A DNA stretch of 64,000 nucleotides from Calothrix brevissima NIES-22 (GTDB taxonomy: Bacteria > Cyanobacteriota > Cyanobacteriia > Cyanobacteriales > Nostocaceae), in contig NZ_AP018207.1 in NCBI RefSeq assembly GCF_002367995.1, positions 7,302,199-7,366,198 of the forward strand, read 5' to 3'. Of this stretch, positions 1-64,000 are shown piece by piece. The first letter of the stretch is position 1; every line of letters begins with the position of its first letter. A program made the translations under genes and the position numbers. The notes under the pieces were generated by a model. It was not told the origin of the DNA. It was given only the letters and a program-made list of their open reading frames with translations, and did not search any database.

Positions 1-154
1 TGTGATTAAAGTAATTTTTAGCAGACATCAACTCTGCATATTTGTCAGCTGCATAGTTGAGTTCTCTATTGGCTTTGAATGGTGAAAGACCGTTCTCAAT
101 TCGGATATCGTTGGTTAGTTTGAGAACTTGTTCTTCAAAGGTCAATGTAGCCAT
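1..154 (-). CDS. CAP/SCP-domain protein, N-terminal part (cut by window edge)
   Basis: Reading the minus strand from an ATG at 154 gives about 51 uninterrupted residues that run off the left edge. They include LTNDIRIENGLSPF and a following helix with YAADKYAELM and NYFNH. This pattern (N-x-x-R-x-x-x-G-L, then A..YA..M....YF.H) is the start of the CAP/SCP (cysteine-rich secretory protein, antigen 5, PR-1) domain. A GAGGA ribosome-binding site lies about 8 bases upstream. There is no signal peptide at this start, so if the product is exported it would need a C-terminal signal; in cyanobacteria CAP domains are often joined to RTX calcium-binding repeats and exported by type I secretion, but the C-terminus is outside the window. 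The family call rests on about 50 residues. Confidence 0.65.
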   Translation of the reverse strand, partial: MATLTFEEQVLKLTNDIRIENGLSPFKANRELNYAADKYAELMSAKNYFNH

Positions 155-1002
155 CTCAAAAATCCTCATAACGATTTGTTCGCATGAACTCCACAGCAAA
201 ACGCATTCTGCTGCAACTTTTGGTAGAGCAAACCTGAGGAGGTGTCAATTAGGTGTCAATTCAGGTCGTGAGAGTATTGTGAAAATCTTGGATCAGAAAC
301 TTCAAAGTTACTGATGGGAGGGTTGTTTTTCTGTTGCGACTTCCATAATTCGAGGTCTGTGGGTAGATTTGAGCGCTAGTGATTTAATTCAGACCCGTAG
401 GGTAAATGGAAAATGATGTAAGCAGTAATACATCCGTCGCTTTCCCTCAGCATAAAAGACACTTGAGCGCGATCGCTCCTTGCCTTGTGCCGGACGATAA
501 ACTGTCACATTAAGTATAAAGAAAATTTTATACTTGAAAATTTAATCTGTATTGATGGCTGAAATATTGATTTTTCCTAGAAAAAATATATCTTCACGAA
601 AAGGCAGAGGGCAGAAGGCAGAGGGCAGAAGAAAAGAGGTTTTAGTTACGTTATATACTTTGGGTTATTTGCACTGTTCTACTTAGTTTTGAAACTACAA
701 CATTCTCGGTATGTAAAGTGTATTAGTTTACTAAAAATTTAATAAAATTTCAGTGTCGTTAATATAACCTTGTCAAAAATTACTCTGATAACGATATATA
801 ATGTGAAGTTTTAGCTAAGGTGTCTACAATCAAGGTAAAAATTTCATCAAGAATTTTGCAAAAAGTTCCGGATGTCATCAAAATTTCTTGCACAGAGAAA
901 GAAGATACTAGTTAAATATTGGTATCTTTCAATACTCTCAGGCGAGAGATGATACAGATTTCTGCCCCAAATTTAGAGTGCTGAACGTGCTAGTCAGGAA
1001 TT
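155..1002. other. Intergenic region of about 850 bases
   Basis: No convincing gene is seen on either strand. The region is AT-rich towards the parvulin gene and so probably holds the promoters of both flanking genes, but I see no clear promoter boxes. It contains the direct repeat GGTGTCAATT at about 240-261 and a heptamer repeat at 603-630. A plus-strand ORF at 57-314 is antisense to the CAP gene and is not supported. Confidence 0.5.
603..630. repeat. Heptamer tandem repeat GGCAGAR x4
   Basis: Four exact-length units alternate GGCAGAG and GGCAGAA. This is a short tandemly repeated repetitive (STRR) tract of the type scattered through genomes of filamentous cyanobacteria. Confidence 0.85.
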
Positions 1003-1755
1003 ATGACGACACAAAAATTACAACTGGGTAACGAAAATCTCCAGACAGAACAATTGCTGTCTTTGTTAAATCGTTATCAACTGTTACCACAGGTATTACG
1101 TGCCAAAGTGATAGACGAAGCGATCGCATCTTTTTCTTGTACTGAAGCAGAATCTCAAGAAGCGATCGCCAATTTTCGGGAATATCACCAACTTACTTCA
1201 CCAGAGAAAGAACAAGCATGGTTGCAAAAAAACCTTGTAACTCCACCAATTATGAGGGAGTTGGCGATTCGTCCCCGATTAATCCAAAAATTCCAACTTG
1301 CAATCTGGGGTAACAAACTGGAGTCTTATTTCTTGCAGCGTAAAGCAGATTTAGACCGGGTAACATATTCCATGATTCGTACTCAAGATGAAGGTCTAGC
1401 CCAAGAGTTATATTTTCGGATTGTTGAGGGAGAACATCCTTTTGCAACTATAGCTCAACAATATTCTCAAGGCTCGGAAGCCCAAACCGGGGGCTTAATT
1501 GGGCCAGTTCCCCTATCGCAACCGCACCCAACAATTCAGCAAATTCTTTCTGTCAGTCAACCCGGTCAAATCTGGAAACCTCATCTGATAGCGGATTGGT
1601 ATGTGATTATTCGTCTAGAACAATTCATACCAATCGAGTTCAATGAAAATACGCAGCAATATCTACTAAACGAACTGTTTGAAGCTTGGATCGAAGAAGA
1701 AATTAAAACTCGTCTAGAATCTGCTAACTATTGTGTGGAGTATCTTTTGGCATGA
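1003..1755 (+). CDS. PpiC-type peptidylprolyl isomerase (parvulin/SurA-like)
   Basis: A 250-residue protein with an N-terminal helical SurA-like part (about residues 1-115) and a parvulin rotamase domain at about 120-215. Visible parvulin features are the region AQELYFRIVEGEHPFATIA, the conserved serine-glycine stretch YSQGSEAQTGGLIGPVP, and a closing beta strand WYVIIRLEQ. Parvulins catalyse cis-trans isomerisation of prolyl bonds and often assist secreted proteins. No signal peptide is present, so it probably acts in the cytoplasm, perhaps on substrates of the exporter. Its stop codon overlaps the ATG of the ABC exporter gene in an ATGA, which implies translational coupling. A parvulin in front of an HlyB-like exporter and an HlyD adaptor recurs in cyanobacteria. 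Confidence 0.88.
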   Translation: MTTQKLQLGNENLQTEQLLSLLNRYQLLPQVLRAKVIDEAIASFSCTEAESQEAIANFREYHQLTSPEKEQAWLQKNLVTPPIMRELAIRPRLIQKFQLAIWGNKLESYFLQRKADLDRVTYSMIRTQDEGLAQELYFRIVEGEHPFATIAQQYSQGSEAQTGGLIGPVPLSQPHPTIQQILSVSQPGQIWKPHLIADWYVIIRLEQFIPIEFNENTQQYLLNELFEAWIEEEIKTRLESANYCVEYLLA

Positions 1756-4673
1756 CGCCAATTATCACCCAGACCGAAATTGTTGAATTTCTCAGCGTAA
1801 CTCCCCCATTTAATATAATGGGATTTGATACCGTAAAAACCCTGGCCGATCGCTGTCAATTGTTGCAATATCGCCCCGGACAATGGATGCTGGTAAAAGA
1901 CAGAATGCCAGCTCAAGTCATGGTGATTTATCAAGGACAAGCGCGGGTATTGGCTGAGGAGCGGTGGACTAACTCGCAAGTTAGTTTAACAGTTCTCGAA
2001 CCTGGAGAGTTTGTCGGCTGGTTAGGCTTGGTGCGGGGGGAAAGTTGCGAAGCGGTAATGGCTTCGACGGAAGTAATTGCGATTACTCTGGAAGCGGGAG
2101 AATTTCAGCGTTTGCTGGAGCGAGAACCAGAATTTGCAGTATCTGTGCGATCGCGATCGCATATTAGCGAAGTTTTTGAACTCCTCAGTCGGGAAATCCA
2201 ACGTCACGCTGATGCAACTACCGATATTAAAGATTTAGCTCGGCAAGTTTGGCAAGATACACAGGTAGTCAATTTACCACCTGGTTCAGTGAATTCCCAG
2301 GATTTTGACGAGGAGCGTTTATGGTTAGTCAGTACAGGTAGTATTGAAGGTATCGGGGGGAGCGATCGCTTACCTTTAAGCGACAAGCCACAAACTTGGC
2401 AAAACTCCACCCCAGTGCGCTTATTGGGGATTCCCTGGAATTATCCCCCAGAACATATCGCTAGTATCAAAATTGCCCCGGCTCCCGAATATCCTCCCGA
2501 TCCAATAGCCGAAAATCTCGCCCCAGCACAAACTATTTTTGTAGCGGGGAAAGGTAAAATTGATACCCCCTTAGCTTGTTTTCAGATGTTGCATCAGATA
2601 TTGGGGGGTACTTTTCGCCGCGATTTAATTCGCAAAGTTGTCACCAATCAATTAAAAGCCAATCAGCAGATTACCTTACAAGTAGCTGGTGCAGTGGTAG
2701 AAATGATGGGTTTGCAAGCCCATTTAGTGAAAGTTCCGGTTCATGTAATTAACCGCTTGAATGCGCCAGCGATCATTTATTGGCAAGAAAATCTCGCGCT
2801 GCTGTACAAAATTACAGAGCGAGAAATTGTAGTTGCTGCCCCGGAAATAGGGGTAAATTGCTATCATCCGGCAGAATTTGCGCAAATTTGGGGAGAATCA
2901 GGACAAGTATTAACGGTAGAAACAACAGAAAGCGATCGCCCGGAGAAATTCAGTCTGCGTTGGTTTATCCCTTCTATCTTGAAATATCGTCTGGTACTGT
3001 TTGAAGTTCTGGTAGCTTCCTTTTTTGTGCAGATATTTGGCTTGGCAAATCCTATTGTTACCCAAATTATCATCGATACTGTCTTAATTCAAAAAAGCCT
3101 CGACACTCTCGATATTTTAGGGATTTTCTTGTTAGTAATTGGTGTATTTGAGGCGGCTTTGACGAGTTTGCGGATTTATTTATTTGCGGATACCACCAAC
3201 CGTATTGATATCCGCTTAGGTTCAGAAGTGATTGAACATTTACTGCGCCTACCTTTGAGTTATTTTGAACGTCGTCGGGTGGGTGAGTTAGCGGGAAGAA
3301 TTAACGAATTAGAGAATATTCGCCAATTTCTCACGGGAACAGCATTAACAGTAGTTCTCGATGCGATATTTTCGGTAATTTATATCGGCATTATGCTGTT
3401 TTACAGTTGGATGCTCACCCTGGTGGCTTTAGCGACTGTACCATTATTTGCGATTCTCACTACCTTTGTAGTACCGATTGTGCAGCAACAGTTACGCAAA
3501 AAAGCCGAACGCTATGCGGATACTCAATCCTATTTAGTGGAGATACTCACCGGCATTCAAACAGTTAAAGCTCAGAATATTGAATTAAAATCTCGTTGGC
3601 AATGGCGCGATCGCTATACTCGTTACATCAGCGCCGGCTTTAAAAATGTCCTCACTTCTAGCACAGCTAACTCTATTAGCGGATTTTTAAATCAATTTTC
3701 CAGTTTTGTCTTGTTGTGGGCAGGCGCGCATTTAGTTATATCCAATCAACTGAGTTTAGGACAATTAATCGCCTTCCGGATTATCGCCGGTTATGTCACC
3801 AGTCCCCTACTGCGGTTAATTCAACTTTCCCAAAGCTTCCAAGAAGTCGCCTTATCCATTGAACGGCTTGGTGATATTTTAGACTCCGAACCCGAAGTTA
3901 AAGCTAGCGATCGCCAAAATATTCAACTCCCAGAAATTGCTGGTGCAATTAAATACAATGGCGTTTCCTTTGGTTTTCACCCGGAAGATAGCTTAAAACT
4001 GATCAATATCAATCTGGAAATTCCCTCCGGTACCTTTGTTGGGATAGTTGGACAAAGCGGTTCCGGGAAAAGTACTTTGACAAAATTATTACCCCGACTA
4101 TACGAACCTGTCGCCGGACAAATTCAAATTGATGGTTATGATATAAGGAAAGTAGAGTTAAACTCCTTGCGTCGCCAAATTGGTATAGTGCTACAAGATA
4201 CCCTTTTGTTTGAAGGCACAATTCAAGATAATATAGCTTTGATTCGACCAGAAGCAACTACCGAAGAAATCATCGCCGCAGCCAAAACTGCTGCTGCACA
4301 TGATTTCATCATGGCACTACCGGATGGCTACAATACCATAGTTGGAGAACGAGGTTCCGCCCTTTCTGGGGGACAACGCCAACGGATTGCGATCGCGCGT
4401 ACCGTTTTACAAAATCCCCGACTACTGATTCTCGATGAAGCCACCAGTGCTTTAGATTACGAATCAGAACAACAAGTCTGTCGGAATTTAATGGAGTTTT
4501 TTCAGGGGCGTACCGTTTTATTTATTACCCACAGACTAAACACGGTGAAAAACGCCGATACAATCATCATCATGGATCGCGGTGTAATTGCGGAGCAAGG
4601 AACACACGCTCAACTGATGACGATGCGAGGGCGGTATTACTGCCTGTTTCAACAACAAGAATCGCAGTTATGA
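1752..4673 (+). CDS. HlyB-like type I secretion ABC exporter with cNMP-binding and inactive C39 domains
   Basis: A 973-residue ABC half-transporter. Domains in order: cyclic-nucleotide-binding fold at about 20-140 (with GEFVGWLGLV), C39-peptidase-like domain at about 270-395, six-helix transmembrane domain at about 410-700, and ATPase at about 735-965. The ATPase has Walker A GQSGSGKST, signature LSGGQRQ, Walker B LLILDEATS and the switch histidine in ITHRL. In the C39-like domain the usual D-C-G-x-A-C-x-x-M reads D-T-P-L-A-C-F-Q-M, and the histidine after the HW..N motif is a leucine (YWQENLALLY). The peptidase should therefore be dead, as in HlyB, which keeps such a domain for substrate docking. 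I chose the ATG at 1752 because it overlaps the preceding stop as ATGA; a TTG at 1731 would add seven residues. The partner adaptor is the HlyD gene at 5427. Substrates are unknown; the RTX proteins at 30-31.7 kb are candidates. Confidence 0.92.
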   Translation: MTPIITQTEIVEFLSVTPPFNIMGFDTVKTLADRCQLLQYRPGQWMLVKDRMPAQVMVIYQGQARVLAEERWTNSQVSLTVLEPGEFVGWLGLVRGESCEAVMASTEVIAITLEAGEFQRLLEREPEFAVSVRSRSHISEVFELLSREIQRHADATTDIKDLARQVWQDTQVVNLPPGSVNSQDFDEERLWLVSTGSIEGIGGSDRLPLSDKPQTWQNSTPVRLLGIPWNYPPEHIASIKIAPAPEYPPDPIAENLAPAQTIFVAGKGKIDTPLACFQMLHQILGGTFRRDLIRKVVTNQLKANQQITLQVAGAVVEMMGLQAHLVKVPVHVINRLNAPAIIYWQENLALLYKITEREIVVAAPEIGVNCYHPAEFAQIWGESGQVLTVETTESDRPEKFSLRWFIPSILKYRLVLFEVLVASFFVQIFGLANPIVTQIIIDTVLIQKSLDTLDILGIFLLVIGVFEAALTSLRIYLFADTTNRIDIRLGSEVIEHLLRLPLSYFERRRVGELAGRINELENIRQFLTGTALTVVLDAIFSVIYIGIMLFYSWMLTLVALATVPLFAILTTFVVPIVQQQLRKKAERYADTQSYLVEILTGIQTVKAQNIELKSRWQWRDRYTRYISAGFKNVLTSSTANSISGFLNQFSSFVLLWAGAHLVISNQLSLGQLIAFRIIAGYVTSPLLRLIQLSQSFQEVALSIERLGDILDSEPEVKASDRQNIQLPEIAGAIKYNGVSFGFHPEDSLKLININLEIPSGTFVGIVGQSGSGKSTLTKLLPRLYEPVAGQIQIDGYDIRKVELNSLRRQIGIVLQDTLLFEGTIQDNIALIRPEATTEEIIAAAKTAAAHDFIMALPDGYNTIVGERGSALSGGQRQRIAIARTVLQNPRLLILDEATSALDYESEQQVCRNLMEFFQGRTVLFITHRLNTVKNADTIIIMDRGVIAEQGTHAQLMTMRGRYYCLFQQQESQL

Positions 4674-4674
4674 G

Positions 4675-4728
4675 AAGACAAGGGAAGGGGGACAAGGGGG
4701 ACAAGGAGGACAAGGAGGACAAGGAGGT
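4675..4728. repeat. Nonamer tandem repeat GGACAAGGA
   Basis: About five units of GGACAAGGA/GGACAAGGG follow the exporter stop codon directly. The same unit occurs inverted at 5326-5394 on the other side of the four-helix-bundle gene, and again at 56535-56612. Confidence 0.85.
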
Positions 4729-4829
4729 TAGAAATGGATCAGCTATTTATTGCGATTGTTAATTAGGTGTAGTAGTCTACTGAAAACTTGGTTATGTGTT
4801 ATGTATAGTTCTCGCCCTTGTTCTACCTC
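4728..4829 (-). pseudogene. Decayed second copy of the 3' end of the four-helix-bundle gene
   Basis: Read on the minus strand this matches the last 33 or so codons of the gene at 4875-5258, including the same position of the TAA stop, but it carries an in-frame TAG eight codons before the end and no upstream coding part. It is a relic of the duplication at 4654-4979. Confidence 0.75.
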
Positions 4830-4874
4830 AACAAGAATGGCAGTTATGAAGGAATAAGGGAAGGAGGAATGAGG

Positions 4875-5258
4875 TTAGAAATGGATGATCCATTTATTGG
4901 GATTGTTAATCATGTGTACTAGTCCACTTAAAACTTGGTTATATGTTCTGTATAGTTCTCGTCCTTGTTCTACTTCTAAATAACCACATTTGACGGCAAA
5001 CTTTATCCACACTTGAGTTTCACTAGCCTCAGCCTCGCAATCATTTAATTTAGCTATGAACGCAGCTTTATATCTACGTTTTCTCCAAGCTTCTGCTAAA
5101 TTGGCACATACAGAACGTGATGAACGGCGCATTTGGTCTATCAAAGCATATCTTTCTTCTACAGGAAACCTTTTTGAAAGTTCAAAGATTGTCATAGCTG
5201 TATTAAATGCCAAATTAAATATTGCTAAATCTTCATGGCTTTTAAATGATTCCTTCAC
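4875..5258 (-). CDS. Four helix bundle protein (S23/IVS-type)
   Basis: A 127-residue protein of the TIGR02436 four-helix-bundle family, first seen as ORFs inside 23S rRNA intervening sequences of spirochaetes and common as stand-alone genes in cyanobacteria. Recognisable features are SHEDLAIFNLAF near the start, the helix FPVEERYALIDQMRRSSRSVCANLAEAWRKR split at residues 31-61, and the acidic helix with KLNDCEAEASETQVWI. Cellular role is not established; the fold suggests RNA or protein binding. It lies on the opposite strand inside the type I secretion unit, flanked by inverted nonamer repeats and by a decayed copy of its own 3' end, which suggests a later insertion. Confidence 0.88.
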   Translation of the reverse strand: MKESFKSHEDLAIFNLAFNTAMTIFELSKRFPVEERYALIDQMRRSSRSVCANLAEAWRKRRYKAAFIAKLNDCEAEASETQVWIKFAVKCGYLEVEQGRELYRTYNQVLSGLVHMINNPNKWIIHF

Positions 5259-5325
5259 TGCCTAACCCCCGTATCCTTTACGTCATTTTAAATACCATTC
5301 TCACCCACTTTTCCCCAACCCACCA

Positions 5326-5394
5326 GTCCTCCTTGTCCTCCTTGTCTTCCTTGTCCCCCTTGTCTTCCTTGTCCCCCTTGTCCTTCTTCCCTTC
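5326..5394. repeat. Inverted nonamer tandem repeat TCCTTGTCC
   Basis: About seven units of TCCTTGTCC/CCCTTGTCT, the reverse complement of the tract at 4675-4728. The two tracts face each other across the four-helix-bundle gene. This tract lies 30 bases before the HlyD start. Confidence 0.85.
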
Positions 5395-5426
5395 TGTTCC
5401 CTACTATATAGATCGAGAAAACCACC

Positions 5427-7337
5427 ATGCCAGATTTATCTTTGCTGCTAGCTTGCACACAATGTTCCGATGTTCCAGCAAAACTTACTCAGCACTGTCA
5501 AGATATTCGGATTGATGAGACTACTCCAGCAAAATCTGATATGGGTGATTGTGTTAGCAAACCAGAAAGCATGGAGTTAGCTTTTTCACCACCTGTGAAT
5601 CAGGAAACGAGTCCCAAGAAACCGCAGGAAGTAGAGCAAAAAAATTTACAAAACCAACAATTACTAACAGAAAATAACGATTATCATAATAATTATGCCG
5701 AAGCTGTAGAATATCGTCCCGTAAATATGGAAATGCTCCTATCTACGGGCGGTTTTTTATGTTTGTTTGCTATTGGCGGCATATTTTTAGTTTGGAAACG
5801 CTTCCCCGAAGCCCAGCGTCAATGGCAACTTATGTTACAAGGTGATGCGGGTATTTTCGGTTCTGGATTACCGATACCCAAAGAGAAGGAAGCAAAAAAA
5901 GAAGAGTTCGATCAACCCGTCATCCTCCAACAATCTCGCGCTTGGTCTCATGCTATTGTGTGGAGCATAGTTGGAGTCAGTACTTTTGCTGTCGTTTGGG
6001 CTTCTACTGCCAAAATTGACGAATCTGTTCCCGTACAAGGGAAACTCGAACCTAAAGGTTTTGTCAAAGATATTCAAGCGCCAGTCGGCGGAGTCATTGA
6101 CAAAATCCACGTTCAAGAAGGACAAAGAGTCAAAAAAGGCGATTTATTGGTTAGCTTCGATCGCACTACAACGCAGGCGAAGTTAAAATCCCTGGAAGCA
6201 GTTCGCGCCAGCTTGTTAGCAGAAAATCAGTTTTATCAATCGCAGATGCGATCGCCTACAACTAATTCTAGTACCGCGCAATTAAAAGCATTACCGGAAT
6301 TAGCAGCGCTAACAGAAAATCGTGCGGCATTAATTCAAGAAAATCAACTTTTTCGTGCTGAATTAAACGAAGGTTCAGGAATCCGCGACTTAAATCCCCG
6401 TTACCGCCAACGTTTAATGACTAGACAATTAGAAAGAGAGACGCGGATTGAGTCGGTACGCTTGGATAGAGAACAGTTAACTCGTCAGTTAAATCAAGTT
6501 CAAGTGCAACTGATTAACGCCAGAGGTAGCCTGAGAACTAATTCAGAAATTGCCAATAACCTGGAAAATTTAGTAGAAAAAGGCGCATTTGCCCGTTTAC
6601 CCTACCTAGAAAAACGCCAAGCCGCCGATGCTAGCCAAGCCGAAGTCAATCGCCTTGTACAAGAACAAGAACGGTTAAAATTAGCGATCGCTCAAGGACA
6701 AAAGAAACTCGAAAATGCGATCGCCCTTTCCCAAGAAGATTTACTTAGCCGAATCGCCGACAACGAAAAACGCATCGCTGATATAGATAGTCAACTTACC
6801 AAAGTAATCATTGAAAACCAGAAAAAAGTCCAAGAAATTAACAGCCAAATCAGCGAACTTCAGTTAAATATGAAATATCAAGAACTGCGCGCTGCCGATG
6901 ATGGGATTGTTTTTGATTTAAAACCTCGTAGTTCTGGATATGTTTATAACAGCAGCGAAACCATTTTAAAAATTGTCCCGCCAGACAATCTAGTCGCCCA
7001 AGTTTATATCACCAATAATGATATCGGTTTTGTCAAAGCCGGAATGCCTGTTGATGTGAGAATTGATTCCTTCCCTTACACCGAATTTAGTGATATTAAA
7101 GGGCAATTAGTCAGGATTGGTTCTGATGCTTTACCTCCCGATCAAACCCATCCTTATTATCGTTTCTCTGCCGAAATTCGTTTAGATAAACAATCATTGA
7201 ATGTGAACGGTACAGAAGTACCTCTACAATCAGGTATGTCTTTAAATGCTAATATTAACCTGCGCAAACGGACTGTCATGAGCATTTTTACAGACAAGTT
7301 TTTAGGCAAAGTTGAAAGTTTAAAATATACACGTTAA
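5427..7337 (+). CDS. HlyD-family type I secretion periplasmic adaptor
   Basis: A 636-residue membrane fusion protein that would bridge the ABC exporter to an outer-membrane channel. It has a polar N-terminal extension of about 100 residues, a hydrophobic segment at about 103-122 (STGGFLCLFAIGGIFLVW) and a second at about 173-193 that fits the usual HlyD anchor. A half lipoyl motif follows (APVGGVIDKIHVQEGQRVKKG, positions about 212-232, shown split), then a long coiled-coil hairpin at about 245-480, the second lipoyl half (AADDGIVFDLKPRSSGYV) and a beta barrel to the end. HlyD proteins usually have about 430-480 residues; the extra length is at the N-terminus. It shares strand and direction with the exporter, 750 bases upstream. 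No TolC-like channel gene is in the window. Confidence 0.9.
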   Translation: MPDLSLLLACTQCSDVPAKLTQHCQDIRIDETTPAKSDMGDCVSKPESMELAFSPPVNQETSPKKPQEVEQKNLQNQQLLTENNDYHNNYAEAVEYRPVNMEMLLSTGGFLCLFAIGGIFLVWKRFPEAQRQWQLMLQGDAGIFGSGLPIPKEKEAKKEEFDQPVILQQSRAWSHAIVWSIVGVSTFAVVWASTAKIDESVPVQGKLEPKGFVKDIQAPVGGVIDKIHVQEGQRVKKGDLLVSFDRTTTQAKLKSLEAVRASLLAENQFYQSQMRSPTTNSSTAQLKALPELAALTENRAALIQENQLFRAELNEGSGIRDLNPRYRQRLMTRQLERETRIESVRLDREQLTRQLNQVQVQLINARGSLRTNSEIANNLENLVEKGAFARLPYLEKRQAADASQAEVNRLVQEQERLKLAIAQGQKKLENAIALSQEDLLSRIADNEKRIADIDSQLTKVIIENQKKVQEINSQISELQLNMKYQELRAADDGIVFDLKPRSSGYVYNSSETILKIVPPDNLVAQVYITNNDIGFVKAGMPVDVRIDSFPYTEFSDIKGQLVRIGSDALPPDQTHPYYRFSAEIRLDKQSLNVNGTEVPLQSGMSLNANINLRKRTVMSIFTDKFLGKVESLKYTR

Positions 7338-7377
7338 TTGTTTACCAGATAAGATTTTTGTCGGGGTACAGCATTGC

Positions 7378-7488
7378 CCATTGGTGTTAACTAATGTAGT
7401 AAATGTAGGTTGGGTTGAACAGAGTGAAACCCAACAATACCAAAATTTTCGGGTGTTGGGTTTCTTCGCGTTAAGTTGACACCAATGA
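7378..7488. repeat. MITE-like element with TTGGTGTYAACT termini
   Basis: The left end CCATTGGTGTTAACT is answered by AGTTGACACCAATG at the right. An inner inverted repeat GTTGGGTT..AAACCCAAC is present. It shares its terminal sequence with the elements at 10715-10903 and 43738-43967. No ORF is inside, as expected of a non-autonomous element. Confidence 0.65.
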
Positions 7489-7517
7489 ACAATACTTTAC
7501 CCTAAGTATTGCGTTCA

Positions 7518-8462
7518 TTAGCGAAAAATATTTAACAAGCGATGAATGGCATTCGTTCCTTCATTAATAGTACCTGTGGTTTGATTAATTACATTAATAC
7601 CTTGGTGGACATCAGCTAAAACATTATTAACATCATCAATGACATCACGACTATCGGGTTGTGCTGAAGGCGTATAGGCTACAGCCGTATTTGCTGCCTT
7701 TTGAGAATCTAATTTTAAGGCTAACTTTAATTTTTGTTGAGCAGCCAAAGTTAAAAAAGTATTGATAGGAATTGCATAATTAAACCCAGGTTTAATTAAA
7801 CTAGCAATGTTTTCCGCAGCATCGGCGCTGAGTTGTCCTTGTCTAGTTAATAAATCGGGGTCTTCTGTATCTCCTAATCCGTGAATCCCCACTACACGAC
7901 CGCCACCATCAAATACCGGGCCTCCACTCATCCCCTTACGAGTAACATTGGTGTAAATCATTTGGTAGCCTTCTATCGGTTGGTCTAATGTTCCTGATAT
8001 TTGTCCAGATGTAAATTGACGGACTAATTGTTTAGTGCTTCCAGGTGCAGGCCATCCAGAAATAAACACTGAGTTACCAACAACAGCTTGTTGAGAGTTC
8101 GCAATTTTCGCTACTTTGTAGTTTTGATTGCTACTAAACTGTACAACAGCCATATCAACATTTGGTAAGCGGGTAATGTTAGTTAATTGATAGGCTTTTT
8201 TATCAGAAGTGACTACTTTATAATTATCCTGTTGGGCAACAACATGATAAGCAGTCAACACATGATAAGTATTCTTATCTTGAGAAATAATTACTCCCGA
8301 ACCATGTCCTTGTTCTCCTTTAATTAAAACTGTAACTTCACGAGCTATATTATTAATTTCCTCTCCAGTCATTGCCATAGCAGCTACTGGTTGCATGATT
8401 ACAATAGCGCTAACAACAGTTGTACCAGCTAAAATTGCTGCAAGATTATCTTGATATTTCAT
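7518..8462 (-). CDS. Exported trypsin-like serine protease
   Basis: A 314-residue S1-family protease with an N-terminal signal sequence (hydrophobic at about 7-28, likely cleavage after AMA near residue 30). The catalytic triad is H73 (TAYHVV), D103 (NVDMAVVQF) and S179 (RKGMSGGPV). The tail after residue 260 is polar and looks like a separate small segment. A GAGGA ribosome-binding site precedes the ATG. It is the last gene of a three-gene run with a paralogous protease (gap 75 bases) and a COP23 protein, and should act in the periplasm or outside the cell. Substrates are unknown. Confidence 0.88.
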   Translation of the reverse strand: MKYQDNLAAILAGTTVVSAIVIMQPVAAMAMTGEEINNIAREVTVLIKGEQGHGSGVIISQDKNTYHVLTAYHVVAQQDNYKVVTSDKKAYQLTNITRLPNVDMAVVQFSSNQNYKVAKIANSQQAVVGNSVFISGWPAPGSTKQLVRQFTSGQISGTLDQPIEGYQMIYTNVTRKGMSGGPVFDGGGRVVGIHGLGDTEDPDLLTRQGQLSADAAENIASLIKPGFNYAIPINTFLTLAAQQKLKLALKLDSQKAANTAVAYTPSAQPDSRDVIDDVNNVLADVHQGINVINQTTGTINEGTNAIHRLLNIFR

Positions 8463-8537
8463 GATTTTTCCTCTAAGAAGTCTAAATTTTCAACATTCAA
8501 TTAATGAAAAGATAGTTAACAAAATATTAACCATCAT

Positions 8538-9320
8538 TTATGAACACCCTTGACTAATAATTGACTTTGGTGCCATTTTCAAAAAAGTTTCTATGGGCAC
8601 AGCCCAACTTAGTGCGCTCATTTGTTCTTCTAGAGATTTACTAGGAATTTCCTGATTTTGAAATATATAGGGATTACCCCACAATGGATAAGCATGTCTG
8701 GCATTAATCCCTATAACTTGACCTTGACGATTTAAAACTGGGCCGCCACTCATACCTTTTTGAATTTCATTGGTATATCCAATTTGCAAACCTCCTTTTA
8801 GCGGTTGGTTTAATAAGAGTTTGATTCTACCTGTAGTGAATAAAAAATTTGGTGATTCTAAAGGAAAACCAGCCGCAAATACTTCATTGTCTACTGATAA
8901 TTTTCCCGAATTGCGCAATGAGGCTACTTGATAGTTTTTAGTTTGGCTGCGAAATCTTAATAAAGCTAAATCCTGCCCAGAAAAGTTAGCCGTTTCCACA
9001 ACGAAAGCATGATAAATCTGACTATCAGGCGTTTGAATGCGATATGCTTTTCCTTGTCCTGAGATTAATACATGGTCGTTAGTTAAAACTGTATAATCTT
9101 GTCCTTGCTTATGAATTACAATTCCCGAACCCCAAGCATCTCCTGAAAAAACTTTAACGGTAATTGATTTGGCATATTTATGCAATTGCACTGTTGATAG
9201 TTCTGGTGCAATGCAGGAATTAGCTCCTGTTAAAGTCGTGTTTTCAGCTAATATCTGTTCAGGGAAGTTAGCTAAGTAAAAGTTCAGACAGATTGTCAGT
9301 ATTAACAAACCTTTATTCAT
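8538..9320 (-). CDS. Exported trypsin-like serine protease, paralogue
   Basis: A 260-residue S1-family protease related to its downstream neighbour. Signal sequence at residues 1-25 (cleavage near ILAEN). Catalytic triad: H83 (TNDHVL), D117 (GQDLALLRF), S191 (QKGMSGGPV). Four-residue blocks around the serine are the same in both proteases, which suggests an old tandem duplication. It starts only 28 bases after the COP23 stop, so it is probably cotranscribed with that gene. Confidence 0.88.
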   Translation of the reverse strand: MNKGLLILTICLNFYLANFPEQILAENTTLTGANSCIAPELSTVQLHKYAKSITVKVFSGDAWGSGIVIHKQGQDYTVLTNDHVLISGQGKAYRIQTPDSQIYHAFVVETANFSGQDLALLRFRSQTKNYQVASLRNSGKLSVDNEVFAAGFPLESPNFLFTTGRIKLLLNQPLKGGLQIGYTNEIQKGMSGGPVLNRQGQVIGINARHAYPLWGNPYIFQNQEIPSKSLEEQMSALSWAVPIETFLKMAPKSIISQGCS

Positions 9321-9348
9321 CTCTCATCAAGTGTTGGTATTTGCAAAA

Positions 9349-9951
9349 CTACCAAACTCTTTCGGGAGAGATAACTTCAGGTTGAGCGCTAGGGGTAGGA
9401 GCGGATGTTGATTCTTCTGAGGTAATATTCAACAACTGATTAACATCAATATAATTAGTATCAGTTGGAGTATTCCTTGACGAACTAAAACTTTCATAGA
9501 CAACAGTATTACTTTTACCTTCACTAATATCAAATAATTGTTGTAAGACACGACTAGCATTTGCACCTGGTTTGAGAGTAAATAACAAACCTTGACAACC
9601 ACCACCTTTGGTGCTGCTGACACAAACTACAGATTGGCGATTCATAATACCTGTGGTGATGTAATTTAACATCCCATTATTTTTGTAGGTTTGAAACCTA
9701 CTAGAGACTTCTTGACAACGTTGTTCTGGAGTATAACCAGCTGCTGCAAAATCCCAGGACTTCCAACGAATTACCGGGACATTACGAGATTTAGTCTGTG
9801 CATAAGTAGTGAGTACTCCTTGCGAGTTGCGATCGCAAAAGAAGGTAGTACTTTGAGCTAAACTTGGTTGATGGCAACTCAAAACAGCCGCTAAACTCGT
9901 AAATACAGTCAAACTCAAGGCTTTGGCGCTGGATTTTACAGTTGTATTCAT
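9349..9951 (-). CDS. COP23-domain exported protein
   Basis: A 200-residue protein with a signal sequence (about 1-32, cleavage near SLAQS). The mature part matches the COP23 family, named after a circadian-oscillating 23 kDa membrane-associated polypeptide of Cyanothece: FFCDRNSQGVLTTYA, then VIRWKSWDF and PEQRCQEVSSRF, and a paired VVCVS / GGGCQGLLFTL. Four cysteines in the mature part could form two disulfides. The biochemical role is unknown. It heads a tight cluster with two trypsin-like proteases, and might be a partner, inhibitor or substrate of them; that is inference from gene order. Confidence 0.85.
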   Translation of the reverse strand: MNTTVKSSAKALSLTVFTSLAAVLSCHQPSLAQSTTFFCDRNSQGVLTTYAQTKSRNVPVIRWKSWDFAAAGYTPEQRCQEVSSRFQTYKNNGMLNYITTGIMNRQSVVCVSSTKGGGCQGLLFTLKPGANASRVLQQLFDISEGKSNTVVYESFSSSRNTPTDTNYIDVNQLLNITSEESTSAPTPSAQPEVISPERVW

Positions 9952-10131
9952 ATCTTGCCTGAATAACGCTACTAATCCTTTATCGGGTTAACTTTGAAAA
10001 ACCATGCATTGAAGATTTAAACTTATTTTTGTGGAAGACTATTTGACTAAACCTAAATAGACTTGAAACCCTTACCAATGACAAATGACAGCCTTTTCCA
10101 GCTATCTTGAATTGCACCATTTTAGGGATAA

Positions 10132-10614
10132 TTATCTGCCAAATGCGCCTATACCGTAGTAACAATAATTTGCTCTACATGTTGCCATTGTGACTTTAAT
10201 TTGAAATTTACCACTCCAACGAGGACGGACTCTGACAGCTGGGTAATCATCGTAGCCAGTGTCAGAATCGATGAGGTTTCCATCTTCGTCGTAAAGTCGC
10301 AAATCTATATCTCGACAATCTTGGTCACATACTCCAAGGATCGCATAATCGACACCTCGACGCAGATTTAGAGTTATATAATTACCTTGATTGCTACTGA
10401 GTTGATCGACAAAAGGATCGTGTGTAAGTTCGTAATTACCGCCCAAGTTTAAACTTACAGCCGCACGGATGAGTTGATCGCGGACACTATTTAGCCAATA
10501 CTCATTGTTAGCAAGTGCGATCGCTGGCGTAAAAACCATAGCAGTAGACACTAACCCCATTATCCAGTATTTTGAGCCTAAAATCGCCTGATTAACTTTA
10601 TTTGTATAAAACAT
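10132..10614 (-). CDS. Small exported protein, possible PPC-like beta domain
   Basis: A 160-residue protein starting at the ATG at 10614, preceded by an AAGGGA ribosome-binding site; a longer reading frame extends to 10728 but its extra residues look non-coding and enter a repeat. Signal sequence to about residue 37 (AIALA). The mature part has alternating strands with GNYITLNLRRGVDYAILGVCD and IDLRLYDEDGNLIDSD, ending in WSGKFQIKV. This resembles the bacterial pre-peptidase C-terminal (PPC) beta fold that accompanies secreted proteases, but the match is by eye only. Four cysteines. It lies between the TPR-CHAT gene and the COP23-protease run. Confidence 0.6.
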   Translation of the reverse strand: MFYTNKVNQAILGSKYWIMGLVSTAMVFTPAIALANNEYWLNSVRDQLIRAAVSLNLGGNYELTHDPFVDQLSSNQGNYITLNLRRGVDYAILGVCDQDCRDIDLRLYDEDGNLIDSDTGYDDYPAVRVRPRWSGKFQIKVTMATCRANYCYYGIGAFGR

Positions 10615-10714
10615 CGTTTCCCTTATGGTGTTTTTACTTCTGTATCTATATCGGGATAAATACAGATTTCCATGCACACACACTTCCAGGAAAACCCCCC
10701 GTATCCGTAGTTCC

Positions 10715-10903
10715 CCCATACGTATCAACTTAAGCTAAAAGCTATATACTGCGCGTGTTGTACAAAAACCCTCACCCTCATCCCCTCACCCCTTCTCCCC
10801 CAGGAGAAGGGGAATTTACTCCCCTCTCCTGAGGGAGAGGGGCTGGGGGTGAGGGCATAACCTTGTCGCCAAGCGGGTTTCACGTTAAATTGATACCAAT
10901 GGG
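10715..10903. repeat. MITE-like element with CCCATACGTATCAACTTAAG terminus
   Basis: The left end CCCATACGTATCAACTTAAG is matched by GTTAAATTGATACCAATGGG at the right. Inside are two strong hairpins, one around 10791-10810 (CCTTCTCC...GGAGAAGG) and an outer one in which ACCCTCACCC pairs with GGGTGAGGG. It has the same ends as the elements at 7378 and 43738. Confidence 0.7.
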
Positions 10904-10922
10904 TTTCCCCGCCCTTCTTCCG

Positions 10923-10964
10923 GAATTACGAATTACGAATTACGAATTACGAATTACGAATTAC
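10923..10964. repeat. Heptamer tandem repeat AATTACG x6
   Basis: Six units of AATTACG. The stop codon of the TPR-CHAT gene (10961-10963) lies within the last unit. Confidence 0.9.
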
Positions 10965-13528
10965 AACCAATTACCCACAAGAACATAAGGGGCCCATTGG
11001 AATGGAGAACTTTCTAATTCCGCAAAAACGCTAAGTTGGGCGCGTCGCAATGCTTCAGCTTTACTTACGCCTGTCTTTAATTGCTTATAAAATTCACGCA
11101 TAATTTTTTTCGCTGATGGATCGTCTGCTACCCAAAGAGATGCTAAAGTACTACGTGCCCCAGATTTAACTGCAACCCCGGCTAACCCTAAAGCAGCTTG
11201 TTTATCACCTTTAGCAGTTTTGCAAGCACTCAAAACCAGTAATTCTATACTCTCTGGTTTGGTATTATCTCTGGTTCTTAATAAATTATCTAGCTCATTA
11301 ATTTTCAATAAATCATTCCAGGTGAGAATGTAAGTTTCGTCAGGGTTAGAACTAAACTGTCCGTGGGTGGCTAGATGCACTACTGAAAAAGGATCGGATT
11401 TTACCTTTGTTTCTAAGTTAGTTTTAGTAAAACTTGCATTATAAAGTTCTTGGTTTTGCGCAAGTTCGCTGCGAATTTCCGCGATTTCATTTTTAACATT
11501 TGGTAGAGAACTAAAAGTTTTACCAGCTACTTTAATTTCTTCACTGACTCCGCCAATTAAGGCATTTAATTTCACCTTTTTTAATGGCTTGGGTTCAACT
11601 AGCTGTAAACTGGGAGCCAACGCTATAGCATAATTTTGAATTAAATATTTTTGCTGCTCTCTATCGTACAAAATCGACATTGGGATATTTCGCAAAGCAC
11701 CATCTAAGACAAATACTAAGGTTTTGATTTGATTAGTTTCTAACTCGGCTTTAGCAGGTCGAATTAACCAATCATAAATCTGTTCGGATAATTCTTTAAC
11801 TTCATATTTGCGATTATCTATCGCTAAATTCCCTCTTAGCTGGTTAATGGTTTCTTCAACTTGAATTTTAGAGATACTAGTTGTGTAATATTTGATTTTT
11901 TCTTGAGATAATTTAACAATCGTTTCCACGCGATCGCCTAAAATAATGGGATAGATAATGGCGGTAGCTGGCTCATTGTTTGCTAATTGATCAATTGGTG
12001 TAATCGGGCGTTGACATGGTGTACGTAAAAAGTTATCAATTTCAGCAACTTGCAAAGATTCTATGACTTCGCGGGCACGGTTTAAATTATCAGCTTGAGA
12101 ATTTTTTTCCTGCAAGAGTAAGTCAACAAAATCTCGATACACAGGTTCTATATTCTCGCGGAATGAAAACTGAGTACTTTGATTCATCGCGATTAAATCA
12201 GTACGCAGTAATTGTAAAATCTCCCATGATTTCTCATATAATTTCATGGCAGTTTCTCTATCTTCAATTTTTAGATAATTTCCTAGATGCCATAACCATT
12301 GATAGGTAATATCTGGTGCATTAATACTTTGAGAAATTGATAATGCTTGCTGAGTGAGTTTTTTAGCTTGTGTTAAATCTCCGGTTTTTTGGTATGTAAT
12401 TCCTAAAGTACCAAGGGCGTAAGATTCGCCGCGCTTATCTTTGAGGCTTTGTGCTTCTTTAATTGCTTGCTGTAAGATTTCAATAGCAGATTGAAGAGTT
12501 AACGGTTCCTGCTCGCTATATTTAATGAGACTTTGAGCAAAATTAATCTTGGCGTATACAGATGTTCGGCTAACTGGTAACTTTGCAAGCTGAGATTTAA
12601 TTTGTGGTAATAATTGCCCTACTTGCTGCCAATCTTTTTCATCTATCAGCAAACTGAGTAAATTTAATTGGGCGTTAATTCTGGTAGTTGGGGTTGCTGA
12701 GGGGTTGATGGCTTGTTGATAAGATGTAATTGCTTTTTCTGTATAGCTTTTGATGCTATTTTTAATTTCTTTATTTTCTAAATTAATTGGGTTATCTCTT
12801 TGATTGCGGTATGTGTTTCCTTGGCTGAGGCGAATATCACTAATAATTTGTGCTGATTTGATGCGTTCTGCGACTTGCAAAGCTGCTGTTAATTTTTGTT
12901 CGGATTGTTGAAAATTACCCACTAGGCGGCGAATATTTCCTAAGTTGAGTAATCCGGCAGCTTTGACGGGAGAATCTGGTAATTTATTCAAGCTGTCTGC
13001 AACGGCAATTAAGGTTTTATCTGCTTGCAAATATAAGCCTAAATTTTGCATTGCTTGGGCTTGATTAATTTGATTGCGAATTAAGGATTCTTCATCTTTT
13101 AATTGTTGATAAATCTTGGCTGCGGCTTGCCAATTATTTAAGGCTGCTTCTGGATTTCCTTGAGATAATTGTAGCCGTCCTTGAATATCTAAAGCTTGAG
13201 CGAGGATTTGTGAGCTTTCTGGGGTGGAAAGTTTTGCTAGTAAATCTAGGCTTTGAGTAATGGCTGTTTCTGCTTGTTGCCACTGTCCTAATTGTTGGTA
13301 GGCTAAGGATAGGTTACTCAATGTCATGGCTGCATTGAGTTTATTTCCTTGGCGATTAAATGTAGCTAATGTCTGTTTTAAAATGTCTATGGCTTCGGCA
13401 TATTTTCCGGCTTGATAGAGGATTTGGGCTGGGGTTTGTTGGGGTGGATTAATGGCGAAGCTGGGGGAGAGGAAGATACAGAGTGATGCTGTTAATAGGG
13501 TGAGGAGGAGATGTTTGAGTATTTTCAT
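10961..13528 (-). CDS. Exported TPR-CHAT (caspase-like) protein
   Basis: An 855-residue protein from the ATG at 13528. A longer frame to 13675 exists, but the signal sequence (MKILKHLLLTLLTASLCIF, cleavage near SFA) begins at this ATG. Residues about 35-480 are TPR-like helical repeats (AEAIDILKQTL, YAEAIDIL, LGNIRRLVGNF, LGTLGITYQKTGD). The C-terminal third is a CHAT domain, a caspase-clan peptidase fold, with the catalytic pair H722 in LATHGQF and C769 in LSACKTA, and the usual ending FQWAPYVLVGNW. CHAT peptidases include the separase relatives and the TPR-CHAT partner of type III-E CRISPR effectors. With a signal peptide, this one should act outside the cytoplasm, which is common for the cyanobacterial TPR-CHAT set. 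Its own substrate is unknown. The gene is in line with the TPS exoprotein gene. Confidence 0.9.
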   Translation of the reverse strand: MKILKHLLLTLLTASLCIFLSPSFAINPPQQTPAQILYQAGKYAEAIDILKQTLATFNRQGNKLNAAMTLSNLSLAYQQLGQWQQAETAITQSLDLLAKLSTPESSQILAQALDIQGRLQLSQGNPEAALNNWQAAAKIYQQLKDEESLIRNQINQAQAMQNLGLYLQADKTLIAVADSLNKLPDSPVKAAGLLNLGNIRRLVGNFQQSEQKLTAALQVAERIKSAQIISDIRLSQGNTYRNQRDNPINLENKEIKNSIKSYTEKAITSYQQAINPSATPTTRINAQLNLLSLLIDEKDWQQVGQLLPQIKSQLAKLPVSRTSVYAKINFAQSLIKYSEQEPLTLQSAIEILQQAIKEAQSLKDKRGESYALGTLGITYQKTGDLTQAKKLTQQALSISQSINAPDITYQWLWHLGNYLKIEDRETAMKLYEKSWEILQLLRTDLIAMNQSTQFSFRENIEPVYRDFVDLLLQEKNSQADNLNRAREVIESLQVAEIDNFLRTPCQRPITPIDQLANNEPATAIIYPIILGDRVETIVKLSQEKIKYYTTSISKIQVEETINQLRGNLAIDNRKYEVKELSEQIYDWLIRPAKAELETNQIKTLVFVLDGALRNIPMSILYDREQQKYLIQNYAIALAPSLQLVEPKPLKKVKLNALIGGVSEEIKVAGKTFSSLPNVKNEIAEIRSELAQNQELYNASFTKTNLETKVKSDPFSVVHLATHGQFSSNPDETYILTWNDLLKINELDNLLRTRDNTKPESIELLVLSACKTAKGDKQAALGLAGVAVKSGARSTLASLWVADDPSAKKIMREFYKQLKTGVSKAEALRRAQLSVFAELESSPFQWAPYVLVGNWL

Positions 13529-13608
13529 TGTGGAGTTGGGGAGGGGAGTTTTAAACGCAGAGGTACGCGAAGTTCGCGCAAAGGTACGCGGAGGGTTGGG
13601 GGATTTAA

Positions 13609-13747
13609 TAAACTTCTTGCATAAATATTTTGGCTTTGTTGAGTATTCGTTTAAAAAGCTCACGCATACCGCCAAAGGCGGAACTCGCAGAGTAGGCGCA
13701 AAGTCGCAAAGAAGAACGCGAAAATTAGTACTTTTATCAGAGGTTTA
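13609..13747. repeat. Dispersed element related to 25354-25466
   Basis: It begins TAAACTTCTTGCATAAATAT and ends ACTTTTATCAGAGGTTTA. It shares AAAAAGCTCACGCA, a GCAAAG/GCAGAG core and the ACTTTTxxxAGAGGT end with the copy at 25354-25466. Its right end includes the stop codon of the TPS exoprotein gene (13745-13747). Confidence 0.65.
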
Positions 13748-16700
13748 ATTTTTTGGGTTGTTTAGTGCTGTGTTGCAAGTTGCTGGTTGTTGGGAATGAT
13801 GATTGGAGTTGGTGGTGGGGAGGTTGGCGCTGAGGGTGAGTTGTCCTTTTTCGTTGACTAACCAACCTGTGGCTTCGATGAGGGGTTGGGGGATTGTGGA
13901 AATTGCGGTTTGGTTATTGATGGATGCTGTGGGAGAATTTTCGGTTTTGGGTTTGAGTCTTACCCAATCGACTTGAACGGTGTCGGGATTTAAAATGTCT
14001 GTGGGGTTGCTGGGTAAACCACCTCGTCCTGTGATGATAAATTTACCTTGGGTTTGGGTAGGACTGTAACAACCTTCAGCGATTTGGGAATCTACGGGTA
14101 CTTGTGGTAAGGCGGCTAAACCTCGGCTGGGGTCGATACTATTGATGACGACTTCACCATTTTGTCCGAGACGGGAATCGGCGGAAATATCAACTTCTCC
14201 ATTCCCGCGAAATTGGGAAAAGTCGCCGGGGTTTCGACCGGAGGGGGAAAATTGGGCGATAAATGCCGGGGCGTTAATTGTAATATTACCTCCAGGCCCA
14301 GCATCGGCGTTGGCGAGGATGTCGCTATCTTCTAGAACCACAAATACTTGCGATCGCACATCAATATTACCACCGCCGCCAGTACCGTTAAAAACGCTGG
14401 TTGTGATTTCACTGCTGTTGCGCAGGCGGATATCTGTGGCTTTGATGTTGATATTTCCACCACCAGAAAGGATGGAGGTGGCTGTGATTTGTCCTTGGTT
14501 TCCTTGGATTTGGTCGGTAATATCAATAAAGATATCGCCGGCGTTACCTGTTCCCTCGCTAAGACTATTTAGCCTGCCGGTGTTGGTAAGGAATAGGGAA
14601 TTGGCTTGTACTTGAATATCGCCGCCTTGTCCTGAGCCAAGTGTGGCGGATGATACATCAGCCCTATCTATAATTGCTAAATTATCGGTTTGTAGGAGGA
14701 TTCCGCCGGCGTTACCAGTACTATCTCGTTGGGCTACAGTATAAATCTTACTGTTACCACTGGCTGTGATGGCATCTGAGGCGCGGATATGTAAAAATCC
14801 TGCATTTCCAGAACCCAGGATATTAGTAAAGATATTAGCTTGATTTTGGAGATTTAGTTGGCGAGTGTCTATAAAAAGTGTGCCTCCAGAAGCTTTACCT
14901 GCACCGGCTGTAGATATTCCGCCTGTATTAGCTATATTGACTGATTCTGTGGCGCGTATGGTCAAATTACCAGAGTTACCTTGAATACCGCTTTGTTGAT
15001 TAGCTGCATCAAGACTTTCAAAGAAAAACTGAAGACTATTTATAGGTAATACTGATATTAATTTTGCAACCTCGGATTCTGGATCATTTTGTAAACTTTG
15101 ATATAGGGTTGCAACATCACTACTAATAGTAGATATTGAACTGTTTCCATCTACAATATTCAAATTTTTAGTTTCAATGTAAAGGTTCCCAGCACTACCT
15201 GTACCAAAACTAGATGTAGATATAATTCCACCCTGAATTAAATTGACAGAATTATCAGCATATATATTCAGATTTTCTGCACTGGCTGTGCCTACATTTT
15301 GGGAAGTGACAGCACCTTTATTGCCAATTGTTAAGGTTCCCGTAAATAGATTTAATTCTCCTGCATTACCAGAACCAATAGAGCTGCTTGAAAGTTGGCT
15401 AAAATTGTCTATATTAACAGATTCTTGAGCGCGGACTGTGAGTTTACCACTAGGATTTTGAGAACCAACAGAGCTAGAAGTAATTAACGATTGATTTTGC
15501 AAGTTCAATTTTTTTGTATCAATTAAAACGTCTCCTGCTGCTCCATTAAGCTGAATTGCCAGTGAAGTTATAGTTCCTTTATTGATTACATCTATAGATT
15601 CCCTAGCTTGAATAAACAAATTACCAGCTTTAGCCTGATTGCCTAATGTAATAATACCACCAGCATCCTGTACTAATAATTTTTCTGTAAATATAGAAAG
15701 GTTACCTCCATTTTTTGTTCCTCTATTTTGGGTACTTATGCTAGAAGCACGAGTACCATCTTTACCAATAACATTAATAGAGTTTCTGGCATTAATTATC
15801 AGATTACCTGCTGTTTCTTGATTGATAGTTTGCAGCCCCAGAAATCCTCCATTTAAAATATTGAGTGTTCCTGTTTCAATTTCTATATTACTTCCTGTAG
15901 CAGAACCAGAACTGATGCTAAGTAAATTACTTTTTGCACCGATAATATTGATATTTTCTGAAGCATTGACTTTGATATTACTAACGGTAGGAGAATTAAT
16001 ATTTTGAGTGGCGATAGTTCCTTTATTTATGGTAAAATTTTTAGTAGAAATTGCTATATTGGCTTCAAAAGAACTCACATTCGAGTTAATCTCTATATCA
16101 CCTTTTTCAGCATTTAACTGAATTTGACCGCCATTACTGAGAATTTGAGCGTTGACGAAAATATTCTTACCAGCTTCGGCTGTTATTCCCACACCTGGGA
16201 AATAAGTAATTACTGGCGCAGAGAAGGTGATATTTTCTGTGGCTTGTAAGGTGACGTTAGCTAAGGCAAAATTAAAGGCATTCGCTAATATTTTCGTGTT
16301 ACCATCACCACCAATATCATTATCACTAAAAGCATCAGCATCAGTTAAATCGAAAGTTTCTCCACCAGCAGCGACAATTTCAATATTTGTTGGATCTAAT
16401 AATAAAGTGCCAATATTACCGTTAGTAGCATTGGTATTAACTAAGCCGTTGTAATCTAAAGATTGTTTACCAGAAACTTCGACAAAGCCTCCATCACCAG
16501 AATTTACACCACCACGAGCGCTGATATTACCGTAAAATCTGGTATTGTTATCGCTCCAGACTATGACTCTACCACCATTTCCGTTATCAATTGCATCGGC
16601 GTTGATGCTGGTATTTTTACCAATAAATGTGCTTGCGGCGTTGGGAACTGTACCTTTTCCTTGAAAATCTCCGCCAATTAAGACTGTACCACCACCACCA

Positions 16701-17380
16701 ACGGCAGAAACCTCTATTTTGGCATTATCTAATAAGCCGATGCGATCGCCAAATATTTCTACTCTCCCACCAGGCGCAGTTATGGTTCCTGTGCTGGTAA
16801 CTGTGTTTGCTAATAATGTTAAACTTTGTCCGGTACCTACTGTTAAGTTCCCGGCGTTGCTAATATTCCCCTGTATCCCATTCTGCAAACCAGGACGGAT
16901 TTTTAATGTGAGTAGGGGTGGTGCTTCGGGGTTGGTAGTATTGAATTCTAAGCCGTTGTCAAATACTAAGCTTTTGGCGGTACTGGCGAAAAAGGAACCG
17001 CTAATATCTAGACGCGCATTTTCACCAAAAATAATGCCGTTGGGATTGAGCAAAAATAAGTTAGCATTGCCCAATACGCCAAGTGTACCGAAAATCTGCG
17101 AGGGGTTGTTTCCGGTAATGCGCGTCAGAATGTTGCTAACGCTGTGGGGATTTTGGAAGTAAACACCCCTACCCGCATCAATGTTAAATTCCGAGAAGCT
17201 GTGAAACAGGTTTGTCCCTCTGAGGGAACCGCCTGTAATTTGATCGATTTGGGGGTTGAGGGATTCTACTTTGGTTCCTAAACTATTATCGGGGATGACT
17301 TGGGCAAAAGTGCTATCGCTGATTGTAAATATTATCCCCAGAAAAGTTAAAAGGGCGATGATTAAAGGACTTTTTAGCAT
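13745..17380 (-). CDS. Filamentous-haemagglutinin-type (TPS) exoprotein
   Basis: A 1,211-residue protein starting at the ATG at 17380, where the signal sequence begins (MLKSPLIIALLTFLGIIFT, cleavage near TFAQ). Residues about 30-260 form the TPS (haemagglutinin activity) domain: TNLFHSFSEFNI, LTRITGNNPSQIFGTL, LLNPNGIIFGENARLDISGS (split), and SLTLLANTV. The rest is a beta helix of many imperfect repeats of the type GxLxIxTxxLxLxxxxxIxT, ending with the GCYSP ... GRGGLPSNPTD block typical of cyanobacterial family members. Such proteins are exported by Sec and then by an outer-membrane TpsB (FhaC/ShlB) pore to the surface. No tpsB is in the window. Neighbours DUF928 and CHAT genes recur with this family. 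Confidence 0.92.
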   Translation of the reverse strand: MLKSPLIIALLTFLGIIFTISDSTFAQVIPDNSLGTKVESLNPQIDQITGGSLRGTNLFHSFSEFNIDAGRGVYFQNPHSVSNILTRITGNNPSQIFGTLGVLGNANLFLLNPNGIIFGENARLDISGSFFASTAKSLVFDNGLEFNTTNPEAPPLLTLKIRPGLQNGIQGNISNAGNLTVGTGQSLTLLANTVTSTGTITAPGGRVEIFGDRIGLLDNAKIEVSAVGGGGTVLIGGDFQGKGTVPNAASTFIGKNTSINADAIDNGNGGRVIVWSDNNTRFYGNISARGGVNSGDGGFVEVSGKQSLDYNGLVNTNATNGNIGTLLLDPTNIEIVAAGGETFDLTDADAFSDNDIGGDGNTKILANAFNFALANVTLQATENITFSAPVITYFPGVGITAEAGKNIFVNAQILSNGGQIQLNAEKGDIEINSNVSSFEANIAISTKNFTINKGTIATQNINSPTVSNIKVNASENINIIGAKSNLLSISSGSATGSNIEIETGTLNILNGGFLGLQTINQETAGNLIINARNSINVIGKDGTRASSISTQNRGTKNGGNLSIFTEKLLVQDAGGIITLGNQAKAGNLFIQARESIDVINKGTITSLAIQLNGAAGDVLIDTKKLNLQNQSLITSSSVGSQNPSGKLTVRAQESVNIDNFSQLSSSSIGSGNAGELNLFTGTLTIGNKGAVTSQNVGTASAENLNIYADNSVNLIQGGIISTSSFGTGSAGNLYIETKNLNIVDGNSSISTISSDVATLYQSLQNDPESEVAKLISVLPINSLQFFFESLDAANQQSGIQGNSGNLTIRATESVNIANTGGISTAGAGKASGGTLFIDTRQLNLQNQANIFTNILGSGNAGFLHIRASDAITASGNSKIYTVAQRDSTGNAGGILLQTDNLAIIDRADVSSATLGSGQGGDIQVQANSLFLTNTGRLNSLSEGTGNAGDIFIDITDQIQGNQGQITATSILSGGGNINIKATDIRLRNSSEITTSVFNGTGGGGNIDVRSQVFVVLEDSDILANADAGPGGNITINAPAFIAQFSPSGRNPGDFSQFRGNGEVDISADSRLGQNGEVVINSIDPSRGLAALPQVPVDSQIAEGCYSPTQTQGKFIITGRGGLPSNPTDILNPDTVQVDWVRLKPKTENSPTASINNQTAISTIPQPLIEATGWLVNEKGQLTLSANLPTTNSNHHSQQPATCNTALNNPKN

Positions 17381-17549
17381 GGGTAATAGGGGGTTAGTAT
17401 TTTTTGCACGCACCAGACGCAAAGATTTAAAAGTGAGATTTATTAAGCCCCTTCGGGGCGGGAACAGGGAACGGAGTTGAGGGAACAGTGGAAAAACCTA
17501 GCCCCAAAGTAAGGTTTAAAAGCGAGTGGAATTGTGGGCGAAAAAATCC

Positions 17550-17577
17550 TTGTTCCCTGTTCCCTGTTCCCTGTTTC
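17550..17577. repeat. Heptamer tandem repeat TGTTCCC x4
   Basis: About four units of TGTTCCC directly after the stop codon of the DUF928 gene, between that gene and the TPS exoprotein gene. Confidence 0.8.
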
Positions 17578-17580
17578 CTT

Positions 17581-18378
17581 TCATTCGGTAAATTTGTAAG
17601 TTTCGCGAAATTTAGCGTTAGAAATATCCGCTAAATTCACGGTTTTTAATAATTCCCACCAGTCTTGATGAATGATTTCATCCTTGGGGCGATCGCGGTG
17701 GAATTCTGCTAATATAGTCAGGCTGTCATACCAGAGATTATTTTCTGCCAAAGTTAAATAATCATCTGGTTTAATATTCTGTTTTAATCCTACCTGTTGA
17801 ATATAACCATCTACGGAAATATATTCTTCAGATATGGCTGGTTCTTCATTACAATAAACTGTCAAGATCCACTGATATCTATTACCATTTTTTAAGGCAT
17901 ATTCTGGCTTATTTGGCAATTGCAAGTTGATAATACCAGCTTGACCGGAAAGGATTAATTTTTGGCGAAAAAATTTCTTTTGATTATCTATATCTTGGAT
18001 TGTAAATTCAGCAAATCTGGCATTAGTTGGTAATTCGGGAACGTAAACCCAAAAAGTAGGAAATTGAGATAAAGTTCTTTCTATAGTAGATTTTTCCATT
18101 CCTTCTTCTGTAAATGCTGGTACTAAAGCAGTAATTTGACTCAATTCTTGAGGACATTCACTACGTCCGCCGATTCCCCTCCTTCTCCCCTTTGGTGCGC
18201 CGTTGTTGGGTAATTTTCGTCTTTGAAATGTCTGTAATTGTTGGCGATTATTGGTTTGTTGAGTAACTGAATTATTCTCGGCTTGGGCTAAATTTGGTAT
18301 GATTGTTAAGGGAATACCTAATAAAGGTAAGCAACATAAAAATCTAATTATTGGCAAATTTAAATTTTGCATATTCAT
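17581..18378 (-). CDS. DUF928 family exported protein
   Basis: A 265-residue protein with a signal sequence (hydrophobic about 10-30, cleavage near LAQA). After a basic linker (RRKLPNNGAPKGRRRG), residues about 75-250 match DUF928, a cyanobacterial domain of unknown function: CPQELSQITALVPA, then TFWVYVPELP, AEFTIQD, YRWxxxVYCN-type strand (YQWILTVYCNEE) and a C-terminal helix LAENNLWYDSLTILAEFH. DUF928 genes commonly neighbour CHASE2, CHAT and TPS exoprotein genes. Function unknown; periplasmic location is predicted. The gap to the CHASE2-CHAT gene is 72 bases and holds a 20-base palindrome. Confidence 0.88.
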   Translation of the reverse strand: MNMQNLNLPIIRFLCCLPLLGIPLTIIPNLAQAENNSVTQQTNNRQQLQTFQRRKLPNNGAPKGRRRGIGGRSECPQELSQITALVPAFTEEGMEKSTIERTLSQFPTFWVYVPELPTNARFAEFTIQDIDNQKKFFRQKLILSGQAGIINLQLPNKPEYALKNGNRYQWILTVYCNEEPAISEEYISVDGYIQQVGLKQNIKPDDYLTLAENNLWYDSLTILAEFHRDRPKDEIIHQDWWELLKTVNLADISNAKFRETYKFTE

Positions 18379-18430
18379 GATATTTTATTTTGGTTAATGA
18401 GGGTAATTAAAGGTGGGTGTCAATGCTTAT

Positions 18431-18450
18431 AGACGCGATTCATCGCGTCT
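18431..18450. repeat. Palindrome AGACGCGAT/ATCGCGTCT
   Basis: Two 9-base arms with a TC centre. It abuts the stop codon of the CHASE2-CHAT gene. Identical copies are at 51437-51456 and 56621-56640, with a variant at 51463-51482. It could form a hairpin at the 3' end of the transcript. Confidence 0.85.
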
Positions 18451-20850
18451 CTACAATTTTCCTGCTTGTCCTCCTCTTTGAGGCTGATTTAATAAATAAC
18501 TAACTAAAAAGTGAGTAATTATAAATACCAATAATGCCGGGATAAATGGTATCCATCCTGCTGAGAAAAAAATTCGTAAACAGATAGCCCATAAGCTGAA
18601 AATGCCGATGGATACTAGAAATATTCTTTGAATAAATGTAAAATTACATATAGCTAACCAAGCTGCAAAAACTGACCATAACCACACCCATATTGCTTCT
18701 ATTTTTAAAGTCCACCACCACAATAAAGGTCTTTCTTTTAAAGCTGCACTGATAATTTGACTGATCATCTGTGCTTGAATAAATACTCCTGGTGTTTCTG
18801 CTATTAATGGTTGTGTAGAATTACTAAATGGCGTTTTCCATAAATCCTCATTGGCATTAATTTTGTTACGTGCAGTAATCCCAATGAGTATCAAGCGATT
18901 TTTGAGTTCATCAATAGGGATGCGATCGCGTAAAATATCTTTAAGAGAAATTTTTTTAGCAATATTATCTGGCGTTTCTTGGGCACGATAATTTAGTAAT
19001 ATTTGATAACCTAGATAAGGTTGCACATCTAAATCTTGATAACCGCTACTGTGGTTGGTTAATTTGGGAAATACCACATCACCAATTTTTAATTCCCCGG
19101 TTGGGGTTACTTCATATTGTTGATTTTGTGGATTTAAATAGTGCAATGCTAATTTGAGTGCAAAAGCATCTTCAGCTTGACATAAAGATGTTTTGTCTTG
19201 AGTCATATTCATTAGCTGACGACGAATTGTATGATGTGCATCTTCTACAGCATCACTAAAACCAATTCTTGTGTCTGGAACATTGGGTGCTGGTGCTATT
19301 CCATAGGTAATACCATCATCTTGAGTTGCGCCTTTACAGATAGTATGTAAACGATTGTCTTTTTGAAATCGCGTGGCTATATCTATATATTTAGGATCTG
19401 GGGGAATATCGCGATAAATATCTAAGCCAATTGCTTTTGGTTGATAGCGATCGAGTTTTTGTAATAGTTCAGCTAATGCGCGATCTGATAGCGACCATCG
19501 CATATCCATTTTCTCATTTTCTTGATAAGTAATATCTTCGTCACCAATAGTTACAATTAAAAGGCGATTGTCTGGTTGTTCTGGTAAGATGTGCGATCGC
19601 ATTTGCATAAAATGGTCAAATGCATGTAATTCTGAAGGTTGCAATAAGCCGATGTAACGCACTCCCATAACTAAGTTGGTGACGATGAAACTTATCAAAA
19701 TCATCGTTATCAAAGTACGTTTGCGGTTTGGAGTTGTTTGTCTGGTTGGTTGTTGAGGTGGTTGCCAAGTTGATAATTCAGTTGGAGAATTTTGACAAAT
19801 TACTGGTAACCAACTAGCGCAAGGATGCTCGTTTTCTAATCCTTGCAGTCTTTCCCTGGCTCTGCGTACCGCTAGCGTCAAAGATTCACCCTGGGCTAAT
19901 TCTGCTAAAAAATACTTGAGGAATTCCTGTGCGACTATATTCGGTACATCCTCGCGCATGACGATAATTTGCGGGATGTATAATTTAGCCAATTGTCGCG
20001 CCAAGCCTAAACCATCGCAGGAATTGAAAATTGCTAGCTGTAAACCCTGCTGAATTGCTTGAGATAAGGCATACTCTAAGTCAGGGATGTTTAAACTGTG
20101 ATTTTCTGGATTTTGATTAATGTAAATCTTGGCTTTGCTGTCTTCTGCTTGACTAGAACTATGTCCAGCAAAAAATAAAATATCCCAACTTTGCTGCCAT
20201 AATTTATCATTAATAGTTTTGCGATCGGGTTCTAATAAGAATGTGGGTGTGATATTCGGAAGTTGGCTTAAGAGATTTTTGTCTGTATTAATATCTATTC
20301 CCCGACTATCTCCCAAAATAGCCAGTACCCGCAATTGATTGCTAGATGTTGGCGATTTACCTGCTACCCGCTTTGATTCCAGCAAACTTAAAACTACTTC
20401 TGATTGGGGATAATCAGCGACAAATTCCCATAAATGCCAAGGTAAGCGCCACAATAAATCATCACTAGCTTCTATGACAATCCGTATCTCTGCTGTATAA
20501 TTTAGCAATGTCCGCAATTTTCTCTCTATATCGCGGAAGCTTTCAGCATTTAGCCAAGAGTTAATTTCTCTTCGTAAGCGCTCACATAAAGTATATAAAT
20601 CATCTTGGGAAATATTAGTTAAACTGGCGCTGTCAATTTCAATTCTGCTACTACGATTTAAACGTTGAGCTAAAGCGCTGTATAAATGTTTCCAATCACG
20701 ATAACAGGTAATAATTTCTGGTGCTGGTGGTAAACTGCCAAATAGTTGTTGCAATCGCACGCCATCAGTTTCCCATAATTCAGCAGTAATTGAGGGAAAT
20801 CCCGCCTTAAAACTACCTAGTCCAAAATTGAAGACAACGCGCTTACTCAT
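18451..20850 (-). CDS. Membrane CHAT-CHASE2 fusion protein
   Basis: A 799-residue protein from the ATG at 20850 (MSKRVVFNFG); an upstream ATG at 20904 adds 18 unlikely residues. Residues 1-365 form a cytoplasmic part ending in a CHAT peptidase domain: H230 in FFAGHSSS, C278 in FNSCDGLG, and the usual tail ending ASWLPVICQ. A transmembrane helix at about 377-395 is followed by a periplasmic CHASE2 sensory domain at about 400-690 (VTIGDEDI near its start, DIYRDIPPDP, and the ILIGITARN strand), and by three helices at about 715-790. CHASE2 normally feeds kinases or cyclases; here the only enzymatic domain is the caspase-like one. It probably converts an external signal into proteolysis. It stands between DUF1822 and DUF928 genes. 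Confidence 0.9.
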   Translation of the reverse strand: MSKRVVFNFGLGSFKAGFPSITAELWETDGVRLQQLFGSLPPAPEIITCYRDWKHLYSALAQRLNRSSRIEIDSASLTNISQDDLYTLCERLRREINSWLNAESFRDIERKLRTLLNYTAEIRIVIEASDDLLWRLPWHLWEFVADYPQSEVVLSLLESKRVAGKSPTSSNQLRVLAILGDSRGIDINTDKNLLSQLPNITPTFLLEPDRKTINDKLWQQSWDILFFAGHSSSQAEDSKAKIYINQNPENHSLNIPDLEYALSQAIQQGLQLAIFNSCDGLGLARQLAKLYIPQIIVMREDVPNIVAQEFLKYFLAELAQGESLTLAVRRARERLQGLENEHPCASWLPVICQNSPTELSTWQPPQQPTRQTTPNRKRTLITMILISFIVTNLVMGVRYIGLLQPSELHAFDHFMQMRSHILPEQPDNRLLIVTIGDEDITYQENEKMDMRWSLSDRALAELLQKLDRYQPKAIGLDIYRDIPPDPKYIDIATRFQKDNRLHTICKGATQDDGITYGIAPAPNVPDTRIGFSDAVEDAHHTIRRQLMNMTQDKTSLCQAEDAFALKLALHYLNPQNQQYEVTPTGELKIGDVVFPKLTNHSSGYQDLDVQPYLGYQILLNYRAQETPDNIAKKISLKDILRDRIPIDELKNRLILIGITARNKINANEDLWKTPFSNSTQPLIAETPGVFIQAQMISQIISAALKERPLLWWWTLKIEAIWVWLWSVFAAWLAICNFTFIQRIFLVSIGIFSLWAICLRIFFSAGWIPFIPALLVFIITHFLVSYLLNQPQRGGQAGKL

Positions 20851-21103
20851 TGCTAGCTCACTATGCAGCTTCAGATTTACCACACATAAATTCAGTGTTA
20901 ACAATGAGAATTAAAGTAATAAATATTCTCGATTATTTGCTAACCCTAATTTCCTGTGAGATACTTTTAACCTATACAAGTATATATACGGGTTTTTGGT
21001 CGAGAATTTCATGAAGAATAAAAGGCATTACATGAAGATTTCGTCAAATTGCCGAAAAATTAGGACTATATAGAGAAAAGCCTGATAAATCACTACTTGC
21101 AGC

Positions 21104-22303
21104 CTAATTATCATCATCAATCGCGAATTCTTCTACAAAACTGACATCAGCGATCGCAAGTTGAATGTAAAAATTTGTTCCTTTATCACAGCGAAAATAC
21201 GGTAATTGAATATAGCTATCTCGTTCTCTAGAAGTCACCGCATGAAGCTGTTGTGATGAATCTGACAGTAAAGCCAAAGTTAAAAAAGCCGGTAATTGTT
21301 TTTCGCTTCCATAAGGATGCGCTTGTACCAAAACCCCAACCCTACCATCTGCTTCCGGAGTTAGCGCTACTAACAAAATTACAGATTGCTCTTTGATTTG
21401 CAACTGCAAATTTAACAGCTTGGCTTGTTTAATATGTGCGGTATTCCTCACAGTCACTAATTTTGGTTCTGTGGTGAAAAATTCACTCACCGAACACCAT
21501 CCAGCTTTCATAGACTCGGTAAAATCATTGTTTAACCAATGATGGAGATTTACTAACATCTTTTTGGCTGTTGTCGCAGTGCGATTTATATAAAGTTGTT
21601 CTCGCCATTCATCATTTGCTAATAATACACCCCACTGGGTAAAGGGAATATCTAAACGGGGAGAATAAGGCGATGGCTGACTTAATTTATCGATCAGCGA
21701 TGCGGCTATTGTTGGCGATAATAAAGGTAAAGATGGTATATTTGCTGTCTCTGCACCACAAATTTCTCGCGCCAACAATATAATATCTAAATCAGGAATC
21801 AAATCATGACTATTAACTGAGTAGGTGCGATAAATTGGATCGTGTACAGCTTTTTCTTTGAGAGTTTTATGCGTGATATAACCCCAAAGTCGCAGCCAAT
21901 TCTGTTCTAAGTTGATTTGTACAGGTAAATAATAACTAGCGACAAAATTAGGAATATCAACCCATTCTTGCGGTACAGAAAATTCTGCTGTATCTACCGC
22001 ATCGTGAGGAATTAATACCAATCGTCTTTCCCCAATATTTAAAGCCGTACCATTAACTAATTCCCAAATACTCGCTAATTCTCTCGCGCTGGGAACTATG
22101 TAACTAGAGTCTAACTCCCAATTTTCTTTTAACCAACGTAAAAAGCCATGCAAACAAAGATGATTAATATAAGCATAATGACGAGCGGTTTGATTACTTT
22201 GTAAATTTGTTGCAGCTTCTGCTTGTTTAAGTTCAGTTTCTTGACAATCTAGCCAGATATTGTCATCTGTGTAAAGTTGAAATGTTTTCCAGTTGCTATT
22301 CAT
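21104..22303 (-). CDS. DUF1822 family protein
   Basis: A 399-residue protein. The ATG at 22303 has an AGGA site 8 bases upstream and gives the typical start MNSNWKTFQLYTDD; the frame is open to 22345. Matching DUF1822 features are the WLDCQETELKQAEAA helix, HYAYINHLCLHGFLRWL, ERRLVLIP, and the PQEWVDIPNFVASYYLPVQ block (split), followed by WGYITHKTL. The C-terminal half carries LQIKEQSVILLVALTPEADGRVGV (split). DUF1822 has no assigned biochemical role and is almost confined to cyanobacteria, where it sits next to sigma-like and CHAT-CHASE2 genes. No signal peptide. It follows the sigma-like gene by 28 bases, so the two are very likely cotranscribed. Confidence 0.87.
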   Translation of the reverse strand: MNSNWKTFQLYTDDNIWLDCQETELKQAEAATNLQSNQTARHYAYINHLCLHGFLRWLKENWELDSSYIVPSARELASIWELVNGTALNIGERRLVLIPHDAVDTAEFSVPQEWVDIPNFVASYYLPVQINLEQNWLRLWGYITHKTLKEKAVHDPIYRTYSVNSHDLIPDLDIILLAREICGAETANIPSLPLLSPTIAASLIDKLSQPSPYSPRLDIPFTQWGVLLANDEWREQLYINRTATTAKKMLVNLHHWLNNDFTESMKAGWCSVSEFFTTEPKLVTVRNTAHIKQAKLLNLQLQIKEQSVILLVALTPEADGRVGVLVQAHPYGSEKQLPAFLTLALLSDSSQQLHAVTSRERDSYIQLPYFRCDKGTNFYIQLAIADVSFVEEFAIDDDN

Positions 22304-22331
22304 TGTTAATTTCCTGAATAAATATAAAATT

Positions 22332-23861
22332 CTAATTATTACCAAAATCAGCAGTCTTTAGCCAGTCATCCATTAAATATCCCACTTGCTTGGATGCTAT
22401 TCCTTCATTAGCTAAAGGCATATTAATTCTAACGGCAATTTGTGTGATTATATCTAAATTCAGAGTTTCTTTGCCTAATTTTAACTGATGCTCAACTTCT
22501 AGCAACGATAAATTGCTTAACTTAGCTATTTGCTCTACATGCATTTGTTGCAGCCAAAATAAGCGCATAATTTCTCGCAATGGAGATGCTAAGGCTTGGA
22601 GAGAATTATTCAAGAAATTATGCATTAAGCTGTAATAAAAGCCATCCAGATATTCTTGTAAATAAGTTTTTAAATCATTGAGCTTTTCGGAACTTAAATC
22701 TATTTTTAAATATTCCTTAGCCCATGTTCCTAAATGACTTAACAATTCCCACAAAGTTTTTTTGTAACGCCGCCCAACAGTAGATTGATTAGCACCAATT
22801 TCTACACCGATTTTTTCTTGAGATAAATTTAATCCATGTAAAAATAGAGGAATTCTTTGTGCTTCTGGTTGCAAACGATCAATTTGGTAAGAAATTTGTT
22901 CTCTTAATTGGTGAAGATACTCCCTAATTTCATAACGCAGGCTATCATTTCCTTGAATAATTGAATTTTCATCGGGGACTAAATCTAACCGTGTTAAAGT
23001 TTCTGCATCCTGAGAAATTGGTTCATCTAAAGAAACTTGAGCGAAATCAATATAATTACGAATTGCTTTCCCAATTTCTTGTAGCCATTGCTGAATAACT
23101 GTTCCATCTACTGTTTGTGGCTCGGGTAATAACTGTGGTAATTGACAAGAAAACTGCTGATAACGGCTACAAATAGCATCAAAAGCTTGAGGTTGGGGAG
23201 AGCTAAAATTAATCAATCCTCCATCCTTAGCTTCTTGAAAACATTGCCAAACTAAAGTGTAATGTAAAATAGTCACTTCATTAAGTCCCAGACGTTGTAA
23301 AACCGTAACTACTCGCGTTTTAGTCACCCTAGCCGCTAATCCTAAATCACTTCTTTGAAATGTTCTTAAGCCTTCGATTTCGCGCAATTTATCGCAGAGA
23401 AAGCCTGTCATTCTCTTATTAACATATTTGGCGAATTTGTAATACCATATATGTAATTCTAAATTTTCATATTCTGGATATTTCCATAAATTATCTAAAC
23501 ATTTTTCTGGCGCTAAAGCACTAGTTAAAGAAATTTGCAATAATTCATGGAATAAAGTATCACGATCTAAATCAACTCTCGCCGATATTTTGACGATATT
23601 TGTCCTAATTTCCCAAGCCGCTTTATAGCTAAATCTTGATAAAAAAGCGCTCCAAACTCTTCTATTTAACTTTTTTTTAGGATCATTTTGAAAATTATGT
23701 AAAATAATTCTCACCAATTCGGGTTTACTAATATTAGGTTTTTGGTTAACTAAACTATGAATATATTGTTGTAATTGTTGATCTACTTGCCAAAAAATAT
23801 ATTTTTGTCCTTTTGCATCTTCTTTTAGCAAAGGAAATGTAAAAAATTCTGCAAATATCAT
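22332..23861 (-). CDS. Divergent sigma-70-like protein
   Basis: A 509-residue, mostly helical protein. Residues about 343-375 look like sigma region 4: HGLNLSQEKIGVEIG, then ANQSTVGRRYKKTLWELL, a helix-turn-helix with the usual turn. A second helix-turn-helix-like stretch is at about 440-475 (MHVEQIAKLSNLSLLEVE). An earlier R-x-F-x-R-S-D-L-G-L-A-A-R-V-T motif near 170-185 may be another DNA-contact segment. A canonical region 2 cannot be recognised, so it may be a regulator derived from a sigma factor rather than a true sigma. Members of this group precede DUF1822 genes in cyanobacteria. It is the first gene of the minus-strand run and is divergent from a Uma2 gene across 240 bases that should hold its promoter. 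Confidence 0.65.
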   Translation of the reverse strand: MIFAEFFTFPLLKEDAKGQKYIFWQVDQQLQQYIHSLVNQKPNISKPELVRIILHNFQNDPKKKLNRRVWSAFLSRFSYKAAWEIRTNIVKISARVDLDRDTLFHELLQISLTSALAPEKCLDNLWKYPEYENLELHIWYYKFAKYVNKRMTGFLCDKLREIEGLRTFQRSDLGLAARVTKTRVVTVLQRLGLNEVTILHYTLVWQCFQEAKDGGLINFSSPQPQAFDAICSRYQQFSCQLPQLLPEPQTVDGTVIQQWLQEIGKAIRNYIDFAQVSLDEPISQDAETLTRLDLVPDENSIIQGNDSLRYEIREYLHQLREQISYQIDRLQPEAQRIPLFLHGLNLSQEKIGVEIGANQSTVGRRYKKTLWELLSHLGTWAKEYLKIDLSSEKLNDLKTYLQEYLDGFYYSLMHNFLNNSLQALASPLREIMRLFWLQQMHVEQIAKLSNLSLLEVEHQLKLGKETLNLDIITQIAVRINMPLANEGIASKQVGYLMDDWLKTADFGNN

Positions 23862-24101
23862 TTAACCTGTCTCCTGTTAACCAAAGTAAAGTAATATATA
23901 TCTTTTTACCTAAATTTACAGACGATTTCCTGCATAATTAACTATAAATGCCAATTATGCCTTAATCACTATATTGGGACAGAAACCAAAAATCATGCAC
24001 TGCGATCGCAAAATTGGGTCATCACGCGCACATCCGGGACAAGGGAGACTCTATACTAAAATTAGCGATCGCTAGATTATGCCTATACAGGAAGTGTTGT
24101 T

Positions 24102-24698
24102 ATGAGCATCCCAGTTGTAGAGCAATTCACCGCAGAAAAACTGGTAACTCTCAAGGATGTTTCGTGGGAGCAATTTAAAGGAATTGAAGCACAGTTACAG
24201 GACAACCGCAATGTCCGACTGTCTTATTTGTCAGGGATATTAGAAATTATGGCTCCGATTGGTGAGAAGCATGAGAAAGTGAAAAGAACTTTTGGCTATC
24301 TGCTAGAAGCTTACATGAAATACAAAGGAATCCGGTTTTACGGTCGGGGTGGGTTTACACTGGAAGAACCAGGGTATGCTTCTGGTACACCGGATGAGTC
24401 TTACAGTATTGGTACAGAAAAAGAAGTACCTGATATTGTCATTGAAGTTATTGTATCTAGCGGTACAATTAACAGAACAGATTTATATAAACCAAAAAAA
24501 GTGCCTGAGGTTTGGTTTTGGAAATCTCACGAAATTAAAATATTTCGTCTAACTGAAGATGGAGAATATCAAGAAGTCAACCGGAGTGGGTTTTTTCCTG
24601 ATTTAGACCCTGCATTACTGCTACAATATATTGCTATGCCCGATCAATATGATGCGATCGCAGAATTTGAGAAGGTGATTCGCAATCAATTAGCTTGA
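24102..24698 (+). CDS. Uma2-family PD-(D/E)XK nuclease-like protein
   Basis: A 198-residue protein of the Uma2 (DUF820) family, which has a restriction-endonuclease-like fold. The core is VPDIVIEVIVSSGTINRTDLYKPKKVPEVWFW (residues about 108-139, broken here as PDIVIEV / DLYKPKKVPEVWFW), giving the D...E-x-V and lysine positions. An ISYL-type strand (RLSYLSGILEIMAP) precedes it. Uma2 genes are present in dozens of copies in many cyanobacteria and their role is unsettled. It faces the other Uma2 gene convergently, 40 bases away. Confidence 0.88.
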   Translation: MSIPVVEQFTAEKLVTLKDVSWEQFKGIEAQLQDNRNVRLSYLSGILEIMAPIGEKHEKVKRTFGYLLEAYMKYKGIRFYGRGGFTLEEPGYASGTPDESYSIGTEKEVPDIVIEVIVSSGTINRTDLYKPKKVPEVWFWKSHEIKIFRLTEDGEYQEVNRSGFFPDLDPALLLQYIAMPDQYDAIAEFEKVIRNQLA

Positions 24699-24738
24699 AA
24701 ATGGGCATTGGCTGATTTGAAATTCTGTCTGCTTGTCT

Positions 24739-25317
24739 TTACTTCCAAACTAATTGCAAATTTAAAATAAATCCAGGTAAGACATCTTCTCCTGATAATT
24801 CTGTTGGTGATTCTAATAATTCTTTTGCTTTACCCAAACGATAAATTTCCACCTGACGCATTTTGGGATTAATTAACCATCCTAATCTCACGCCATTATC
24901 TATATATTCTTGCATTTTTGTTTGCGTTTCTGACAAACTATCGCTTGGTGACATTAACTCTAAAACAAAATCTGGTGCAATCGGTGGGAACTTTTCTTTC
25001 TCTTCCGGTGTAAGTGTGTTCCATCTATCTTTTTGAATCCAAGCAACATCGGGAGAACGATTAGCACCATTTGCAAGTTTAAAACAGGTGGAGGAATCAA
25101 AACATATTCCTAGTTGAGTTTGGCGATTCCAAATTACAAAATCAGCATTAATTTCTGAGTTACAATTTCCAGTTTCTCCACCTGTCGGTGACATAATCAG
25201 AATTTCTCCGTTGGCGTTGCGCTCAAATTTAACCTCAGGGTTTTCTCGACAAAGTTCATAAAATTGATTGTCGGTAAGTTGAATGATGCGGTTTAAGTTG
25301 ACGGTGATAGCTGACAT
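24739..25317 (-). CDS. Uma2-family PD-(D/E)XK nuclease-like protein
   Basis: A 192-residue Uma2 protein. It has the classic GEILIMSPTGGETG motif near residues 38-51, SPDVAWI (aspartate), and APDFVLELMSPSDSLSE with the glutamate, followed by KMQEYIDNGVRLGWLINP and VEIYR. It belongs to a different subgroup from the convergent gene at 24102, which lacks the MSPTGG motif, so the pair is not a recent duplication. Confidence 0.9.
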   Translation of the reverse strand: MSAITVNLNRIIQLTDNQFYELCRENPEVKFERNANGEILIMSPTGGETGNCNSEINADFVIWNRQTQLGICFDSSTCFKLANGANRSPDVAWIQKDRWNTLTPEEKEKFPPIAPDFVLELMSPSDSLSETQTKMQEYIDNGVRLGWLINPKMRQVEIYRLGKAKELLESPTELSGEDVLPGFILNLQLVWK

Positions 25318-25353
25318 AGCGCTGATATGGGTGATGATACCAACATTTTAGAA

Positions 25354-25466
25354 TAGACTTCTTGCCTAAATATTGTTGCTGTGTTGATTAGGAGTTTGAA
25401 AAGCTCACGCAGAGCCGCAGAGCCGCAGAGAAGAATGAGAAAATTAGGACTTTTGCAAGAGGTCTA
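25354..25466. repeat. MITE-like element with TAGACTTCTTGC termini
   Basis: The left end TAGACTTCTTGC is matched by GCAAGAGGTCTA at the right (11 of 12 inverted). The core has CTCACGCAGAGCCGCAGAGCC. It is related to the tract at 13609-13747. It lies between a Uma2 gene and the TspO gene. Confidence 0.65.
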
Positions 25467-25581
25467 ATATAGAATTATAGAGCGATCGCTCTTGGTAAAT
25501 TCCAGATTCGGTTTGCTTTTCTGGAGAGCGATCGCTTAAATTAAACTGATGTGAGCAAAGATAATCAGAATCAACCTGGCA

Positions 25582-26337
25582 TCATGAACTTACCACAGGT
25601 GTTCTTTTTAAAGGATACAGTGGCTCAGATCCATTTAATTGCCAAATCCTCAATACTAATACAGCAGCGACAGTCAGCCACACACAAGAAAATGATAAAA
25701 TCATCCCCGCTACTGGATTAGTTTGCCAATAAATTGCTGTTACCACTAAAGCCGATAACCAAGGGCCGAAAATAACTACAGGAACAGCTGCGCCTAATCT
25801 GCGTTCTACAGTAAAAATTGTATTCCAAGTATCACCAAAAGCCAGATGTACGACAAATAAAATGAACGGTAAAACTAAAAATTGGTGGTTCATTTCTTGC
25901 CAAACTAAAACAGAAGAAATTACCCGCAACACTGCAATTATCATCCAGACTATCGGAAATACTAACGGTGCAGGAGACCATTTTGGTCTAATTACTTGGT
26001 CGTAAGTCTGACGAGAACGGGTATTATCTAAAAGCGAAAAAATGCGCGAACGGAGACTGAATACAGCAAATAATAAGCTAGTCAATACAGTACTAACCCA
26101 ACTAGGAACAGCAGAATTACTATCAATGAGATTAACTAATTTTTCCATTCCTAGTAACACCAACAGCATAGTTACTATTTGTAAGATAGTCCCTAGTTTA
26201 TAAACTACAACTGCTTTGATATCTAGTTCTTGTGTATTAGCTATTGCTGTATTTGTAGGTTGTTGATTTACAGTTTTTACCCCCATCACTGTATTCACAA
26301 ATTTTTCTAGTATTCCCATGTTATTTGATTGATTCAT
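25582..26337 (-). CDS. TspO/MBR-family tryptophan-rich sensory protein
   Basis: A 251-residue membrane protein from the ATG at 26337; the frame is open to 26577 but that part overlaps the end of the Rieske gene and looks non-coding. The five-helix TspO fold is seen in SPAPLVFPIVWMIIAVLRV (the W.PP..VFP.VW motif), the loop GDTWNTIFTVERRLGAAVPV (second conserved region, N..W) and the ending CVWLTVAAVLVLRIWQLNG. An extra N-terminal part of about 85 residues with two hydrophobic stretches is longer than the usual TspO of about 160 residues. TspO binds tetrapyrroles and takes part in stress responses and porphyrin turnover. It follows a pheophorbide-oxygenase-like gene by 17 bases, which fits tetrapyrrole metabolism. 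Confidence 0.87.
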   Translation of the reverse strand: MNQSNNMGILEKFVNTVMGVKTVNQQPTNTAIANTQELDIKAVVVYKLGTILQIVTMLLVLLGMEKLVNLIDSNSAVPSWVSTVLTSLLFAVFSLRSRIFSLLDNTRSRQTYDQVIRPKWSPAPLVFPIVWMIIAVLRVISSVLVWQEMNHQFLVLPFILFVVHLAFGDTWNTIFTVERRLGAAVPVVIFGPWLSALVVTAIYWQTNPVAGMILSFSCVWLTVAAVLVLRIWQLNGSEPLYPLKRTPVVSS

Positions 26338-26354
26338 CGCCAAATCCCTAACTT

Positions 26355-27695
26355 CTATCTCTGCGCATGGATGTAATCTACAAAGTAAAACTTCGGAGTC
26401 AGCCAGAATTTTAACCAAGCATAAGCTCCTAAACTCAGCACTGCTGTGACAATTAGAGGTAAACCCAGCTGCAGTTTTACTGAATCTTCCAACAACGCCA
26501 CAGCGCAAACAGTAATAGCAAAGTAAATTAACATTCCTATCTGCAAGCGTTGTATAACTTTCAGCGCTCGCCGACAACTACTGCAATGCTGGGTATGCTG
26601 TTTGTAACGATCTAAAACTTGTTCTCGATTGTCATTGATTTGCCTAATTTCGGGAATGCTAATCCCTACTTCATTCCAAGGTAACTGTCCCTGACAATAT
26701 TTATCAAACCAATTGCGATATTCAATTACTAACCTATCTGCACTTGTGGGTAGGTTAAAAGCAGTTTTCCAGCTTTGGGACGATCGCGTTTGTTGAAGAA
26801 AATACTCTTGCTGTTGTAACAGTATCATATCTCCATCAATTAATTCATTGCGTACAGTAATATGATCCCACCAGCGAGGGCGCAGACGGTGAAGTTTTTG
26901 GGCAAAGTTTCGGGGAGATTGGGCAATAAGCCGAGATTTACCTGGAGATAAGGGTATGCAATAGGTGACAAGTCCTACTTGCTTTCCATCGTTACCAAAC
27001 TTGGTTGTATACTCTAAGCGACAAGGCGGTTCAAAGATAATTTTGGTTTCAAACCTTCCCTCAGCACTAGCTTCAATCAAATTGGGAGTAGATTGCACAA
27101 TTGTAATCGGTATTGGTCTAGCTTTAGCGCGATCGCCTAGTACGCCGTGATGGGCAAATGGTGCATGACTAGGATCTGCTAAATTTTCAATTAGGATTTG
27201 CCAGTCATATTCTAAATCTCGCACGTAAGAATACCACACAAAACCTTTAGTAGCATCTACTTGTGGTGATAAAGGTAAAGGTGTATTAGCCGCTTGTTCT
27301 CTAGATTTTACATCAGGCCAAACCCAAAGTAAACCCTGTTCTTGACGTACTGGTAGGGTGACAGCACATAAATTTTCGAGATTTTTGCTCAACAATTCCG
27401 GATTTTCTGCTTGGGGAATATGAGTGCATATTCCTTGCGCATCAAATTGCCAACCATGATAGCTACACATTAAATTTCCCGTTTTCTCATCAATGCGTCC
27501 CTCACTTAGAGGCGCAAGGCGATGGGGACATTTATCTAAAAAGACGCGGAAAGTTGCAGATGATTTGGGTTTCCAGATAACTAAACGCAGTCCCAAAAGT
27601 GTAACCGCAGTTGGTTTTTCTCCAAATAAATCTTCAATTGGTGAGAGTGGATACCACTGTTGAAAAAAGTTAAATTCAGGTTCCATTTGACTCAT
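26355..27695 (-). CDS. Pheophorbide a oxygenase-like Rieske non-haem iron protein
   Basis: A 446-residue Rieske oxygenase of the PaO/TIC55 type. The 2Fe-2S cluster ligands are C56 and H58 (DKCPHRLAPLSEG) and C77 and H80 (MCSYHGWQF). The mononuclear iron motif ENLADPSHAPFAHHG supplies D174, H177 and H182. A C-x-x-C (CSSCRRAL), typical of the plant PaO branch, precedes two C-terminal transmembrane helices at about 387-430. Known members open the chlorin ring of pheophorbide a, oxidise chlorophyll derivatives, or act on other hydrophobic rings, with electrons from ferredoxin. Coupling with a TspO gene 17 bases downstream supports a tetrapyrrole substrate, but the sequence does not settle it. Confidence 0.85.
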   Translation of the reverse strand: MSQMEPEFNFFQQWYPLSPIEDLFGEKPTAVTLLGLRLVIWKPKSSATFRVFLDKCPHRLAPLSEGRIDEKTGNLMCSYHGWQFDAQGICTHIPQAENPELLSKNLENLCAVTLPVRQEQGLLWVWPDVKSREQAANTPLPLSPQVDATKGFVWYSYVRDLEYDWQILIENLADPSHAPFAHHGVLGDRAKARPIPITIVQSTPNLIEASAEGRFETKIIFEPPCRLEYTTKFGNDGKQVGLVTYCIPLSPGKSRLIAQSPRNFAQKLHRLRPRWWDHITVRNELIDGDMILLQQQEYFLQQTRSSQSWKTAFNLPTSADRLVIEYRNWFDKYCQGQLPWNEVGISIPEIRQINDNREQVLDRYKQHTQHCSSCRRALKVIQRLQIGMLIYFAITVCAVALLEDSVKLQLGLPLIVTAVLSLGAYAWLKFWLTPKFYFVDYIHAQR

Positions 27696-27794
27696 ACTTT
27701 GATTAAAGTTTGGCTGTTGACTGGTGACTGTTGACTTTCAACGATTAACAGTCAACAACCATTTATGTCATCTTTCACAAATCATTTAAGATTG

Positions 27795-28808
27795 CTATAG
27801 TTCAATCACAACTTTACCAAAGTGAGCGCCACTTTTGAGATAATTATATGCAGCTTTGGCTTCAGAAAAGGGAAAAACTCTATCAATAACTGGCTGTAAT
27901 TGATTTTCTTGAATGGCGTGATTCATCGCCTCAAACATTTTGCGACTGCCAACATAAATGCCTTGAACTGTTATACTTTTAACGAGTATGGGCATCGGGT
28001 CAATCGCATCATTTCTTCCTGAGAGTACGCCAATTAAGCTGACGCGCCCGCCAATACGCACTGCTTGTAAAGACTTTGGTAAAGTACCTGTACCGCCTAC
28101 TTCCACAACATGATCTACACCTGTGCGATTAGTCAGTTCGTAAACTTGCTTTTCCCAATCTGGGGTTATTTTAGTATTAATTGTTTCGTCTGCGCCTAAA
28201 TTTTTAGCTTTGGCTAATTTGCCATCGCTACTGGAAGTTATAATGACTCTGGCACCGTATAATTTAGCAAACAACAGCGCAAAAATAGAGACTCCACCTG
28301 TACCCAATAATAAGACGGTGTTACCTTCGGTAATATTACCTTTGGTAACTAGGGCGTGCCAAGCTGTCACGGCTGCACAAGGTAAAGTTGCACCTTGAAT
28401 ATAGGAGAGATGGTCAGGTAAGATAACTAAGCCATCTTGGTGTAAAACGACATATTCAGCCAACATTCCATCGATAGCACCGCCTAAATCAGACTTCATC
28501 GCTACTCTGGTTAAAGCGCCAGCAATCCAATCTTGAAAGAAAATACCGGCGACGCGATCGCCGATTTTGACTCTGGTGACTCCTGGTGCGATCGCCACAA
28601 CTTCCCCCGCGCCATCAGATAGGGGAATTAAAGGATATTTTACCCCCGTACCATAAGCCCCTTCAGCCACCAGTAAATCACGGTAATTCAGAGATACAGC
28701 TTTAACTTTAATTAAAACTTGTCCCACACTTAGCTGAGGTTCTGGGCGATCGCTGAATGTGAGTGCATCAATTCCCGTATTACTTGCTAGTACATAAGCT
28801 TTCATCAT
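27795..28808 (-). CDS. MDR-superfamily NAD(P)-dependent alcohol dehydrogenase/quinone oxidoreductase
   Basis: A 337-residue medium-chain dehydrogenase. GroES-like part at about 10-120 (LNYRDLLVAEG, PLIPLSDGAGEVVAI, VGDRVAGIF), Rossmann part at about 150-290 with the nucleotide loop LGTGGVSIFALLFA and VIITSSSDGKLAKAKNLGAD (split). The cysteine cluster of zinc alcohol dehydrogenases is missing, so it is likely a zinc-independent enzyme. AGGAG lies 4 bases before the first ATG and 7 before a second ATG at 28805, which may be the true start. Substrate not predictable. It is 99 bases upstream of the Rieske gene on the same strand, with an STRR-rich gap, so cotranscription is possible but uncertain. 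Confidence 0.87.
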   Translation of the reverse strand: MMKAYVLASNTGIDALTFSDRPEPQLSVGQVLIKVKAVSLNYRDLLVAEGAYGTGVKYPLIPLSDGAGEVVAIAPGVTRVKIGDRVAGIFFQDWIAGALTRVAMKSDLGGAIDGMLAEYVVLHQDGLVILPDHLSYIQGATLPCAAVTAWHALVTKGNITEGNTVLLLGTGGVSIFALLFAKLYGARVIITSSSDGKLAKAKNLGADETINTKITPDWEKQVYELTNRTGVDHVVEVGGTGTLPKSLQAVRIGGRVSLIGVLSGRNDAIDPMPILVKSITVQGIYVGSRKMFEAMNHAIQENQLQPVIDRVFPFSEAKAAYNYLKSGAHFGKVVIEL

Positions 28809-29003
28809 AATACTCCTGGGTAAAAATCACAAAAAAAGATAATTTGGCTAACTTTTCGTAACTACTACAAATAACCCTGTATATACACAGCATCGATTAT
28901 CTAAAACTTAAAACTAAAATTTCTACTATGAGTATTGCCGATTGACAGTTTATAGTTCTGACACTCTCATATACGATATTAATAAGTGCTGTCAGCGTTT
29001 CCT

Positions 29004-29258
29004 TTTCAACAGCGCCGCGAGCCACAAGAGCAGAAATTATTAGAATAAATTAATATTCTCGATGCCTTAATTGCCGAAGATAATCCTGAGAGTTAGACTG
29101 AGAAAAAAATTTGGCAACTGCTGCAAATTCTACATAATTCTCGAAAAATTGCCAATTCGGAATTTAGTTTAACTCTACTTGATCTTATTATCAACACTGA
29201 CGATAAATATAACAGTGCAAATCAAGCGAACTATGTAACAAAAAATAAATTTACTTAG
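29004..29258 (+). pseudogene. Decayed ORF of unknown family
   Basis: One frame reads through as protein-like sequence with two in-frame stops (TAA at about 29046 and TAG at about 29094): FQQRREPQEQKLLE, NILDALIAEDNPES, and then an uninterrupted part with IWQLLQILHNSRKIANSEF and LTLLDLI. The helical, charged composition and clean frame between stops suggest a gene relic. I cannot name the family. The surrounding stretch 28809-29980 is otherwise non-coding; a 66-codon ORF at 29259-29459 has no ribosome-binding site or family match. Confidence 0.4.
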
Positions 29259-29892
29259 TTGTTAGGGAAAGTAATTAATCGAGTAGAACCACAGCACAAA
29301 AAGTCAGCAACAAAATCAAAACTTAATTGTCCCGATTTGCTTATAAATGTCTCAATGTGCTATAGTTCAGATAAGAATGGAAAATCCGTCCTACATCTCC
29401 TAAAAAACTATGCTCAGAAACTAATTAGGAGATTTAAGTACAAGTACGAAGTAAGCTAGATATAGCTAATTCAGGGGAATTACGAGCGTTCCTACTAGAT
29501 AATCTCTGCCACAAAATTTAAACAATCTTTAAAGCATGGCTTGAGTCTTTTTTGAACTATGGGCAACTTAGACTGTGAAAGTTGAAAAACGGCCTCATGC
29601 CTTTAGAGGTTGTTTAAAAGGTAGTTAGCGGCAATTTTACGCACCGATCAATCCCTCCTATCCCACTGAAAAAGAGGGGCTAGGGGTTAGGGGCTAGAGA
29701 CTAGGGGCTAGGAGAGAGGTTTTCATGTTTGGTTCTCATACCAATCCGTGTTCTGATACGTAATAAAGATTGTGGTAGGGGTGGGGTTTCCCCGCCCTTG
29801 TGAGGGTTTCAATGTTACGTTTTAGATTGCAGTTTGGTATAAATTGAAAATCATGACTATACCCGGATTTCTAACCCCTAAAGCTTTCAGAA

Positions 29893-29944
29893 GCTATAAG
29901 CACAAAGCCCATTTAGATGGGATAACCTCAAAGGCTTATTTAGC
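29893..29944 (+). promoter_or_regulatory. Conserved structured leader upstream of RTX gene 1
   Basis: The 52-base leader begins GCTATAAG and ends CTTATTTAGC. Two pairings compete: GCTA...TAGC with TAAG...CTTA, and AAGCC...GGCTT, with an inner CCCATTTAGATGGG hairpin. It is almost unchanged in the second copy, while the flanking bases have diverged more. It may be an RNA element or simply young duplicated sequence. No known riboswitch is recognised. Confidence 0.4.
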
Positions 29945-29980
29945 GACAACAAGCAATTCTGAAAATCCAGGAAATTACCG

Positions 29981-30688
29981 ATGTTTGCAGCAAATAGTAC
30001 AAATATGCAGCCTTTAGACGCTAAAAATAGCAGTCTTGTTAATCCCACTTCAGCAAGTATATTAGACTCCAGCTTGGATCTGAGCGTCCTCAGTACAGAC
30101 AATCTATTTACTAGCAAGTCTAGCAGTAGTGATGCCAGCTTATCAGATTTGACAATCTATCAAAAATCATCGCCGTTTCAAGGTAGTGAATATACTCAAG
30201 AAAACTCCAACGATAGCTTGAAAATATACAATGCTGATGATGTCCTCATCACTAGCAACGGCGATGATAACCTTATGGGTACCAGCAGTAATGAGACCCT
30301 CGAAGGTGCTAACGGTAATGACACCCTCATAGGTATGGGTGGTAACGATCTTTTGTATGGTGGAAATGGTAGCGATCGCCTCGACGGCTATGCAACTAGT
30401 GGCACAGAATATGACACTCTAGTTGGTGGTGCTGGATCTGATACCTTCATTCTTGGTGGTGGCTGGGGAGTTTCATACCAAGGCGATGGTTTTGCCATTA
30501 TTAGTGACTGGAATTGGCAGAGCGATTATATTGAAGCTATTGGTAATTCTAGTCAATATAGACTAGTCTCAGAAAACTGGTCTGGTAGTTTAGCCTCTGA
30601 TACGGCGGTTTACTTTGGTGATGATTTGATTTGTGTGATCCAAGACTCAACCGATGTAAACTTCAGTCGGGATTTCCGATTTGTCTAA
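29981..30688 (+). CDS. RTX (haemolysin-type calcium-binding repeat) protein 1
   Basis: A 235-residue protein with an AGGA ribosome-binding site before the ATG. Residues about 90-150 hold RTX nonamers of the type GGxGxDxLx: [27 protein letters not shown] and NGSDRLDGY, followed by [17 protein letters not shown] and a C-terminal beta part ending in [11 protein letters not shown]. Such repeats bind calcium after export. There is no N-terminal signal, which fits type I secretion with a C-terminal signal. The first 85 residues are serine-rich and unordered in look. Exporter candidates are the HlyB/HlyD genes at 1.7-7.3 kb. The gene is duplicated at 30974. Confidence 0.87.
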
Positions 30689-30885
30689 AGGGGTTAGGGG
30701 CTAGAGGCTAGGAGAGAGGTTTTCATGTTTGGTTCTCATACCAATCCGCGTTCTGATATGTAATAAAGGTAGGGGCGGGGTTTCCCCACCCTTATGAGGG
30801 TTTCAATGTTACGTTTTAGATTGCAGTTTGGTATAAATTGAAAATCAGGACTATACCGGATTTCTAACTCCTAAAGCTTTCAGCC

Positions 30886-30937
30886 GCTATAAGCACAAAG
30901 CCCATTTAGATGGGATAACCTCAAAGGCTTATTTAGC
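30886..30937 (+). promoter_or_regulatory. Conserved structured leader upstream of RTX gene 2
   Basis: Second copy of the leader at 29893-29944, with the same stem sequences GCTATAAG, AAGCCC...GGGATAACC and GGCTTATTTAGC. Only about one base differs over the 52 bases, which is less than in the coding region that follows. Confidence 0.4.
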
Positions 30938-30973
30938 GAAAACAAGCAATTCTGAAAACTTAGGAGATTACCC

Positions 30974-31675
30974 ATGTTTGCAGCAGATAGGACAAACATT
31001 CATCCTTTAGATGCTAAAAATACCAGTTTTATTAATGGCATTCCAGCAAGTGTACCTGACTCCAGGTTAAATCTGAGCATCCTCAGTACAGACAATGGAT
31101 TTATTAGCAAGTCTAGCAGTAGTGCCTCAAGCTTAACAGACTTGACTGTACCTCAACAATCATCGCACTTTTCAGTTGGTGAGTATGGCATAGAAAATAC
31201 CACTTACAGCTTCAAAGATGACAATACCAATGCTATCCTCAGTAGCGGCGATGACAACCTCACTGGTACCAGTGGCAATGATACCCTAGACGGTGGGGGC
31301 GGCGATGACATCCTCATAGGTTTGAGTGGTGATGATATTTTGTTTGGTGGAGATGGAGACGATCGCCTTGATGGTTATGGAACTAGTGGCATAGAGTATG
31401 ACACTCTAGTTGGTGGTGCTGGATCTGATACTTTCGTGATTGGTGGTGACTGGGGAGTTTCATACCAAGACTTTGGTTATGCCACTATTACTGACTGGGA
31501 TTTCCAGAGAGATTTGATCGAAGCTGTTGGTGATGCTAGTCAATATACACTCGTCTCAGAAGACTTGTCTGGTAGTTCCGCTCTCGATACGGCGATTTAC
31601 TTTGGTGATGATTTAATTTGTGTTGTAGAAGACTCAACCAACGTAAACTTCAGTCGAGATTTCATCTTTGTCTAA
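30974..31675 (+). CDS. RTX (haemolysin-type calcium-binding repeat) protein 2
   Basis: A 233-residue tandem paralogue of the gene at 29981, about 65-70 percent identical by eye. The RTX nonamers fit the consensus better than in copy 1: [44 protein letters not shown], followed by [17 protein letters not shown]. The C-terminal part ends [11 protein letters not shown]. Copy 1 has replaced several repeat aspartates by asparagine, so copy 2 probably binds calcium more tightly. Export by the type I route is inferred from the repeats and the lack of a signal peptide. Confidence 0.87.
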
Positions 31676-31892
31676 AGGGGCTAGGGGCTAGAGGCTAGGG
31701 GCTAGGGGCTAGCAGAGAGAAGTTATCATGTTTGGTTCTCATACCAATCCGCGTTCTAATACGTAATAAAGTAGGGGTGGGGTTTCCACACCCTTGTGAG
31801 GGTTTCAATGCTACGTTTTAGATTGTAGTAAAAAGTCTCACTTCTTGTAGTCTGCGCCCCCGTATTCAGAGGTGACAAACCAGCCCTAGCCC

Positions 31893-34526
31893 CTATCCCC
31901 TATCCTCTAATTCTAAAATTTCTGTGGTTGCTGTTAATAATTTTTCTAATTCCACTGGCTTAGATAGGTGCATTTGAAAGCCGGCTGCAATTGCTTGTTT
32001 TTGATTGATTTCCCCGGCGAAAGCTGTCAGCGCGATCGCGGGAATTTTTCCTCCTTGTTCTGGTGGCATAGCCCGAATTAAACGAATTAACATATAGCCA
32101 TCTATTCCCGGCATACTAATATCGCTTAACAGTAAATCTGGGCGAGATTGGGCAATAATTTCTAAAGCTTCGCCGGCGGAAGTGACAGCCGTGACTGATG
32201 CGCCTAAATTTTCCAGCATAATGGTGATAAATTCACCTGTATCGCGATCGTCATCTACTACTAAAATTCGTAAACCTGCCAAATTTTCATGATTATTGAA
32301 TGCTCGTTGATTGGCTGATATTTGTGATTGTTTGGGCATTAATGGTAAATTTACAGTAAATGTTGCCCCTGTACCTTCTCCTTGGCTTTCTACTTGCACT
32401 GTTCCGCCATGCAATTCTGTGAGATGGCGCACAATTGCTAGTCCTAATCCTAAGCCGCCAAATTCTCTGGTAATTGTGCCATCAGCTTGGCGGAAATATT
32501 CAAATACATGGGGGAGAAAATCTAAGCTAATACCTTTACCATTATCTTTAACTTGAATTACAGCATGGCTATCTACTTTTTCTAGCCTTACTTCTATTTG
32601 TCCTCCTGATGGTGTAAATTTTACGGCGTTAGATAGAAGATTCCAAAATATTTGTTGCAAGCGAGCGACATCACCAGCTACTAAGCCAACATGACTATCT
32701 AAACTAGTTTTTAGTTGAATATTTTTCGCTTCTAATGCTAAGTGCATTGTCTCCAAAGCTGCTGAAATTGTCTTAATTAAATTCACTGGCTGAATATTTA
32801 ACACCATTTTGCCTTGTTGAATGCGAGAAACATCTAACAAATCTTCAATTAGTTGAATTTGTAACTTAGCATTGCGCTCGATAATTTCTAAGCCCCGAAA
32901 TAATTTTTCTCCCTCATATTTATACATTTTAATTAAGGATACCCAACCTAAAATCGGGTTGAGGGGAGTACGTAATTCATGGGAAAGTACGGCTAAAAAT
33001 TCATCTTTGAGGCGGTTGGCTTTTTCCGCTTCCGCCCTTGCAGCTTGCTCTCTAGTTAATAATTGTTCTCGTTCTACTTCTGCTTGCTTGCGTCTAGTAA
33101 TATTTCTAAAAAAGATACCTAAACCATCTTCTGAGGGGTAAGCATGGGCTTCAAACCATTTACAATCTCGTTCGCAAAAAGCCTCAAAATGTACGGGTAT
33201 TCCCTCAGCTAATGCGCGACGATATTCGCGCTCAAATGGTGTACCGTGACTGTCTGGCCATTGTTCCCAAAAGTTATTTCCTACTATTCTATCTGCATCT
33301 ACGCCGATAATTTTCACTGCTTGTTGATTAATATAAGTAATTTGCCAATCTTGATTAACGGCGATAAAGGCATCAGTCATGCTTTCAAGAATATTGGCTA
33401 AACGTTGCCGCAGAGATTTTTCGCGCTTGAGTAATCCATCTTTTTCCCGGTTAGATTCCTCTAAGCAAATATTAGTAGCAACTAAAGAATCATTGAGATA
33501 AATAAGTTTTTCTGAAAGTTTAGCACGGGCTTGATATTCACCAAGTTTGACTCTTTCCACGGCTAATGTTACTTGGGTATTAGCTCTTTCTGTAATTGCC
33601 GTTCCTACTAGTAAAGCCACAGCACATTGTACTAATAAACTTAGTTTATGAACGTGTAAAACTTCACCAGGAAGCATAAACTTGTCTATTAAAATTGTAT
33701 CTGGGTAGACAATGAGATAACAAAATAAAGTAACTAATACGCAGAATGTAGAGATTAACATTCCACTGGTAACACCAAAGCGACTAGCAGCCCATAAAAC
33801 GGGAACAAAGCTTAAAAAAGATAATTGTTGGAAGCGAAAATGTGTTTGCTGAGTTTGGGTAACAGTTAAAATTGCGATCGCAATACACAAGAAAATAATC
33901 GTGCTAATTTCCAGAATATATCGCCGCGATTGTCGAAAGTTGACAGCATTAAAGCTAGAATCTGCACCTTCGTCATTATCTATCCAGCCCATAGACTGAA
34001 AAAATGGCGTGAATACTAATAAAGCAGTTGGTGTAATTGCCATCACTCCCATAGCATTACCTAACCACCAATTAGGGATAGTTTGCGCCAAGCTAGCCAA
34101 AGATATTTTCCCCGCAGCTAACCAAATTAAGCTACCAATCACAGCTAAAGTAGCGGAGGCTGCTATGGGTACGGTTAAGGTAAAAATTGCAGCATCTCTG
34201 AGATTATTTAATCGCAGCGAACCTTGTTTGAGACGACGATAGAGTAACCAAGCAATCAAAGGCTCTATACCATCAGTAAAACCAATGAGTTGTTCCCAAC
34301 CATGCAAGCCCCAAAATGGTGCCATCAAAAATGATGCCAATCCTGTCAGCAGGATACCATCAGTCCCTAACCAAAAAGTGAGCGCGATCGCCACACCTGA
34401 TGGCGGAAACCATAAAGAGATTCCTGGCTGAATTTGGTAGATGAGAGCCATTTGATGAGCCAGAACTAAGGCTAATAACCCTAAAACTGTAATTACAAGC
34501 CTTCTACGCATAGGCTTAAGCAGCAA
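31893..34526 (-). CDS. MASE1-PAS hybrid histidine kinase with receiver
   Basis: An 877-residue membrane sensor kinase. MASE1 integral-membrane sensor at about 8-310 (LWFPPSGVAIALTFWLG is the family hallmark), a linker with coiled coil, a PAS domain at about 370-475 (ILESMTDAFIAVNQDWQITYIN, split), HisKA with H516 in VLSHELRTPLNPILGW, an ATPase domain with NLLSNAVKF and GLGLGLAIV, and a receiver with DDDR and phosphoacceptor D802 (LLLSDISMPG). The ligand is unknown. It starts 12 bases after the stop of the P-loop ATPase gene, so the two are one transcription unit. Confidence 0.92.
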   Translation of the reverse strand: MLLKPMRRRLVITVLGLLALVLAHQMALIYQIQPGISLWFPPSGVAIALTFWLGTDGILLTGLASFLMAPFWGLHGWEQLIGFTDGIEPLIAWLLYRRLKQGSLRLNNLRDAAIFTLTVPIAASATLAVIGSLIWLAAGKISLASLAQTIPNWWLGNAMGVMAITPTALLVFTPFFQSMGWIDNDEGADSSFNAVNFRQSRRYILEISTIIFLCIAIAILTVTQTQQTHFRFQQLSFLSFVPVLWAASRFGVTSGMLISTFCVLVTLFCYLIVYPDTILIDKFMLPGEVLHVHKLSLLVQCAVALLVGTAITERANTQVTLAVERVKLGEYQARAKLSEKLIYLNDSLVATNICLEESNREKDGLLKREKSLRQRLANILESMTDAFIAVNQDWQITYINQQAVKIIGVDADRIVGNNFWEQWPDSHGTPFEREYRRALAEGIPVHFEAFCERDCKWFEAHAYPSEDGLGIFFRNITRRKQAEVEREQLLTREQAARAEAEKANRLKDEFLAVLSHELRTPLNPILGWVSLIKMYKYEGEKLFRGLEIIERNAKLQIQLIEDLLDVSRIQQGKMVLNIQPVNLIKTISAALETMHLALEAKNIQLKTSLDSHVGLVAGDVARLQQIFWNLLSNAVKFTPSGGQIEVRLEKVDSHAVIQVKDNGKGISLDFLPHVFEYFRQADGTITREFGGLGLGLAIVRHLTELHGGTVQVESQGEGTGATFTVNLPLMPKQSQISANQRAFNNHENLAGLRILVVDDDRDTGEFITIMLENLGASVTAVTSAGEALEIIAQSRPDLLLSDISMPGIDGYMLIRLIRAMPPEQGGKIPAIALTAFAGEINQKQAIAAGFQMHLSKPVELEKLLTATTEILELEDRG

Positions 34527-34538
34527 ATTTCCTAATTT

Positions 34539-35660
34539 TTAGCTCAAACGTTGTTGCAACCACAAACCTAATAACGGCAAAGCTAGTTTATAACCTTGCT
34601 CTGCATTGTAAATTAAACCCTTATGCTGTAATCCAGTCAATGCACCTTGTAGGCTGCCGCCTCTTGATAGTCCATGTTTTTGAATATACTCTTTACTCTG
34701 GGGTTTTGCTGTGGGATCTAAAGCTAAACATTCCAGCAAGTGTACCTGATTTGCAGGTAATAGCATCAGTAATGATTCAAAAGTAATCGATAAATCTTTG
34801 AGTAATCCGGCAATTGCTTGTTGTACATGTTCTTCTGTAATTAATTCATCAGCAGGACACAAAGTTTGCAAGCGGCGAATCAACGCCATTGCATCGCCTA
34901 TATGTCCTTGTACTGCATCTAAGAAGAGTTGTAAAGCACAAGAACGAGAATCAAATTTCAATCCTTGCGTATGTAACATCTCCCTTGCCCACAATCCTAA
35001 AACATCTTTAGCTAAGGGGGGTAACTGTATAGTTTCTAAAGGATAATGCGCCTCATCTGTGTGCTGACTTGTCTCGGCAATAGTCGCAATTAAAACATAA
35101 CTAACTTCCGTTTGCGCCTTAATTTCTCTGCGGAATGTTGCTTCCCACAAATTATTTCGATCCCAAGAGCGAATGTGGGGAAAACTATGCAAAATTAATA
35201 CTACTCGTTGCTGTAAATCTACGGCGATAATTTGTGTTAATTGCAACAATAATTCAAATGCTTGCCATAACTGTTTTTGGTTAAGGGAAGGTAATATTTT
35301 TAGTTTTCCTTCAGGATTCCCAATAAAAAACTCACTAGCATTCTGAGCTACCCAACTTTGGATTTTTTCTAGTTGCCAATTTTGGCTAATCGCCTCCGCC
35401 AACAATTGCACAAATCGCTGCCCATCGATAGCGCGGATACAATCGATTTCCAATGCGATCGCACCTACTTCTTGAGCTGCACCTCGCACTAAAGTACGCC
35501 TCCCACTCCCCGGTACTCCCGTAATCAGCAAATCACCATCTCGCGCCAGCACTTCGACAACATGCTGAAATTCCACCGATCGCCCAATTAATTGTAAAGG
35601 AGTAGCCAAGTCCAAAATATACCCGCCTGCTGAATGCTGCCCTATCTGTAACGTCAGCAT
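34539..35660 (-). CDS. ORC/AAA-like P-loop protein with degenerate nucleotide site
   Basis: A 373-residue protein with an AAA/ORC-like fold: LIGRSVEFQHVVEVL before the P-loop, then LLITGVPGSGRRTLVRGAA at residues 44-62. The invariant Walker A lysine is an arginine (R54) and the next position is R55 in place of serine or threonine. The Walker B strand reads VVLILHSFPH, without the acidic pair. A winged-helix-like C-terminus follows (LLECLALDPTAKPQSKEYIQ, then SRGGSLQGALTGLQHKGLI, split). It probably binds nucleotide weakly or not at all and may be an adaptor for the MASE1 kinase encoded 12 bases downstream. Function not known. Confidence 0.72.
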   Translation of the reverse strand: MLTLQIGQHSAGGYILDLATPLQLIGRSVEFQHVVEVLARDGDLLITGVPGSGRRTLVRGAAQEVGAIALEIDCIRAIDGQRFVQLLAEAISQNWQLEKIQSWVAQNASEFFIGNPEGKLKILPSLNQKQLWQAFELLLQLTQIIAVDLQQRVVLILHSFPHIRSWDRNNLWEATFRREIKAQTEVSYVLIATIAETSQHTDEAHYPLETIQLPPLAKDVLGLWAREMLHTQGLKFDSRSCALQLFLDAVQGHIGDAMALIRRLQTLCPADELITEEHVQQAIAGLLKDLSITFESLLMLLPANQVHLLECLALDPTAKPQSKEYIQKHGLSRGGSLQGALTGLQHKGLIYNAEQGYKLALPLLGLWLQQRLS

Positions 35661-35695
35661 ACTAAGTTGTGGGAGTAGTGGGCAACCGTGGAATT

Positions 35696-35728
35696 GGTTG
35701 ACGGTTGACGGTTGACGGTTGACTGTTG
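35696..35728. repeat. Heptamer tandem repeat TTGACGG x4
   Basis: Four units of GGTTGAC with a final variant GACTGTT. It lies upstream of the P-loop ATPase gene, in the divergent region shared with the P-type ATPase. Confidence 0.85.
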
Positions 35729-35798
35729 TTCTATGCCCAATAACTATGATTATTATTGAAATATTTTAGTGTTTATCTAATTTGGACACTAAATTTTC

Positions 35799-35819
35799 GT
35801 GTTATATAAAATATAACAC
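35799..35819. promoter_or_regulatory. Perfect palindrome, operator candidate
   Basis: GTGTTATAT and ATATAACAC are separated by AAA, ending 25 bases before the P-type ATPase ATG. Such a site could bind a dimeric repressor, for example of the metal-responsive type, or form a leader hairpin. No regulator gene is adjacent, so the role is inferred only from symmetry and position. Confidence 0.5.
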
Positions 35820-35844
35820 TTTAAAAAAAAGGGAATAAAGAGTT

Positions 35845-38592
35845 ATGGCTCCAGCTGTATCTACCATCGCTCCAGAAGATAAGCAGCTGACTGTTTGGCA
35901 TGGCTTGGATATTGGGGAAGCGATCGCGCGTTTACAAACTGATGCTGAATATGGGTTGAATGAGGCTACTGCACAACGATTGTTGAGTGAATTGGGTGCA
36001 AATGAATTGGCGGCGAAGCCGGGTAAACCTTGGTGGTTGAAGTTTCTGCTGCAATTTAACCAACCACTACTGATTATTTTGTTGTGTGCGGGGTTGGTGA
36101 AGGCGGTAACAGGTAGTTTTGTCAACGCTGGGGTGATTTGGGGTGTGACGACTACCAACGCCATCATTGGCTTTATTCAAGAGTCAAAAGCCGAAAGTGC
36201 GATCGCCGCTTTAGCTAAAGCCATTACTACGGAAGCCACAATTATCCGTGACGGTCAAAAAATTCGCATCCCTTCCCGCGAGTTAGTCCCTGGAGATATT
36301 GTATTACTCACTTCTGGCGATAAAGTCCCAGCAGATTTACGGTTAATTAAAGTAAAAAATCTGCAAATCGATGAATCTGCGTTAACTGGGGAATCAATAG
36401 CCATAGAAAAACATACCGCAACCTTAAACCCAGACACCGCCCTAGCCGAACGAAAAAACATGGCTTACGCAGGTGGTTTTGTTACCTTTGGACAAGGTAC
36501 GGGAATTGTCGTGGCTACAGGAAATGACACGGAAACCGGGCGCATTTCCCAGCTAATGGAGCAGCATACCAATCTTTCCACACCTTTAACTAGAAAATTT
36601 GATAAATTCAGTCAAAATTGGTTGTATATGGTGCTAGGATTGGCTACCCTGTGCTTTTTCGTCGGCTTAAGTTCCCGCAGTTTTCAAGATGCGTTAGAAG
36701 CGGCGGTAGCGTTAACAGTCAGCGCCATTCCCGAAGGTTTACCAGCAGTTGTCACAGTTACCCTCGCCATTGGCGTTTCCCGGATGGCGCGACGCAATGC
36801 AATTATCCGCAAATTACCGGCGGTAGAAACCTTGGGTAGTGCAACTGTCATTTGTTCCGATAAAACTGGAACTTTGACAGAAAACCAAATGACAGTACAA
36901 GCCATCTATGCAGGGGGACATCAATATACTGTCACTGGTGTAGGTTATGTACCAGACGGGGAAATTCTCAACGATGAGAAACCTGTAGATTTGAATAGCG
37001 ATAAGGGTTTACAAGAATGCTTAATCGCTGGCTTACTCTGCAATGATTCCCACCTAGAGACGAAAAATGGTAGATGGGTAGTCATGGGAGATCCCACCGA
37101 AGGCGCATTAATTACAGCTGCAAACAAAGTCGGTTTTAGCCAGCCAACTTTAATCAAGCAAATGCCTAAATTAGATGGGATACCCTTTGAATCAGACTAT
37201 CAATACATGGCGACTTTACACGCCACACCCAAGGGTAAAACCATCTATATCAAGGGTTCCGTCGAGGCGATATTACAGCGCTGCACCTTGATGTTAAACA
37301 CAAATGGACAACCTCGTCCCCTCGATTGTGTCGAGACATTAAAACAAACTTCCATCGAACGGGAAGTGAATATTATGGCGCGACAAGGCTTGCGGGTGTT
37401 GGCGTTAGCGAAAAAGCCTGTTAGCGATGGGCAAAATACAGTAGATCGTGCAGATATTGAAGATGGCTTGATATTCTTAGGCTTACAGGGAATGATCGAT
37501 CCGCCCCGTGAGAGTGCAATTAAAGCCGTGCAAGCCTGTCAATCAGCCGGAATTCAGGTAAAGATGATTACTGGAGATCATGCTATCACAGCTGGGGCGA
37601 TCGCGCGTCGTATGGGCATTAACAACAACGGTTCAGTTCTCGCCTTCACAGGTGCAGAACTAGCAAAAATGGAACCAACAGAACTCGCCCAAGTAGCCGA
37701 AGAAGGCGTAGTCTTCGCCCGTGTCGCCCCCGAACAAAAGCTGCGTTTAGTCGAAGCCTTACAATCAAAAGGCGAAATCGTCGCCATGACAGGAGATGGT
37801 GTCAACGACGCACCCGCCTTAAAACAAGCAGATATCGGGATTGCGATGGGTGGCGCAGGTACAGAAGTTGCTAAGGAAGCCGCAGATATGCTGCTTACCG
37901 ACGATAACTTTGCTTCTATTGAAGCTGCAGTAGAAGAAGGAAGGGCGGTTTATAAAAACCTCATCAAAGCGATTTGCTTTATTTTGCCTGTTAACGGTGG
38001 GGAATCAATGACAATTTTGATTAGCACATTATTAGCCAGAGATTTACCGATTTTATCCTTACAAGTACTCTGGTTAAATATGCTCAACTCCATCACCATG
38101 ACAGTACCCTTAGCCTTTGAACCCAAAGCGCAAAACGTCATGGAACAAGCACCACGCCATCCCAACGAACCCTTATTATCGGCAAGTAGGTTAAAGCGGA
38201 TTTTAGCAATTTCATTGTTTAACTGGATTGTGATATTTGGCGTATTTGAATATATCCGGCAAACCACAGGCGATTTAAATTTGGCGCGGACAATGGCGAT
38301 TAATTCCTTAATTGCGGGGCGAATATTTTACCTGTTGAGTATTAGCCAATTAATCCCCAATTTAATTGCCAAAATGGACGGTACAATTCAAGAAAATGTG
38401 GATGTTCCGGCTATTGCTTTTGGGATTTTAGGGGCGATTATTTTGCAAATTATCTTTGCCCATGTGCCGTTGATTAATTATGTGTTTGAAACAGCGCCTT
38501 TAAGTTGGCAGCAGTGGTTATTCTGTTTAGGTGTCGGTTCACCGATGATTCTTTGGGCAGCCTTTGTTAATCGTATCGATCCGCCTAATTAA
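35845..38592 (+). CDS. P-type cation-transporting ATPase (Ca2+/monovalent type, PacL/Pma-like)
   Basis: A 915-residue P2-type ATPase. N-terminal cation-ATPase domain with [19 protein letters not shown], actuator motif TGES (about 177), helix-4 motif IPEGLP, phosphorylation site D339 in SDKTGTLT, hinge motifs [20 protein letters not shown] (split) and MITGDH, and four C-terminal helices. In helix 6 the SERCA sequence NLVTDG corresponds to NMLNSI here, so the calcium-ligand aspartate is an asparagine. That change makes pure calcium pumping doubtful and would fit a different or broader ion. Length is normal for the family (about 900). A palindrome lies just upstream and a hairpin 43 bases downstream. 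Confidence 0.88.
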
Positions 38593-38633
38593 TACCAATT
38601 CGCAAAAATCCTGATAAAAATAAATTTTTCGTA

Positions 38634-38656
38634 GGGGTTTAGCATTGCTAAACCCT
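38634..38656 (+). terminator. Hairpin downstream of the P-type ATPase
   Basis: GGGTTTAGCA pairs with TGCTAAACCC, flanked by A and T. It lies 43 bases after the stop. No run of T follows, so it may equally be a dispersed palindromic repeat. Confidence 0.45.
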
Positions 38657-38792
38657 CTATCAACTTCTTTGTATCTTATTAAGACAAACTAGTTTAAGAG
38701 GAAAAACTCACGCAAAGGCGCAGAGGCGCAAAGAGAGAAAGGGTAAGTATAATCTGGTTACTTTGTTTTAAGAAAGTTTCTCTTATTTTTAA

Positions 38793-39422
38793 TTACATTG
38801 TTTTCTTTGCTACTCCAACTCTGACGCTATGAGACCATTTATCAATATGCCATACTTGGTAAGTGTCGTTTCCATCCTTTACATATTTAAACCTCATCCA
38901 ATGTTTATCGTCTCTTGCTTGTAATAATGATGCAGCTTTAACTCGAATATCATCATGCCATGTATCATCAATTCTCCAGACTTGTAAACAATGATGATTG
39001 ACACTATCAAGTTCACGGAATCTTATCCAATTCTTCTCATCTTTACCACGTAGCATTAAAGCTTTTTGTGCAACAATCGAACCATCTTCAATACCAGCTT
39101 TAACAGATTTTATTTTTGCAATAGCAGAGTCAGCTTGCTTTTGGGTTTTTATTAATGAATCTTCAAATTCTTGTTTTATCTTTTGTAACTCTACTTTGGT
39201 ATTATCCAATTCTTCTTTAGTAGCTTTCAGATCTCCTTGTGTTATTGCTAGTTCTTGTTTAGTAGCTTGAAGTTCAGATTTTAAATTTGCATAATCAGAC
39301 TGAATTTTTCTAATATTCTCTAATTCTGCTTGTAATTCTTCCTGTGTACGTCTTAATTCCTCTATCGCCGTTTCATAATATCCTAAAGGTGTTTTCCAGT
39401 CTCTTGAATCAGTTTTATTCAT
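38793..39422 (-). CDS. Coiled-coil protein with two W-RF-QVW repeats, family not recognised
   Basis: A 209-residue protein. Residues about 15-110 are a long charged coiled coil (heptads with ELQAELENIRKIQ, ATKQELAITQGDLKATK). The C-terminal 90 residues hold two tandem repeats of about 38 residues. Repeat 1 has DEKNWIRFRELD, then LQVWRIDDTWHDDIRV; repeat 2 has DDKHWMRFKYVK, then YQVWHIDKWSHSVRV. The shared pattern is W-x-R-F-(12)-Q-V-W-x-I-D-x-W-(4)-R-V. I do not recognise this domain. It follows the gene at 39442 by 19 bases, so the two are cotranscribed, and it ends the cassette with the ATPase/TOPRIM pair. Tail-fibre-like trimerisation or a binding module are possible. Confidence 0.7.
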   Translation of the reverse strand: MNKTDSRDWKTPLGYYETAIEELRRTQEELQAELENIRKIQSDYANLKSELQATKQELAITQGDLKATKEELDNTKVELQKIKQEFEDSLIKTQKQADSAIAKIKSVKAGIEDGSIVAQKALMLRGKDEKNWIRFRELDSVNHHCLQVWRIDDTWHDDIRVKAASLLQARDDKHWMRFKYVKDGNDTYQVWHIDKWSHSVRVGVAKKTM

Positions 39423-39441
39423 AAAAGAACCTATATTTAAT

Positions 39442-40338
39442 TTATTTACCTGTCAAAAACTTATGTGACTGCTTAGGCTTTAATAAGTAATTTTCGGTAT
39501 GAGAATAATCACTCATCGTTTTTCTCCAAAACTCACACAGTAAGCCATACTTGAGCCAGTCTTCGATAGCTCGTCTTTTCAATTCTGGGGATCTGTTCAC
39601 TAAAACAGCCATTCTCGCTGCATTTAGTTGAAGTTGTCCATAAGTTTTTAACACATCATCTATTGAACTATTCTCACTTAATTTACTTAGTTCATAACAT
39701 TCTCCTAATTCATAAAGCTCAACGTCACATAGCATAGCACCAGACTTCATACCTATATTTAACCTCTGCCTACATTTATCAAAAGGGTTTGGTATAGCAT
39801 GAGCCGTATACTTTTTGAATTCATTACTAATTGCTTCTCTATTTCTCTCTATCATTATGTCGATTTTATCCACTAATTGATTAGCATCTTCAAAAAAAAT
39901 GTCTTCTAAAATGTTAATTTCAGTAATGATTTTTTGAACACTTGCTTCGGTTTGACTCAAAGCTCTCATTACAGCCAAAGAGATTTGATTTATTCTATTT
40001 TCTAGATAAGCATCAACTTCACCAATAGTTTTTCTTACATCACTGAGAGCCAATTTACGTATCTCATCGATTTCTTTGAGATTCTCCTTAACTTTATGAT
40101 CGGCATGATTTATCAGAGTGCCAATATCATCTGTAAACTTATCTTCTAATTTCTCAATATCATCTGTAAACTTATGTTCTAATCTCTTAATTTCTTTGAT
40201 CCGTTCTTTAGCTATATAGTCCATCTTGTTAGCTAAAGGGTTAAGTTCTTTACTGATCGATTTCCCAAAATCTCGTGAAACCTTCTTTCCTGAACGCTCT
40301 AATTTTTTAACGAAACCACTAAAAACCCATCCCAGCAT
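39442..40338 (-). CDS. Coiled-coil protein of unknown family
   Basis: A 298-residue protein that starts with a short amphipathic segment (MLGWVFSGFVKKLE) and then has a long helical coiled coil at about 20-170, including a near-repeat RLEHKFTDDIEKLEDKFTDDI. The last 110 residues look globular, with a conserved-looking stretch (CRQRLNIGMKSGAML, AARMAVLVNRSPELKRRAIEDW). No family is recognised. It lies 279 bases downstream of the TOPRIM-like gene and 19 upstream of another coiled-coil gene, all on the same strand. Role in the cassette is unknown. Confidence 0.7.
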   Translation of the reverse strand: MLGWVFSGFVKKLERSGKKVSRDFGKSISKELNPLANKMDYIAKERIKEIKRLEHKFTDDIEKLEDKFTDDIGTLINHADHKVKENLKEIDEIRKLALSDVRKTIGEVDAYLENRINQISLAVMRALSQTEASVQKIITEINILEDIFFEDANQLVDKIDIMIERNREAISNEFKKYTAHAIPNPFDKCRQRLNIGMKSGAMLCDVELYELGECYELSKLSENSSIDDVLKTYGQLQLNAARMAVLVNRSPELKRRAIEDWLKYGLLCEFWRKTMSDYSHTENYLLKPKQSHKFLTGK

Positions 40339-40617
40339 TTTGTATCATCCTTGAAGTGATTATTTACTGGTATACAGTTTCAAAAATAACACTGCAAAAA
40401 GAATGTGTCGAGTTATTAAATAATTAAGTAAAATTGCGGTTGCAATTCACAGTGAAGATTATTAAAAGTTAGTAGATGGTATGGCGCGATCGCGTGAATT
40501 TTATAAAATGCATCATTAGTCAACTTACTCTCTGTTAACAATTCTCATTTATTTAGCTGTCAGCAAAAATTTATTTTTCTATCAGCATAACAAAACTACT
40601 GAATTTGACTTAAGTTT

Positions 40618-41349
40618 TCATTTACCAGTATCTGCATTTACAGATTTATCTTCAGCTAATTGCTTTAAACACTGGGCAAATTCTGCTAAAGAGTCGTTTC
40701 TCCTAATTGTTTGATTTGTAATTTCTATCACTTTAGCGATTTCTGGAGATTGTTTTTCATCATATTGCAGTTCTTTTAAATTTCGGGGTTTATCTCTGAG
40801 GTTAGGATTTTTCTTAATTAATATCTCCTTAGAAAGTTCTTCAAGATATTCTTTGGCATTTTTACCACCTGGTGTAGCTTCTGCTATTAAATTAGTTTTA
40901 CCCAATTGTTTGCGATTAGCAAAATCTATCCATTGTCGGTTAGCTCTATTCTCAATATTTTTGGTAAAGTAGCAGCATATACAAAGGCAATCAACTAAAA
41001 GCCAAGCCTCGACTTCTTGCAGGATGAGAATTAATTTAGCTCTACCTCCAGATGAATGAACTACTTCTAAAATTCTGTTATATAAAGAATTTCTTTCCTT
41101 CAACCTTTGCGCTTGAGATTGTATACCATCAGCATCTATAAGAAAAATGACTAAATCGTCTCTTTTCAGATAAATATCAACTGCTTTCTTCAAGCCATTG
41201 GGTTTACGTGCTACATCATTGTATCCTTGCTTAGTTGCATATTCAATTTTTAAGTCACATTCATAATATTCGACTATTTTTTTAGCAATACAGCAGACTG
41301 CATCTCTATCATAGTCAGACTCTGGAGTCCAAATCCGAACACTAGGCAT
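40618..41349 (-). CDS. TOPRIM-like protein of the DUF4276/RloB kind
   Basis: A 243-residue protein with the residue pattern of TOPRIM nucleases in defence systems: E10 at the end of the first strand (RIWTPESDYDRDAV), an acidic pair D72 and D74 in VIFLIDADG, and a third conserved block E114 in VEAWLLVD, as in DUF4276 and RloB proteins (EAWLL). The ATG lies one base after the stop of an AAA ATPase gene, so translation is coupled. ATPase plus TOPRIM gene pairs include OLD-like Class 2 nucleases, PARIS (AriA-AriB) and AbiL/RloAB. By analogy this would be a nuclease or tRNA-cleaving effector held by the ATPase. Direct evidence is limited to the motifs and gene order. Confidence 0.65.
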   Translation of the reverse strand: MPSVRIWTPESDYDRDAVCCIAKKIVEYYECDLKIEYATKQGYNDVARKPNGLKKAVDIYLKRDDLVIFLIDADGIQSQAQRLKERNSLYNRILEVVHSSGGRAKLILILQEVEAWLLVDCLCICCYFTKNIENRANRQWIDFANRKQLGKTNLIAEATPGGKNAKEYLEELSKEILIKKNPNLRDKPRNLKELQYDEKQSPEIAKVIEITNQTIRRNDSLAEFAQCLKQLAEDKSVNADTGK

Positions 41350-41350
41350 A

Positions 41351-42532
41351 TTAAGCAGCTAAAATTTCTTCAATTAAGTGACTATGATAAATGGCGCTAC
41401 CTAGTCCAAAATCAGTCATCCAATCTAAAAGATCGTCTCGATTTTCAGCTAGTTTATCTAATAAACAAGCTTTAGTTCCTAAGTCTCCTTTTTTATTTAA
41501 AAGTATGACTGAAATATCCGCAGATATTTCTTCTGGTGAAAAGCAATCAAGTAGTTGCGAACTATGAGTAGTAAAAATAACTTGAGTTTTTTTAGATAAT
41601 CTTCTCATGATAGAAGCAACATCTTTAAGAATTCCTGGATGAAAATTGCGTTCTGGTTCTTCAATACCAATCAAGGTAGGCATATCTGAATCTGATTGAT
41701 AAAGTAGGATTAAATAAGCAATTAATCTCAAAGTCCCATCTGACATACTAGACAAAGGCATTGTTTGACTATCGCCTTCTTGTACTTTGACAATAGGCTC
41801 TTTTGTTCCAACTACAGTTAAACTTATATTTAGGCTAGCTTGAAGTTCTTTACTAATTGCATCCAGTTTTTCTTTCTCATATTTAGCCCAATAGTTTAAA
41901 ACCTCCTGCACCTCACTAGCTTCGTTATCCAAGCTTGGTATAGTCTCTCCTTCTGAGGTTTTCACAAATTTGACTACTTCTAGAAGTACAACATTTTTCC
42001 TAATATCATCAGGATCTATATTGTAAAACTGCCAATTTCTGAAATAGTTGGCTAATTTTTTAGTAAAGGGTTTATTTCCAAAGTTACCCGATGAACGTAA
42101 TGCCAGATTTTCGATAATCTCAGGTTCTGATTTATATTTTTGAATATTTTGTCCATCTTCATCATGGACTTCACCTTCACCATTGATAATTTTAATTACT
42201 TCATTACCATTGATTAACAGCTTTTCTTGAGTAATCTGAACATTTTTTTTGTTGGCGGCAATAGATACAGTATACTCAGCTTTATGTTCATCATCTTCTA
42301 CAGCAATATTTGTATAAATATTTTGATTGCCAAATCTTACCAATCTCTGCATAGATTCTACTGGTAACGCATCAGAAACTAACAGATTTTTGATAAAATT
42401 AAGTGATTCTAGGCAATTTGATTTACCGCTAGAATTTGAGCCTACTATGATAGTCAAATTTCTCAAGTTTAATTCAACATCTACTAAGCTTTTAAAGTTT
42501 TGAATTTTTGCTGTTGTGAGTTTCATTGTCAT
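41351..42532 (-). CDS. AAA_21/RecF-like ATPase of an OLD/AbiL/PARIS-type pair
   Basis: A 393-residue ABC-class AAA ATPase. Walker A GSNSSGKSN at residues 31-39, an ABC-type signature SMSDGTLRL at about 262, Walker B IGIEEPERNFHP at about 285 and a switch histidine in FTTHSSQLLD at about 318. Two starts are possible (MTM and the M two residues later). Residues 75-240 form an insert, as in AAA15/AAA21 proteins. In characterised pairs such a protein senses phage or DNA ends and controls a TOPRIM partner. Upstream is a 234-base divergent gap with a truncated copy of a dispersed repeat near 42680. Confidence 0.82.
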   Translation of the reverse strand: MTMKLTTAKIQNFKSLVDVELNLRNLTIIVGSNSSGKSNCLESLNFIKNLLVSDALPVESMQRLVRFGNQNIYTNIAVEDDEHKAEYTVSIAANKKNVQITQEKLLINGNEVIKIINGEGEVHDEDGQNIQKYKSEPEIIENLALRSSGNFGNKPFTKKLANYFRNWQFYNIDPDDIRKNVVLLEVVKFVKTSEGETIPSLDNEASEVQEVLNYWAKYEKEKLDAISKELQASLNISLTVVGTKEPIVKVQEGDSQTMPLSSMSDGTLRLIAYLILLYQSDSDMPTLIGIEEPERNFHPGILKDVASIMRRLSKKTQVIFTTHSSQLLDCFSPEEISADISVILLNKKGDLGTKACLLDKLAENRDDLLDWMTDFGLGSAIYHSHLIEEILAA

Positions 42533-42766
42533 AAATTAACTGGCTTGGCTGATAGTTTCTCTTTTAAGATATCAATTAACTATAGGCAATAAAGCTAAAA
42601 TTTATATTATAAAGCTTAACTAATTTCTTACAGAACTTAATGAATAGGGTAATACAAAGCCGTTTCTCTAGCATGGCGCGTTCGTCGAAGACGTTGCCGA
42701 AGGCATCGCGTAGATTTGATATGATTGAGCATCAATTAACACATCGCCTCCGATCGATGCTCAATT

Positions 42767-43699
42767 ATGCGCCTGTCAGCAAAATTTAATCTATCTCGGT
42801 TCCTCAAGTTAGTCATCAGTTCCATAGTCTTATCAGTATTGTTATTCCTCTGTCAGCGAGTTTGGGCACAAGATTGGCTACCTGTGCGCGGTGGTATCCC
42901 ATTTGGTATCAGTGGAATAGCGCTGATTGAACAACAAAGTGATTCCCTAAGTTTTCTTATTGTCCATGACAATAAAAAACCAAATCAAGGTCGTCTAGCA
43001 ATTATTAATATTAAAGGTAAGCAGCAACCTGAATATTTAGAGTTAAACTGGCCTAGTAAGGCACAATTACCGGAAGATTTAGAAGCTTTAACATCTATTC
43101 CTGGGACAAATAATACTGCTTTTATCGCTTTAACTAGTTTAGGGAAAGCTTATTATCTTAAATTAGAGTCAGATAAAAAAACTATTTCTTTAGTTAAAGA
43201 GTTTAATTTACCACCATATCCAAAAGGTAGTAATTTTGAAGCATTTGCTCTACAAGATATAGATGAAAAATTAGTTGCAGTTTGGGCACATCGCGGCGAA
43301 GCAGAACAACCAGCAACTCTTTATTGGGGATTGCTGGATTTGAATAAATATCAAATTGTTCCCACAGGTTATAACAATTTATTAGTACCCTTTCCCTCTG
43401 GGAATGTACGCCATATTTCCGATCTAAAAATAGATGCAGCAGGAGTTGTATATATTAGCGCAGCTAGCGATCCTGGTGATAACGGGCCATTTCAATCGGC
43501 TGTATATGTTGCAGGTTCTTTGGGATATCGTAATAATAAAATAGTCTTCAAGCAAAACTTTCATTTTGTGCCAATTTACCGGAATAATTATCACAAAATT
43601 GAAGCGTTAGAGCTTGTTTCTGGTGCTAAAGGCGGTATTTTTGTTGGTACTGATGATGAGAATTTTGGTTCTGCTGTGTATATTGTGGGTGGAGAATAA
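42767..43699 (+). CDS. Exported protein, beta-propeller-like, function unknown
   Basis: A 310-residue protein with a signal sequence (hydrophobic about 13-30, cleavage near VWAQD). The mature part is rich in strands with recurring acidic turns: LIVHDNKKPNQGRLAIINI, LEALTSIPGTNNTAFIALTS, DLKIDAAGVVYISAASDPG and EALELVSGAKGGIFVGTDDENFG (the last two split). That arrangement resembles the propellers of esterase-like phytase or SdiA-regulated families, but key residues are not certain. Isolated gene on the plus strand. A cyanobacterial hypothetical in my reading. Confidence 0.6.
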   Translation: MRLSAKFNLSRFLKLVISSIVLSVLLFLCQRVWAQDWLPVRGGIPFGISGIALIEQQSDSLSFLIVHDNKKPNQGRLAIINIKGKQQPEYLELNWPSKAQLPEDLEALTSIPGTNNTAFIALTSLGKAYYLKLESDKKTISLVKEFNLPPYPKGSNFEAFALQDIDEKLVAVWAHRGEAEQPATLYWGLLDLNKYQIVPTGYNNLLVPFPSGNVRHISDLKIDAAGVVYISAASDPGDNGPFQSAVYVAGSLGYRNNKIVFKQNFHFVPIYRNNYHKIEALELVSGAKGGIFVGTDDENFGSAVYIVGGE

Positions 43700-43737
43700 A
43701 AAATATCCTAATTATTAACTTACTAAGCCCGCAACTC

Positions 43738-43967
43738 GTAGGGGCGGGGTTACCCCCATTGGTGTCAACTTAAGGCGAAACCCTTGCCAATAAGTGATGA
43801 GAGAATTTGATCGCTTACCAATAACGAAAAGCGTTACCCCACCCCGGCTTTGCTGTCGCAAAACCTCCCCTCCCCGTAAACGGGGAGGGGATTGAGGGGT
43901 GGGGTAAAAGGCTTGTGGGGTAAGCATTTGAACTTAAGTTGACACGTATGGGTTACCCCGCCCCTAC
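43738..43967. repeat. MITE-like element with 36-base terminal inverted repeats
   Basis: The left end GTAGGGGCGGGGTTACCC continues into CCCATTGGTGTCAACTTAAG, and the right end is CTTAAGTTGACACGTATGGG followed by TTACCCCGCCCCTAC. Only about three positions differ. The inside holds a CTCCCCGT..ACGGGGAG hairpin within an outer pairing ACCCCACCCC/GGGGTGGGGT. Best preserved of the three copies seen. Confidence 0.78.
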
Positions 43968-44041
43968 AATTTGGAAAAATTTATTGTTTGGATTTCCCTT
44001 ATTTTGAAGGGCATAACGTGCATTATTTTTGCAAATTATTA

Positions 44042-44446
44042 TTATTTATTCGGTTGAGCAATCCGGGCTTCGATATCTTCTAATGTTTGCAATAATAGAC
44101 GCTTCGCTTGTAATTGCCAACCCCATTTTTGAATTCTAAAAGCAGCGATAGAACCAGCGACGGCTCCTAATAATCCGATGGGTTGATTTAAAGAAATTCC
44201 TAATAATAAACCTAAGCCGGCAATTCCCCAAAAGGGTAAGGCTACTACTTGTCTTTGTTCTTCGACAATTTGGGCTATTTGATTGGGTTGCATTATTGCC
44301 AATAATTCGGACTTGATTTGGCGTTGCTCGGCTAAAGATACTGATAAACCAATTTTGCGTCGTAGCTTTTCAATTTTACGAGCGTCAGTACTGTACTCTG
44401 TTAGCTCGTCTTCCGCCATTTTTAGGAGATTTTCTAATTGCGCCAT
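44042..44446 (-). CDS. Small membrane protein with coiled-coil N-terminus
   Basis: A 134-residue protein, with a possible start two codons earlier at 44452. Residues 1-65 form a helix with heptads (LENLLKMAEDELTEY, KIEKLRRKIGLS). Two hydrophobic segments at about 66-100 (LPFWGIAGLGLLLGISL, IGLLGAVAGSIAAF) form a hairpin membrane anchor, and a basic helix ends it. No family is recognised; similar small proteins occur in cyanobacteria. Alone on the minus strand, divergent from ppsA. Confidence 0.65.
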   Translation of the reverse strand: MAQLENLLKMAEDELTEYSTDARKIEKLRRKIGLSVSLAEQRQIKSELLAIMQPNQIAQIVEEQRQVVALPFWGIAGLGLLLGISLNQPIGLLGAVAGSIAAFRIQKWGWQLQAKRLLLQTLEDIEARIAQPNK

Positions 44447-44452
44447 CTTCAA

Positions 44453-44759
44453 TTATATCTTTAATTTCCAATTTGTCTCAATAAAGCGATTATCTCAAAT
44501 TATTGTTAATCTTTCTTGACTATATCTTGGTATTTTTATTACACAATCCCAAATTTAATCTTTAAAATTGAACATAGGCAAAAGATACTAGCACGCCAAG
44601 GCGCAAATAAAAGTCCTAGACAAACTTAGGAGAATTTCTGTGACGCTTGTTGTTCTCCTTGATCCCTGATGATTGCTGCTTGACTCTTATCCCCGGATGC
44701 GTAGGAGTACTAGCAATTTTGCACTTATAACCAGAGCATTTACTTGTGAGGTAATTCTG
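44453..44759. other. Divergent intergenic region upstream of ppsA
   Basis: About 300 bases without a gene. It should hold the ppsA promoter. The frame of ppsA is open to 44673, but these 29 codons look non-coding. I see no clear binding site. GACAAACTTAGGAG near 44620 has a ribosome-binding-like AGGAG without a following ORF. Confidence 0.5.
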
Positions 44760-47228
44760 ATGGTAACAGTAGCGAAGAATACTTTATCTGTGGATACCAA
44801 AGAGCGATCGCTAATTCTTTGGTTTGATGAGGTGGGAATTGCGGATATTCCCTTAGTGGGTGGGAAAAATGCGTCACTAGGGGAGATGATTCGTCAGTTG
44901 ACACCTAAAGGCGTGAATGTTCCTACAGGGTTTGCAACTACGGCTTATGCTTATCGTTATTTCATCGAGTCTGCGGGGTTAGACGCCCAGCTAAGAGAAC
45001 TGTTTGCAGACTTGGATGTGGAGGATATGAAAAATTTACAAGAACGGGGTAAAAAAGCACGCGCCTTATTAATGCACACGCCATTTCCCCCAGAACTGCG
45101 TCAGGCGATCGCATCTGCTTACGAAACTCTCTGCGAACCTTATAATGCAGATACAGATGTTGCCGTCCGTTCTAGCGCCACAGCTGAAGATTTACCCGAT
45201 GCTAGTTTTGCGGGACAACAGGAAACTTACCTGAATGTTGTTAGCGTTTCTGGCGTGTTATCAGCTTGTCATCGTTGCTTTGCTTCTTTATTTACCGATC
45301 GCGCTATTTCTTACCGTCATACCAAAGGCTTTGACCATTTTAGCGTTGCTTTAGCTGTGGGCGTGCAAAAAATGGTGCGTTCTGATTTAGCCTCTGCTGG
45401 GGTAATGTTCTCTATAGAAACAGAAACGGGTTTTAAAGATGCAGCTTTAATTACCGCCGCCTATGGTTTAGGTGAAAATGTCGTGCAAGGTAATATTAAT
45501 CCTGATGAATATTATGTATTTAAACCGACTTTAAAAGCTGGGTTTCGCCCAATTATTGATAAAAAATTGGGTAGCAAAGAACTGAAAATGGTTTATGATG
45601 ATGGCTCTAAATTTACGAAAAATATTTTAGTTCCTCAAGGCGAAAGAGGTAAATTTGTTTTAAGCGATGACGAGATATTACAGTTAGCAGATTGGGCTTG
45701 TGTCATTGAAGATCATTATTCGCGAGTCAATGGTTATTACACCCCAATGGATATTGAATGGGCAAAAGATGGGATTACCAATCAACTATTTATAGTCCAA
45801 GCTAGACCAGAAACAGTACAATCGCAAAAGCGGGGAAATATACTGCGGAGTTATCGCTTAGTTAAAACAGAAGAAGCTGCAAAATCTCCCCAGCCGCTTG
45901 TTACCGGGCGGGCTATTGGCGAAGCTATTAGTCAAGGAAAAGTCCGGTTAATTTTAGATGTCAATAAAATTGACCAATTCCAACCAGGGGAAGTATTAGT
46001 TACAGATAGAACTGACCCTGATTGGGAACCAATTATGAAACGGGCGAGTGCAATTATTACTAATTCTGGCGGACGCACTTGTCACGCGGCGATTATTGCC
46101 AGAGAATTAGGTGTACCGGCAATTGTTGGTTGTAATAAAGCTACAGAAATTCTAACAACTGGTCAAGAGGTAACAGTATCTTGTGCGGAAGGCGATGAAG
46201 GACTAGTTTACCCCGGTTTATTACCTTTTGAAGTCCAAGAAGTTCTGTTAGAAAATCTACCCCGCACCCGCACGCAAATTTTAATGAATGTGGGTAATCC
46301 TCAAGAAGCATTTAGTTTATCTGCTATCCCTAATGATGGGGTTGGTTTGGCGAGAACAGAATTTATTATCGCTAATCAAATTCAAATTCATCCAATGGCG
46401 TTAGTTCACTATGATGACTTAAAAGATGAATTTGTCAAAGAGAAAATTTGCGAAATTACTGCACTTTATGAAGATAAACCGCAATATTTTGTTGATAGAT
46501 TAGCCCAAGGTATTGGCAGAATTGCAGCAGCATTTTATCCCAAACCTGTGATTGTGCGGATGTCAGATTTTAAAAGTAATGAATATGCCAATCTTTTAGG
46601 CGGTAAACAATTTGAACCTGATGAAGAAAACCCAATGCTAGGCTGGCGCGGTGCTGGACGTTACTACGATCCAGGTTATCGGGAAGCGTTTGCTTTAGAA
46701 TGTCATGCGATTAAGCGAGTGCGGGAAAAAATGGGTTTAACTAATGTAATTCCCATGATTCCTTTCTGTCGTACTCCCGATGAGGGACGGTTAGTGTTAG
46801 CAGAAATGGCAAAGAATGGTTTACACCAAGGCGCGAATGGGTTGCAAGTTTATGTGATGTGCGAATTGCCTAATAATGTGATTATGGCGGAAGAATTTGC
46901 AGAAGTATTTGATGGCTTTTCTATCGGTTCTAATGACCTGACACAGTTAACATTAGGACTAGATAGGGATTCTGCATTGGTGGCGCGGTTATTTGATGAA
47001 CGCAGCCAAGGCGTTAAACGCATGGTAAAAATGGCTATCCAAACCGCGAAAAAATGCGATCGCAAAATTGGTATTTGTGGACAAGCACCCAGCGATTACC
47101 CAGAATTTGCCCAATTTTTGGTAGAAGAGGGTATCGACTCTATTAGTTTAAATCCCGATTCAGTCCTCAAAACAATGTTAGAAATCGCCAAAGTTGAGGA
47201 GAATCAAGTTAAAAAATCTCTCTTTTAA
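44760..47228 (+). CDS. ppsA: Phosphoenolpyruvate synthase
   Basis: An 822-residue PEP synthase (pyruvate, water dikinase), which converts pyruvate and ATP to PEP, AMP and phosphate. Domains: ATP-grasp nucleotide-binding at about 10-355 (VGGKNASLGEM, VRSSATAEDLPDASFAGQQET, split), swivelling phosphohistidine domain with H442 in GGRTCHAAII, and the PEP/pyruvate barrel at about 480-800 with LARTEFI, CELPNN and FSIGSNDLTQLTLGLDRD (split). The ATG at 44760 has GAGG upstream and fits family starts. Length is normal (about 800). Role: gluconeogenesis and carbon flow at the pyruvate node. A hairpin repeat follows 43 bases downstream. Confidence 0.95.
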   Translation: MVTVAKNTLSVDTKERSLILWFDEVGIADIPLVGGKNASLGEMIRQLTPKGVNVPTGFATTAYAYRYFIESAGLDAQLRELFADLDVEDMKNLQERGKKARALLMHTPFPPELRQAIASAYETLCEPYNADTDVAVRSSATAEDLPDASFAGQQETYLNVVSVSGVLSACHRCFASLFTDRAISYRHTKGFDHFSVALAVGVQKMVRSDLASAGVMFSIETETGFKDAALITAAYGLGENVVQGNINPDEYYVFKPTLKAGFRPIIDKKLGSKELKMVYDDGSKFTKNILVPQGERGKFVLSDDEILQLADWACVIEDHYSRVNGYYTPMDIEWAKDGITNQLFIVQARPETVQSQKRGNILRSYRLVKTEEAAKSPQPLVTGRAIGEAISQGKVRLILDVNKIDQFQPGEVLVTDRTDPDWEPIMKRASAIITNSGGRTCHAAIIARELGVPAIVGCNKATEILTTGQEVTVSCAEGDEGLVYPGLLPFEVQEVLLENLPRTRTQILMNVGNPQEAFSLSAIPNDGVGLARTEFIIANQIQIHPMALVHYDDLKDEFVKEKICEITALYEDKPQYFVDRLAQGIGRIAAAFYPKPVIVRMSDFKSNEYANLLGGKQFEPDEENPMLGWRGAGRYYDPGYREAFALECHAIKRVREKMGLTNVIPMIPFCRTPDEGRLVLAEMAKNGLHQGANGLQVYVMCELPNNVIMAEEFAEVFDGFSIGSNDLTQLTLGLDRDSALVARLFDERSQGVKRMVKMAIQTAKKCDRKIGICGQAPSDYPEFAQFLVEEGIDSISLNPDSVLKTMLEIAKVEENQVKKSLF

Positions 47229-47605
47229 TCCCTAATCACTAGGATTCACCATAATAATTCTCAGGGGTAACAGATCCCCGACTTCTTTGAGAAGTCGGGG
47301 ATCTAAACACCTGCAACCAGTCAAAATTAAGTCTAATCCCTAGCCCATTGCATTCTTTCTGGAGATATATAGACAGAATAAGTAATTTGACGCAAATATG
47401 ATTATGGACTTATTTTTATTCCCAGAATGACAGATAAAAGTTAATATTACCCACAATTAGCCTGGGAGGAAAATGTGCTGGCAACCAGTTCCCTGTTGCA
47501 ATGAAGCAAATTGACGCGAACAAACACCCTGATTCATCGTCTGACTTTTCGGAAGTTCAGTCAAAATGACGGTTAATGAGCAAAAATTGATGAGCAGAGA
47601 TTCTG
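47229..47605. other. Intergenic region with hairpin repeat
   Basis: About 375 bases between ppsA and the hybrid kinase. The only feature seen is the hairpin at 47272-47304. No gene-like ORF is convincing. Confidence 0.5.
47272..47304 (+). terminator. 15-base-pair hairpin downstream of ppsA (dispersed repeat)
   Basis: AGATCCCCGACTTCT pairs perfectly with AGAAGTCGGGGATCT around a TTG loop. The same repeat lies at 52999-53031 after the PMT gene, in both cases preceded by AGGATTCAC. It probably ends or stabilises transcripts. There is no T run. Confidence 0.6.
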
Positions 47606-50600
47606 GTGGGCGGAGGTGATATGAGACAGCTGATGCGATCGCTTGATTGGTCAACTACTCCTATAGGCGATGTGGATACTTGGCCTAAAAGCTTAAAAAC
47701 GGCGGTTCAAATTATCTTAGGTTCCCGTTACCCGATGTTTGTTTGGTGGGGGCCGCAAATGATTAATTTTTATAACGATGCTTACGCCCCTATTCTTGGT
47801 CAGCGTCACCCAAAAGCTTTAGGTAAACCAGCTTATGAAGTCTGGGCGGATGTTTGGGATGTTGTCGGGCCGCAAGCTGAAGCTGTTTTAAATGCTGGGC
47901 AGTCATCTTGGAATGAAGATTTACTGTTAATTATGGAGCGGAACGGCTACCCAGAGGAAACTTACTTTACATTTTCTTACAGTCCAGTACCCGATGATGA
48001 AGGTCACCGGGGTGGTGTATTTTGTGCGGTGACAGAAGAAACTCAACGGGTAATTAGCGATCGCCGTTTGCGCATTTTACGAGAACTAGCTGCAAATACC
48101 GCAGAGGCGAAAACCGTTGAAGATGCTTGCGAAATTGCTGCCCAGACTTTAGATAATAATCCCTATGATGTCCCCTTTGCCTTGCTGTATTTGTTAGATG
48201 ACAGCCAAACCACAGCCAGGTTGATGGGTACAACCAGATTAGCGCCAGGAACCCCAGCCAGTCCCCCAGAAATTGAAATCGGATCGTCAATCTGCGATCG
48301 CTGGTTGCTGTCATCTGTTCTAGATGAGGGGAAAAGTCAGTTAATCCAGGATTTACAAGCTAAATTTGGTGATTTACCTGGTGGTGCTTGGCCGGAGTCG
48401 CCAAACACGGCTATAGTCTTACCCCTCACCAACCCAGCACAAGACAGCAAAAGCGGATTTTTAATTGCAGGTATCAGCCCCCGTCGCCAGTTTGACGATG
48501 ATTATCAAGGATTTTGGGATTTAGTCGCCGGACAAATTACTACTGCGATCGCAAATACTCGCGCCTACGAAGCCGAACGCCTGCGCGCCGAAGCACTCGC
48601 AGAAATCGATCGCGCCAAAACCGAGTTTTTTAGTAATGTTTCTCACGAATTTCGTACCCCGTTAACTTTAATGTTAGGGCCGACAGAAGACGCCTTAACC
48701 GATACCATCACCCCGCTACCAGAAGTACAACGCCAACGTATTGAAATTGTTCAGCGCAATGGACTGCGGTTATTAAAATTAGTCAACACCTTACTCGATT
48801 TTTCTCGCATTGAAGCCGGGCGCATTCAAGCAGTATATGAGCCGACAGATTTAGCCACCTTTACGGCTGAACTAGCTAGCGTATTTCGCTCCACAATTGA
48901 ACAGGCGGGAATGCAGCTAATTGTCGATTGTCCCCCATTACCCACAGAAATTTATGTAGACCAGGAAATGTGGGAAAAAATCATATTTAATCTGTTATCC
49001 AATGCTTTTAAATTTGCATTTTCTGGTACAATTACAGTTAAATTACAATATTTTCCCAATTACGTTGAATTAATTATTCAAGATACAGGTATTGGCATTC
49101 CTACAGCAGAAATTCCCCATTTATTTCAGCGATTTCATCGGGTAACAGGTGCGAAAGGGCGCAGCTTTGAAGGTTCGGGTATTGGGTTATCGCTGGTGCA
49201 AGAATTTGTTAAACTGCATGGCGGTACAGTTAGCGTTAGTAGTGTTCTTGGTGCGGGGAGTTGCTTTACTATTACCATTCCCACAGGTTACGAGCATTTA
49301 CCACAGGCAGCTATCAGGAAAAATAATACAGAAAAATCGATTAATTTACGTGCAAATCCTTATATAGAAGAGTCTCAGCGATGGTTACCAACATCAGAAT
49401 CTACAGATGTAAATCATCTATTACCCCCCAATACTCGGATTCTCGTAGCTGATGATAACGCTGATATGCGCGATTATCTCCAGCGATTGTTGAGTGCGAC
49501 TTATCAGGTAGAAACCGTAGCAGATGGCAATGTAGCTTTAAATACAGCGCGACAAAATCCCCCAGATTTGCTGTTAACTGATGTGATGATGCCGGGAATG
49601 GATGGCTTTGAATTATTGCGATCGCTACGTAGCGATCCACAAACCCAAGATATCCCGATTATTTTATTATCAGCTAGGGCGGGAGAAGAATCGCGGATTG
49701 AAGGTTTAACAGCCGGAGCCGATGATTATATCGTCAAGCCATTTTCTGCCAGAGAATTACTCGCCCGTGTAGAAGCTAGTCTTAAATTAGCTCAACTGCG
49801 GCAAGCGGCACAAGTGCGGGAACAAAGCTTACGCCAGCAAGCAGAAGCTGCATTACGCGATCGCCAGCAAATTGAAGTATCTCTGCGTGCTAGCGAAGAA
49901 CGCTTTCGGCAAATGGCGGAAACAATTGAAAGCGTTTTTTGGCTATATGACCCAATTTTACAAGAAATACTGTATGTTAACCCTGCATATGAGCAAATTT
50001 GGGGGCGTTCCTGCGCCAGTCTTTATCAAGATTTTAGCAAATGGCTAGAGACGATTCACCCCGATGACCAAGATATAGTTAAAAATAGTACCCAGCAATG
50101 CATAGATACAGGTAATCATACGGTAGAATATCGGATTATTCGCCCTGATGGCAAGATGCGCTGGATACGCGATCGCGGTTTTTTAGTTCGGGATGGTAAC
50201 GGGCAACCATACCGCATTGCTGGCGTAGCTGAAGATATTAGCGATATCAAACAAGCCGAACAAGAGCGAGAACAATTACTCATGGGCGAACGTACCGCCA
50301 GAGAAGCCGCAGAACGAGCCAGCCGCATCAAAGATGAATTTCTCGCCGTTCTTTCCCATGAATTGCGATCGCCCCTGAATCCGATTCTGGGTTGGTCAAA
50401 ATTATTACAAAATGGTAAACTTAATCCCAGCAAAACAGCAGAAGGATTAGCAACCATTGAGCGCAACGCCAAGTTACAAGTACAGCTAATTGACGATTTG
50501 CTAGATATCTCCCGGATTATCAGGGGAAAATTAGTTTTAAATGCCGTACCCCTCGATTTAGCTAACATTGTCTTATCAGCCTTAGAGACAGTGCGATTAG

Positions 50601-51493
50601 CGGCTGAGGCGAAATCTTTAAAAATTCATACCCATATTACCCCAATGGTAAGCGTTATCGGTGACGCCACGCGATTACAGCAAATAGTTTGGAATCTGTT
50701 AACCAACGCCGTCAAATTTACCCCAACAGGGGGACAAATTGCAGTTAATTTAACTTGTGTTGGTAATCAGGCGCAAATTCAGGTGCAAGACACAGGTAAA
50801 GGTATTAGTGCTGAATTTCTACCCTTCGTCTTTGAACATTTTCAGCAACAAGACGGCTCAACCACTCGTCAATTTGGGGGATTAGGTTTAGGATTAGCGA
50901 TCGCTCGTCAACTTGTAGAATTACATGGTGGTACTGTAGCAGTAGATAGTCCTGGTGAAGGACAAGGTGCAACATTTACCGTACAAATTCCCCTATGCTT
51001 AGATATGTTACCCCCAGCAACTTTATCACCAACAGTTGAGCCAGCCTTAAATCTTCAGGGTATGCATATTTTTGTTGTCGATGACAATCCAGACTCTCGC
51101 AACTTGCTCGCCTTTATCCTTAAAAAACACCAAGCAAAAGTTACCACCTTAGCATCAGCCAAAGCCACACTAGAGGCTTTAGCACAAACAGTGCCAGACT
51201 TAATTATTAGTGATATTGGGATGCCAGAAATCGATGGCTACATGCTCATGGAACAAATTCGCCGCCTACCCCAAGCCAAATCTATTCCCGCGATCGCCTT
51301 AACTGCTTATGCTGGAGAGGTGAACCAGCAAAAAGCGATCGCAGTCGGTTTCCAAAGACATATCGTCAAACCCATCGATCCTCACGCTGTCGTCGCTTTA
51401 GTTAACGAATTAGTTCGCCAAAACGAAAAATTGTACAGACGCGATTCATCGCGTCTCTGTAAAGATGCAATTCATCGCGTCTCTGACAACTGA
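47606..51493 (+). CDS. Double hybrid histidine kinase (PAS-GAF-HK-REC-PAS-HK-REC)
   Basis: A 1,295-residue soluble kinase. N-terminal PAS-like domain of the type GGGxMRxLMRSxDWSxTPIG..WPxSLKTAV; the GTG at 47606 is used because it keeps the GGGD part of this motif, with an ATG at 47621 as alternative. Then a GAF-like domain at about 150-320, kinase 1 with H347 (NVSHEFRTPLTLMLGP) and an ATPase domain, receiver 1 with D659 (LLLTDVMMPG), PAS/PAC at about 760-885, kinase 2 with H918 (VLSHELRSPLNPILGW) and GLGLGLAIA, and receiver 2 with D1203 (LIISDIGMPE). No membrane segment. The last 20 or so residues (after VNELVRQNEK) are encoded by a dispersed palindrome and an STRR, so they are not part of the receiver fold. 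The mannosyltransferase gene starts 24 bases on. Confidence 0.92.
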   Translation: MGGGDMRQLMRSLDWSTTPIGDVDTWPKSLKTAVQIILGSRYPMFVWWGPQMINFYNDAYAPILGQRHPKALGKPAYEVWADVWDVVGPQAEAVLNAGQSSWNEDLLLIMERNGYPEETYFTFSYSPVPDDEGHRGGVFCAVTEETQRVISDRRLRILRELAANTAEAKTVEDACEIAAQTLDNNPYDVPFALLYLLDDSQTTARLMGTTRLAPGTPASPPEIEIGSSICDRWLLSSVLDEGKSQLIQDLQAKFGDLPGGAWPESPNTAIVLPLTNPAQDSKSGFLIAGISPRRQFDDDYQGFWDLVAGQITTAIANTRAYEAERLRAEALAEIDRAKTEFFSNVSHEFRTPLTLMLGPTEDALTDTITPLPEVQRQRIEIVQRNGLRLLKLVNTLLDFSRIEAGRIQAVYEPTDLATFTAELASVFRSTIEQAGMQLIVDCPPLPTEIYVDQEMWEKIIFNLLSNAFKFAFSGTITVKLQYFPNYVELIIQDTGIGIPTAEIPHLFQRFHRVTGAKGRSFEGSGIGLSLVQEFVKLHGGTVSVSSVLGAGSCFTITIPTGYEHLPQAAIRKNNTEKSINLRANPYIEESQRWLPTSESTDVNHLLPPNTRILVADDNADMRDYLQRLLSATYQVETVADGNVALNTARQNPPDLLLTDVMMPGMDGFELLRSLRSDPQTQDIPIILLSARAGEESRIEGLTAGADDYIVKPFSARELLARVEASLKLAQLRQAAQVREQSLRQQAEAALRDRQQIEVSLRASEERFRQMAETIESVFWLYDPILQEILYVNPAYEQIWGRSCASLYQDFSKWLETIHPDDQDIVKNSTQQCIDTGNHTVEYRIIRPDGKMRWIRDRGFLVRDGNGQPYRIAGVAEDISDIKQAEQEREQLLMGERTAREAAERASRIKDEFLAVLSHELRSPLNPILGWSKLLQNGKLNPSKTAEGLATIERNAKLQVQLIDDLLDISRIIRGKLVLNAVPLDLANIVLSALETVRLAAEAKSLKIHTHITPMVSVIGDATRLQQIVWNLLTNAVKFTPTGGQIAVNLTCVGNQAQIQVQDTGKGISAEFLPFVFEHFQQQDGSTTRQFGGLGLGLAIARQLVELHGGTVAVDSPGEGQGATFTVQIPLCLDMLPPATLSPTVEPALNLQGMHIFVVDDNPDSRNLLAFILKKHQAKVTTLASAKATLEALAQTVPDLIISDIGMPEIDGYMLMEQIRRLPQAKSIPAIALTAYAGEVNQQKAIAVGFQRHIVKPIDPHAVVALVNELVRQNEKLYRRDSSRLCKDAIHRVSDN
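51437..51482. repeat. Two palindrome copies inside the 3' end of the kinase gene
   Basis: An exact copy of the 20-base palindrome AGACGCGAT/ATCGCGTCT (51437-51456) is followed by a variant, AGATGCAATTCATCGCGTCT (51463-51482). Both are translated as the last residues of the kinase. Confidence 0.85.
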
Positions 51494-51525
51494 CAACTGA
51501 CAACTGACTAATGACTAATGACAAA
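51484..51525. repeat. Heptamer tandem repeat TGACAAC x3, TGACTAA x2, TGACAAA
   Basis: Six heptamers in register. The second unit holds the TGA stop of the kinase gene (51491-51493) and the fifth-sixth junction holds the ATG of the mannosyltransferase (51518-51520). Confidence 0.9.
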
Positions 51526-52972
51526 AAATTGGTTTCGTATTGGACTTTTAGCTATATTTATTTTCTCATTTACCTTGCGTTTTTGGGGTTTGAATCGATT
51601 CAATACCCTAGTATTTGATGAAGTTTACTTCGCCAAATTTGGCAATAACTATCTTACCCATACTCCCTTTTTTAACGCTCATCCTCCCTTAAGTCAATAT
51701 ATTATTGGTATTGGCATTTGGCTAGGCGAACATGTTCCTTTTTGGCAACAACCGGTTAATGGTTTAACAGGTTCTTTATTATCGCCTTGGAATTATCGCT
51801 GGATAAATGCTCTCACTGGTTCATTTATTCCCGTAGTAGTAGCTGCTGTTGCTTATCAAATTAGTCATCGTCGGACTTTTGCTTTACTCGCCGGATTTTT
51901 TACCGCTTGCGATGGCTTATTTTTGGTTGAATCTCGCTATGCTTTGAATAATATTTATATTGTCATTTTTGGTTTATTAGGGCAGTGGTTTTTATTATTA
52001 GCTTTAGAAAACCAAAAACAACGCCGTGCATTATGGTTAATTGCATCCGGTATTGGTTTTGGTGCTTCAATTGGCACAAAATGGAATGGTTTATGGTTTC
52101 TTTTAGGAACTTATTTAATTTGGGTTACTGCTTGGTTATTGCGATTGTTACATACTTATTTAAACAAGCAACCAATTAATAAAACAGATGACAAACCACT
52201 CACACCCCTAGAAAAGTTAACAGAGATAAATATTTTGCAAATGGGGTTTTATTTAGGCATAATTCCCGCCTTAATCTATAGCTTAATTTGGATTCCCCAC
52301 CTGCGATTAGATACAAGTTATGGTTTTATCGAAGTACATCGACAAATTTTAAACTTTCACCTACACATGGGTGGTAATACCCCCGATGTACATCCTTATT
52401 GCGCAGCTTGGTACAAATGGCCGTTGATGACTCGACCAATGGCTTATTATTATCAAACCACTCGTCATTTTAGCGATCCTCTACCTGTAATGGGGCCGAA
52501 TTTACCTGCTGCTGATGGCTTGGTAATTTATGATGTTCATGCAATGGGTAATCCATTTTTGTGGTGGTCGGGAATGGGTGCTATGTTATTTTTAGCAGGA
52601 TGGCTATTATTTAAAGTCGTCACACCTTTAATTAAAAATCAGCGCTTATCTGTACCTGCAACTCTTTCCCTTGACACTTGGATTGCTATATTTATCATTT
52701 TCAATTATGCCGCTAATTTATTACCTTGGGTAAAAGTCACTAGGTGCGTATTTATTTACCATTATATGTGTGCTGTCGTGTATGTCTTTTTAGCGATCGC
52801 TTGGTTTGTCGATCAATCTCTGCGCAGCTATCATAAGGAATTACGCGCTATTGGCGTGACTGTGAGTTTTTTAATTTTAGTTGGTTTTATCTTCTGGATG
52901 CCAATTTATTTAGGTTTACCCCTCACTTCTGAAGGTTATAAATTGCGAATGTGGTTTAATACTTGGATTTAA
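51518..52972 (+). CDS. PMT-family dolichyl-phosphate-mannose-type protein mannosyltransferase
   Basis: A 484-residue GT-C integral membrane glycosyltransferase, with about 10-12 hydrophobic helices. The first loop has the catalytic D-E pair and motif FDEVYFAKFGNNYL, followed by AHPPLSQYIIGIG, and the second has CDGLFLVESRYALNN. The conserved C-terminal 4-TM PMT domain holds HPYCAAWYKWPLM and MGNPFLWWSG. PMT enzymes add mannose from a polyprenyl-phosphate carrier to serine or threonine of exported proteins. The start ATG lies in an STRR, without a clear ribosome-binding site; reinitiation after the kinase stop 24 bases upstream is possible. A hairpin repeat follows. Confidence 0.88.
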   Translation: MTKNWFRIGLLAIFIFSFTLRFWGLNRFNTLVFDEVYFAKFGNNYLTHTPFFNAHPPLSQYIIGIGIWLGEHVPFWQQPVNGLTGSLLSPWNYRWINALTGSFIPVVVAAVAYQISHRRTFALLAGFFTACDGLFLVESRYALNNIYIVIFGLLGQWFLLLALENQKQRRALWLIASGIGFGASIGTKWNGLWFLLGTYLIWVTAWLLRLLHTYLNKQPINKTDDKPLTPLEKLTEINILQMGFYLGIIPALIYSLIWIPHLRLDTSYGFIEVHRQILNFHLHMGGNTPDVHPYCAAWYKWPLMTRPMAYYYQTTRHFSDPLPVMGPNLPAADGLVIYDVHAMGNPFLWWSGMGAMLFLAGWLLFKVVTPLIKNQRLSVPATLSLDTWIAIFIIFNYAANLLPWVKVTRCVFIYHYMCAVVYVFLAIAWFVDQSLRSYHKELRAIGVTVSFLILVGFIFWMPIYLGLPLTSEGYKLRMWFNTWI

Positions 52973-53815
52973 AACCAATACATACCCACAGGATTCACAG
53001 ATCCCCGACTTCTTGAAGAAGTCGGGGATCTAAACATCAGTGTTGCGTTGAGATGTATTTCTACCTATATTTATGGGAAAATTGGGATTGATCAGATTTA
53101 TGTTGTCGCTAAATATTTACATAAATTAGGCATGAATTTAGTTAGCGATCGCTCAATTCACAACTGTTGTTAAAAATCATGTACTTTTCTCCTTCCTAAG
53201 CGCTTATCTGTTGAGCAATTAATCCAACGTACTCAGCAATTATCAGCCAAAATAGCTTTACATTGTTGCTGATTAAATTTGATTTAATTTACTAACTGGA
53301 AACTTAATTTAATACAACTACATATTTACCAGTTGATTTAATCACTGGGTTTTTATATATCTTATCCCTAGATGATGTAGCTGCCTGTTAAACTGTAAAT
53401 TGCCAAGCAGAAAAGGGAGATACTGCGTATTGCTACTGAAAATTGCCAATTCCCAACATCAGAAATCATCAAGCTAGCGCAGTCAATAGGGCAAGAATTA
53501 GCAATTAACGTTCGATAAATCGTAATTGATAAATTTGTCACTTTTGTCTCTTAAGTAAGTCAAATAAACCAAGCAATATGACGCAACTTAAGGAAAGTTT
53601 GACCAATGACTAATGACAGCCCTAACTAGTTATCTGAAAACTCCCGCCAAGTACTAAACTATCTTAAAATTAAGGAAAAAATTTCCACTCAGGTATTTAT
53701 CTCACTCCCTGCAAATGAATTGTTAACATCATCAGTAATTTGGAAATTTCAGTAAGTAATTTACACTAATTGCTACTTTACTTTTGATGCTCCCGCCCTA
53801 TAGAGGAGAAGTCTC
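52973..53815. other. Long intergenic region upstream of cph1
   Basis: About 840 bases. It holds the hairpin at 52999-53031, an STRR-like ATGACTAATGAC near 53605, and AT-rich sequence that should carry the cph1 promoter. No convincing ORF or RNA is seen. Confidence 0.5.
52999..53031 (+). terminator. 16-base-pair hairpin downstream of the PMT gene (dispersed repeat)
   Basis: AGATCCCCGACTTCTT pairs with AAGAAGTCGGGGATCT around a single G, so the loop must open by a few pairs. Second copy of the repeat at 47272-47304. It begins 27 bases after the stop. Confidence 0.6.
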
Positions 53816-56119
53816 ATGGTAGCCGAATTTGAAGTTAAAGGTATTAATGTTAGCAGCTTGAAAGAAGCAGCAATACATAATTCTAGCCGCATTCAGCCTC
53901 ATGGCGTGCTGTTTGTGCTGCAAGAACCAGAGTTAAAGATTATCCAAGTTAGTAATAATACATGGAGCGTTTTCGGCATTGCTGCTGAAGATGTTCTGCA
54001 CAAAAAATTAGAAGAATTACTCGATCCCTTCCAAATTGAGAGAATTAAATCAGGACTATTACAAGGTAATCTCGATTATATTAACCCTACTAAAGTATGG
54101 GTGAGAAAAAAAGGCGATGATTATGTGGTATTTGACGCAGTTTTTCATCGCAACCCCGAAGGAATTTTAATTTTAGAATTAGAACCAGCTATTTCTCAAG
54201 AAAGTATTCCTTTTTTGAGTTTTTATCATTTAGCGCGAGCTTCCATTAACCAGTTAGAAAAAACCACAAATCTGCACGATTTCTGTCAAATTATTGTCCA
54301 AGAAGTCAGGAAAGTGACGGGATTTGACAGAGTCATGCTGTATAAATTTGATGATGACGGACATGGCTCTGTGATTGCAGAAGAAAAATTAGATAATATG
54401 GAACCTTACTTAGGGTTACATTATCCAGAGTCAGATATTCCTAAACCAGCGCGAAAATTATTTGCTTCTAATTTTATCCGCTTAATTCCCGATGCTTATT
54501 CTGAACCTATCCAAGTTATTCCGGCAGAAAATCCAGTTAGTAAACGTCCAATTGATTTAACTAATTCGATTCTCAGAAGTGCAGCTTCATGTCATTTAGA
54601 GTATTTACATAACATGGGTGTAGGTGCTTCTTTGACAATTTCTTTAATCAAAGACGGTAAACTCTGGGGTTTAATTGCTTGTCACCATCAATCGCCAAAA
54701 TATGTTTCCTATGAATTGCGCAAAGCCTGCGAATTTTTAGGCAGAGTGATATTTACAGAAATTTCTGCAAGAGAAGAAACAGAAGATTACGATTACCGCA
54801 TGAGTTTGGCATATATTCAATCAGTTTTGATGGAATATATGTCTCAAGAAGAAAACTTTATTGATGGGTTAATCAAACACCAACCAAATCTTTTAGATTT
54901 AACTAGCGCCCAAGGTGCAGCCGTCTGTTTTGGCGATAATTGCACAGTAATTGGCGAAACTCCCAATGAAGAAGACTTGAATTTTTTAGTCCAATGGCTG
55001 AAGAATAATGTTAAGGAAGAAGTATTTTATACAAATTCCTTACCGCAAATTTATCCAGATGCCGAAAAATTTAAAAATGTAGCTAGCGGTTTATTAGCTA
55101 TTCCCATTTCTAAACGCAATTATGTGTTGTGGTTTAGACCAGAAGTGATTCAAACGGTAAACTGGGGCGGTAACCCTAATGAAGCTTTTGAAGTTAACCA
55201 ATCAGCAGGAAATTTGCGCTTAGTTCCCCGCAAATCTTTTGAATTGTGGAAAGAAACGGTGCAATTAACTTCTTTACCTTGGCAATTTGCGGAAATTAAA
55301 GCTGCATTAGAACTGCGCAAAGCGATCATTAATATTGTTTTACGCCAAGCCGATGAACTAGCGCAATTAGCCCATGATTTAGAACGTTCTAACGCCGAAT
55401 TGAAAAAGTTTGCTTATGTTGCTTCCCATGATTTACAAGAACCGTTAAATCAAGTAGCAAACTACGTACAGCTATTAGAGATGCGCTACGAAACCGAACT
55501 CGACGAAGATGCAAAGGAATTTATTAACTTTGCCGTTGAAGGCGTGAGTTTAATGCAAACGCTAATCGATGATGTATTAGCGTACTCCAAAGTAGACATG
55601 CAAGCGATCGCATTTGGGCTAACTGAGGTAGAAACCCCCCTAAATCGTGCCCTCAGTAATTTACGTGGACGCATCCACGAAACTGGAGCCATAATAAAAC
55701 ACGATCCTTTACCAACAGTGATGGCTGATAGTACACAACTAATGCAGCTATTTCAAAACCTCATCGGTAACGCCATCAAATTCCGCAGCAACAACACACC
55801 ACAAATCCACATCGGCGCAGAACGTTTAGATGATGAGTGGTTATTCTCCGTGCGGGATAACGGTATCGGTATCGATCCCAGATTTAGCGATCGCATTTTC
55901 GTCATCTTTCAACGCCTACACACCAGAGAAGAATATCCCGGCACAGGCATGGGCCTAGCAATCTGTAAGAAAATTATAGAATGCCATCGGGGACGAATCT
56001 GGGTAGAGTCGCAGTTAGGTGCGGGTGCAAGCTTCTACTTTACGATTCCAGTCGGAGGCCGCGAGCGTGAGCGTAGAAACGGAAGAAAAACACAAAACAA
56101 TCTTTTTGGTCGAGGATAA
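53816..56119 (+). CDS. cph1: Cph1-type phytochrome histidine kinase
   Basis: A 767-residue red/far-red photoreceptor. PAS at about 20-125 (IQPHGVLFVL), GAF at about 140-320 with the bilin-binding C259 followed by H260 in SCHLEYLHNMGV and the YPESDIP motif, PHY at about 330-510 with WGGNP near its tongue, and a kinase with H538 in VASHDLQEPLNQV. C259 and H538 fall at the same numbers as in Synechocystis Cph1, and no N-terminal cysteine of the bacteriophytochrome type is seen, so the chromophore should be phycocyanobilin. The usual PASDIP reads PESDIP, a change near the chromophore pocket that might shift its properties. rcp1 overlaps its 3' end. The last 15 residues are basic and family-unlike, as expected of overlapping coding. 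Confidence 0.94.
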   Translation: MVAEFEVKGINVSSLKEAAIHNSSRIQPHGVLFVLQEPELKIIQVSNNTWSVFGIAAEDVLHKKLEELLDPFQIERIKSGLLQGNLDYINPTKVWVRKKGDDYVVFDAVFHRNPEGILILELEPAISQESIPFLSFYHLARASINQLEKTTNLHDFCQIIVQEVRKVTGFDRVMLYKFDDDGHGSVIAEEKLDNMEPYLGLHYPESDIPKPARKLFASNFIRLIPDAYSEPIQVIPAENPVSKRPIDLTNSILRSAASCHLEYLHNMGVGASLTISLIKDGKLWGLIACHHQSPKYVSYELRKACEFLGRVIFTEISAREETEDYDYRMSLAYIQSVLMEYMSQEENFIDGLIKHQPNLLDLTSAQGAAVCFGDNCTVIGETPNEEDLNFLVQWLKNNVKEEVFYTNSLPQIYPDAEKFKNVASGLLAIPISKRNYVLWFRPEVIQTVNWGGNPNEAFEVNQSAGNLRLVPRKSFELWKETVQLTSLPWQFAEIKAALELRKAIINIVLRQADELAQLAHDLERSNAELKKFAYVASHDLQEPLNQVANYVQLLEMRYETELDEDAKEFINFAVEGVSLMQTLIDDVLAYSKVDMQAIAFGLTEVETPLNRALSNLRGRIHETGAIIKHDPLPTVMADSTQLMQLFQNLIGNAIKFRSNNTPQIHIGAERLDDEWLFSVRDNGIGIDPRFSDRIFVIFQRLHTREEYPGTGMGLAICKKIIECHRGRIWVESQLGAGASFYFTIPVGGRERERRNGRKTQNNLFGRG

Positions 56120-56513
56120 TAAAGCCGATATCCGCTTAATCCAAGAAGCGCTAAAAAATAGCACCGTACCACACCAAGTGGTAACCGTCAGGGATGGTAT
56201 GGACGCAATGGCTTATTTACGCCAAGAAGGTGAATATGCTGATGCTCCCAGACCTGACCTGATTCTCTTGGATTTAAACCTACCCAAAAAAGACGGACGG
56301 GAGGTACTAGCAGAAATCAAAACCGACCCCACACTCAAACGAATCCCAGTAGTCGTGCTGACGACATCCCACAACGAAGATGATATTTTTCATAGTTACG
56401 ATTTGCATGTAAATTGCTACATCACCAAATCTCGTAACCTGAGCCAGCTATTTCAAATCGTCAAAGGTATTGAAGAGTTTTGGCTCTCTACTGCCACATT
56501 GCCGACGGAGTAG
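56067..56513 (+). CDS. rcp1: Rcp1-type response regulator
   Basis: A 148-residue single-domain receiver, partner of the phytochrome. I place the start at a GTG at 56067 because GGAGG lies 8 bases upstream at 56054-56058 and the result begins just before TIFLVEDNKADIRLI; this overlaps cph1 by 53 bases in another frame. Phosphoacceptor D69 in LILLDLNLPKKDG, conserved threonine in VVLTTS, lysine in YITKSRN. The extended C-terminal helix (FQIVKGIEEFWL) is typical of Rcp1-like dimers. It should accept phosphate from Cph1 in a light-dependent way. Output is unknown, as there is no effector domain. Confidence 0.93.
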   Translation: MSVETEEKHKTIFLVEDNKADIRLIQEALKNSTVPHQVVTVRDGMDAMAYLRQEGEYADAPRPDLILLDLNLPKKDGREVLAEIKTDPTLKRIPVVVLTTSHNEDDIFHSYDLHVNCYITKSRNLSQLFQIVKGIEEFWLSTATLPTE

Positions 56514-56520
56514 GCGTGTG

Positions 56521-56676
56521 TGAGGCAAGGGGGCAGGGAGCAGGGGGACAAGGGGGACAAGGAGGACAAGGAGGACAAGGAGGACAAGGAGGACAAGGGG
56601 GACAAGGAGGACAATTGTAGAGACGCGATTCATCGCGTCTTTGCCCCATGCCCAATGCCCAATGCCCCATGCCCAC
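56521..56676. repeat. Composite repeat tract between rcp1 and the REC-kinase gene
   Basis: The tract contains about eight nonamers of GGACAAGGA/GGACAAGGG (56535-56612), an exact copy of the AGACGCGAT palindrome (56621-56640), and heptamers of the type ATGCCCA (56645-56676). Neither of the ORFs that cross it on either strand is supported; both are low-complexity frames over the repeats. Confidence 0.85.
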
Positions 56677-56747
56677 TCGCCTTGAGCGAAGTCGAAAGGA
56701 TGCCCCATACCTAATGCCCATTTTCAAAGAGGAGGTAGAACCAGAAA

Positions 56748-57923
56748 ATGATGGCGACAGACTCAGTAAAAATCTTGTTAATTGAAGATAACTTAGCAGA
56801 AGCGAGATTGTTACAAGAGTTTCTGAAGCAAGCTCAATCTCAAGACTTTATTGTAGTTCACGTACAACGCTTACAGAATGCGCTCCAGGAATTAACTCAA
56901 GACCACGGATTATACTCCTATAATGCCATTTTGTTAGATTTGACTCTCCCAGATAGCGACGGATTATCATCTTTACCCAAGTTAATTGATTCTGCCCCTA
57001 GTGTACCGATTGTTGTCTTAACTAACACCAATGACGAAGCCCTAGCAATTGAAGCAGTAAGACAAGGGGCACAAGATTACTTAGTGAAACGACAGGTAAA
57101 TGTTGGTGTGTTGGTGCGCTCTCTACATTATGCGATCGCCCGCAAGCAAGTTTTAGAATCATTACGGACAACTAATAAAACTTTAGAAACTCGCGTTGAA
57201 GAACGCACGGCTGAACTGGTCAAAGCTAAAGAAATTAACCAGTTCAAATCAGAATTTGTTTCCATGATTTCCCATGACATCCGCAATCCTTTAAATACGA
57301 TTCTCCTAGCGGCTGGGTTACTCCAAGATAGCGGTGATAAATTAACCAAAGAGAAAAAAAGCTCTCACTTTCAAATGATTCGCTCGGCGATTAAAAACAT
57401 GGCGCAACTATTGGATGAAGTGTCGTTAATCGGTCAAGCAGATTCAGGTAAATTGCAATGCGAACTCATCTCCCTAGATTTACAGAGCTTTTGCCGACAA
57501 CTTATTGATGAAGCACAATTAAATCTCAAAGATAAGCAAATCAATCTGGTGTTTACCAGTGTCGGAGAATTTAGAAATGCTCTGTGGGATGAAAGTTTAT
57601 TGCGGCATATTTTGGGCAATTTGCTGACAAATGCCATTAAATATTCACGCCCAGGTGGTACAGTCAAATTTGAACTTATTGGTCAAGAACAAGCGATCGC
57701 ATTTCGGATTGCAGATGAAGGCATAGGTATACCCGCAGCAGATCAACAGCGCTTATTTCAACCATTCCAGCGTGCAGAAAATGTTGGTTCTATTCCTGGT
57801 ACAGGTTTAGGTTTAGCAATTGTGAAAAAATGTGTTGACGCACATGGCGGTGAAATCTTCGTCAATAGCCAAGTGGGAGTAGGTTCAACCTTTACGGTGA
57901 TTTTACCATTGCTAGAATTTTAA
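56748..57923 (+). CDS. Receiver-histidine kinase (REC-HK) hybrid
   Basis: A 391-residue soluble protein with receiver first: DD pair in LLIEDNLAEARL, phosphoacceptor D64 in ILLDLTLPDSDG and lysine in YLVKRQ. A coiled-coil linker (residues about 125-165, VEERTAELVKAKE) leads to HisKA with H176 in MISHDIRNPLNTILLA and an ATPase domain with NLLTNAIKYS and GTGLGLAIV. AGAGGAGGT lies 10 bases upstream of the ATG; a second ATG follows at once. It is downstream of cph1-rcp1 on the same strand, separated by a repeat tract, and likely receives phosphate from a phytochrome or related relay. The order receiver then kinase allows it to turn an incoming phosphate into a second kinase step. Confidence 0.9.
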   Translation: MMATDSVKILLIEDNLAEARLLQEFLKQAQSQDFIVVHVQRLQNALQELTQDHGLYSYNAILLDLTLPDSDGLSSLPKLIDSAPSVPIVVLTNTNDEALAIEAVRQGAQDYLVKRQVNVGVLVRSLHYAIARKQVLESLRTTNKTLETRVEERTAELVKAKEINQFKSEFVSMISHDIRNPLNTILLAAGLLQDSGDKLTKEKKSSHFQMIRSAIKNMAQLLDEVSLIGQADSGKLQCELISLDLQSFCRQLIDEAQLNLKDKQINLVFTSVGEFRNALWDESLLRHILGNLLTNAIKYSRPGGTVKFELIGQEQAIAFRIADEGIGIPAADQQRLFQPFQRAENVGSIPGTGLGLAIVKKCVDAHGGEIFVNSQVGVGSTFTVILPLLEF

Positions 57924-58120
57924 CTGCTGCGCGATCGCTTCCGGTTCATTGAATTGAAGCTGTCGTTTTTTGATAGCAAGCATCTAACGATTGGTGAGAT
58001 GCCAAATTATACACAGCAAATTGCCAGTTGGTGAGGTAGAAACTATCGTTGATTTTAGGGGTACTGGAACTGCCATGCCCCAAAGCCTGTACCTCATTTA
58101 CCGGAAATATGCTGTATCCA

Positions 58121-58942
58121 TTAAAAAATCATTTGGGGGTGAATTAATGTATATCCAGCATCTTTAATTTTCTGATTCGATACCCAAACATTATATGGGC
58201 GATTACTTTCTTGGGAAGCATCCCAACTAATTGGCGGTAAGTTGTGTTTTGCAAATAACAGGGCAAAAAATTCTCGATTAATTAAATGTGCATCATCTAC
58301 CACATTATAAATACCTTGCCAGTTATGTTCCCGTGCAAAGTCAATTACACCTACAATATCATCAAGATGAATCCAATTAGCGATATCATCACCAGTACCA
58401 GGACGAGTTGTACCCGCAACGCGCCCAAATATTTTAATCAGTTCTCTACCAGCGCCATAAATACCGCCTAAACGTAAAATACAAACCCGAAGATTTTCAG
58501 TAGCTGCTGATAGTAATACTTCTTCAGTTTGCCGCATTATAATACTATTAGGGTTGCTAGGATTCACGATTGTTTCTTCATCAACAACCGCACCATTTCT
58601 ATTACCATACACAGAATAAGAGCCTGTATATATAACTTGCCGAATAGTAGAAATTTCTGGTAAAATAGCCGCTAAAGTTTTAGCAGTTTGTAAATAGGCT
58701 GTTTCATAATCACCACCTTTAGCAGAAACAGTTAACAGCACTACCTCTTGATTTTTTAATCCTGCTTTTAACCCCTCATAATCGTTGCCTTTGGTCACAA
58801 TCACTTTTTGGGATACTGTTTCTAATTCTGAGATTCTTGCAGGTGTAGTTGTAGTTGCAGTCACGACAAAGTTATTTTTTTCTTGCCAATATTTAGCAAC
58901 TGCACAACCAACATAACCACAACCAATAATTGCAATATTCAT
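58121..58942 (-). CDS. SDR-type NAD-dependent epimerase/dehydratase
   Basis: A 273-residue extended-SDR-like protein. Rossmann start MNIAIIGCGYVGCAVAKYW with G-x-G-x-x-G, VIYTGSYSVYGN with the active-site serine and the YGNRNGAVV tyrosine region, and WIHLDDIVGVIDFA. A canonical Y-x-x-x-K is not seen, so it may act without classical SDR chemistry. Substrate unknown. The gene stands alone, with an STRR upstream. Confidence 0.82.
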   Translation of the reverse strand: MNIAIIGCGYVGCAVAKYWQEKNNFVVTATTTTPARISELETVSQKVIVTKGNDYEGLKAGLKNQEVVLLTVSAKGGDYETAYLQTAKTLAAILPEISTIRQVIYTGSYSVYGNRNGAVVDEETIVNPSNPNSIIMRQTEEVLLSAATENLRVCILRLGGIYGAGRELIKIFGRVAGTTRPGTGDDIANWIHLDDIVGVIDFAREHNWQGIYNVVDDAHLINREFFALLFAKHNLPPISWDASQESNRPYNVWVSNQKIKDAGYTLIHPQMIF

Positions 58943-58948
58943 AAAAAT

Positions 58949-58980
58949 AGGGGCTAGGGGCTAGGGGCTAGGGATTAGGG
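58949..58980. repeat. Heptamer tandem repeat GGGGCTA x4
   Basis: Three or four units of GGGGCTA and a variant GGGATTA. The same unit is found at the junctions of the RTX duplication (29690, 30690, 31680). Confidence 0.85.
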
Positions 58981-59007
58981 ATGAGAAAAGAAAGATTTTT
59001 ATTGTTT

Positions 59008-59230
59008 TTAGGAATTACGCAAAATTATATGGAACTGGTAATCAATTTTAATAAATCCGCGATCGTCTAGCTCAATCCCATCCTCCTTTAATGCTTCTGC
59101 TAAGACTTCGCTGACATCAGATTCTTCCTGCCCAAGCACGCGATCGCCTCGCACAATTAAGTGGGTTTGACTACCCAAACGCGCTAGTCCTTGTCCCAAT
59201 TCCAAGCCAATTGAGTTATAGCATGTTCAA
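59008..59230 (-). pseudogene. Fragment of an FAD/NAD(P) disulfide oxidoreductase (MerA-like)
   Basis: About 70 residues read without stops as IGLELGQGLARLGSQTHLIV, then GDRVLGQEESDVSEVLAEALKEDGIEL (split) and DDRGFIKIDYQF. This is the NAD-binding segment and part of the following region of pyridine-nucleotide-disulfide oxidoreductases such as mercuric-reductase-like proteins, in which a GxIGLELGQ motif is followed by RILxxED. Both ends of the parent gene (FAD and dimerisation domains) are missing. A non-coding break precedes it. It is a relic of a gene of about 450-500 codons. Confidence 0.68.
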
Positions 59231-59530
59231 GTGCAGAAAATTTACACCTCCAGAATCTTTATTTAATACCCAAAACAAACCGCTAGATAGAGGAATCATA
59301 GGAAAACTGATGATAGCTTGAGATGATGGCAGAAAATAACAAGCAAAAGCGTGAATAAGTCAGTATTAATTGCCCTTACTCTTATCCTATGGTCTACCCT
59401 GTTGCCAGTCAGCATTGCTGATACTACCCCGCTTTCAAGCAATCAAGCTATCAAAATCTCTTCATTGGAAGTCGGCGGGAAACTCCATCCCCTTGTGGGT
59501 GGAGTTTTTCATTCTTTGGAAGTCCCTTAT
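59231..59530. other. Non-coding stretch with signal-peptide-like ORF
   Basis: A GTG-started ORF at 59351-59590 begins MNKSVLIALTLILWSTLLP, which resembles a signal peptide, but it has no ribosome-binding site and runs into the antisense of the TPS gene through a hairpin. I leave it uncalled. Nothing else is seen here. Confidence 0.4.
59480..59510. terminator. Hairpin at the 3' end of the second TPS gene
   Basis: AAACTCCA and CCC pair with GGG and TGGAGTTT around a CTTGT loop, with one bulged T. A five-T run follows on the plus strand. It begins about 20 bases after the stop of the minus-strand TPS gene and could act in both directions. Confidence 0.6.
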
Positions 59531-62035
59531 CTAATTTGTCAAGCAACTAGTTGGGTTGAACCCAGAACTATGAGGAGTTGTGACTGGTGATTGTGCTGTC
59601 AATAATATCTCTCCTTGAGGAGTTATTATAAGTCCCTGAGCTTCTACAATTCTCTGGGAAGTTTGCAATGGTAAATTTTCAGAACTAGGAGTTACCAAAG
59701 AGCGATCGCTCTTTATTGCAACTGGAAGTGTTTGGATATCTTCTAAAACTGTGTCACTCTCCAATGCTACCTCTGGATTTTGGGGTAAACCACCTTGTCC
59801 AGTCACAATGAAGCGGTTAAATTCACTAGGTTGTTTCTGTCCACAACCTTGAGTAATTAATGATGAAACATCTTTTGGCTCAACAGGTAATGCCACAATT
59901 CCTTTACTAGGATCGACTGCCAAAGTTTTAATTTCTACACCACCATTTAGCCCAAATATAGAACTAACTGTAATATCGCTTTTAGCAGTCAGTTGCGGAC
60001 GTAATTCCAGACCGAATATACCTTGAGTTGTAATTTGAACGTTTCCACCTTGACCTTGAAATGCATTGGCGATAATATCGCTATTTTCTAATCCAACAAT
60101 CACTGATGCATGAATTGACAAGTTACCACCATTACCTTGACCTCCAGCATTGGCCGCAATCAGGCTATTGTGACGCATTAGCAAATTATCTTGTAAGTTT
60201 AATTTGATATTGCCTCCATTTCCAGAAATAGTTGAGGCGCTAATTGTGCCTTGGTTATCCAGAAAAATCGAGTTGCTATTAATCTGTAAATCTCCTGCAT
60301 TACCTGGCCCATCAGTTTTGACAGTTACCTGTGCCCCATTAGTAATACTTAATAATGGGGTGTTAATTGTCAAAGCACTCGCATCTCCAGTGGGAATGAG
60401 TGGTACTCCATAAATAGCTTGAACAACTGCGTCAGTAATCTCAGATGTAGAAGCAATCCGACTAGAGGCGATCGATCCAGGGGCCCGACCACTGACTTCT
60501 ATTAAATCTAAAGCATTAACCGTCACCTTCCCTGATGAACCTTGATTCACGCTGACAGATCCTAAAGTGCCGCCATCTCGAATGACTAATCTCGATGTTG
60601 TAACTACGACATCAGCAGCATTACCAGTACTCAAGGTTGTCGAAGTGATGGTGCTAGGTGTGAGCGTCATGGGGTTATTACCAGCAATTTCAATCGAGTC
60701 TTTGACATCGATATGTACCCTTGCAGCTTGTCCAGAACTCACAGTCAGAGAACTCAGACTACCTCCATTGCGAATTTTGAGGTTTGCCGATGAAACATTA
60801 ATATCACCTGCATTACCAGAGTTAAGTGTCAGCGTTGCAATTGAGGAGGGAATAGAAGGATTACCAGGAACAAAACCATTCAGGTCAATCAAGCCTTGAG
60901 CATTGACTAGAATATTGCCACTGGGTGCTGGAGTGAAAGTCCCAGTTTCAATTTGTCCACCATCTTGCAGGGTAAGTTGATTAGCCCAAACCACAATATC
61001 GCCTGTGCGCCCTAATCCCAAGTTTTCCAGTTTGATTATACTGCCCAGCTTTTTGTCAGATGTATTGCCTATCAAATTTAAAGATTCTGTAGCGTAGATG
61101 GTAATTCCTTGTGATTGTCTTCCTAGGTTTTGAATCGCCACCATAGATCCGTCACTCAAGTTGATATTTTGCCCCTGTAGTTGAATTGAGCCATTAGTAC
61201 CACTGGCATTTAGCAGAGATTTTTGTGCTAAATAAATATTATTAAATTGCTGCACTTTGGAATAGTTTCCCTCCCATCCGGTAACTGTGGGATTGATACT
61301 AACTTCCCCCTTTTGGACACTCCCTAATTCTAGATGTCCACCACCATCAACTTCTACAAGTCCACCAGAAAAATTTACTTTATTACCAATCAGTGCCAAG
61401 GTATTGTTTGCTTGAATTTGTAACCCCGTATGATTGTTAATTAGTTGGGGATATCCAAAGATTTCACTGTTATTTTTAATTTGATGACCCGCCCCTTCAA
61501 CAGCAATTAACCCCGAATTTTGTCCCATTTGCAAGCCTATTGGTAAACTGACTGTCAATAGGGGCGAAGTATGAGGATTAGTAGCGCTAAATTCCACACC
61601 ATCAGCAAACTTAATGCTATTTGCTGTAGTTCCTACAAAGGAACCGCCAATATTCAATGAGGCATTTTCTCGAAACACAATACCCGCAGGATTGATCAAG
61701 AACAAACTCACAGGATGATTACTGTTAAGAGTTTGAATTAACCCATTAATATCAGAGATTTTGCCACCTGTAACTCGACTAAATATAGTTTTAATATTTG
61801 GCGTATTAATTAAATCGAAAGTAGCGGAACCATTCTGAGGAATCGAAAAATTACTGAAGCTGTGAAATAAATTATTACCTTTTTCAATACCATTGAGGAT
61901 TGTGAAATTGTTCCCATTTTGCTGAACTAAGGTGTTAGTAGTACCATCTGATGTCACCTGCGCGATCGCCACTTGGTTATTCTCTGGATTAAATAACACA
62001 CTTATTAATATCAATAGCAACGGTACTACTTTCAT
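59531..62035 (-). CDS. Filamentous-haemagglutinin-type (TPS) exoprotein, second copy
   Basis: An 834-residue protein with a signal sequence (hydrophobic about 3-16, cleavage near AIAQ). The TPS domain at about 25-250 has GNNLFHSFSNFSIPQNGSA, IFSRVTGG and LINPAGIVFRENASLNIGGS (split). The rest is a beta helix of repeated IxxxxLxLxxxxxIxT-like turns, and it ends with the same GCGQ ... TGQGGLPQNPEVAL block as the 1,211-residue protein at 13745. It is shorter and quite divergent from that protein. Export would need an outer-membrane TpsB pore, which is not in the window. Confidence 0.9.
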   Translation of the reverse strand: MKVVPLLLILISVLFNPENNQVAIAQVTSDGTTNTLVQQNGNNFTILNGIEKGNNLFHSFSNFSIPQNGSATFDLINTPNIKTIFSRVTGGKISDINGLIQTLNSNHPVSLFLINPAGIVFRENASLNIGGSFVGTTANSIKFADGVEFSATNPHTSPLLTVSLPIGLQMGQNSGLIAVEGAGHQIKNNSEIFGYPQLINNHTGLQIQANNTLALIGNKVNFSGGLVEVDGGGHLELGSVQKGEVSINPTVTGWEGNYSKVQQFNNIYLAQKSLLNASGTNGSIQLQGQNINLSDGSMVAIQNLGRQSQGITIYATESLNLIGNTSDKKLGSIIKLENLGLGRTGDIVVWANQLTLQDGGQIETGTFTPAPSGNILVNAQGLIDLNGFVPGNPSIPSSIATLTLNSGNAGDINVSSANLKIRNGGSLSSLTVSSGQAARVHIDVKDSIEIAGNNPMTLTPSTITSTTLSTGNAADVVVTTSRLVIRDGGTLGSVSVNQGSSGKVTVNALDLIEVSGRAPGSIASSRIASTSEITDAVVQAIYGVPLIPTGDASALTINTPLLSITNGAQVTVKTDGPGNAGDLQINSNSIFLDNQGTISASTISGNGGNIKLNLQDNLLMRHNSLIAANAGGQGNGGNLSIHASVIVGLENSDIIANAFQGQGGNVQITTQGIFGLELRPQLTAKSDITVSSIFGLNGGVEIKTLAVDPSKGIVALPVEPKDVSSLITQGCGQKQPSEFNRFIVTGQGGLPQNPEVALESDTVLEDIQTLPVAIKSDRSLVTPSSENLPLQTSQRIVEAQGLIITPQGEILLTAQSPVTTPHSSGFNPTSCLTN

Positions 62036-62273
62036 CAGCGATCGCTTTCTTTACCTGACTGTAGTTATTGTTCCCATTCTCTGATTCAATATATGCATCT
62101 TGAGGAACTAGTCATAAATCTCGCTCATACTTTCACTGAAGCTTAACAGAAGCCTCACACACAATTTATCTCCAGAGCCGATCCGGTCAGCTTGTGAGCT
62201 TTCTTGCTGTTAAATAATTTTCCTAAAAATCCATTTTCTCTAGTCCCTAGCTCCTATATCCTCACCCCTATTT

Positions 62274-63116
62274 TTAACCATAAGCACCGTTGGGTAAAAA
62301 TCCTAAAAGTTGCTTCAATCTCTGATCTGCTCCTTCATAACAGTGGCTAGGCATTTGATAATTCATAAATGGTGCGTATTTATGACCAACTAGTCTCTTT
62401 GCATAGGTAATTTGGGTAATGTAACGAGTGATAGAAGAAGAGTTTCTAGAGCCTCTATGCCATACCTGATTGTTAAAACAAACCGCAGTACCCATTGCAC
62501 CCAAGCAGCTATAAATTTTGTCTTCATCCCCGGAAATATCGCCATTGCATAACTTACCAAATAAATGAGAACCGGGAATTACCTGAGTAGGGCCATTTTC
62601 GACAAACAATACATCCGTTAAATAGTAATTAACTGTAAATGCTAAAACATTTAAGCGAATGTTAGTTAAAGGTTTACCATCAAGTGAGATAACATGTGGT
62701 GTATCGTCTTGATGCCATGCGTTTTTAGCCAATCCGTCAGTTTCTGGAGGAATTTTAAATGAGTTATTATGAATAACATGAATTACATTAGCATTAGGAA
62801 TACCATCATTCATTGAGTAGCTTTCCCCATTGGCTCCCCCAATTAAATGTTCGGCAAAGGTGACGATTGGCTCTAAAGCAAAAAGATTTAAATTATGCTG
62901 AGAATGCTCAAACATTCTCTTCATAATTCTTTTGGATTTTTGATAATTCTTACCTTCAGTTTGCTTGAGAGCTTCGTCTAAATCATTTCTTAATAGCTGA
63001 CATTGTTCTGGTGTTAACACATTGTTAATTACCAAAAAGCCATTAGTATGAAAATAATCAATCCATTCATGAAGTTGCTCTGTGCTTGGCTGACGATTGG
63101 CTAGATATTCAGACAT
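62274..63116 (-). CDS. Phytanoyl-CoA dioxygenase (PhyH) family protein
   Basis: A 280-residue Fe(II)/2-oxoglutarate-dependent dioxygenase. The iron ligands are H135 and D137 (AWHQDDTPH) and H220 (QVWHRGSRN), with R231 (TRYITQITYA) positioned to bind the 2-oxoglutarate carboxylate. The start GFLVINNVLTPEQCQLLRNDL (split) is typical of PhyH. Members hydroxylate lipids, antibiotics or amino acids such as those in siderophores; the substrate here is unknown. It sits divergently next to an iron-siderophore permease gene across 507 bases. Confidence 0.9.
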   Translation of the reverse strand: MSEYLANRQPSTEQLHEWIDYFHTNGFLVINNVLTPEQCQLLRNDLDEALKQTEGKNYQKSKRIMKRMFEHSQHNLNLFALEPIVTFAEHLIGGANGESYSMNDGIPNANVIHVIHNNSFKIPPETDGLAKNAWHQDDTPHVISLDGKPLTNIRLNVLAFTVNYYLTDVLFVENGPTQVIPGSHLFGKLCNGDISGDEDKIYSCLGAMGTAVCFNNQVWHRGSRNSSSITRYITQITYAKRLVGHKYAPFMNYQMPSHCYEGADQRLKQLLGFLPNGAYG

Positions 63117-63623
63117 TTTTCTTTACCAGAATGTATAAAGTAGAAACTAGTATTGCTACGCGGAAGTCAAAAGGTTAATACATCAAGGCTTATGACTGTA
63201 TGAAATGGTAGCTTGATTTACGCCGTTTTGTCCTAAGCTAATCTGCTTTTAAGTTGCACAATTCATTGTGAAGGCTGTTGACAGTTGACAGCCCTTATTA
63301 GTAGTTATGTAATTTAGATGCGCATTAGCTTAGTCTCAGTTCAGTCTGATATTTTTGCCTACTAAGCAGCAACTAAGCTGTTCTACAACTATTTGAGAAT
63401 ATTTATTGATATTTTAGTTTTCAAATTGCAATAAGTTGAAAAAATATTCTAATAAGGATAAAGTATAGCTTGAAACTTTTTGCTGACATAAGGCTCTATA
63501 TACCTTGCTTAACTATGCTCTCAATTTAGATTAATTCTCAATTAAAATGTCTAACAGGTAAATTTTATAGCTGGAATAAGTCTCTTAGATAAATGATTAT
63601 AATTTGCAATTAGTTAGAAGATA
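63117..63623. other. Divergent intergenic region between PhyH and FecCD genes
   Basis: About 507 bases, AT-rich, without a gene. It contains a short GTTGACAGTTGACAG repeat near 63275. A Fur box would be expected for the permease, but I cannot point to a convincing one by eye. Confidence 0.5.
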
Positions 63624-64000
63624 ATGACAAGAGTAACCACAGCTTCGCCGAAAAACTGGAACAAACCGACAATATCACCATTAGTGGGTTTGCTTTTGGG
63701 CATACTGATTTTGCTAATTTGCTTAGTGTACAGTGTGACATTGGGTACTGCGGAAATACCGTTATATAAAATTCTGCAATCCTTAATTGCATTTGATGGT
63801 TCTTATGAACATTTAGTAATTCAGACGGTGAGATTACCGCGATCGCTCGTTGCGTTACTGGTAGGATCTTCCTTGGCGGTAGCCGGTGCATTAATGCAAG
63901 GTTTGACACGTAACCCCCTAGCAGATCCCGGTATTTTAGGTATTGAGTCAGGAGCCGCATTAGCTGTAGTCACAACAATTTTTGTCTTTGGTAGCTCCTC
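63624..64000 (+). CDS. FecCD-family iron-siderophore ABC permease, N-terminal part (cut by window edge)
   Basis: The frame from an ATG at 63624 stays open to the window end, about 125 residues. It has a first transmembrane helix (LLLGILILLICLVYSVTLG), the conserved RLPRSLVALLVGSSLAVAGALMQG (split) and NPLADPGILGIESGAALAV (split). These are the hallmarks of the FecCD/BtuC permease family, which imports iron-siderophore, haem or vitamin B12 with an ATPase and a binding protein. The GILGIESGA block is typical of the iron-siderophore branch. An antisense ORF at 63610-63960 is not supported. Confidence 0.9.
   Translation, partial: MTRVTTASPKNWNKPTISPLVGLLLGILILLICLVYSVTLGTAEIPLYKILQSLIAFDGSYEHLVIQTVRLPRSLVALLVGSSLAVAGALMQGLTRNPLADPGILGIESGAALAVVTTIFVFGSS

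Follow-up and report, generated by a model that had tools for sequence, protein, structure and literature searches.

A conserved ten-gene array in Calothrix brevissima NIES-22 suggests a protease-controlled genetic switch for the cell surface

Ten open reading frames on the minus strand of Calothrix brevissima NIES-22, at positions 7518‒23861 of the window (the whole 64,000-nt stretch of DNA analysed), form an array that suggests a genetic switch under protease control that serves the cell surface. We give roughly even chances to the scheme of a membrane-to-transcription switch that has its output attached, where CHASE2 and DUF928 would act through a CHAT protease, DUF1822 and a sigma-like protein on a promoter-like motif.

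The ten-gene array and its conservation

ORF calling and family searches confirmed the array and the families named in the initial annotation. From the 7518 end, the order is two Trypsin_2 proteases, COP23, gene 4, TPR-CHAT, TPS, DUF928, CHAT-CHASE2, DUF1822 and sigma-like (Table 1). Gene 4 has no family match in Pfam or NCBIfam. The reported catalytic residues, namely CHAT His and Cys and the trypsin His/Asp/Ser motifs, are readable in the translations, and the CHAT His/Cys dyad is intact in 52 of 53 aligned homologues, with one gap. The short gaps described earlier were found between the sigma-like and DUF1822 genes (28 nt, counted from the in-frame ATG at 22303), CHAT-CHASE2 and DUF928 (72 nt), and COP23 and trypsin (28 nt); the description does not hold for the others. 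Measured from in-frame ATGs taken as starts, these span about 253 nt (DUF1822‒CHAT), 200 nt (DUF928‒TPS), 216 nt (TPS/TPR-CHAT), 346 nt (TPR-CHAT/gene 4) and 180 nt (gene 4‒COP23), and the last two contain promoter-like sites. The exoprotein carries the TPS domain expected of TpsA in two-partner secretion, and no adjacent TpsB transporter was found among the ten genes or 14 other window proteins scanned (E up to 1e-8).

Table 1 Genes and promoter-like sites of the array (positions in the window).
Feature	Position	Strand	Remarks
Trypsin-like protease S1a	7518..8462	-	PF13365 89.8 bits
Trypsin-like protease S1b	8538..9320	-	PF13365 89.8 bits
COP23	9349..9951	-	PF14218 154 bits
TGCATG-N15-CCCGATA, upstream of COP23	9981..10008	-	Promoter-like; conserved in FACHB-973
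Gene 4, small protein, hydrophobic N-terminal stretch	10132..10614	-	ATG about 10614; longest ORF call extends to 10728
TGCATG-N15-CCCGATA, upstream of gene-4 ATG	10649..10676	-	Within longest ORF call; conserved in FACHB-973
TPR-CHAT protease-like protein, hydrophobic N-terminal stretch	10961..13528	-	CHAT 199 bits
TPS-domain exoprotein, filamentous-haemagglutinin type	13745..17380	-	PF05860 150 bits; TIGR01901 90.6 bits
DUF928, hydrophobic N-terminal stretch	17581..18378	-	PF06051 140.6 bits
CHAT-CHASE2: N-terminal domain, CHAT protease, TM, CHASE2, 3 TM	18451..20850	-	ATG at 20850; CHAT 53.5 bits, CHASE2 198 bits
DUF1822 protein	21104..22303	-	ATG at 22303; PF08852 274.6 bits
Sigma-70-like protein	22332..23861	-	509 aa; two weak sigma-region-4-like stretches; TIGR02937 43.6 bits
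TGCATG-N15-CCCAATA, upstream of sigma gene	23972..23999	-	Promoter-like; conserved in FACHB-973

In Nostoc sp. FACHB-973, all ten genes are present in the same order and strand with 53‒82% protein identity, including the TPS exoprotein (82%) and gene 4 at the equivalent position (61%). This range of identity speaks against both misassembly and contaminating DNA from a strain related to NIES-22. The FACHB-973 block is flanked differently: within the 36 kb compared, no match was found to seven genes that flank the array in the window. The initial annotation had staked its reading on a conserved neighbourhood in other genomes, and such a neighbourhood exists, both as the ten-gene order in FACHB-973 and as a recurrent sigma‒DUF1822‒CHAT-CHASE2‒DUF928 core. 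An accidental gathering of unrelated modules that happen to share a direction is strongly disfavoured and very improbable. The COP23-trypsin module and the sigma cassette are each found apart, and the block is missing from the corresponding site in three genomes of the same genus, as such an accident would have it; however, one order is kept between different flanks and a motif is shared within the block. We rejected chance clustering since order and strand are both retained in FACHB-973. The GC contents of the block (38.0%) and its flanks (41.4 and 39.8%) are too close to support an argument for a foreign origin.

The sigma‒DUF1822‒CHAT cassette and its partners

The recurrent cassette consists of the first four genes, encoding the sigma-like, DUF1822, CHAT-CHASE2 and DUF928 proteins. 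About ten copies of the DUF1822-CHAT pair are present in the NIES-22 genome, which has 78 CHAT matches. Since family models gave no sigma match in NCBIfam for eight of ten tested upstream proteins of other cassettes, profile comparison was adopted for the upstream ORFs. A sigma-profile gene immediately precedes DUF1822 in all 40 held-out loci, which were picked by DUF1822 similarity within the family, and the profile matches the upstream ORF in 11 of 51 cases in a wider, phylum-level sample. In loci L028, L049, L050 and L054, a TPR-CHAT gene takes the place of the sigma gene. The cassette proteases share a conserved N-terminal domain ahead of CHAT, where Pfam gives no match, and vary in their C-terminal part (CHASE2, Peripla_BP_6, nSTAND1, WD40 or TPR).

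DUF1822 shows no transmembrane stretch by hydropathy and no TPR match in Pfam, and the single match of its profile to PDB sequences (Telethonin, E 0.96) is not meaningful. DUF1822 and the sigma-like protein were each modelled from an alignment of two rows (window and L020); with mean pLDDT values of 37 and 35, these structures were set aside as evidence. The low-confidence DUF1822 model suggests a C-terminal beta sandwich, and a fold search with it returned mainly Ig-like and other beta-sandwich folds, with query-normalised TM-scores below 0.2 among the 50 matches listed. Protein identities across 48 cassettes correlate at 0.67‒0.69 for each pair among sigma, DUF1822 and CHAT, and thus no special partner is singled out.

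The sigma-like protein falls below the Pfam cut-offs and just passes that of NCBIfam TIGR02937 (43.6 against 42.9 bits). A profile from 25 of its relatives matches PDB sigma factors (best E 2e-7), and its group, SIGb, aligns to the SIGa group at 99.9% in hhalign, while no alignment to SIGa was obtained for the upstream-protein groups U1 and U2 (probability about 1% or less). As a family member, the NIES-22 protein is long and divergent, and it scores weakly. SIGb and SIGc proteins have 493‒575 residues compared with 386‒427 in SIGa, the surplus lying at the C-terminus. This added sequence could be a removable extension of a pro-sigma factor, so that CHAT would cut the sigma-like protein itself and DUF1822 would serve as an adaptor or scaffold rather than an inhibitor. 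We consider this arrangement unlikely, as SIGa cassettes carry the same CHAT-CHASE2 and DUF1822 proteins without the extension.

DUF928 tracks the CHASE2 sensor, an association that is new in the present analysis. Of 68 DUF928 genes, 53 have a CHASE2 match no more than 3 kb away, compared with 0.9 expected, and DUF928 is present in 24 of 36 CHASE2-type cassettes and in none of the 15 cassettes without CHASE2 (Fisher p 6e-6); the remaining 12 CHASE2-type cassettes have no recognised DUF928. On this genomic linkage, we propose that DUF928 is a partner of the CHASE2 sensor. COP23 and gene 4 were rejected as core members, having no relatives in 87 loci (83 with a DUF1822 gene) in single-sequence searches. 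COP23 and trypsin instead form a separate recurrent module that is joined to the sigma cassette in the NIES-22 locus, a junction described here for the first time.

A promoter-like motif in the array

The sigma gene, gene 4 and COP23 are each preceded by the motif TGCATG-N15-CCCRATA, and both the motif and its location are new in this analysis. Its three exact copies in the 9.26-Mb NIES-22 genome and all four exact sites in FACHB-973 lie in the block or just beyond it; 20 other genomes contain three in total. The motif was derived from the block itself, and shuffles of the window gaps alone gave one pattern as good in 200, which is modest. It is absent from 18 other COP23 upstream regions. Other COP23 genes have a different upstream sequence in common.

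In the 40 held-out loci, the exact motif has no match. A widened form precedes 7 of 16 SIGc-type sigma genes, comprising all five close ones and 2 of the 11 more remote (the other nine lack it), and none of 21 SIGa or three SIGb-like genes, the latter being the type of the NIES-22 protein. It is oriented towards the gene with near-constant spacing, and reversed and complemented controls gave no matches. When the upstream regions of 33 SIGa sigma genes were searched for a shared bipartite motif, just start-codon and A/T-rich sequence emerged.

The motif could belong to another regulator or to an ordinary sigma factor, with the sigma-like protein not reading it. Its bipartite form would also suit an operator, binding by the sigma-like protein is a prediction, the three SIGb-like loci lack the widened form, and the COP23 genes elsewhere share another sequence. 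Nevertheless, we regard this assignment as improbable, because the widened motif follows sigma type (5 of 5 close SIGc against 0 of 21 SIGa), faces the gene at near-constant spacing and, in its exact form, is confined to the block within the NIES-22 genome. For the proposal of one regulated surface module in the initial annotation, the motif common to the sigma gene, gene 4 and COP23 is favourable, while the separate recurrence of COP23 and trypsins is not; the suggested protease cascade is not directly supported.

Proposed mechanism and comparison with known systems

In the switch that we favour, the envelope CHASE2 domain and its exported DUF928 partner would sense a signal, the nature of which we infer, and activate the cytoplasmic CHAT protease on the same polypeptide. 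CHAT would then cut or displace DUF1822, inactivating a protein that may hold the sigma factor; DUF1822 would thus be both sigma inhibitor and CHAT substrate, and its cleavage is suggested by analogy with type III-E Craspase. The freed sigma factor would bind the motif before its own gene, gene 4 and the COP23‒S1‒S1 genes, and its output would be exported and surface proteins. The locus offers a direct test of this scheme, with a named protease, a candidate substrate, a sigma factor and three predicted promoters with their genes. It also provides an initial clue to the function of DUF928 and of DUF1822, as well as an instance of a caspase-fold protease that would govern transcription rather than death.

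The sigma/DUF1822/caspase core has already been predicted, without experiment, by Kaur et al. 2021 (PMC8195603). In that paper, EACC2-caspase/ECF sigma/DUF1822 systems comprise a sigma gene, DUF1822, and a protein in which a constant N-terminal domain and a caspase-fold protease are joined to a C-terminal part that varies, with CHASE2 among the examples. Likewise, the locus has a DUF1822 gene (274.6 bits), an adjoining ECF sigma gene (long and divergent), the caspase-fold His/Cys and the variable C-terminus. Kaur et al. name the N-terminal domain EACC2; Pfam gives no match for the conserved domain here. They propose autopeptidase activation and call DUF1822 a TPR protein; the locus DUF1822 has no TPR match in Pfam, and its low-confidence model suggests a C-terminal beta sandwich. 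TPS or hemagglutinin is not mentioned in their text, and our literature search on DUF928 did not bring up the paper. Our analysis adds the proposed DUF928 partner, the motif, the COP23-protease output and the ten-gene array. In line with the initial annotation, which knew of no experimental description, we found no experimental account of CHAT proteins in such cyanobacterial cassettes in the open-licence literature.

Kaur et al. also propose an immunity or cell-death role for EACC2-caspase systems. Applied to the locus, this would mean that an invader or stress signal triggers CHAT autoproteolysis and killing, the sigma and surface genes being secondary. The gene set matches their predicted systems, other family members have nSTAND1, WD40 and TPR parts, the genome is rich in CHAT matches, and the two trypsins score at best 57 and 59 bits against the protease components of PADLOC models, LmuA and RT-Protease_XI among them. 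Such a role for the NIES-22 locus appears doubtful to us, since these PADLOC matches are to generic protease domains and PADLOC gives none for g7‒g10 (DUF928, CHAT-CHASE2, DUF1822 and sigma-like); moreover, the motif-bearing genes appear exported rather than toxin-like, and CHASE2 and DUF928 face the envelope.

Related parts occur elsewhere. According to PMC3501461, a Trichodesmium protein has a cytoplasmic metacaspase, one TM, CHASE2 and three TM, and operons that combine a metacaspase with sigma-70 factors occur in Myxococcus and several other genera. Those proteins are metacaspases while the locus protein is CHAT, a term not found in that text, and the CHASE2 protein and sigma operons come from different organisms; our search on DUF1822 did not bring up this paper. 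RseA/DegS and other anti-sigma proteolysis, as described in PMC10028731, resemble the proposed scheme in the sequence of envelope signal, proteolysis and sigma release; however, RseA-type anti-sigma proteins have a transmembrane segment, unlike DUF1822.

PMC10028731 also reports experimentally that the TPR-CHAT protease Csx29 cleaves Csx30, an inhibitor of CASP-sigma. In both the type III-E system and the locus, the gene for a CHAT protease neighbours those for an ECF-type sigma factor and for a third protein, whose inhibitor and substrate role is established for Csx30 and suggested for DUF1822 by analogy. While Craspase is activated by guide RNA via Cas7-11, the locus protease is fused to a membrane sensor, and no Cas effector family, including Cas7-11, was found among the ten proteins. 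We tentatively hold, at somewhat less than even chances, that the cassette is a CRISPR-free counterpart of Craspase, in which a CHASE2 and DUF928 transmembrane receptor would use its own caspase-like domain to free a dedicated sigma factor by destroying DUF1822. Genomes would hold duplicates of such systems whose sensors are exchangeable, and at least one lineage of sigma factors would possess a promoter code of its own as well as a self-contained regulon of surface proteins. If so, they would represent a cyanobacterial class of receptor-to-promoter signalling beside two-component and ECF/anti-sigma systems.

The ten-gene block and its conservation

The ten-gene minus-strand locus of the initial annotation was confirmed in the window, which lies in the 9.26-Mb genome of Calothrix brevissima NIES-22, with ten ORFs and their families recovered. 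The sigma-like protein stays below the Pfam cut-offs, yet exceeds that of NCBIfam TIGR02937 (43.6 versus 42.9 bits). A profile of 25 of its relatives matches sigma factors in the PDB (E 2e-7 for the top match, a sigma factor of 243 residues; 7e-6 for SigF; 3e-5 for FliA), and its group, SIGb, aligns by hhalign at 99.9% to the group SIGa, of which one member in the same genome reaches 116 bits on TIGR02937. In the CHAT-CHASE2 protein, one transmembrane stretch lies N-terminal to CHASE2 and three lie C-terminal to it. A hydropathy scan found an N-terminal hydrophobic stretch in five of the seven downstream proteins (DUF928, the two-partner-secretion-type (TPS) exoprotein, TPR-CHAT, gene 4 and the trypsin-like S1a) and no hydrophobic stretch in DUF1822 or the sigma-like protein; COP23 and the other trypsin-like protein, S1b, fell under its threshold, and their N-termini are signal-peptide-like by eye. 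The window proteins scanned included no TpsB.

Features of the block, listed in order of transcription, and of related loci
Feature	Position	Strand	Remark
Block of ten ORFs	window 7518-23861	-
Sigma-like protein	window 22332-23861	-
DUF1822		-
CHAT-CHASE2		-
DUF928		-
TPS exoprotein		-
TPR-CHAT		-
Gene 4, small no-family protein		-
COP23		-
Two Trypsin_2 proteins		-	S1b, S1a
DNA similarity to FACHB-973	window 7616-24001		gapped
Match before gene 4	window 10715-10903; locus L135 9890-10087		199 nt, 81%
Two Uma2-like genes	window 24102-25317	one on each	adjoin sigma end of block; first called by Pfam, second by eye from translation
Second TPS-domain exoprotein	window 59534-62035	-	834 aa; PF05860, 199.8 bits; 36 kb off the block
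Trypsin-like protein in CHAT position	locus L061 10611-12377		called by Pfam
Trypsin-like protein in CHAT position	locus L063 3179-6130		called by profile
Trypsin-like protein in CHAT position	locus L064 10509-13979		called by profile
DUF1822/COP23 pairs, genome G042, C1	713030/728687; 5520363/5535590		coordinates only

All ten genes were found in Nostoc sp. FACHB-973 (loci L020, L113, L114) with order and strand as in the block, at identities of 62% (sigma), 69% (DUF1822), 69% (CHAT-CHASE2), 53% (DUF928), 82% (TPS), 71% (TPR-CHAT), 61% (gene 4), 65.5% (COP23), 75% (S1b) and 76% (S1a). The seven flanking window genes had no match in the 36 kb of FACHB-973 compared. Judged from these sequences, the ten genes form a single evolutionary unit. 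Three genomes of the same genus retain the ABC transporter-HlyD pair that adjoins the block (HlyD, 77-83%), with no block gene within about 14 kb after it. The best-scoring DUF1822 proteins of these genomes are paralogues, with E values from 4e-55 to 3e-52 and, for the two genomes with matches listed, identities of 36 and 42%. The distribution of the block is thus patchy. FACHB-973 was found by scanning the collection with short peptide patterns, which returned one locus, so further carriers may be missed. One of the three same-genus genomes carries, next to its HlyD pair (L135), DNA that matches the stretch before gene 4, perhaps a dispersed repeat.

Recurrence of the core cassette and its DUF928-CHASE2 pair

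The core cassette of the block consists of sigma-like, DUF1822, CHAT-CHASE2 and DUF928 genes. The C. brevissima genome has 11 DUF1822 profile matches. At 10 of them an ORF on the same strand lies no more than 250 nt upstream, and four of these ORFs fit the sigma profile; at 10, one of the three genes that follow encodes an N-domain-CHAT protein. The full cassette, with sigma, CHASE2 and DUF928, occurs at three loci by the sigma profile (L027, L029, L038) and at five if the upstream-ORF group U3 is taken as sigma (adding L033 and L034). Three further samples, from other genomes, were compared: a phylum sample of 53 loci, 51 with a DUF1822 profile match, from which the bulk of the weak matches in family f15 and some others were omitted; the best 20 loci of a same-family search; and a held-out set, the next 40 of that listing after two loci already sampled had been passed over. 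In these samples, respectively, the close upstream ORF was present at 47/51, 17/20 and 40/40 loci, it fitted the sigma profile at 11/51, 16/20 and 40/40, and N-domain-CHAT followed DUF1822 within three genes at 26/51, 19/20 and 36/40.

Assignment as sigma is less clear for upstream ORFs outside the profile. By hhalign, SIGa is matched by U3 at 98% and by U4 at 85%, and U4 matches U3 at 100%; U1, U2 and U5 belong together in a family that shows no alignment to SIGa (1.2%, 0.4% and 25%, respectively), and U6 is unplaced. A 17-sequence profile of U1 and U2 reaches SigK and SigE in the PDB at E 0.002, and one U2 member matches TIGR02937 under the cut-off. At L028, L049, L050 and L054, a TPR-CHAT gene takes the place of sigma upstream of DUF1822. 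At L039, L040, L043 and L026, the sigma-DUF1822 pair has no adjoining CHAT gene and is followed by a small protein of 155-169 aa; the pair can thus stand alone.

Alignment of 53 N-domain-CHAT proteins shows the catalytic His and Cys in 52 and a gap in the other, and the C-terminal part is variable (CHASE2, Peripla_BP_6, nSTAND1 with WD40, nSTAND1 or TPR). The order upstream ORF, DUF1822, trypsin-like protein at L061, L063 and L064 suggests that the cassette protease may be exchangeable. The C. brevissima genome also holds a large CHAT expansion (78 matches), and several canonical CHAT matches lie, by coordinates, a few kb from DUF928/CHASE2 genes, also outside DUF1822 cassettes.

DUF928 is closely linked to CHASE2. 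C. brevissima has 16 DUF928 and 22 CHASE2 matches, and for 14 of the former a CHASE2 match is no more than 3 kb away. With eleven other genomes included, two of them without DUF928, the count is 53 of 68 (two DUF928 matches being under the Pfam cut-off) against 0.9 expected under uniform placement, and 52 of the 53 pairs share a strand; conversely, 53 of 107 CHASE2 matches, one gene entering as two, have DUF928 nearby. Within cassettes, one of the three following genes encodes DUF928 in 24/36 with CHASE2 versus 0/15 without it (Fisher p 6e-6; some loci are mutual orthologues, and two with the CHAT gene at the locus edge were excluded). In four of the 12 CHASE2 cassettes without a DUF928 profile match, the product of a small gene weakly resembles DUF928 and has a signal-like N-terminus (pooled hhalign, 79%; of two tested by Pfam, one gave E 3e-4 and the other no match). 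From this linkage we infer that DUF928 is probably an envelope partner of CHASE2. One paper mentions a cluster with a CHASE2 gene and a DUF928 gene in a NOSP7-coded strain (PMC5587647); no other account of DUF928 was found in the open-licence literature.

The COP23-trypsin module and a shared promoter-like motif

Eight genomes gave 38 COP23 matches, and 18 further neighbourhoods were fetched. In 14 of the 18 (one a fragment, L132), the first or second gene downstream is trypsin-like and has the same orientation; L120, L121, L127 and L128 lack it. Single-sequence searches found no COP23 or gene-4 relatives in 87 loci (83 with a DUF1822 gene), which extend about 10 kb each side, L020 and L038 at the block's sigma end stopping before its COP23. 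COP23 and trypsin form a second module, joined in the block to the sigma cassette. Genome G042 has three COP23 genes, two of them, by coordinates, with a DUF1822 gene some 15 kb away (L064 with L122; L056 with L127), a looser echo of this linkage. In UCYN-A, COP23 is reported to show the strongest light-dark transcript change (PMC6315102).

Alignment of the intergenic gaps of C. brevissima and FACHB-973 revealed a common element, TGCATG, 15 bases and CCCRATA, which in each genome precedes sigma, gene 4 and COP23. CCCGATA with this spacing resembles the -10 element and spacing of sigma-28 (FliA) promoters. In C. brevissima and FACHB-973 alike, the gene-4 site falls within the longest ORF call and immediately precedes an in-frame ATG. 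FACHB-973 has a fourth site before the gene following the block, which encodes a C-type lectin/Calx-beta/RTX protein. In the window, the exact motif occurs only at the three sites, each on the transcribed strand; allowing two mismatches gave six matches, within chance. C. brevissima has three exact matches and FACHB-973 four, all in or just after the block, and 20 other genomes have three in total; the backwards control gave four in the 22 genomes. The pattern was derived from the block and is therefore bound to be present in it; the informative evidence lies in its occurrence nowhere else in the two genomes, its recurrence in three separate gaps and the fourth FACHB-973 site. Shuffled window gaps matched the invariant-column count in 1 of 200 trials, which is modest alone. 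The exact motif is absent from the 18 other COP23 upstream regions (best, 4 to 6 mismatches). Six COP23 genes outside the block (L116, L117, L120, L121, L124, L125) share by eye another upstream stretch, approximately GAAATGCT..CAA...GTTGTAGCT, perhaps a different regulatory site.

A related element, TGCATA-N16/17-CCCAT, precedes sigma genes of two groups of the SIGc type (nine loci). A widened pattern, defined after these elements were seen, matched 19 times across 107 loci (2.0 Mb, with overlap between L020 and L113) versus 2 for a roughly reversed control. Eighteen lie upstream of sigma, the first cassette gene (L098, L103), block genes or the gene after the block; many are mutual orthologues, representing about six independent lineages by our reading. 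In the held-out 40 loci (0.60 Mb), for which the widened pattern was fixed beforehand, 7 of 8 matches precede a sigma gene, with 77-609 nt between the start of the motif and that of the ORF, and one is spurious; some of the seven are near-identical and from one genus. Reversed and complemented controls and the exact window form gave none in this set. By sigma type, matches were found for 5/5 close SIGc, 2/11 remote SIGc, 0/21 SIGa and 0/3 SIGb-like genes. Thus, the motif goes with one sigma type, as expected of a cognate promoter, though the remote SIGb-like relatives of the block's own sigma are without it. In the block, the motif joins the sigma cassette and the COP23 module. The proposal of one regulated module gains support from the conserved order and this common motif.

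Proposed working and relation to known systems

We propose that CHASE2-DUF928 would act as the trigger of CHAT, and that the output, as judged from the motif, would comprise sigma itself, gene 4, COP23 and the two proteases; no separate exact motif precedes DUF928, TPS or TPR-CHAT. The possible protease cascade of the initial annotation is unproven.

The core belongs to an already predicted kind of system. Kaur et al. 2021 (PMC8195603) describe caspase proteins in which a constant N-terminal domain, EACC2, is combined with varying C-termini, CHASE2 among them, place an ECF sigma factor and DUF1822 in most EACC2-caspase neighbourhoods without TRADD-N, and propose activation by autopeptidase action. 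A 2012 survey lists a membrane protein that combines metacaspase and CHASE2 and, from other bacteria, metacaspase operons that include sigma-70 factors (PMC3501461). We found nothing in the open-licence literature on CHASE2 together with a CHAT domain; the one paper found there that combines CHAT domain, sigma factor and cyanobacteria, PMC12691664, concerns a different conflict system. In type III-E CASP, experiments showed that CASP-sigma is bound and inhibited by Csx30, the target cleaved by the TPR-CHAT protease Csx29 (PMC10028731). Since the cassette holds the same trio of kinds (sigma, soluble neighbour and CHAT), DUF1822 may be an inhibitor and CHAT substrate, with CHAT as its protease, which would set DUF1822 beside Csx30 by analogy.
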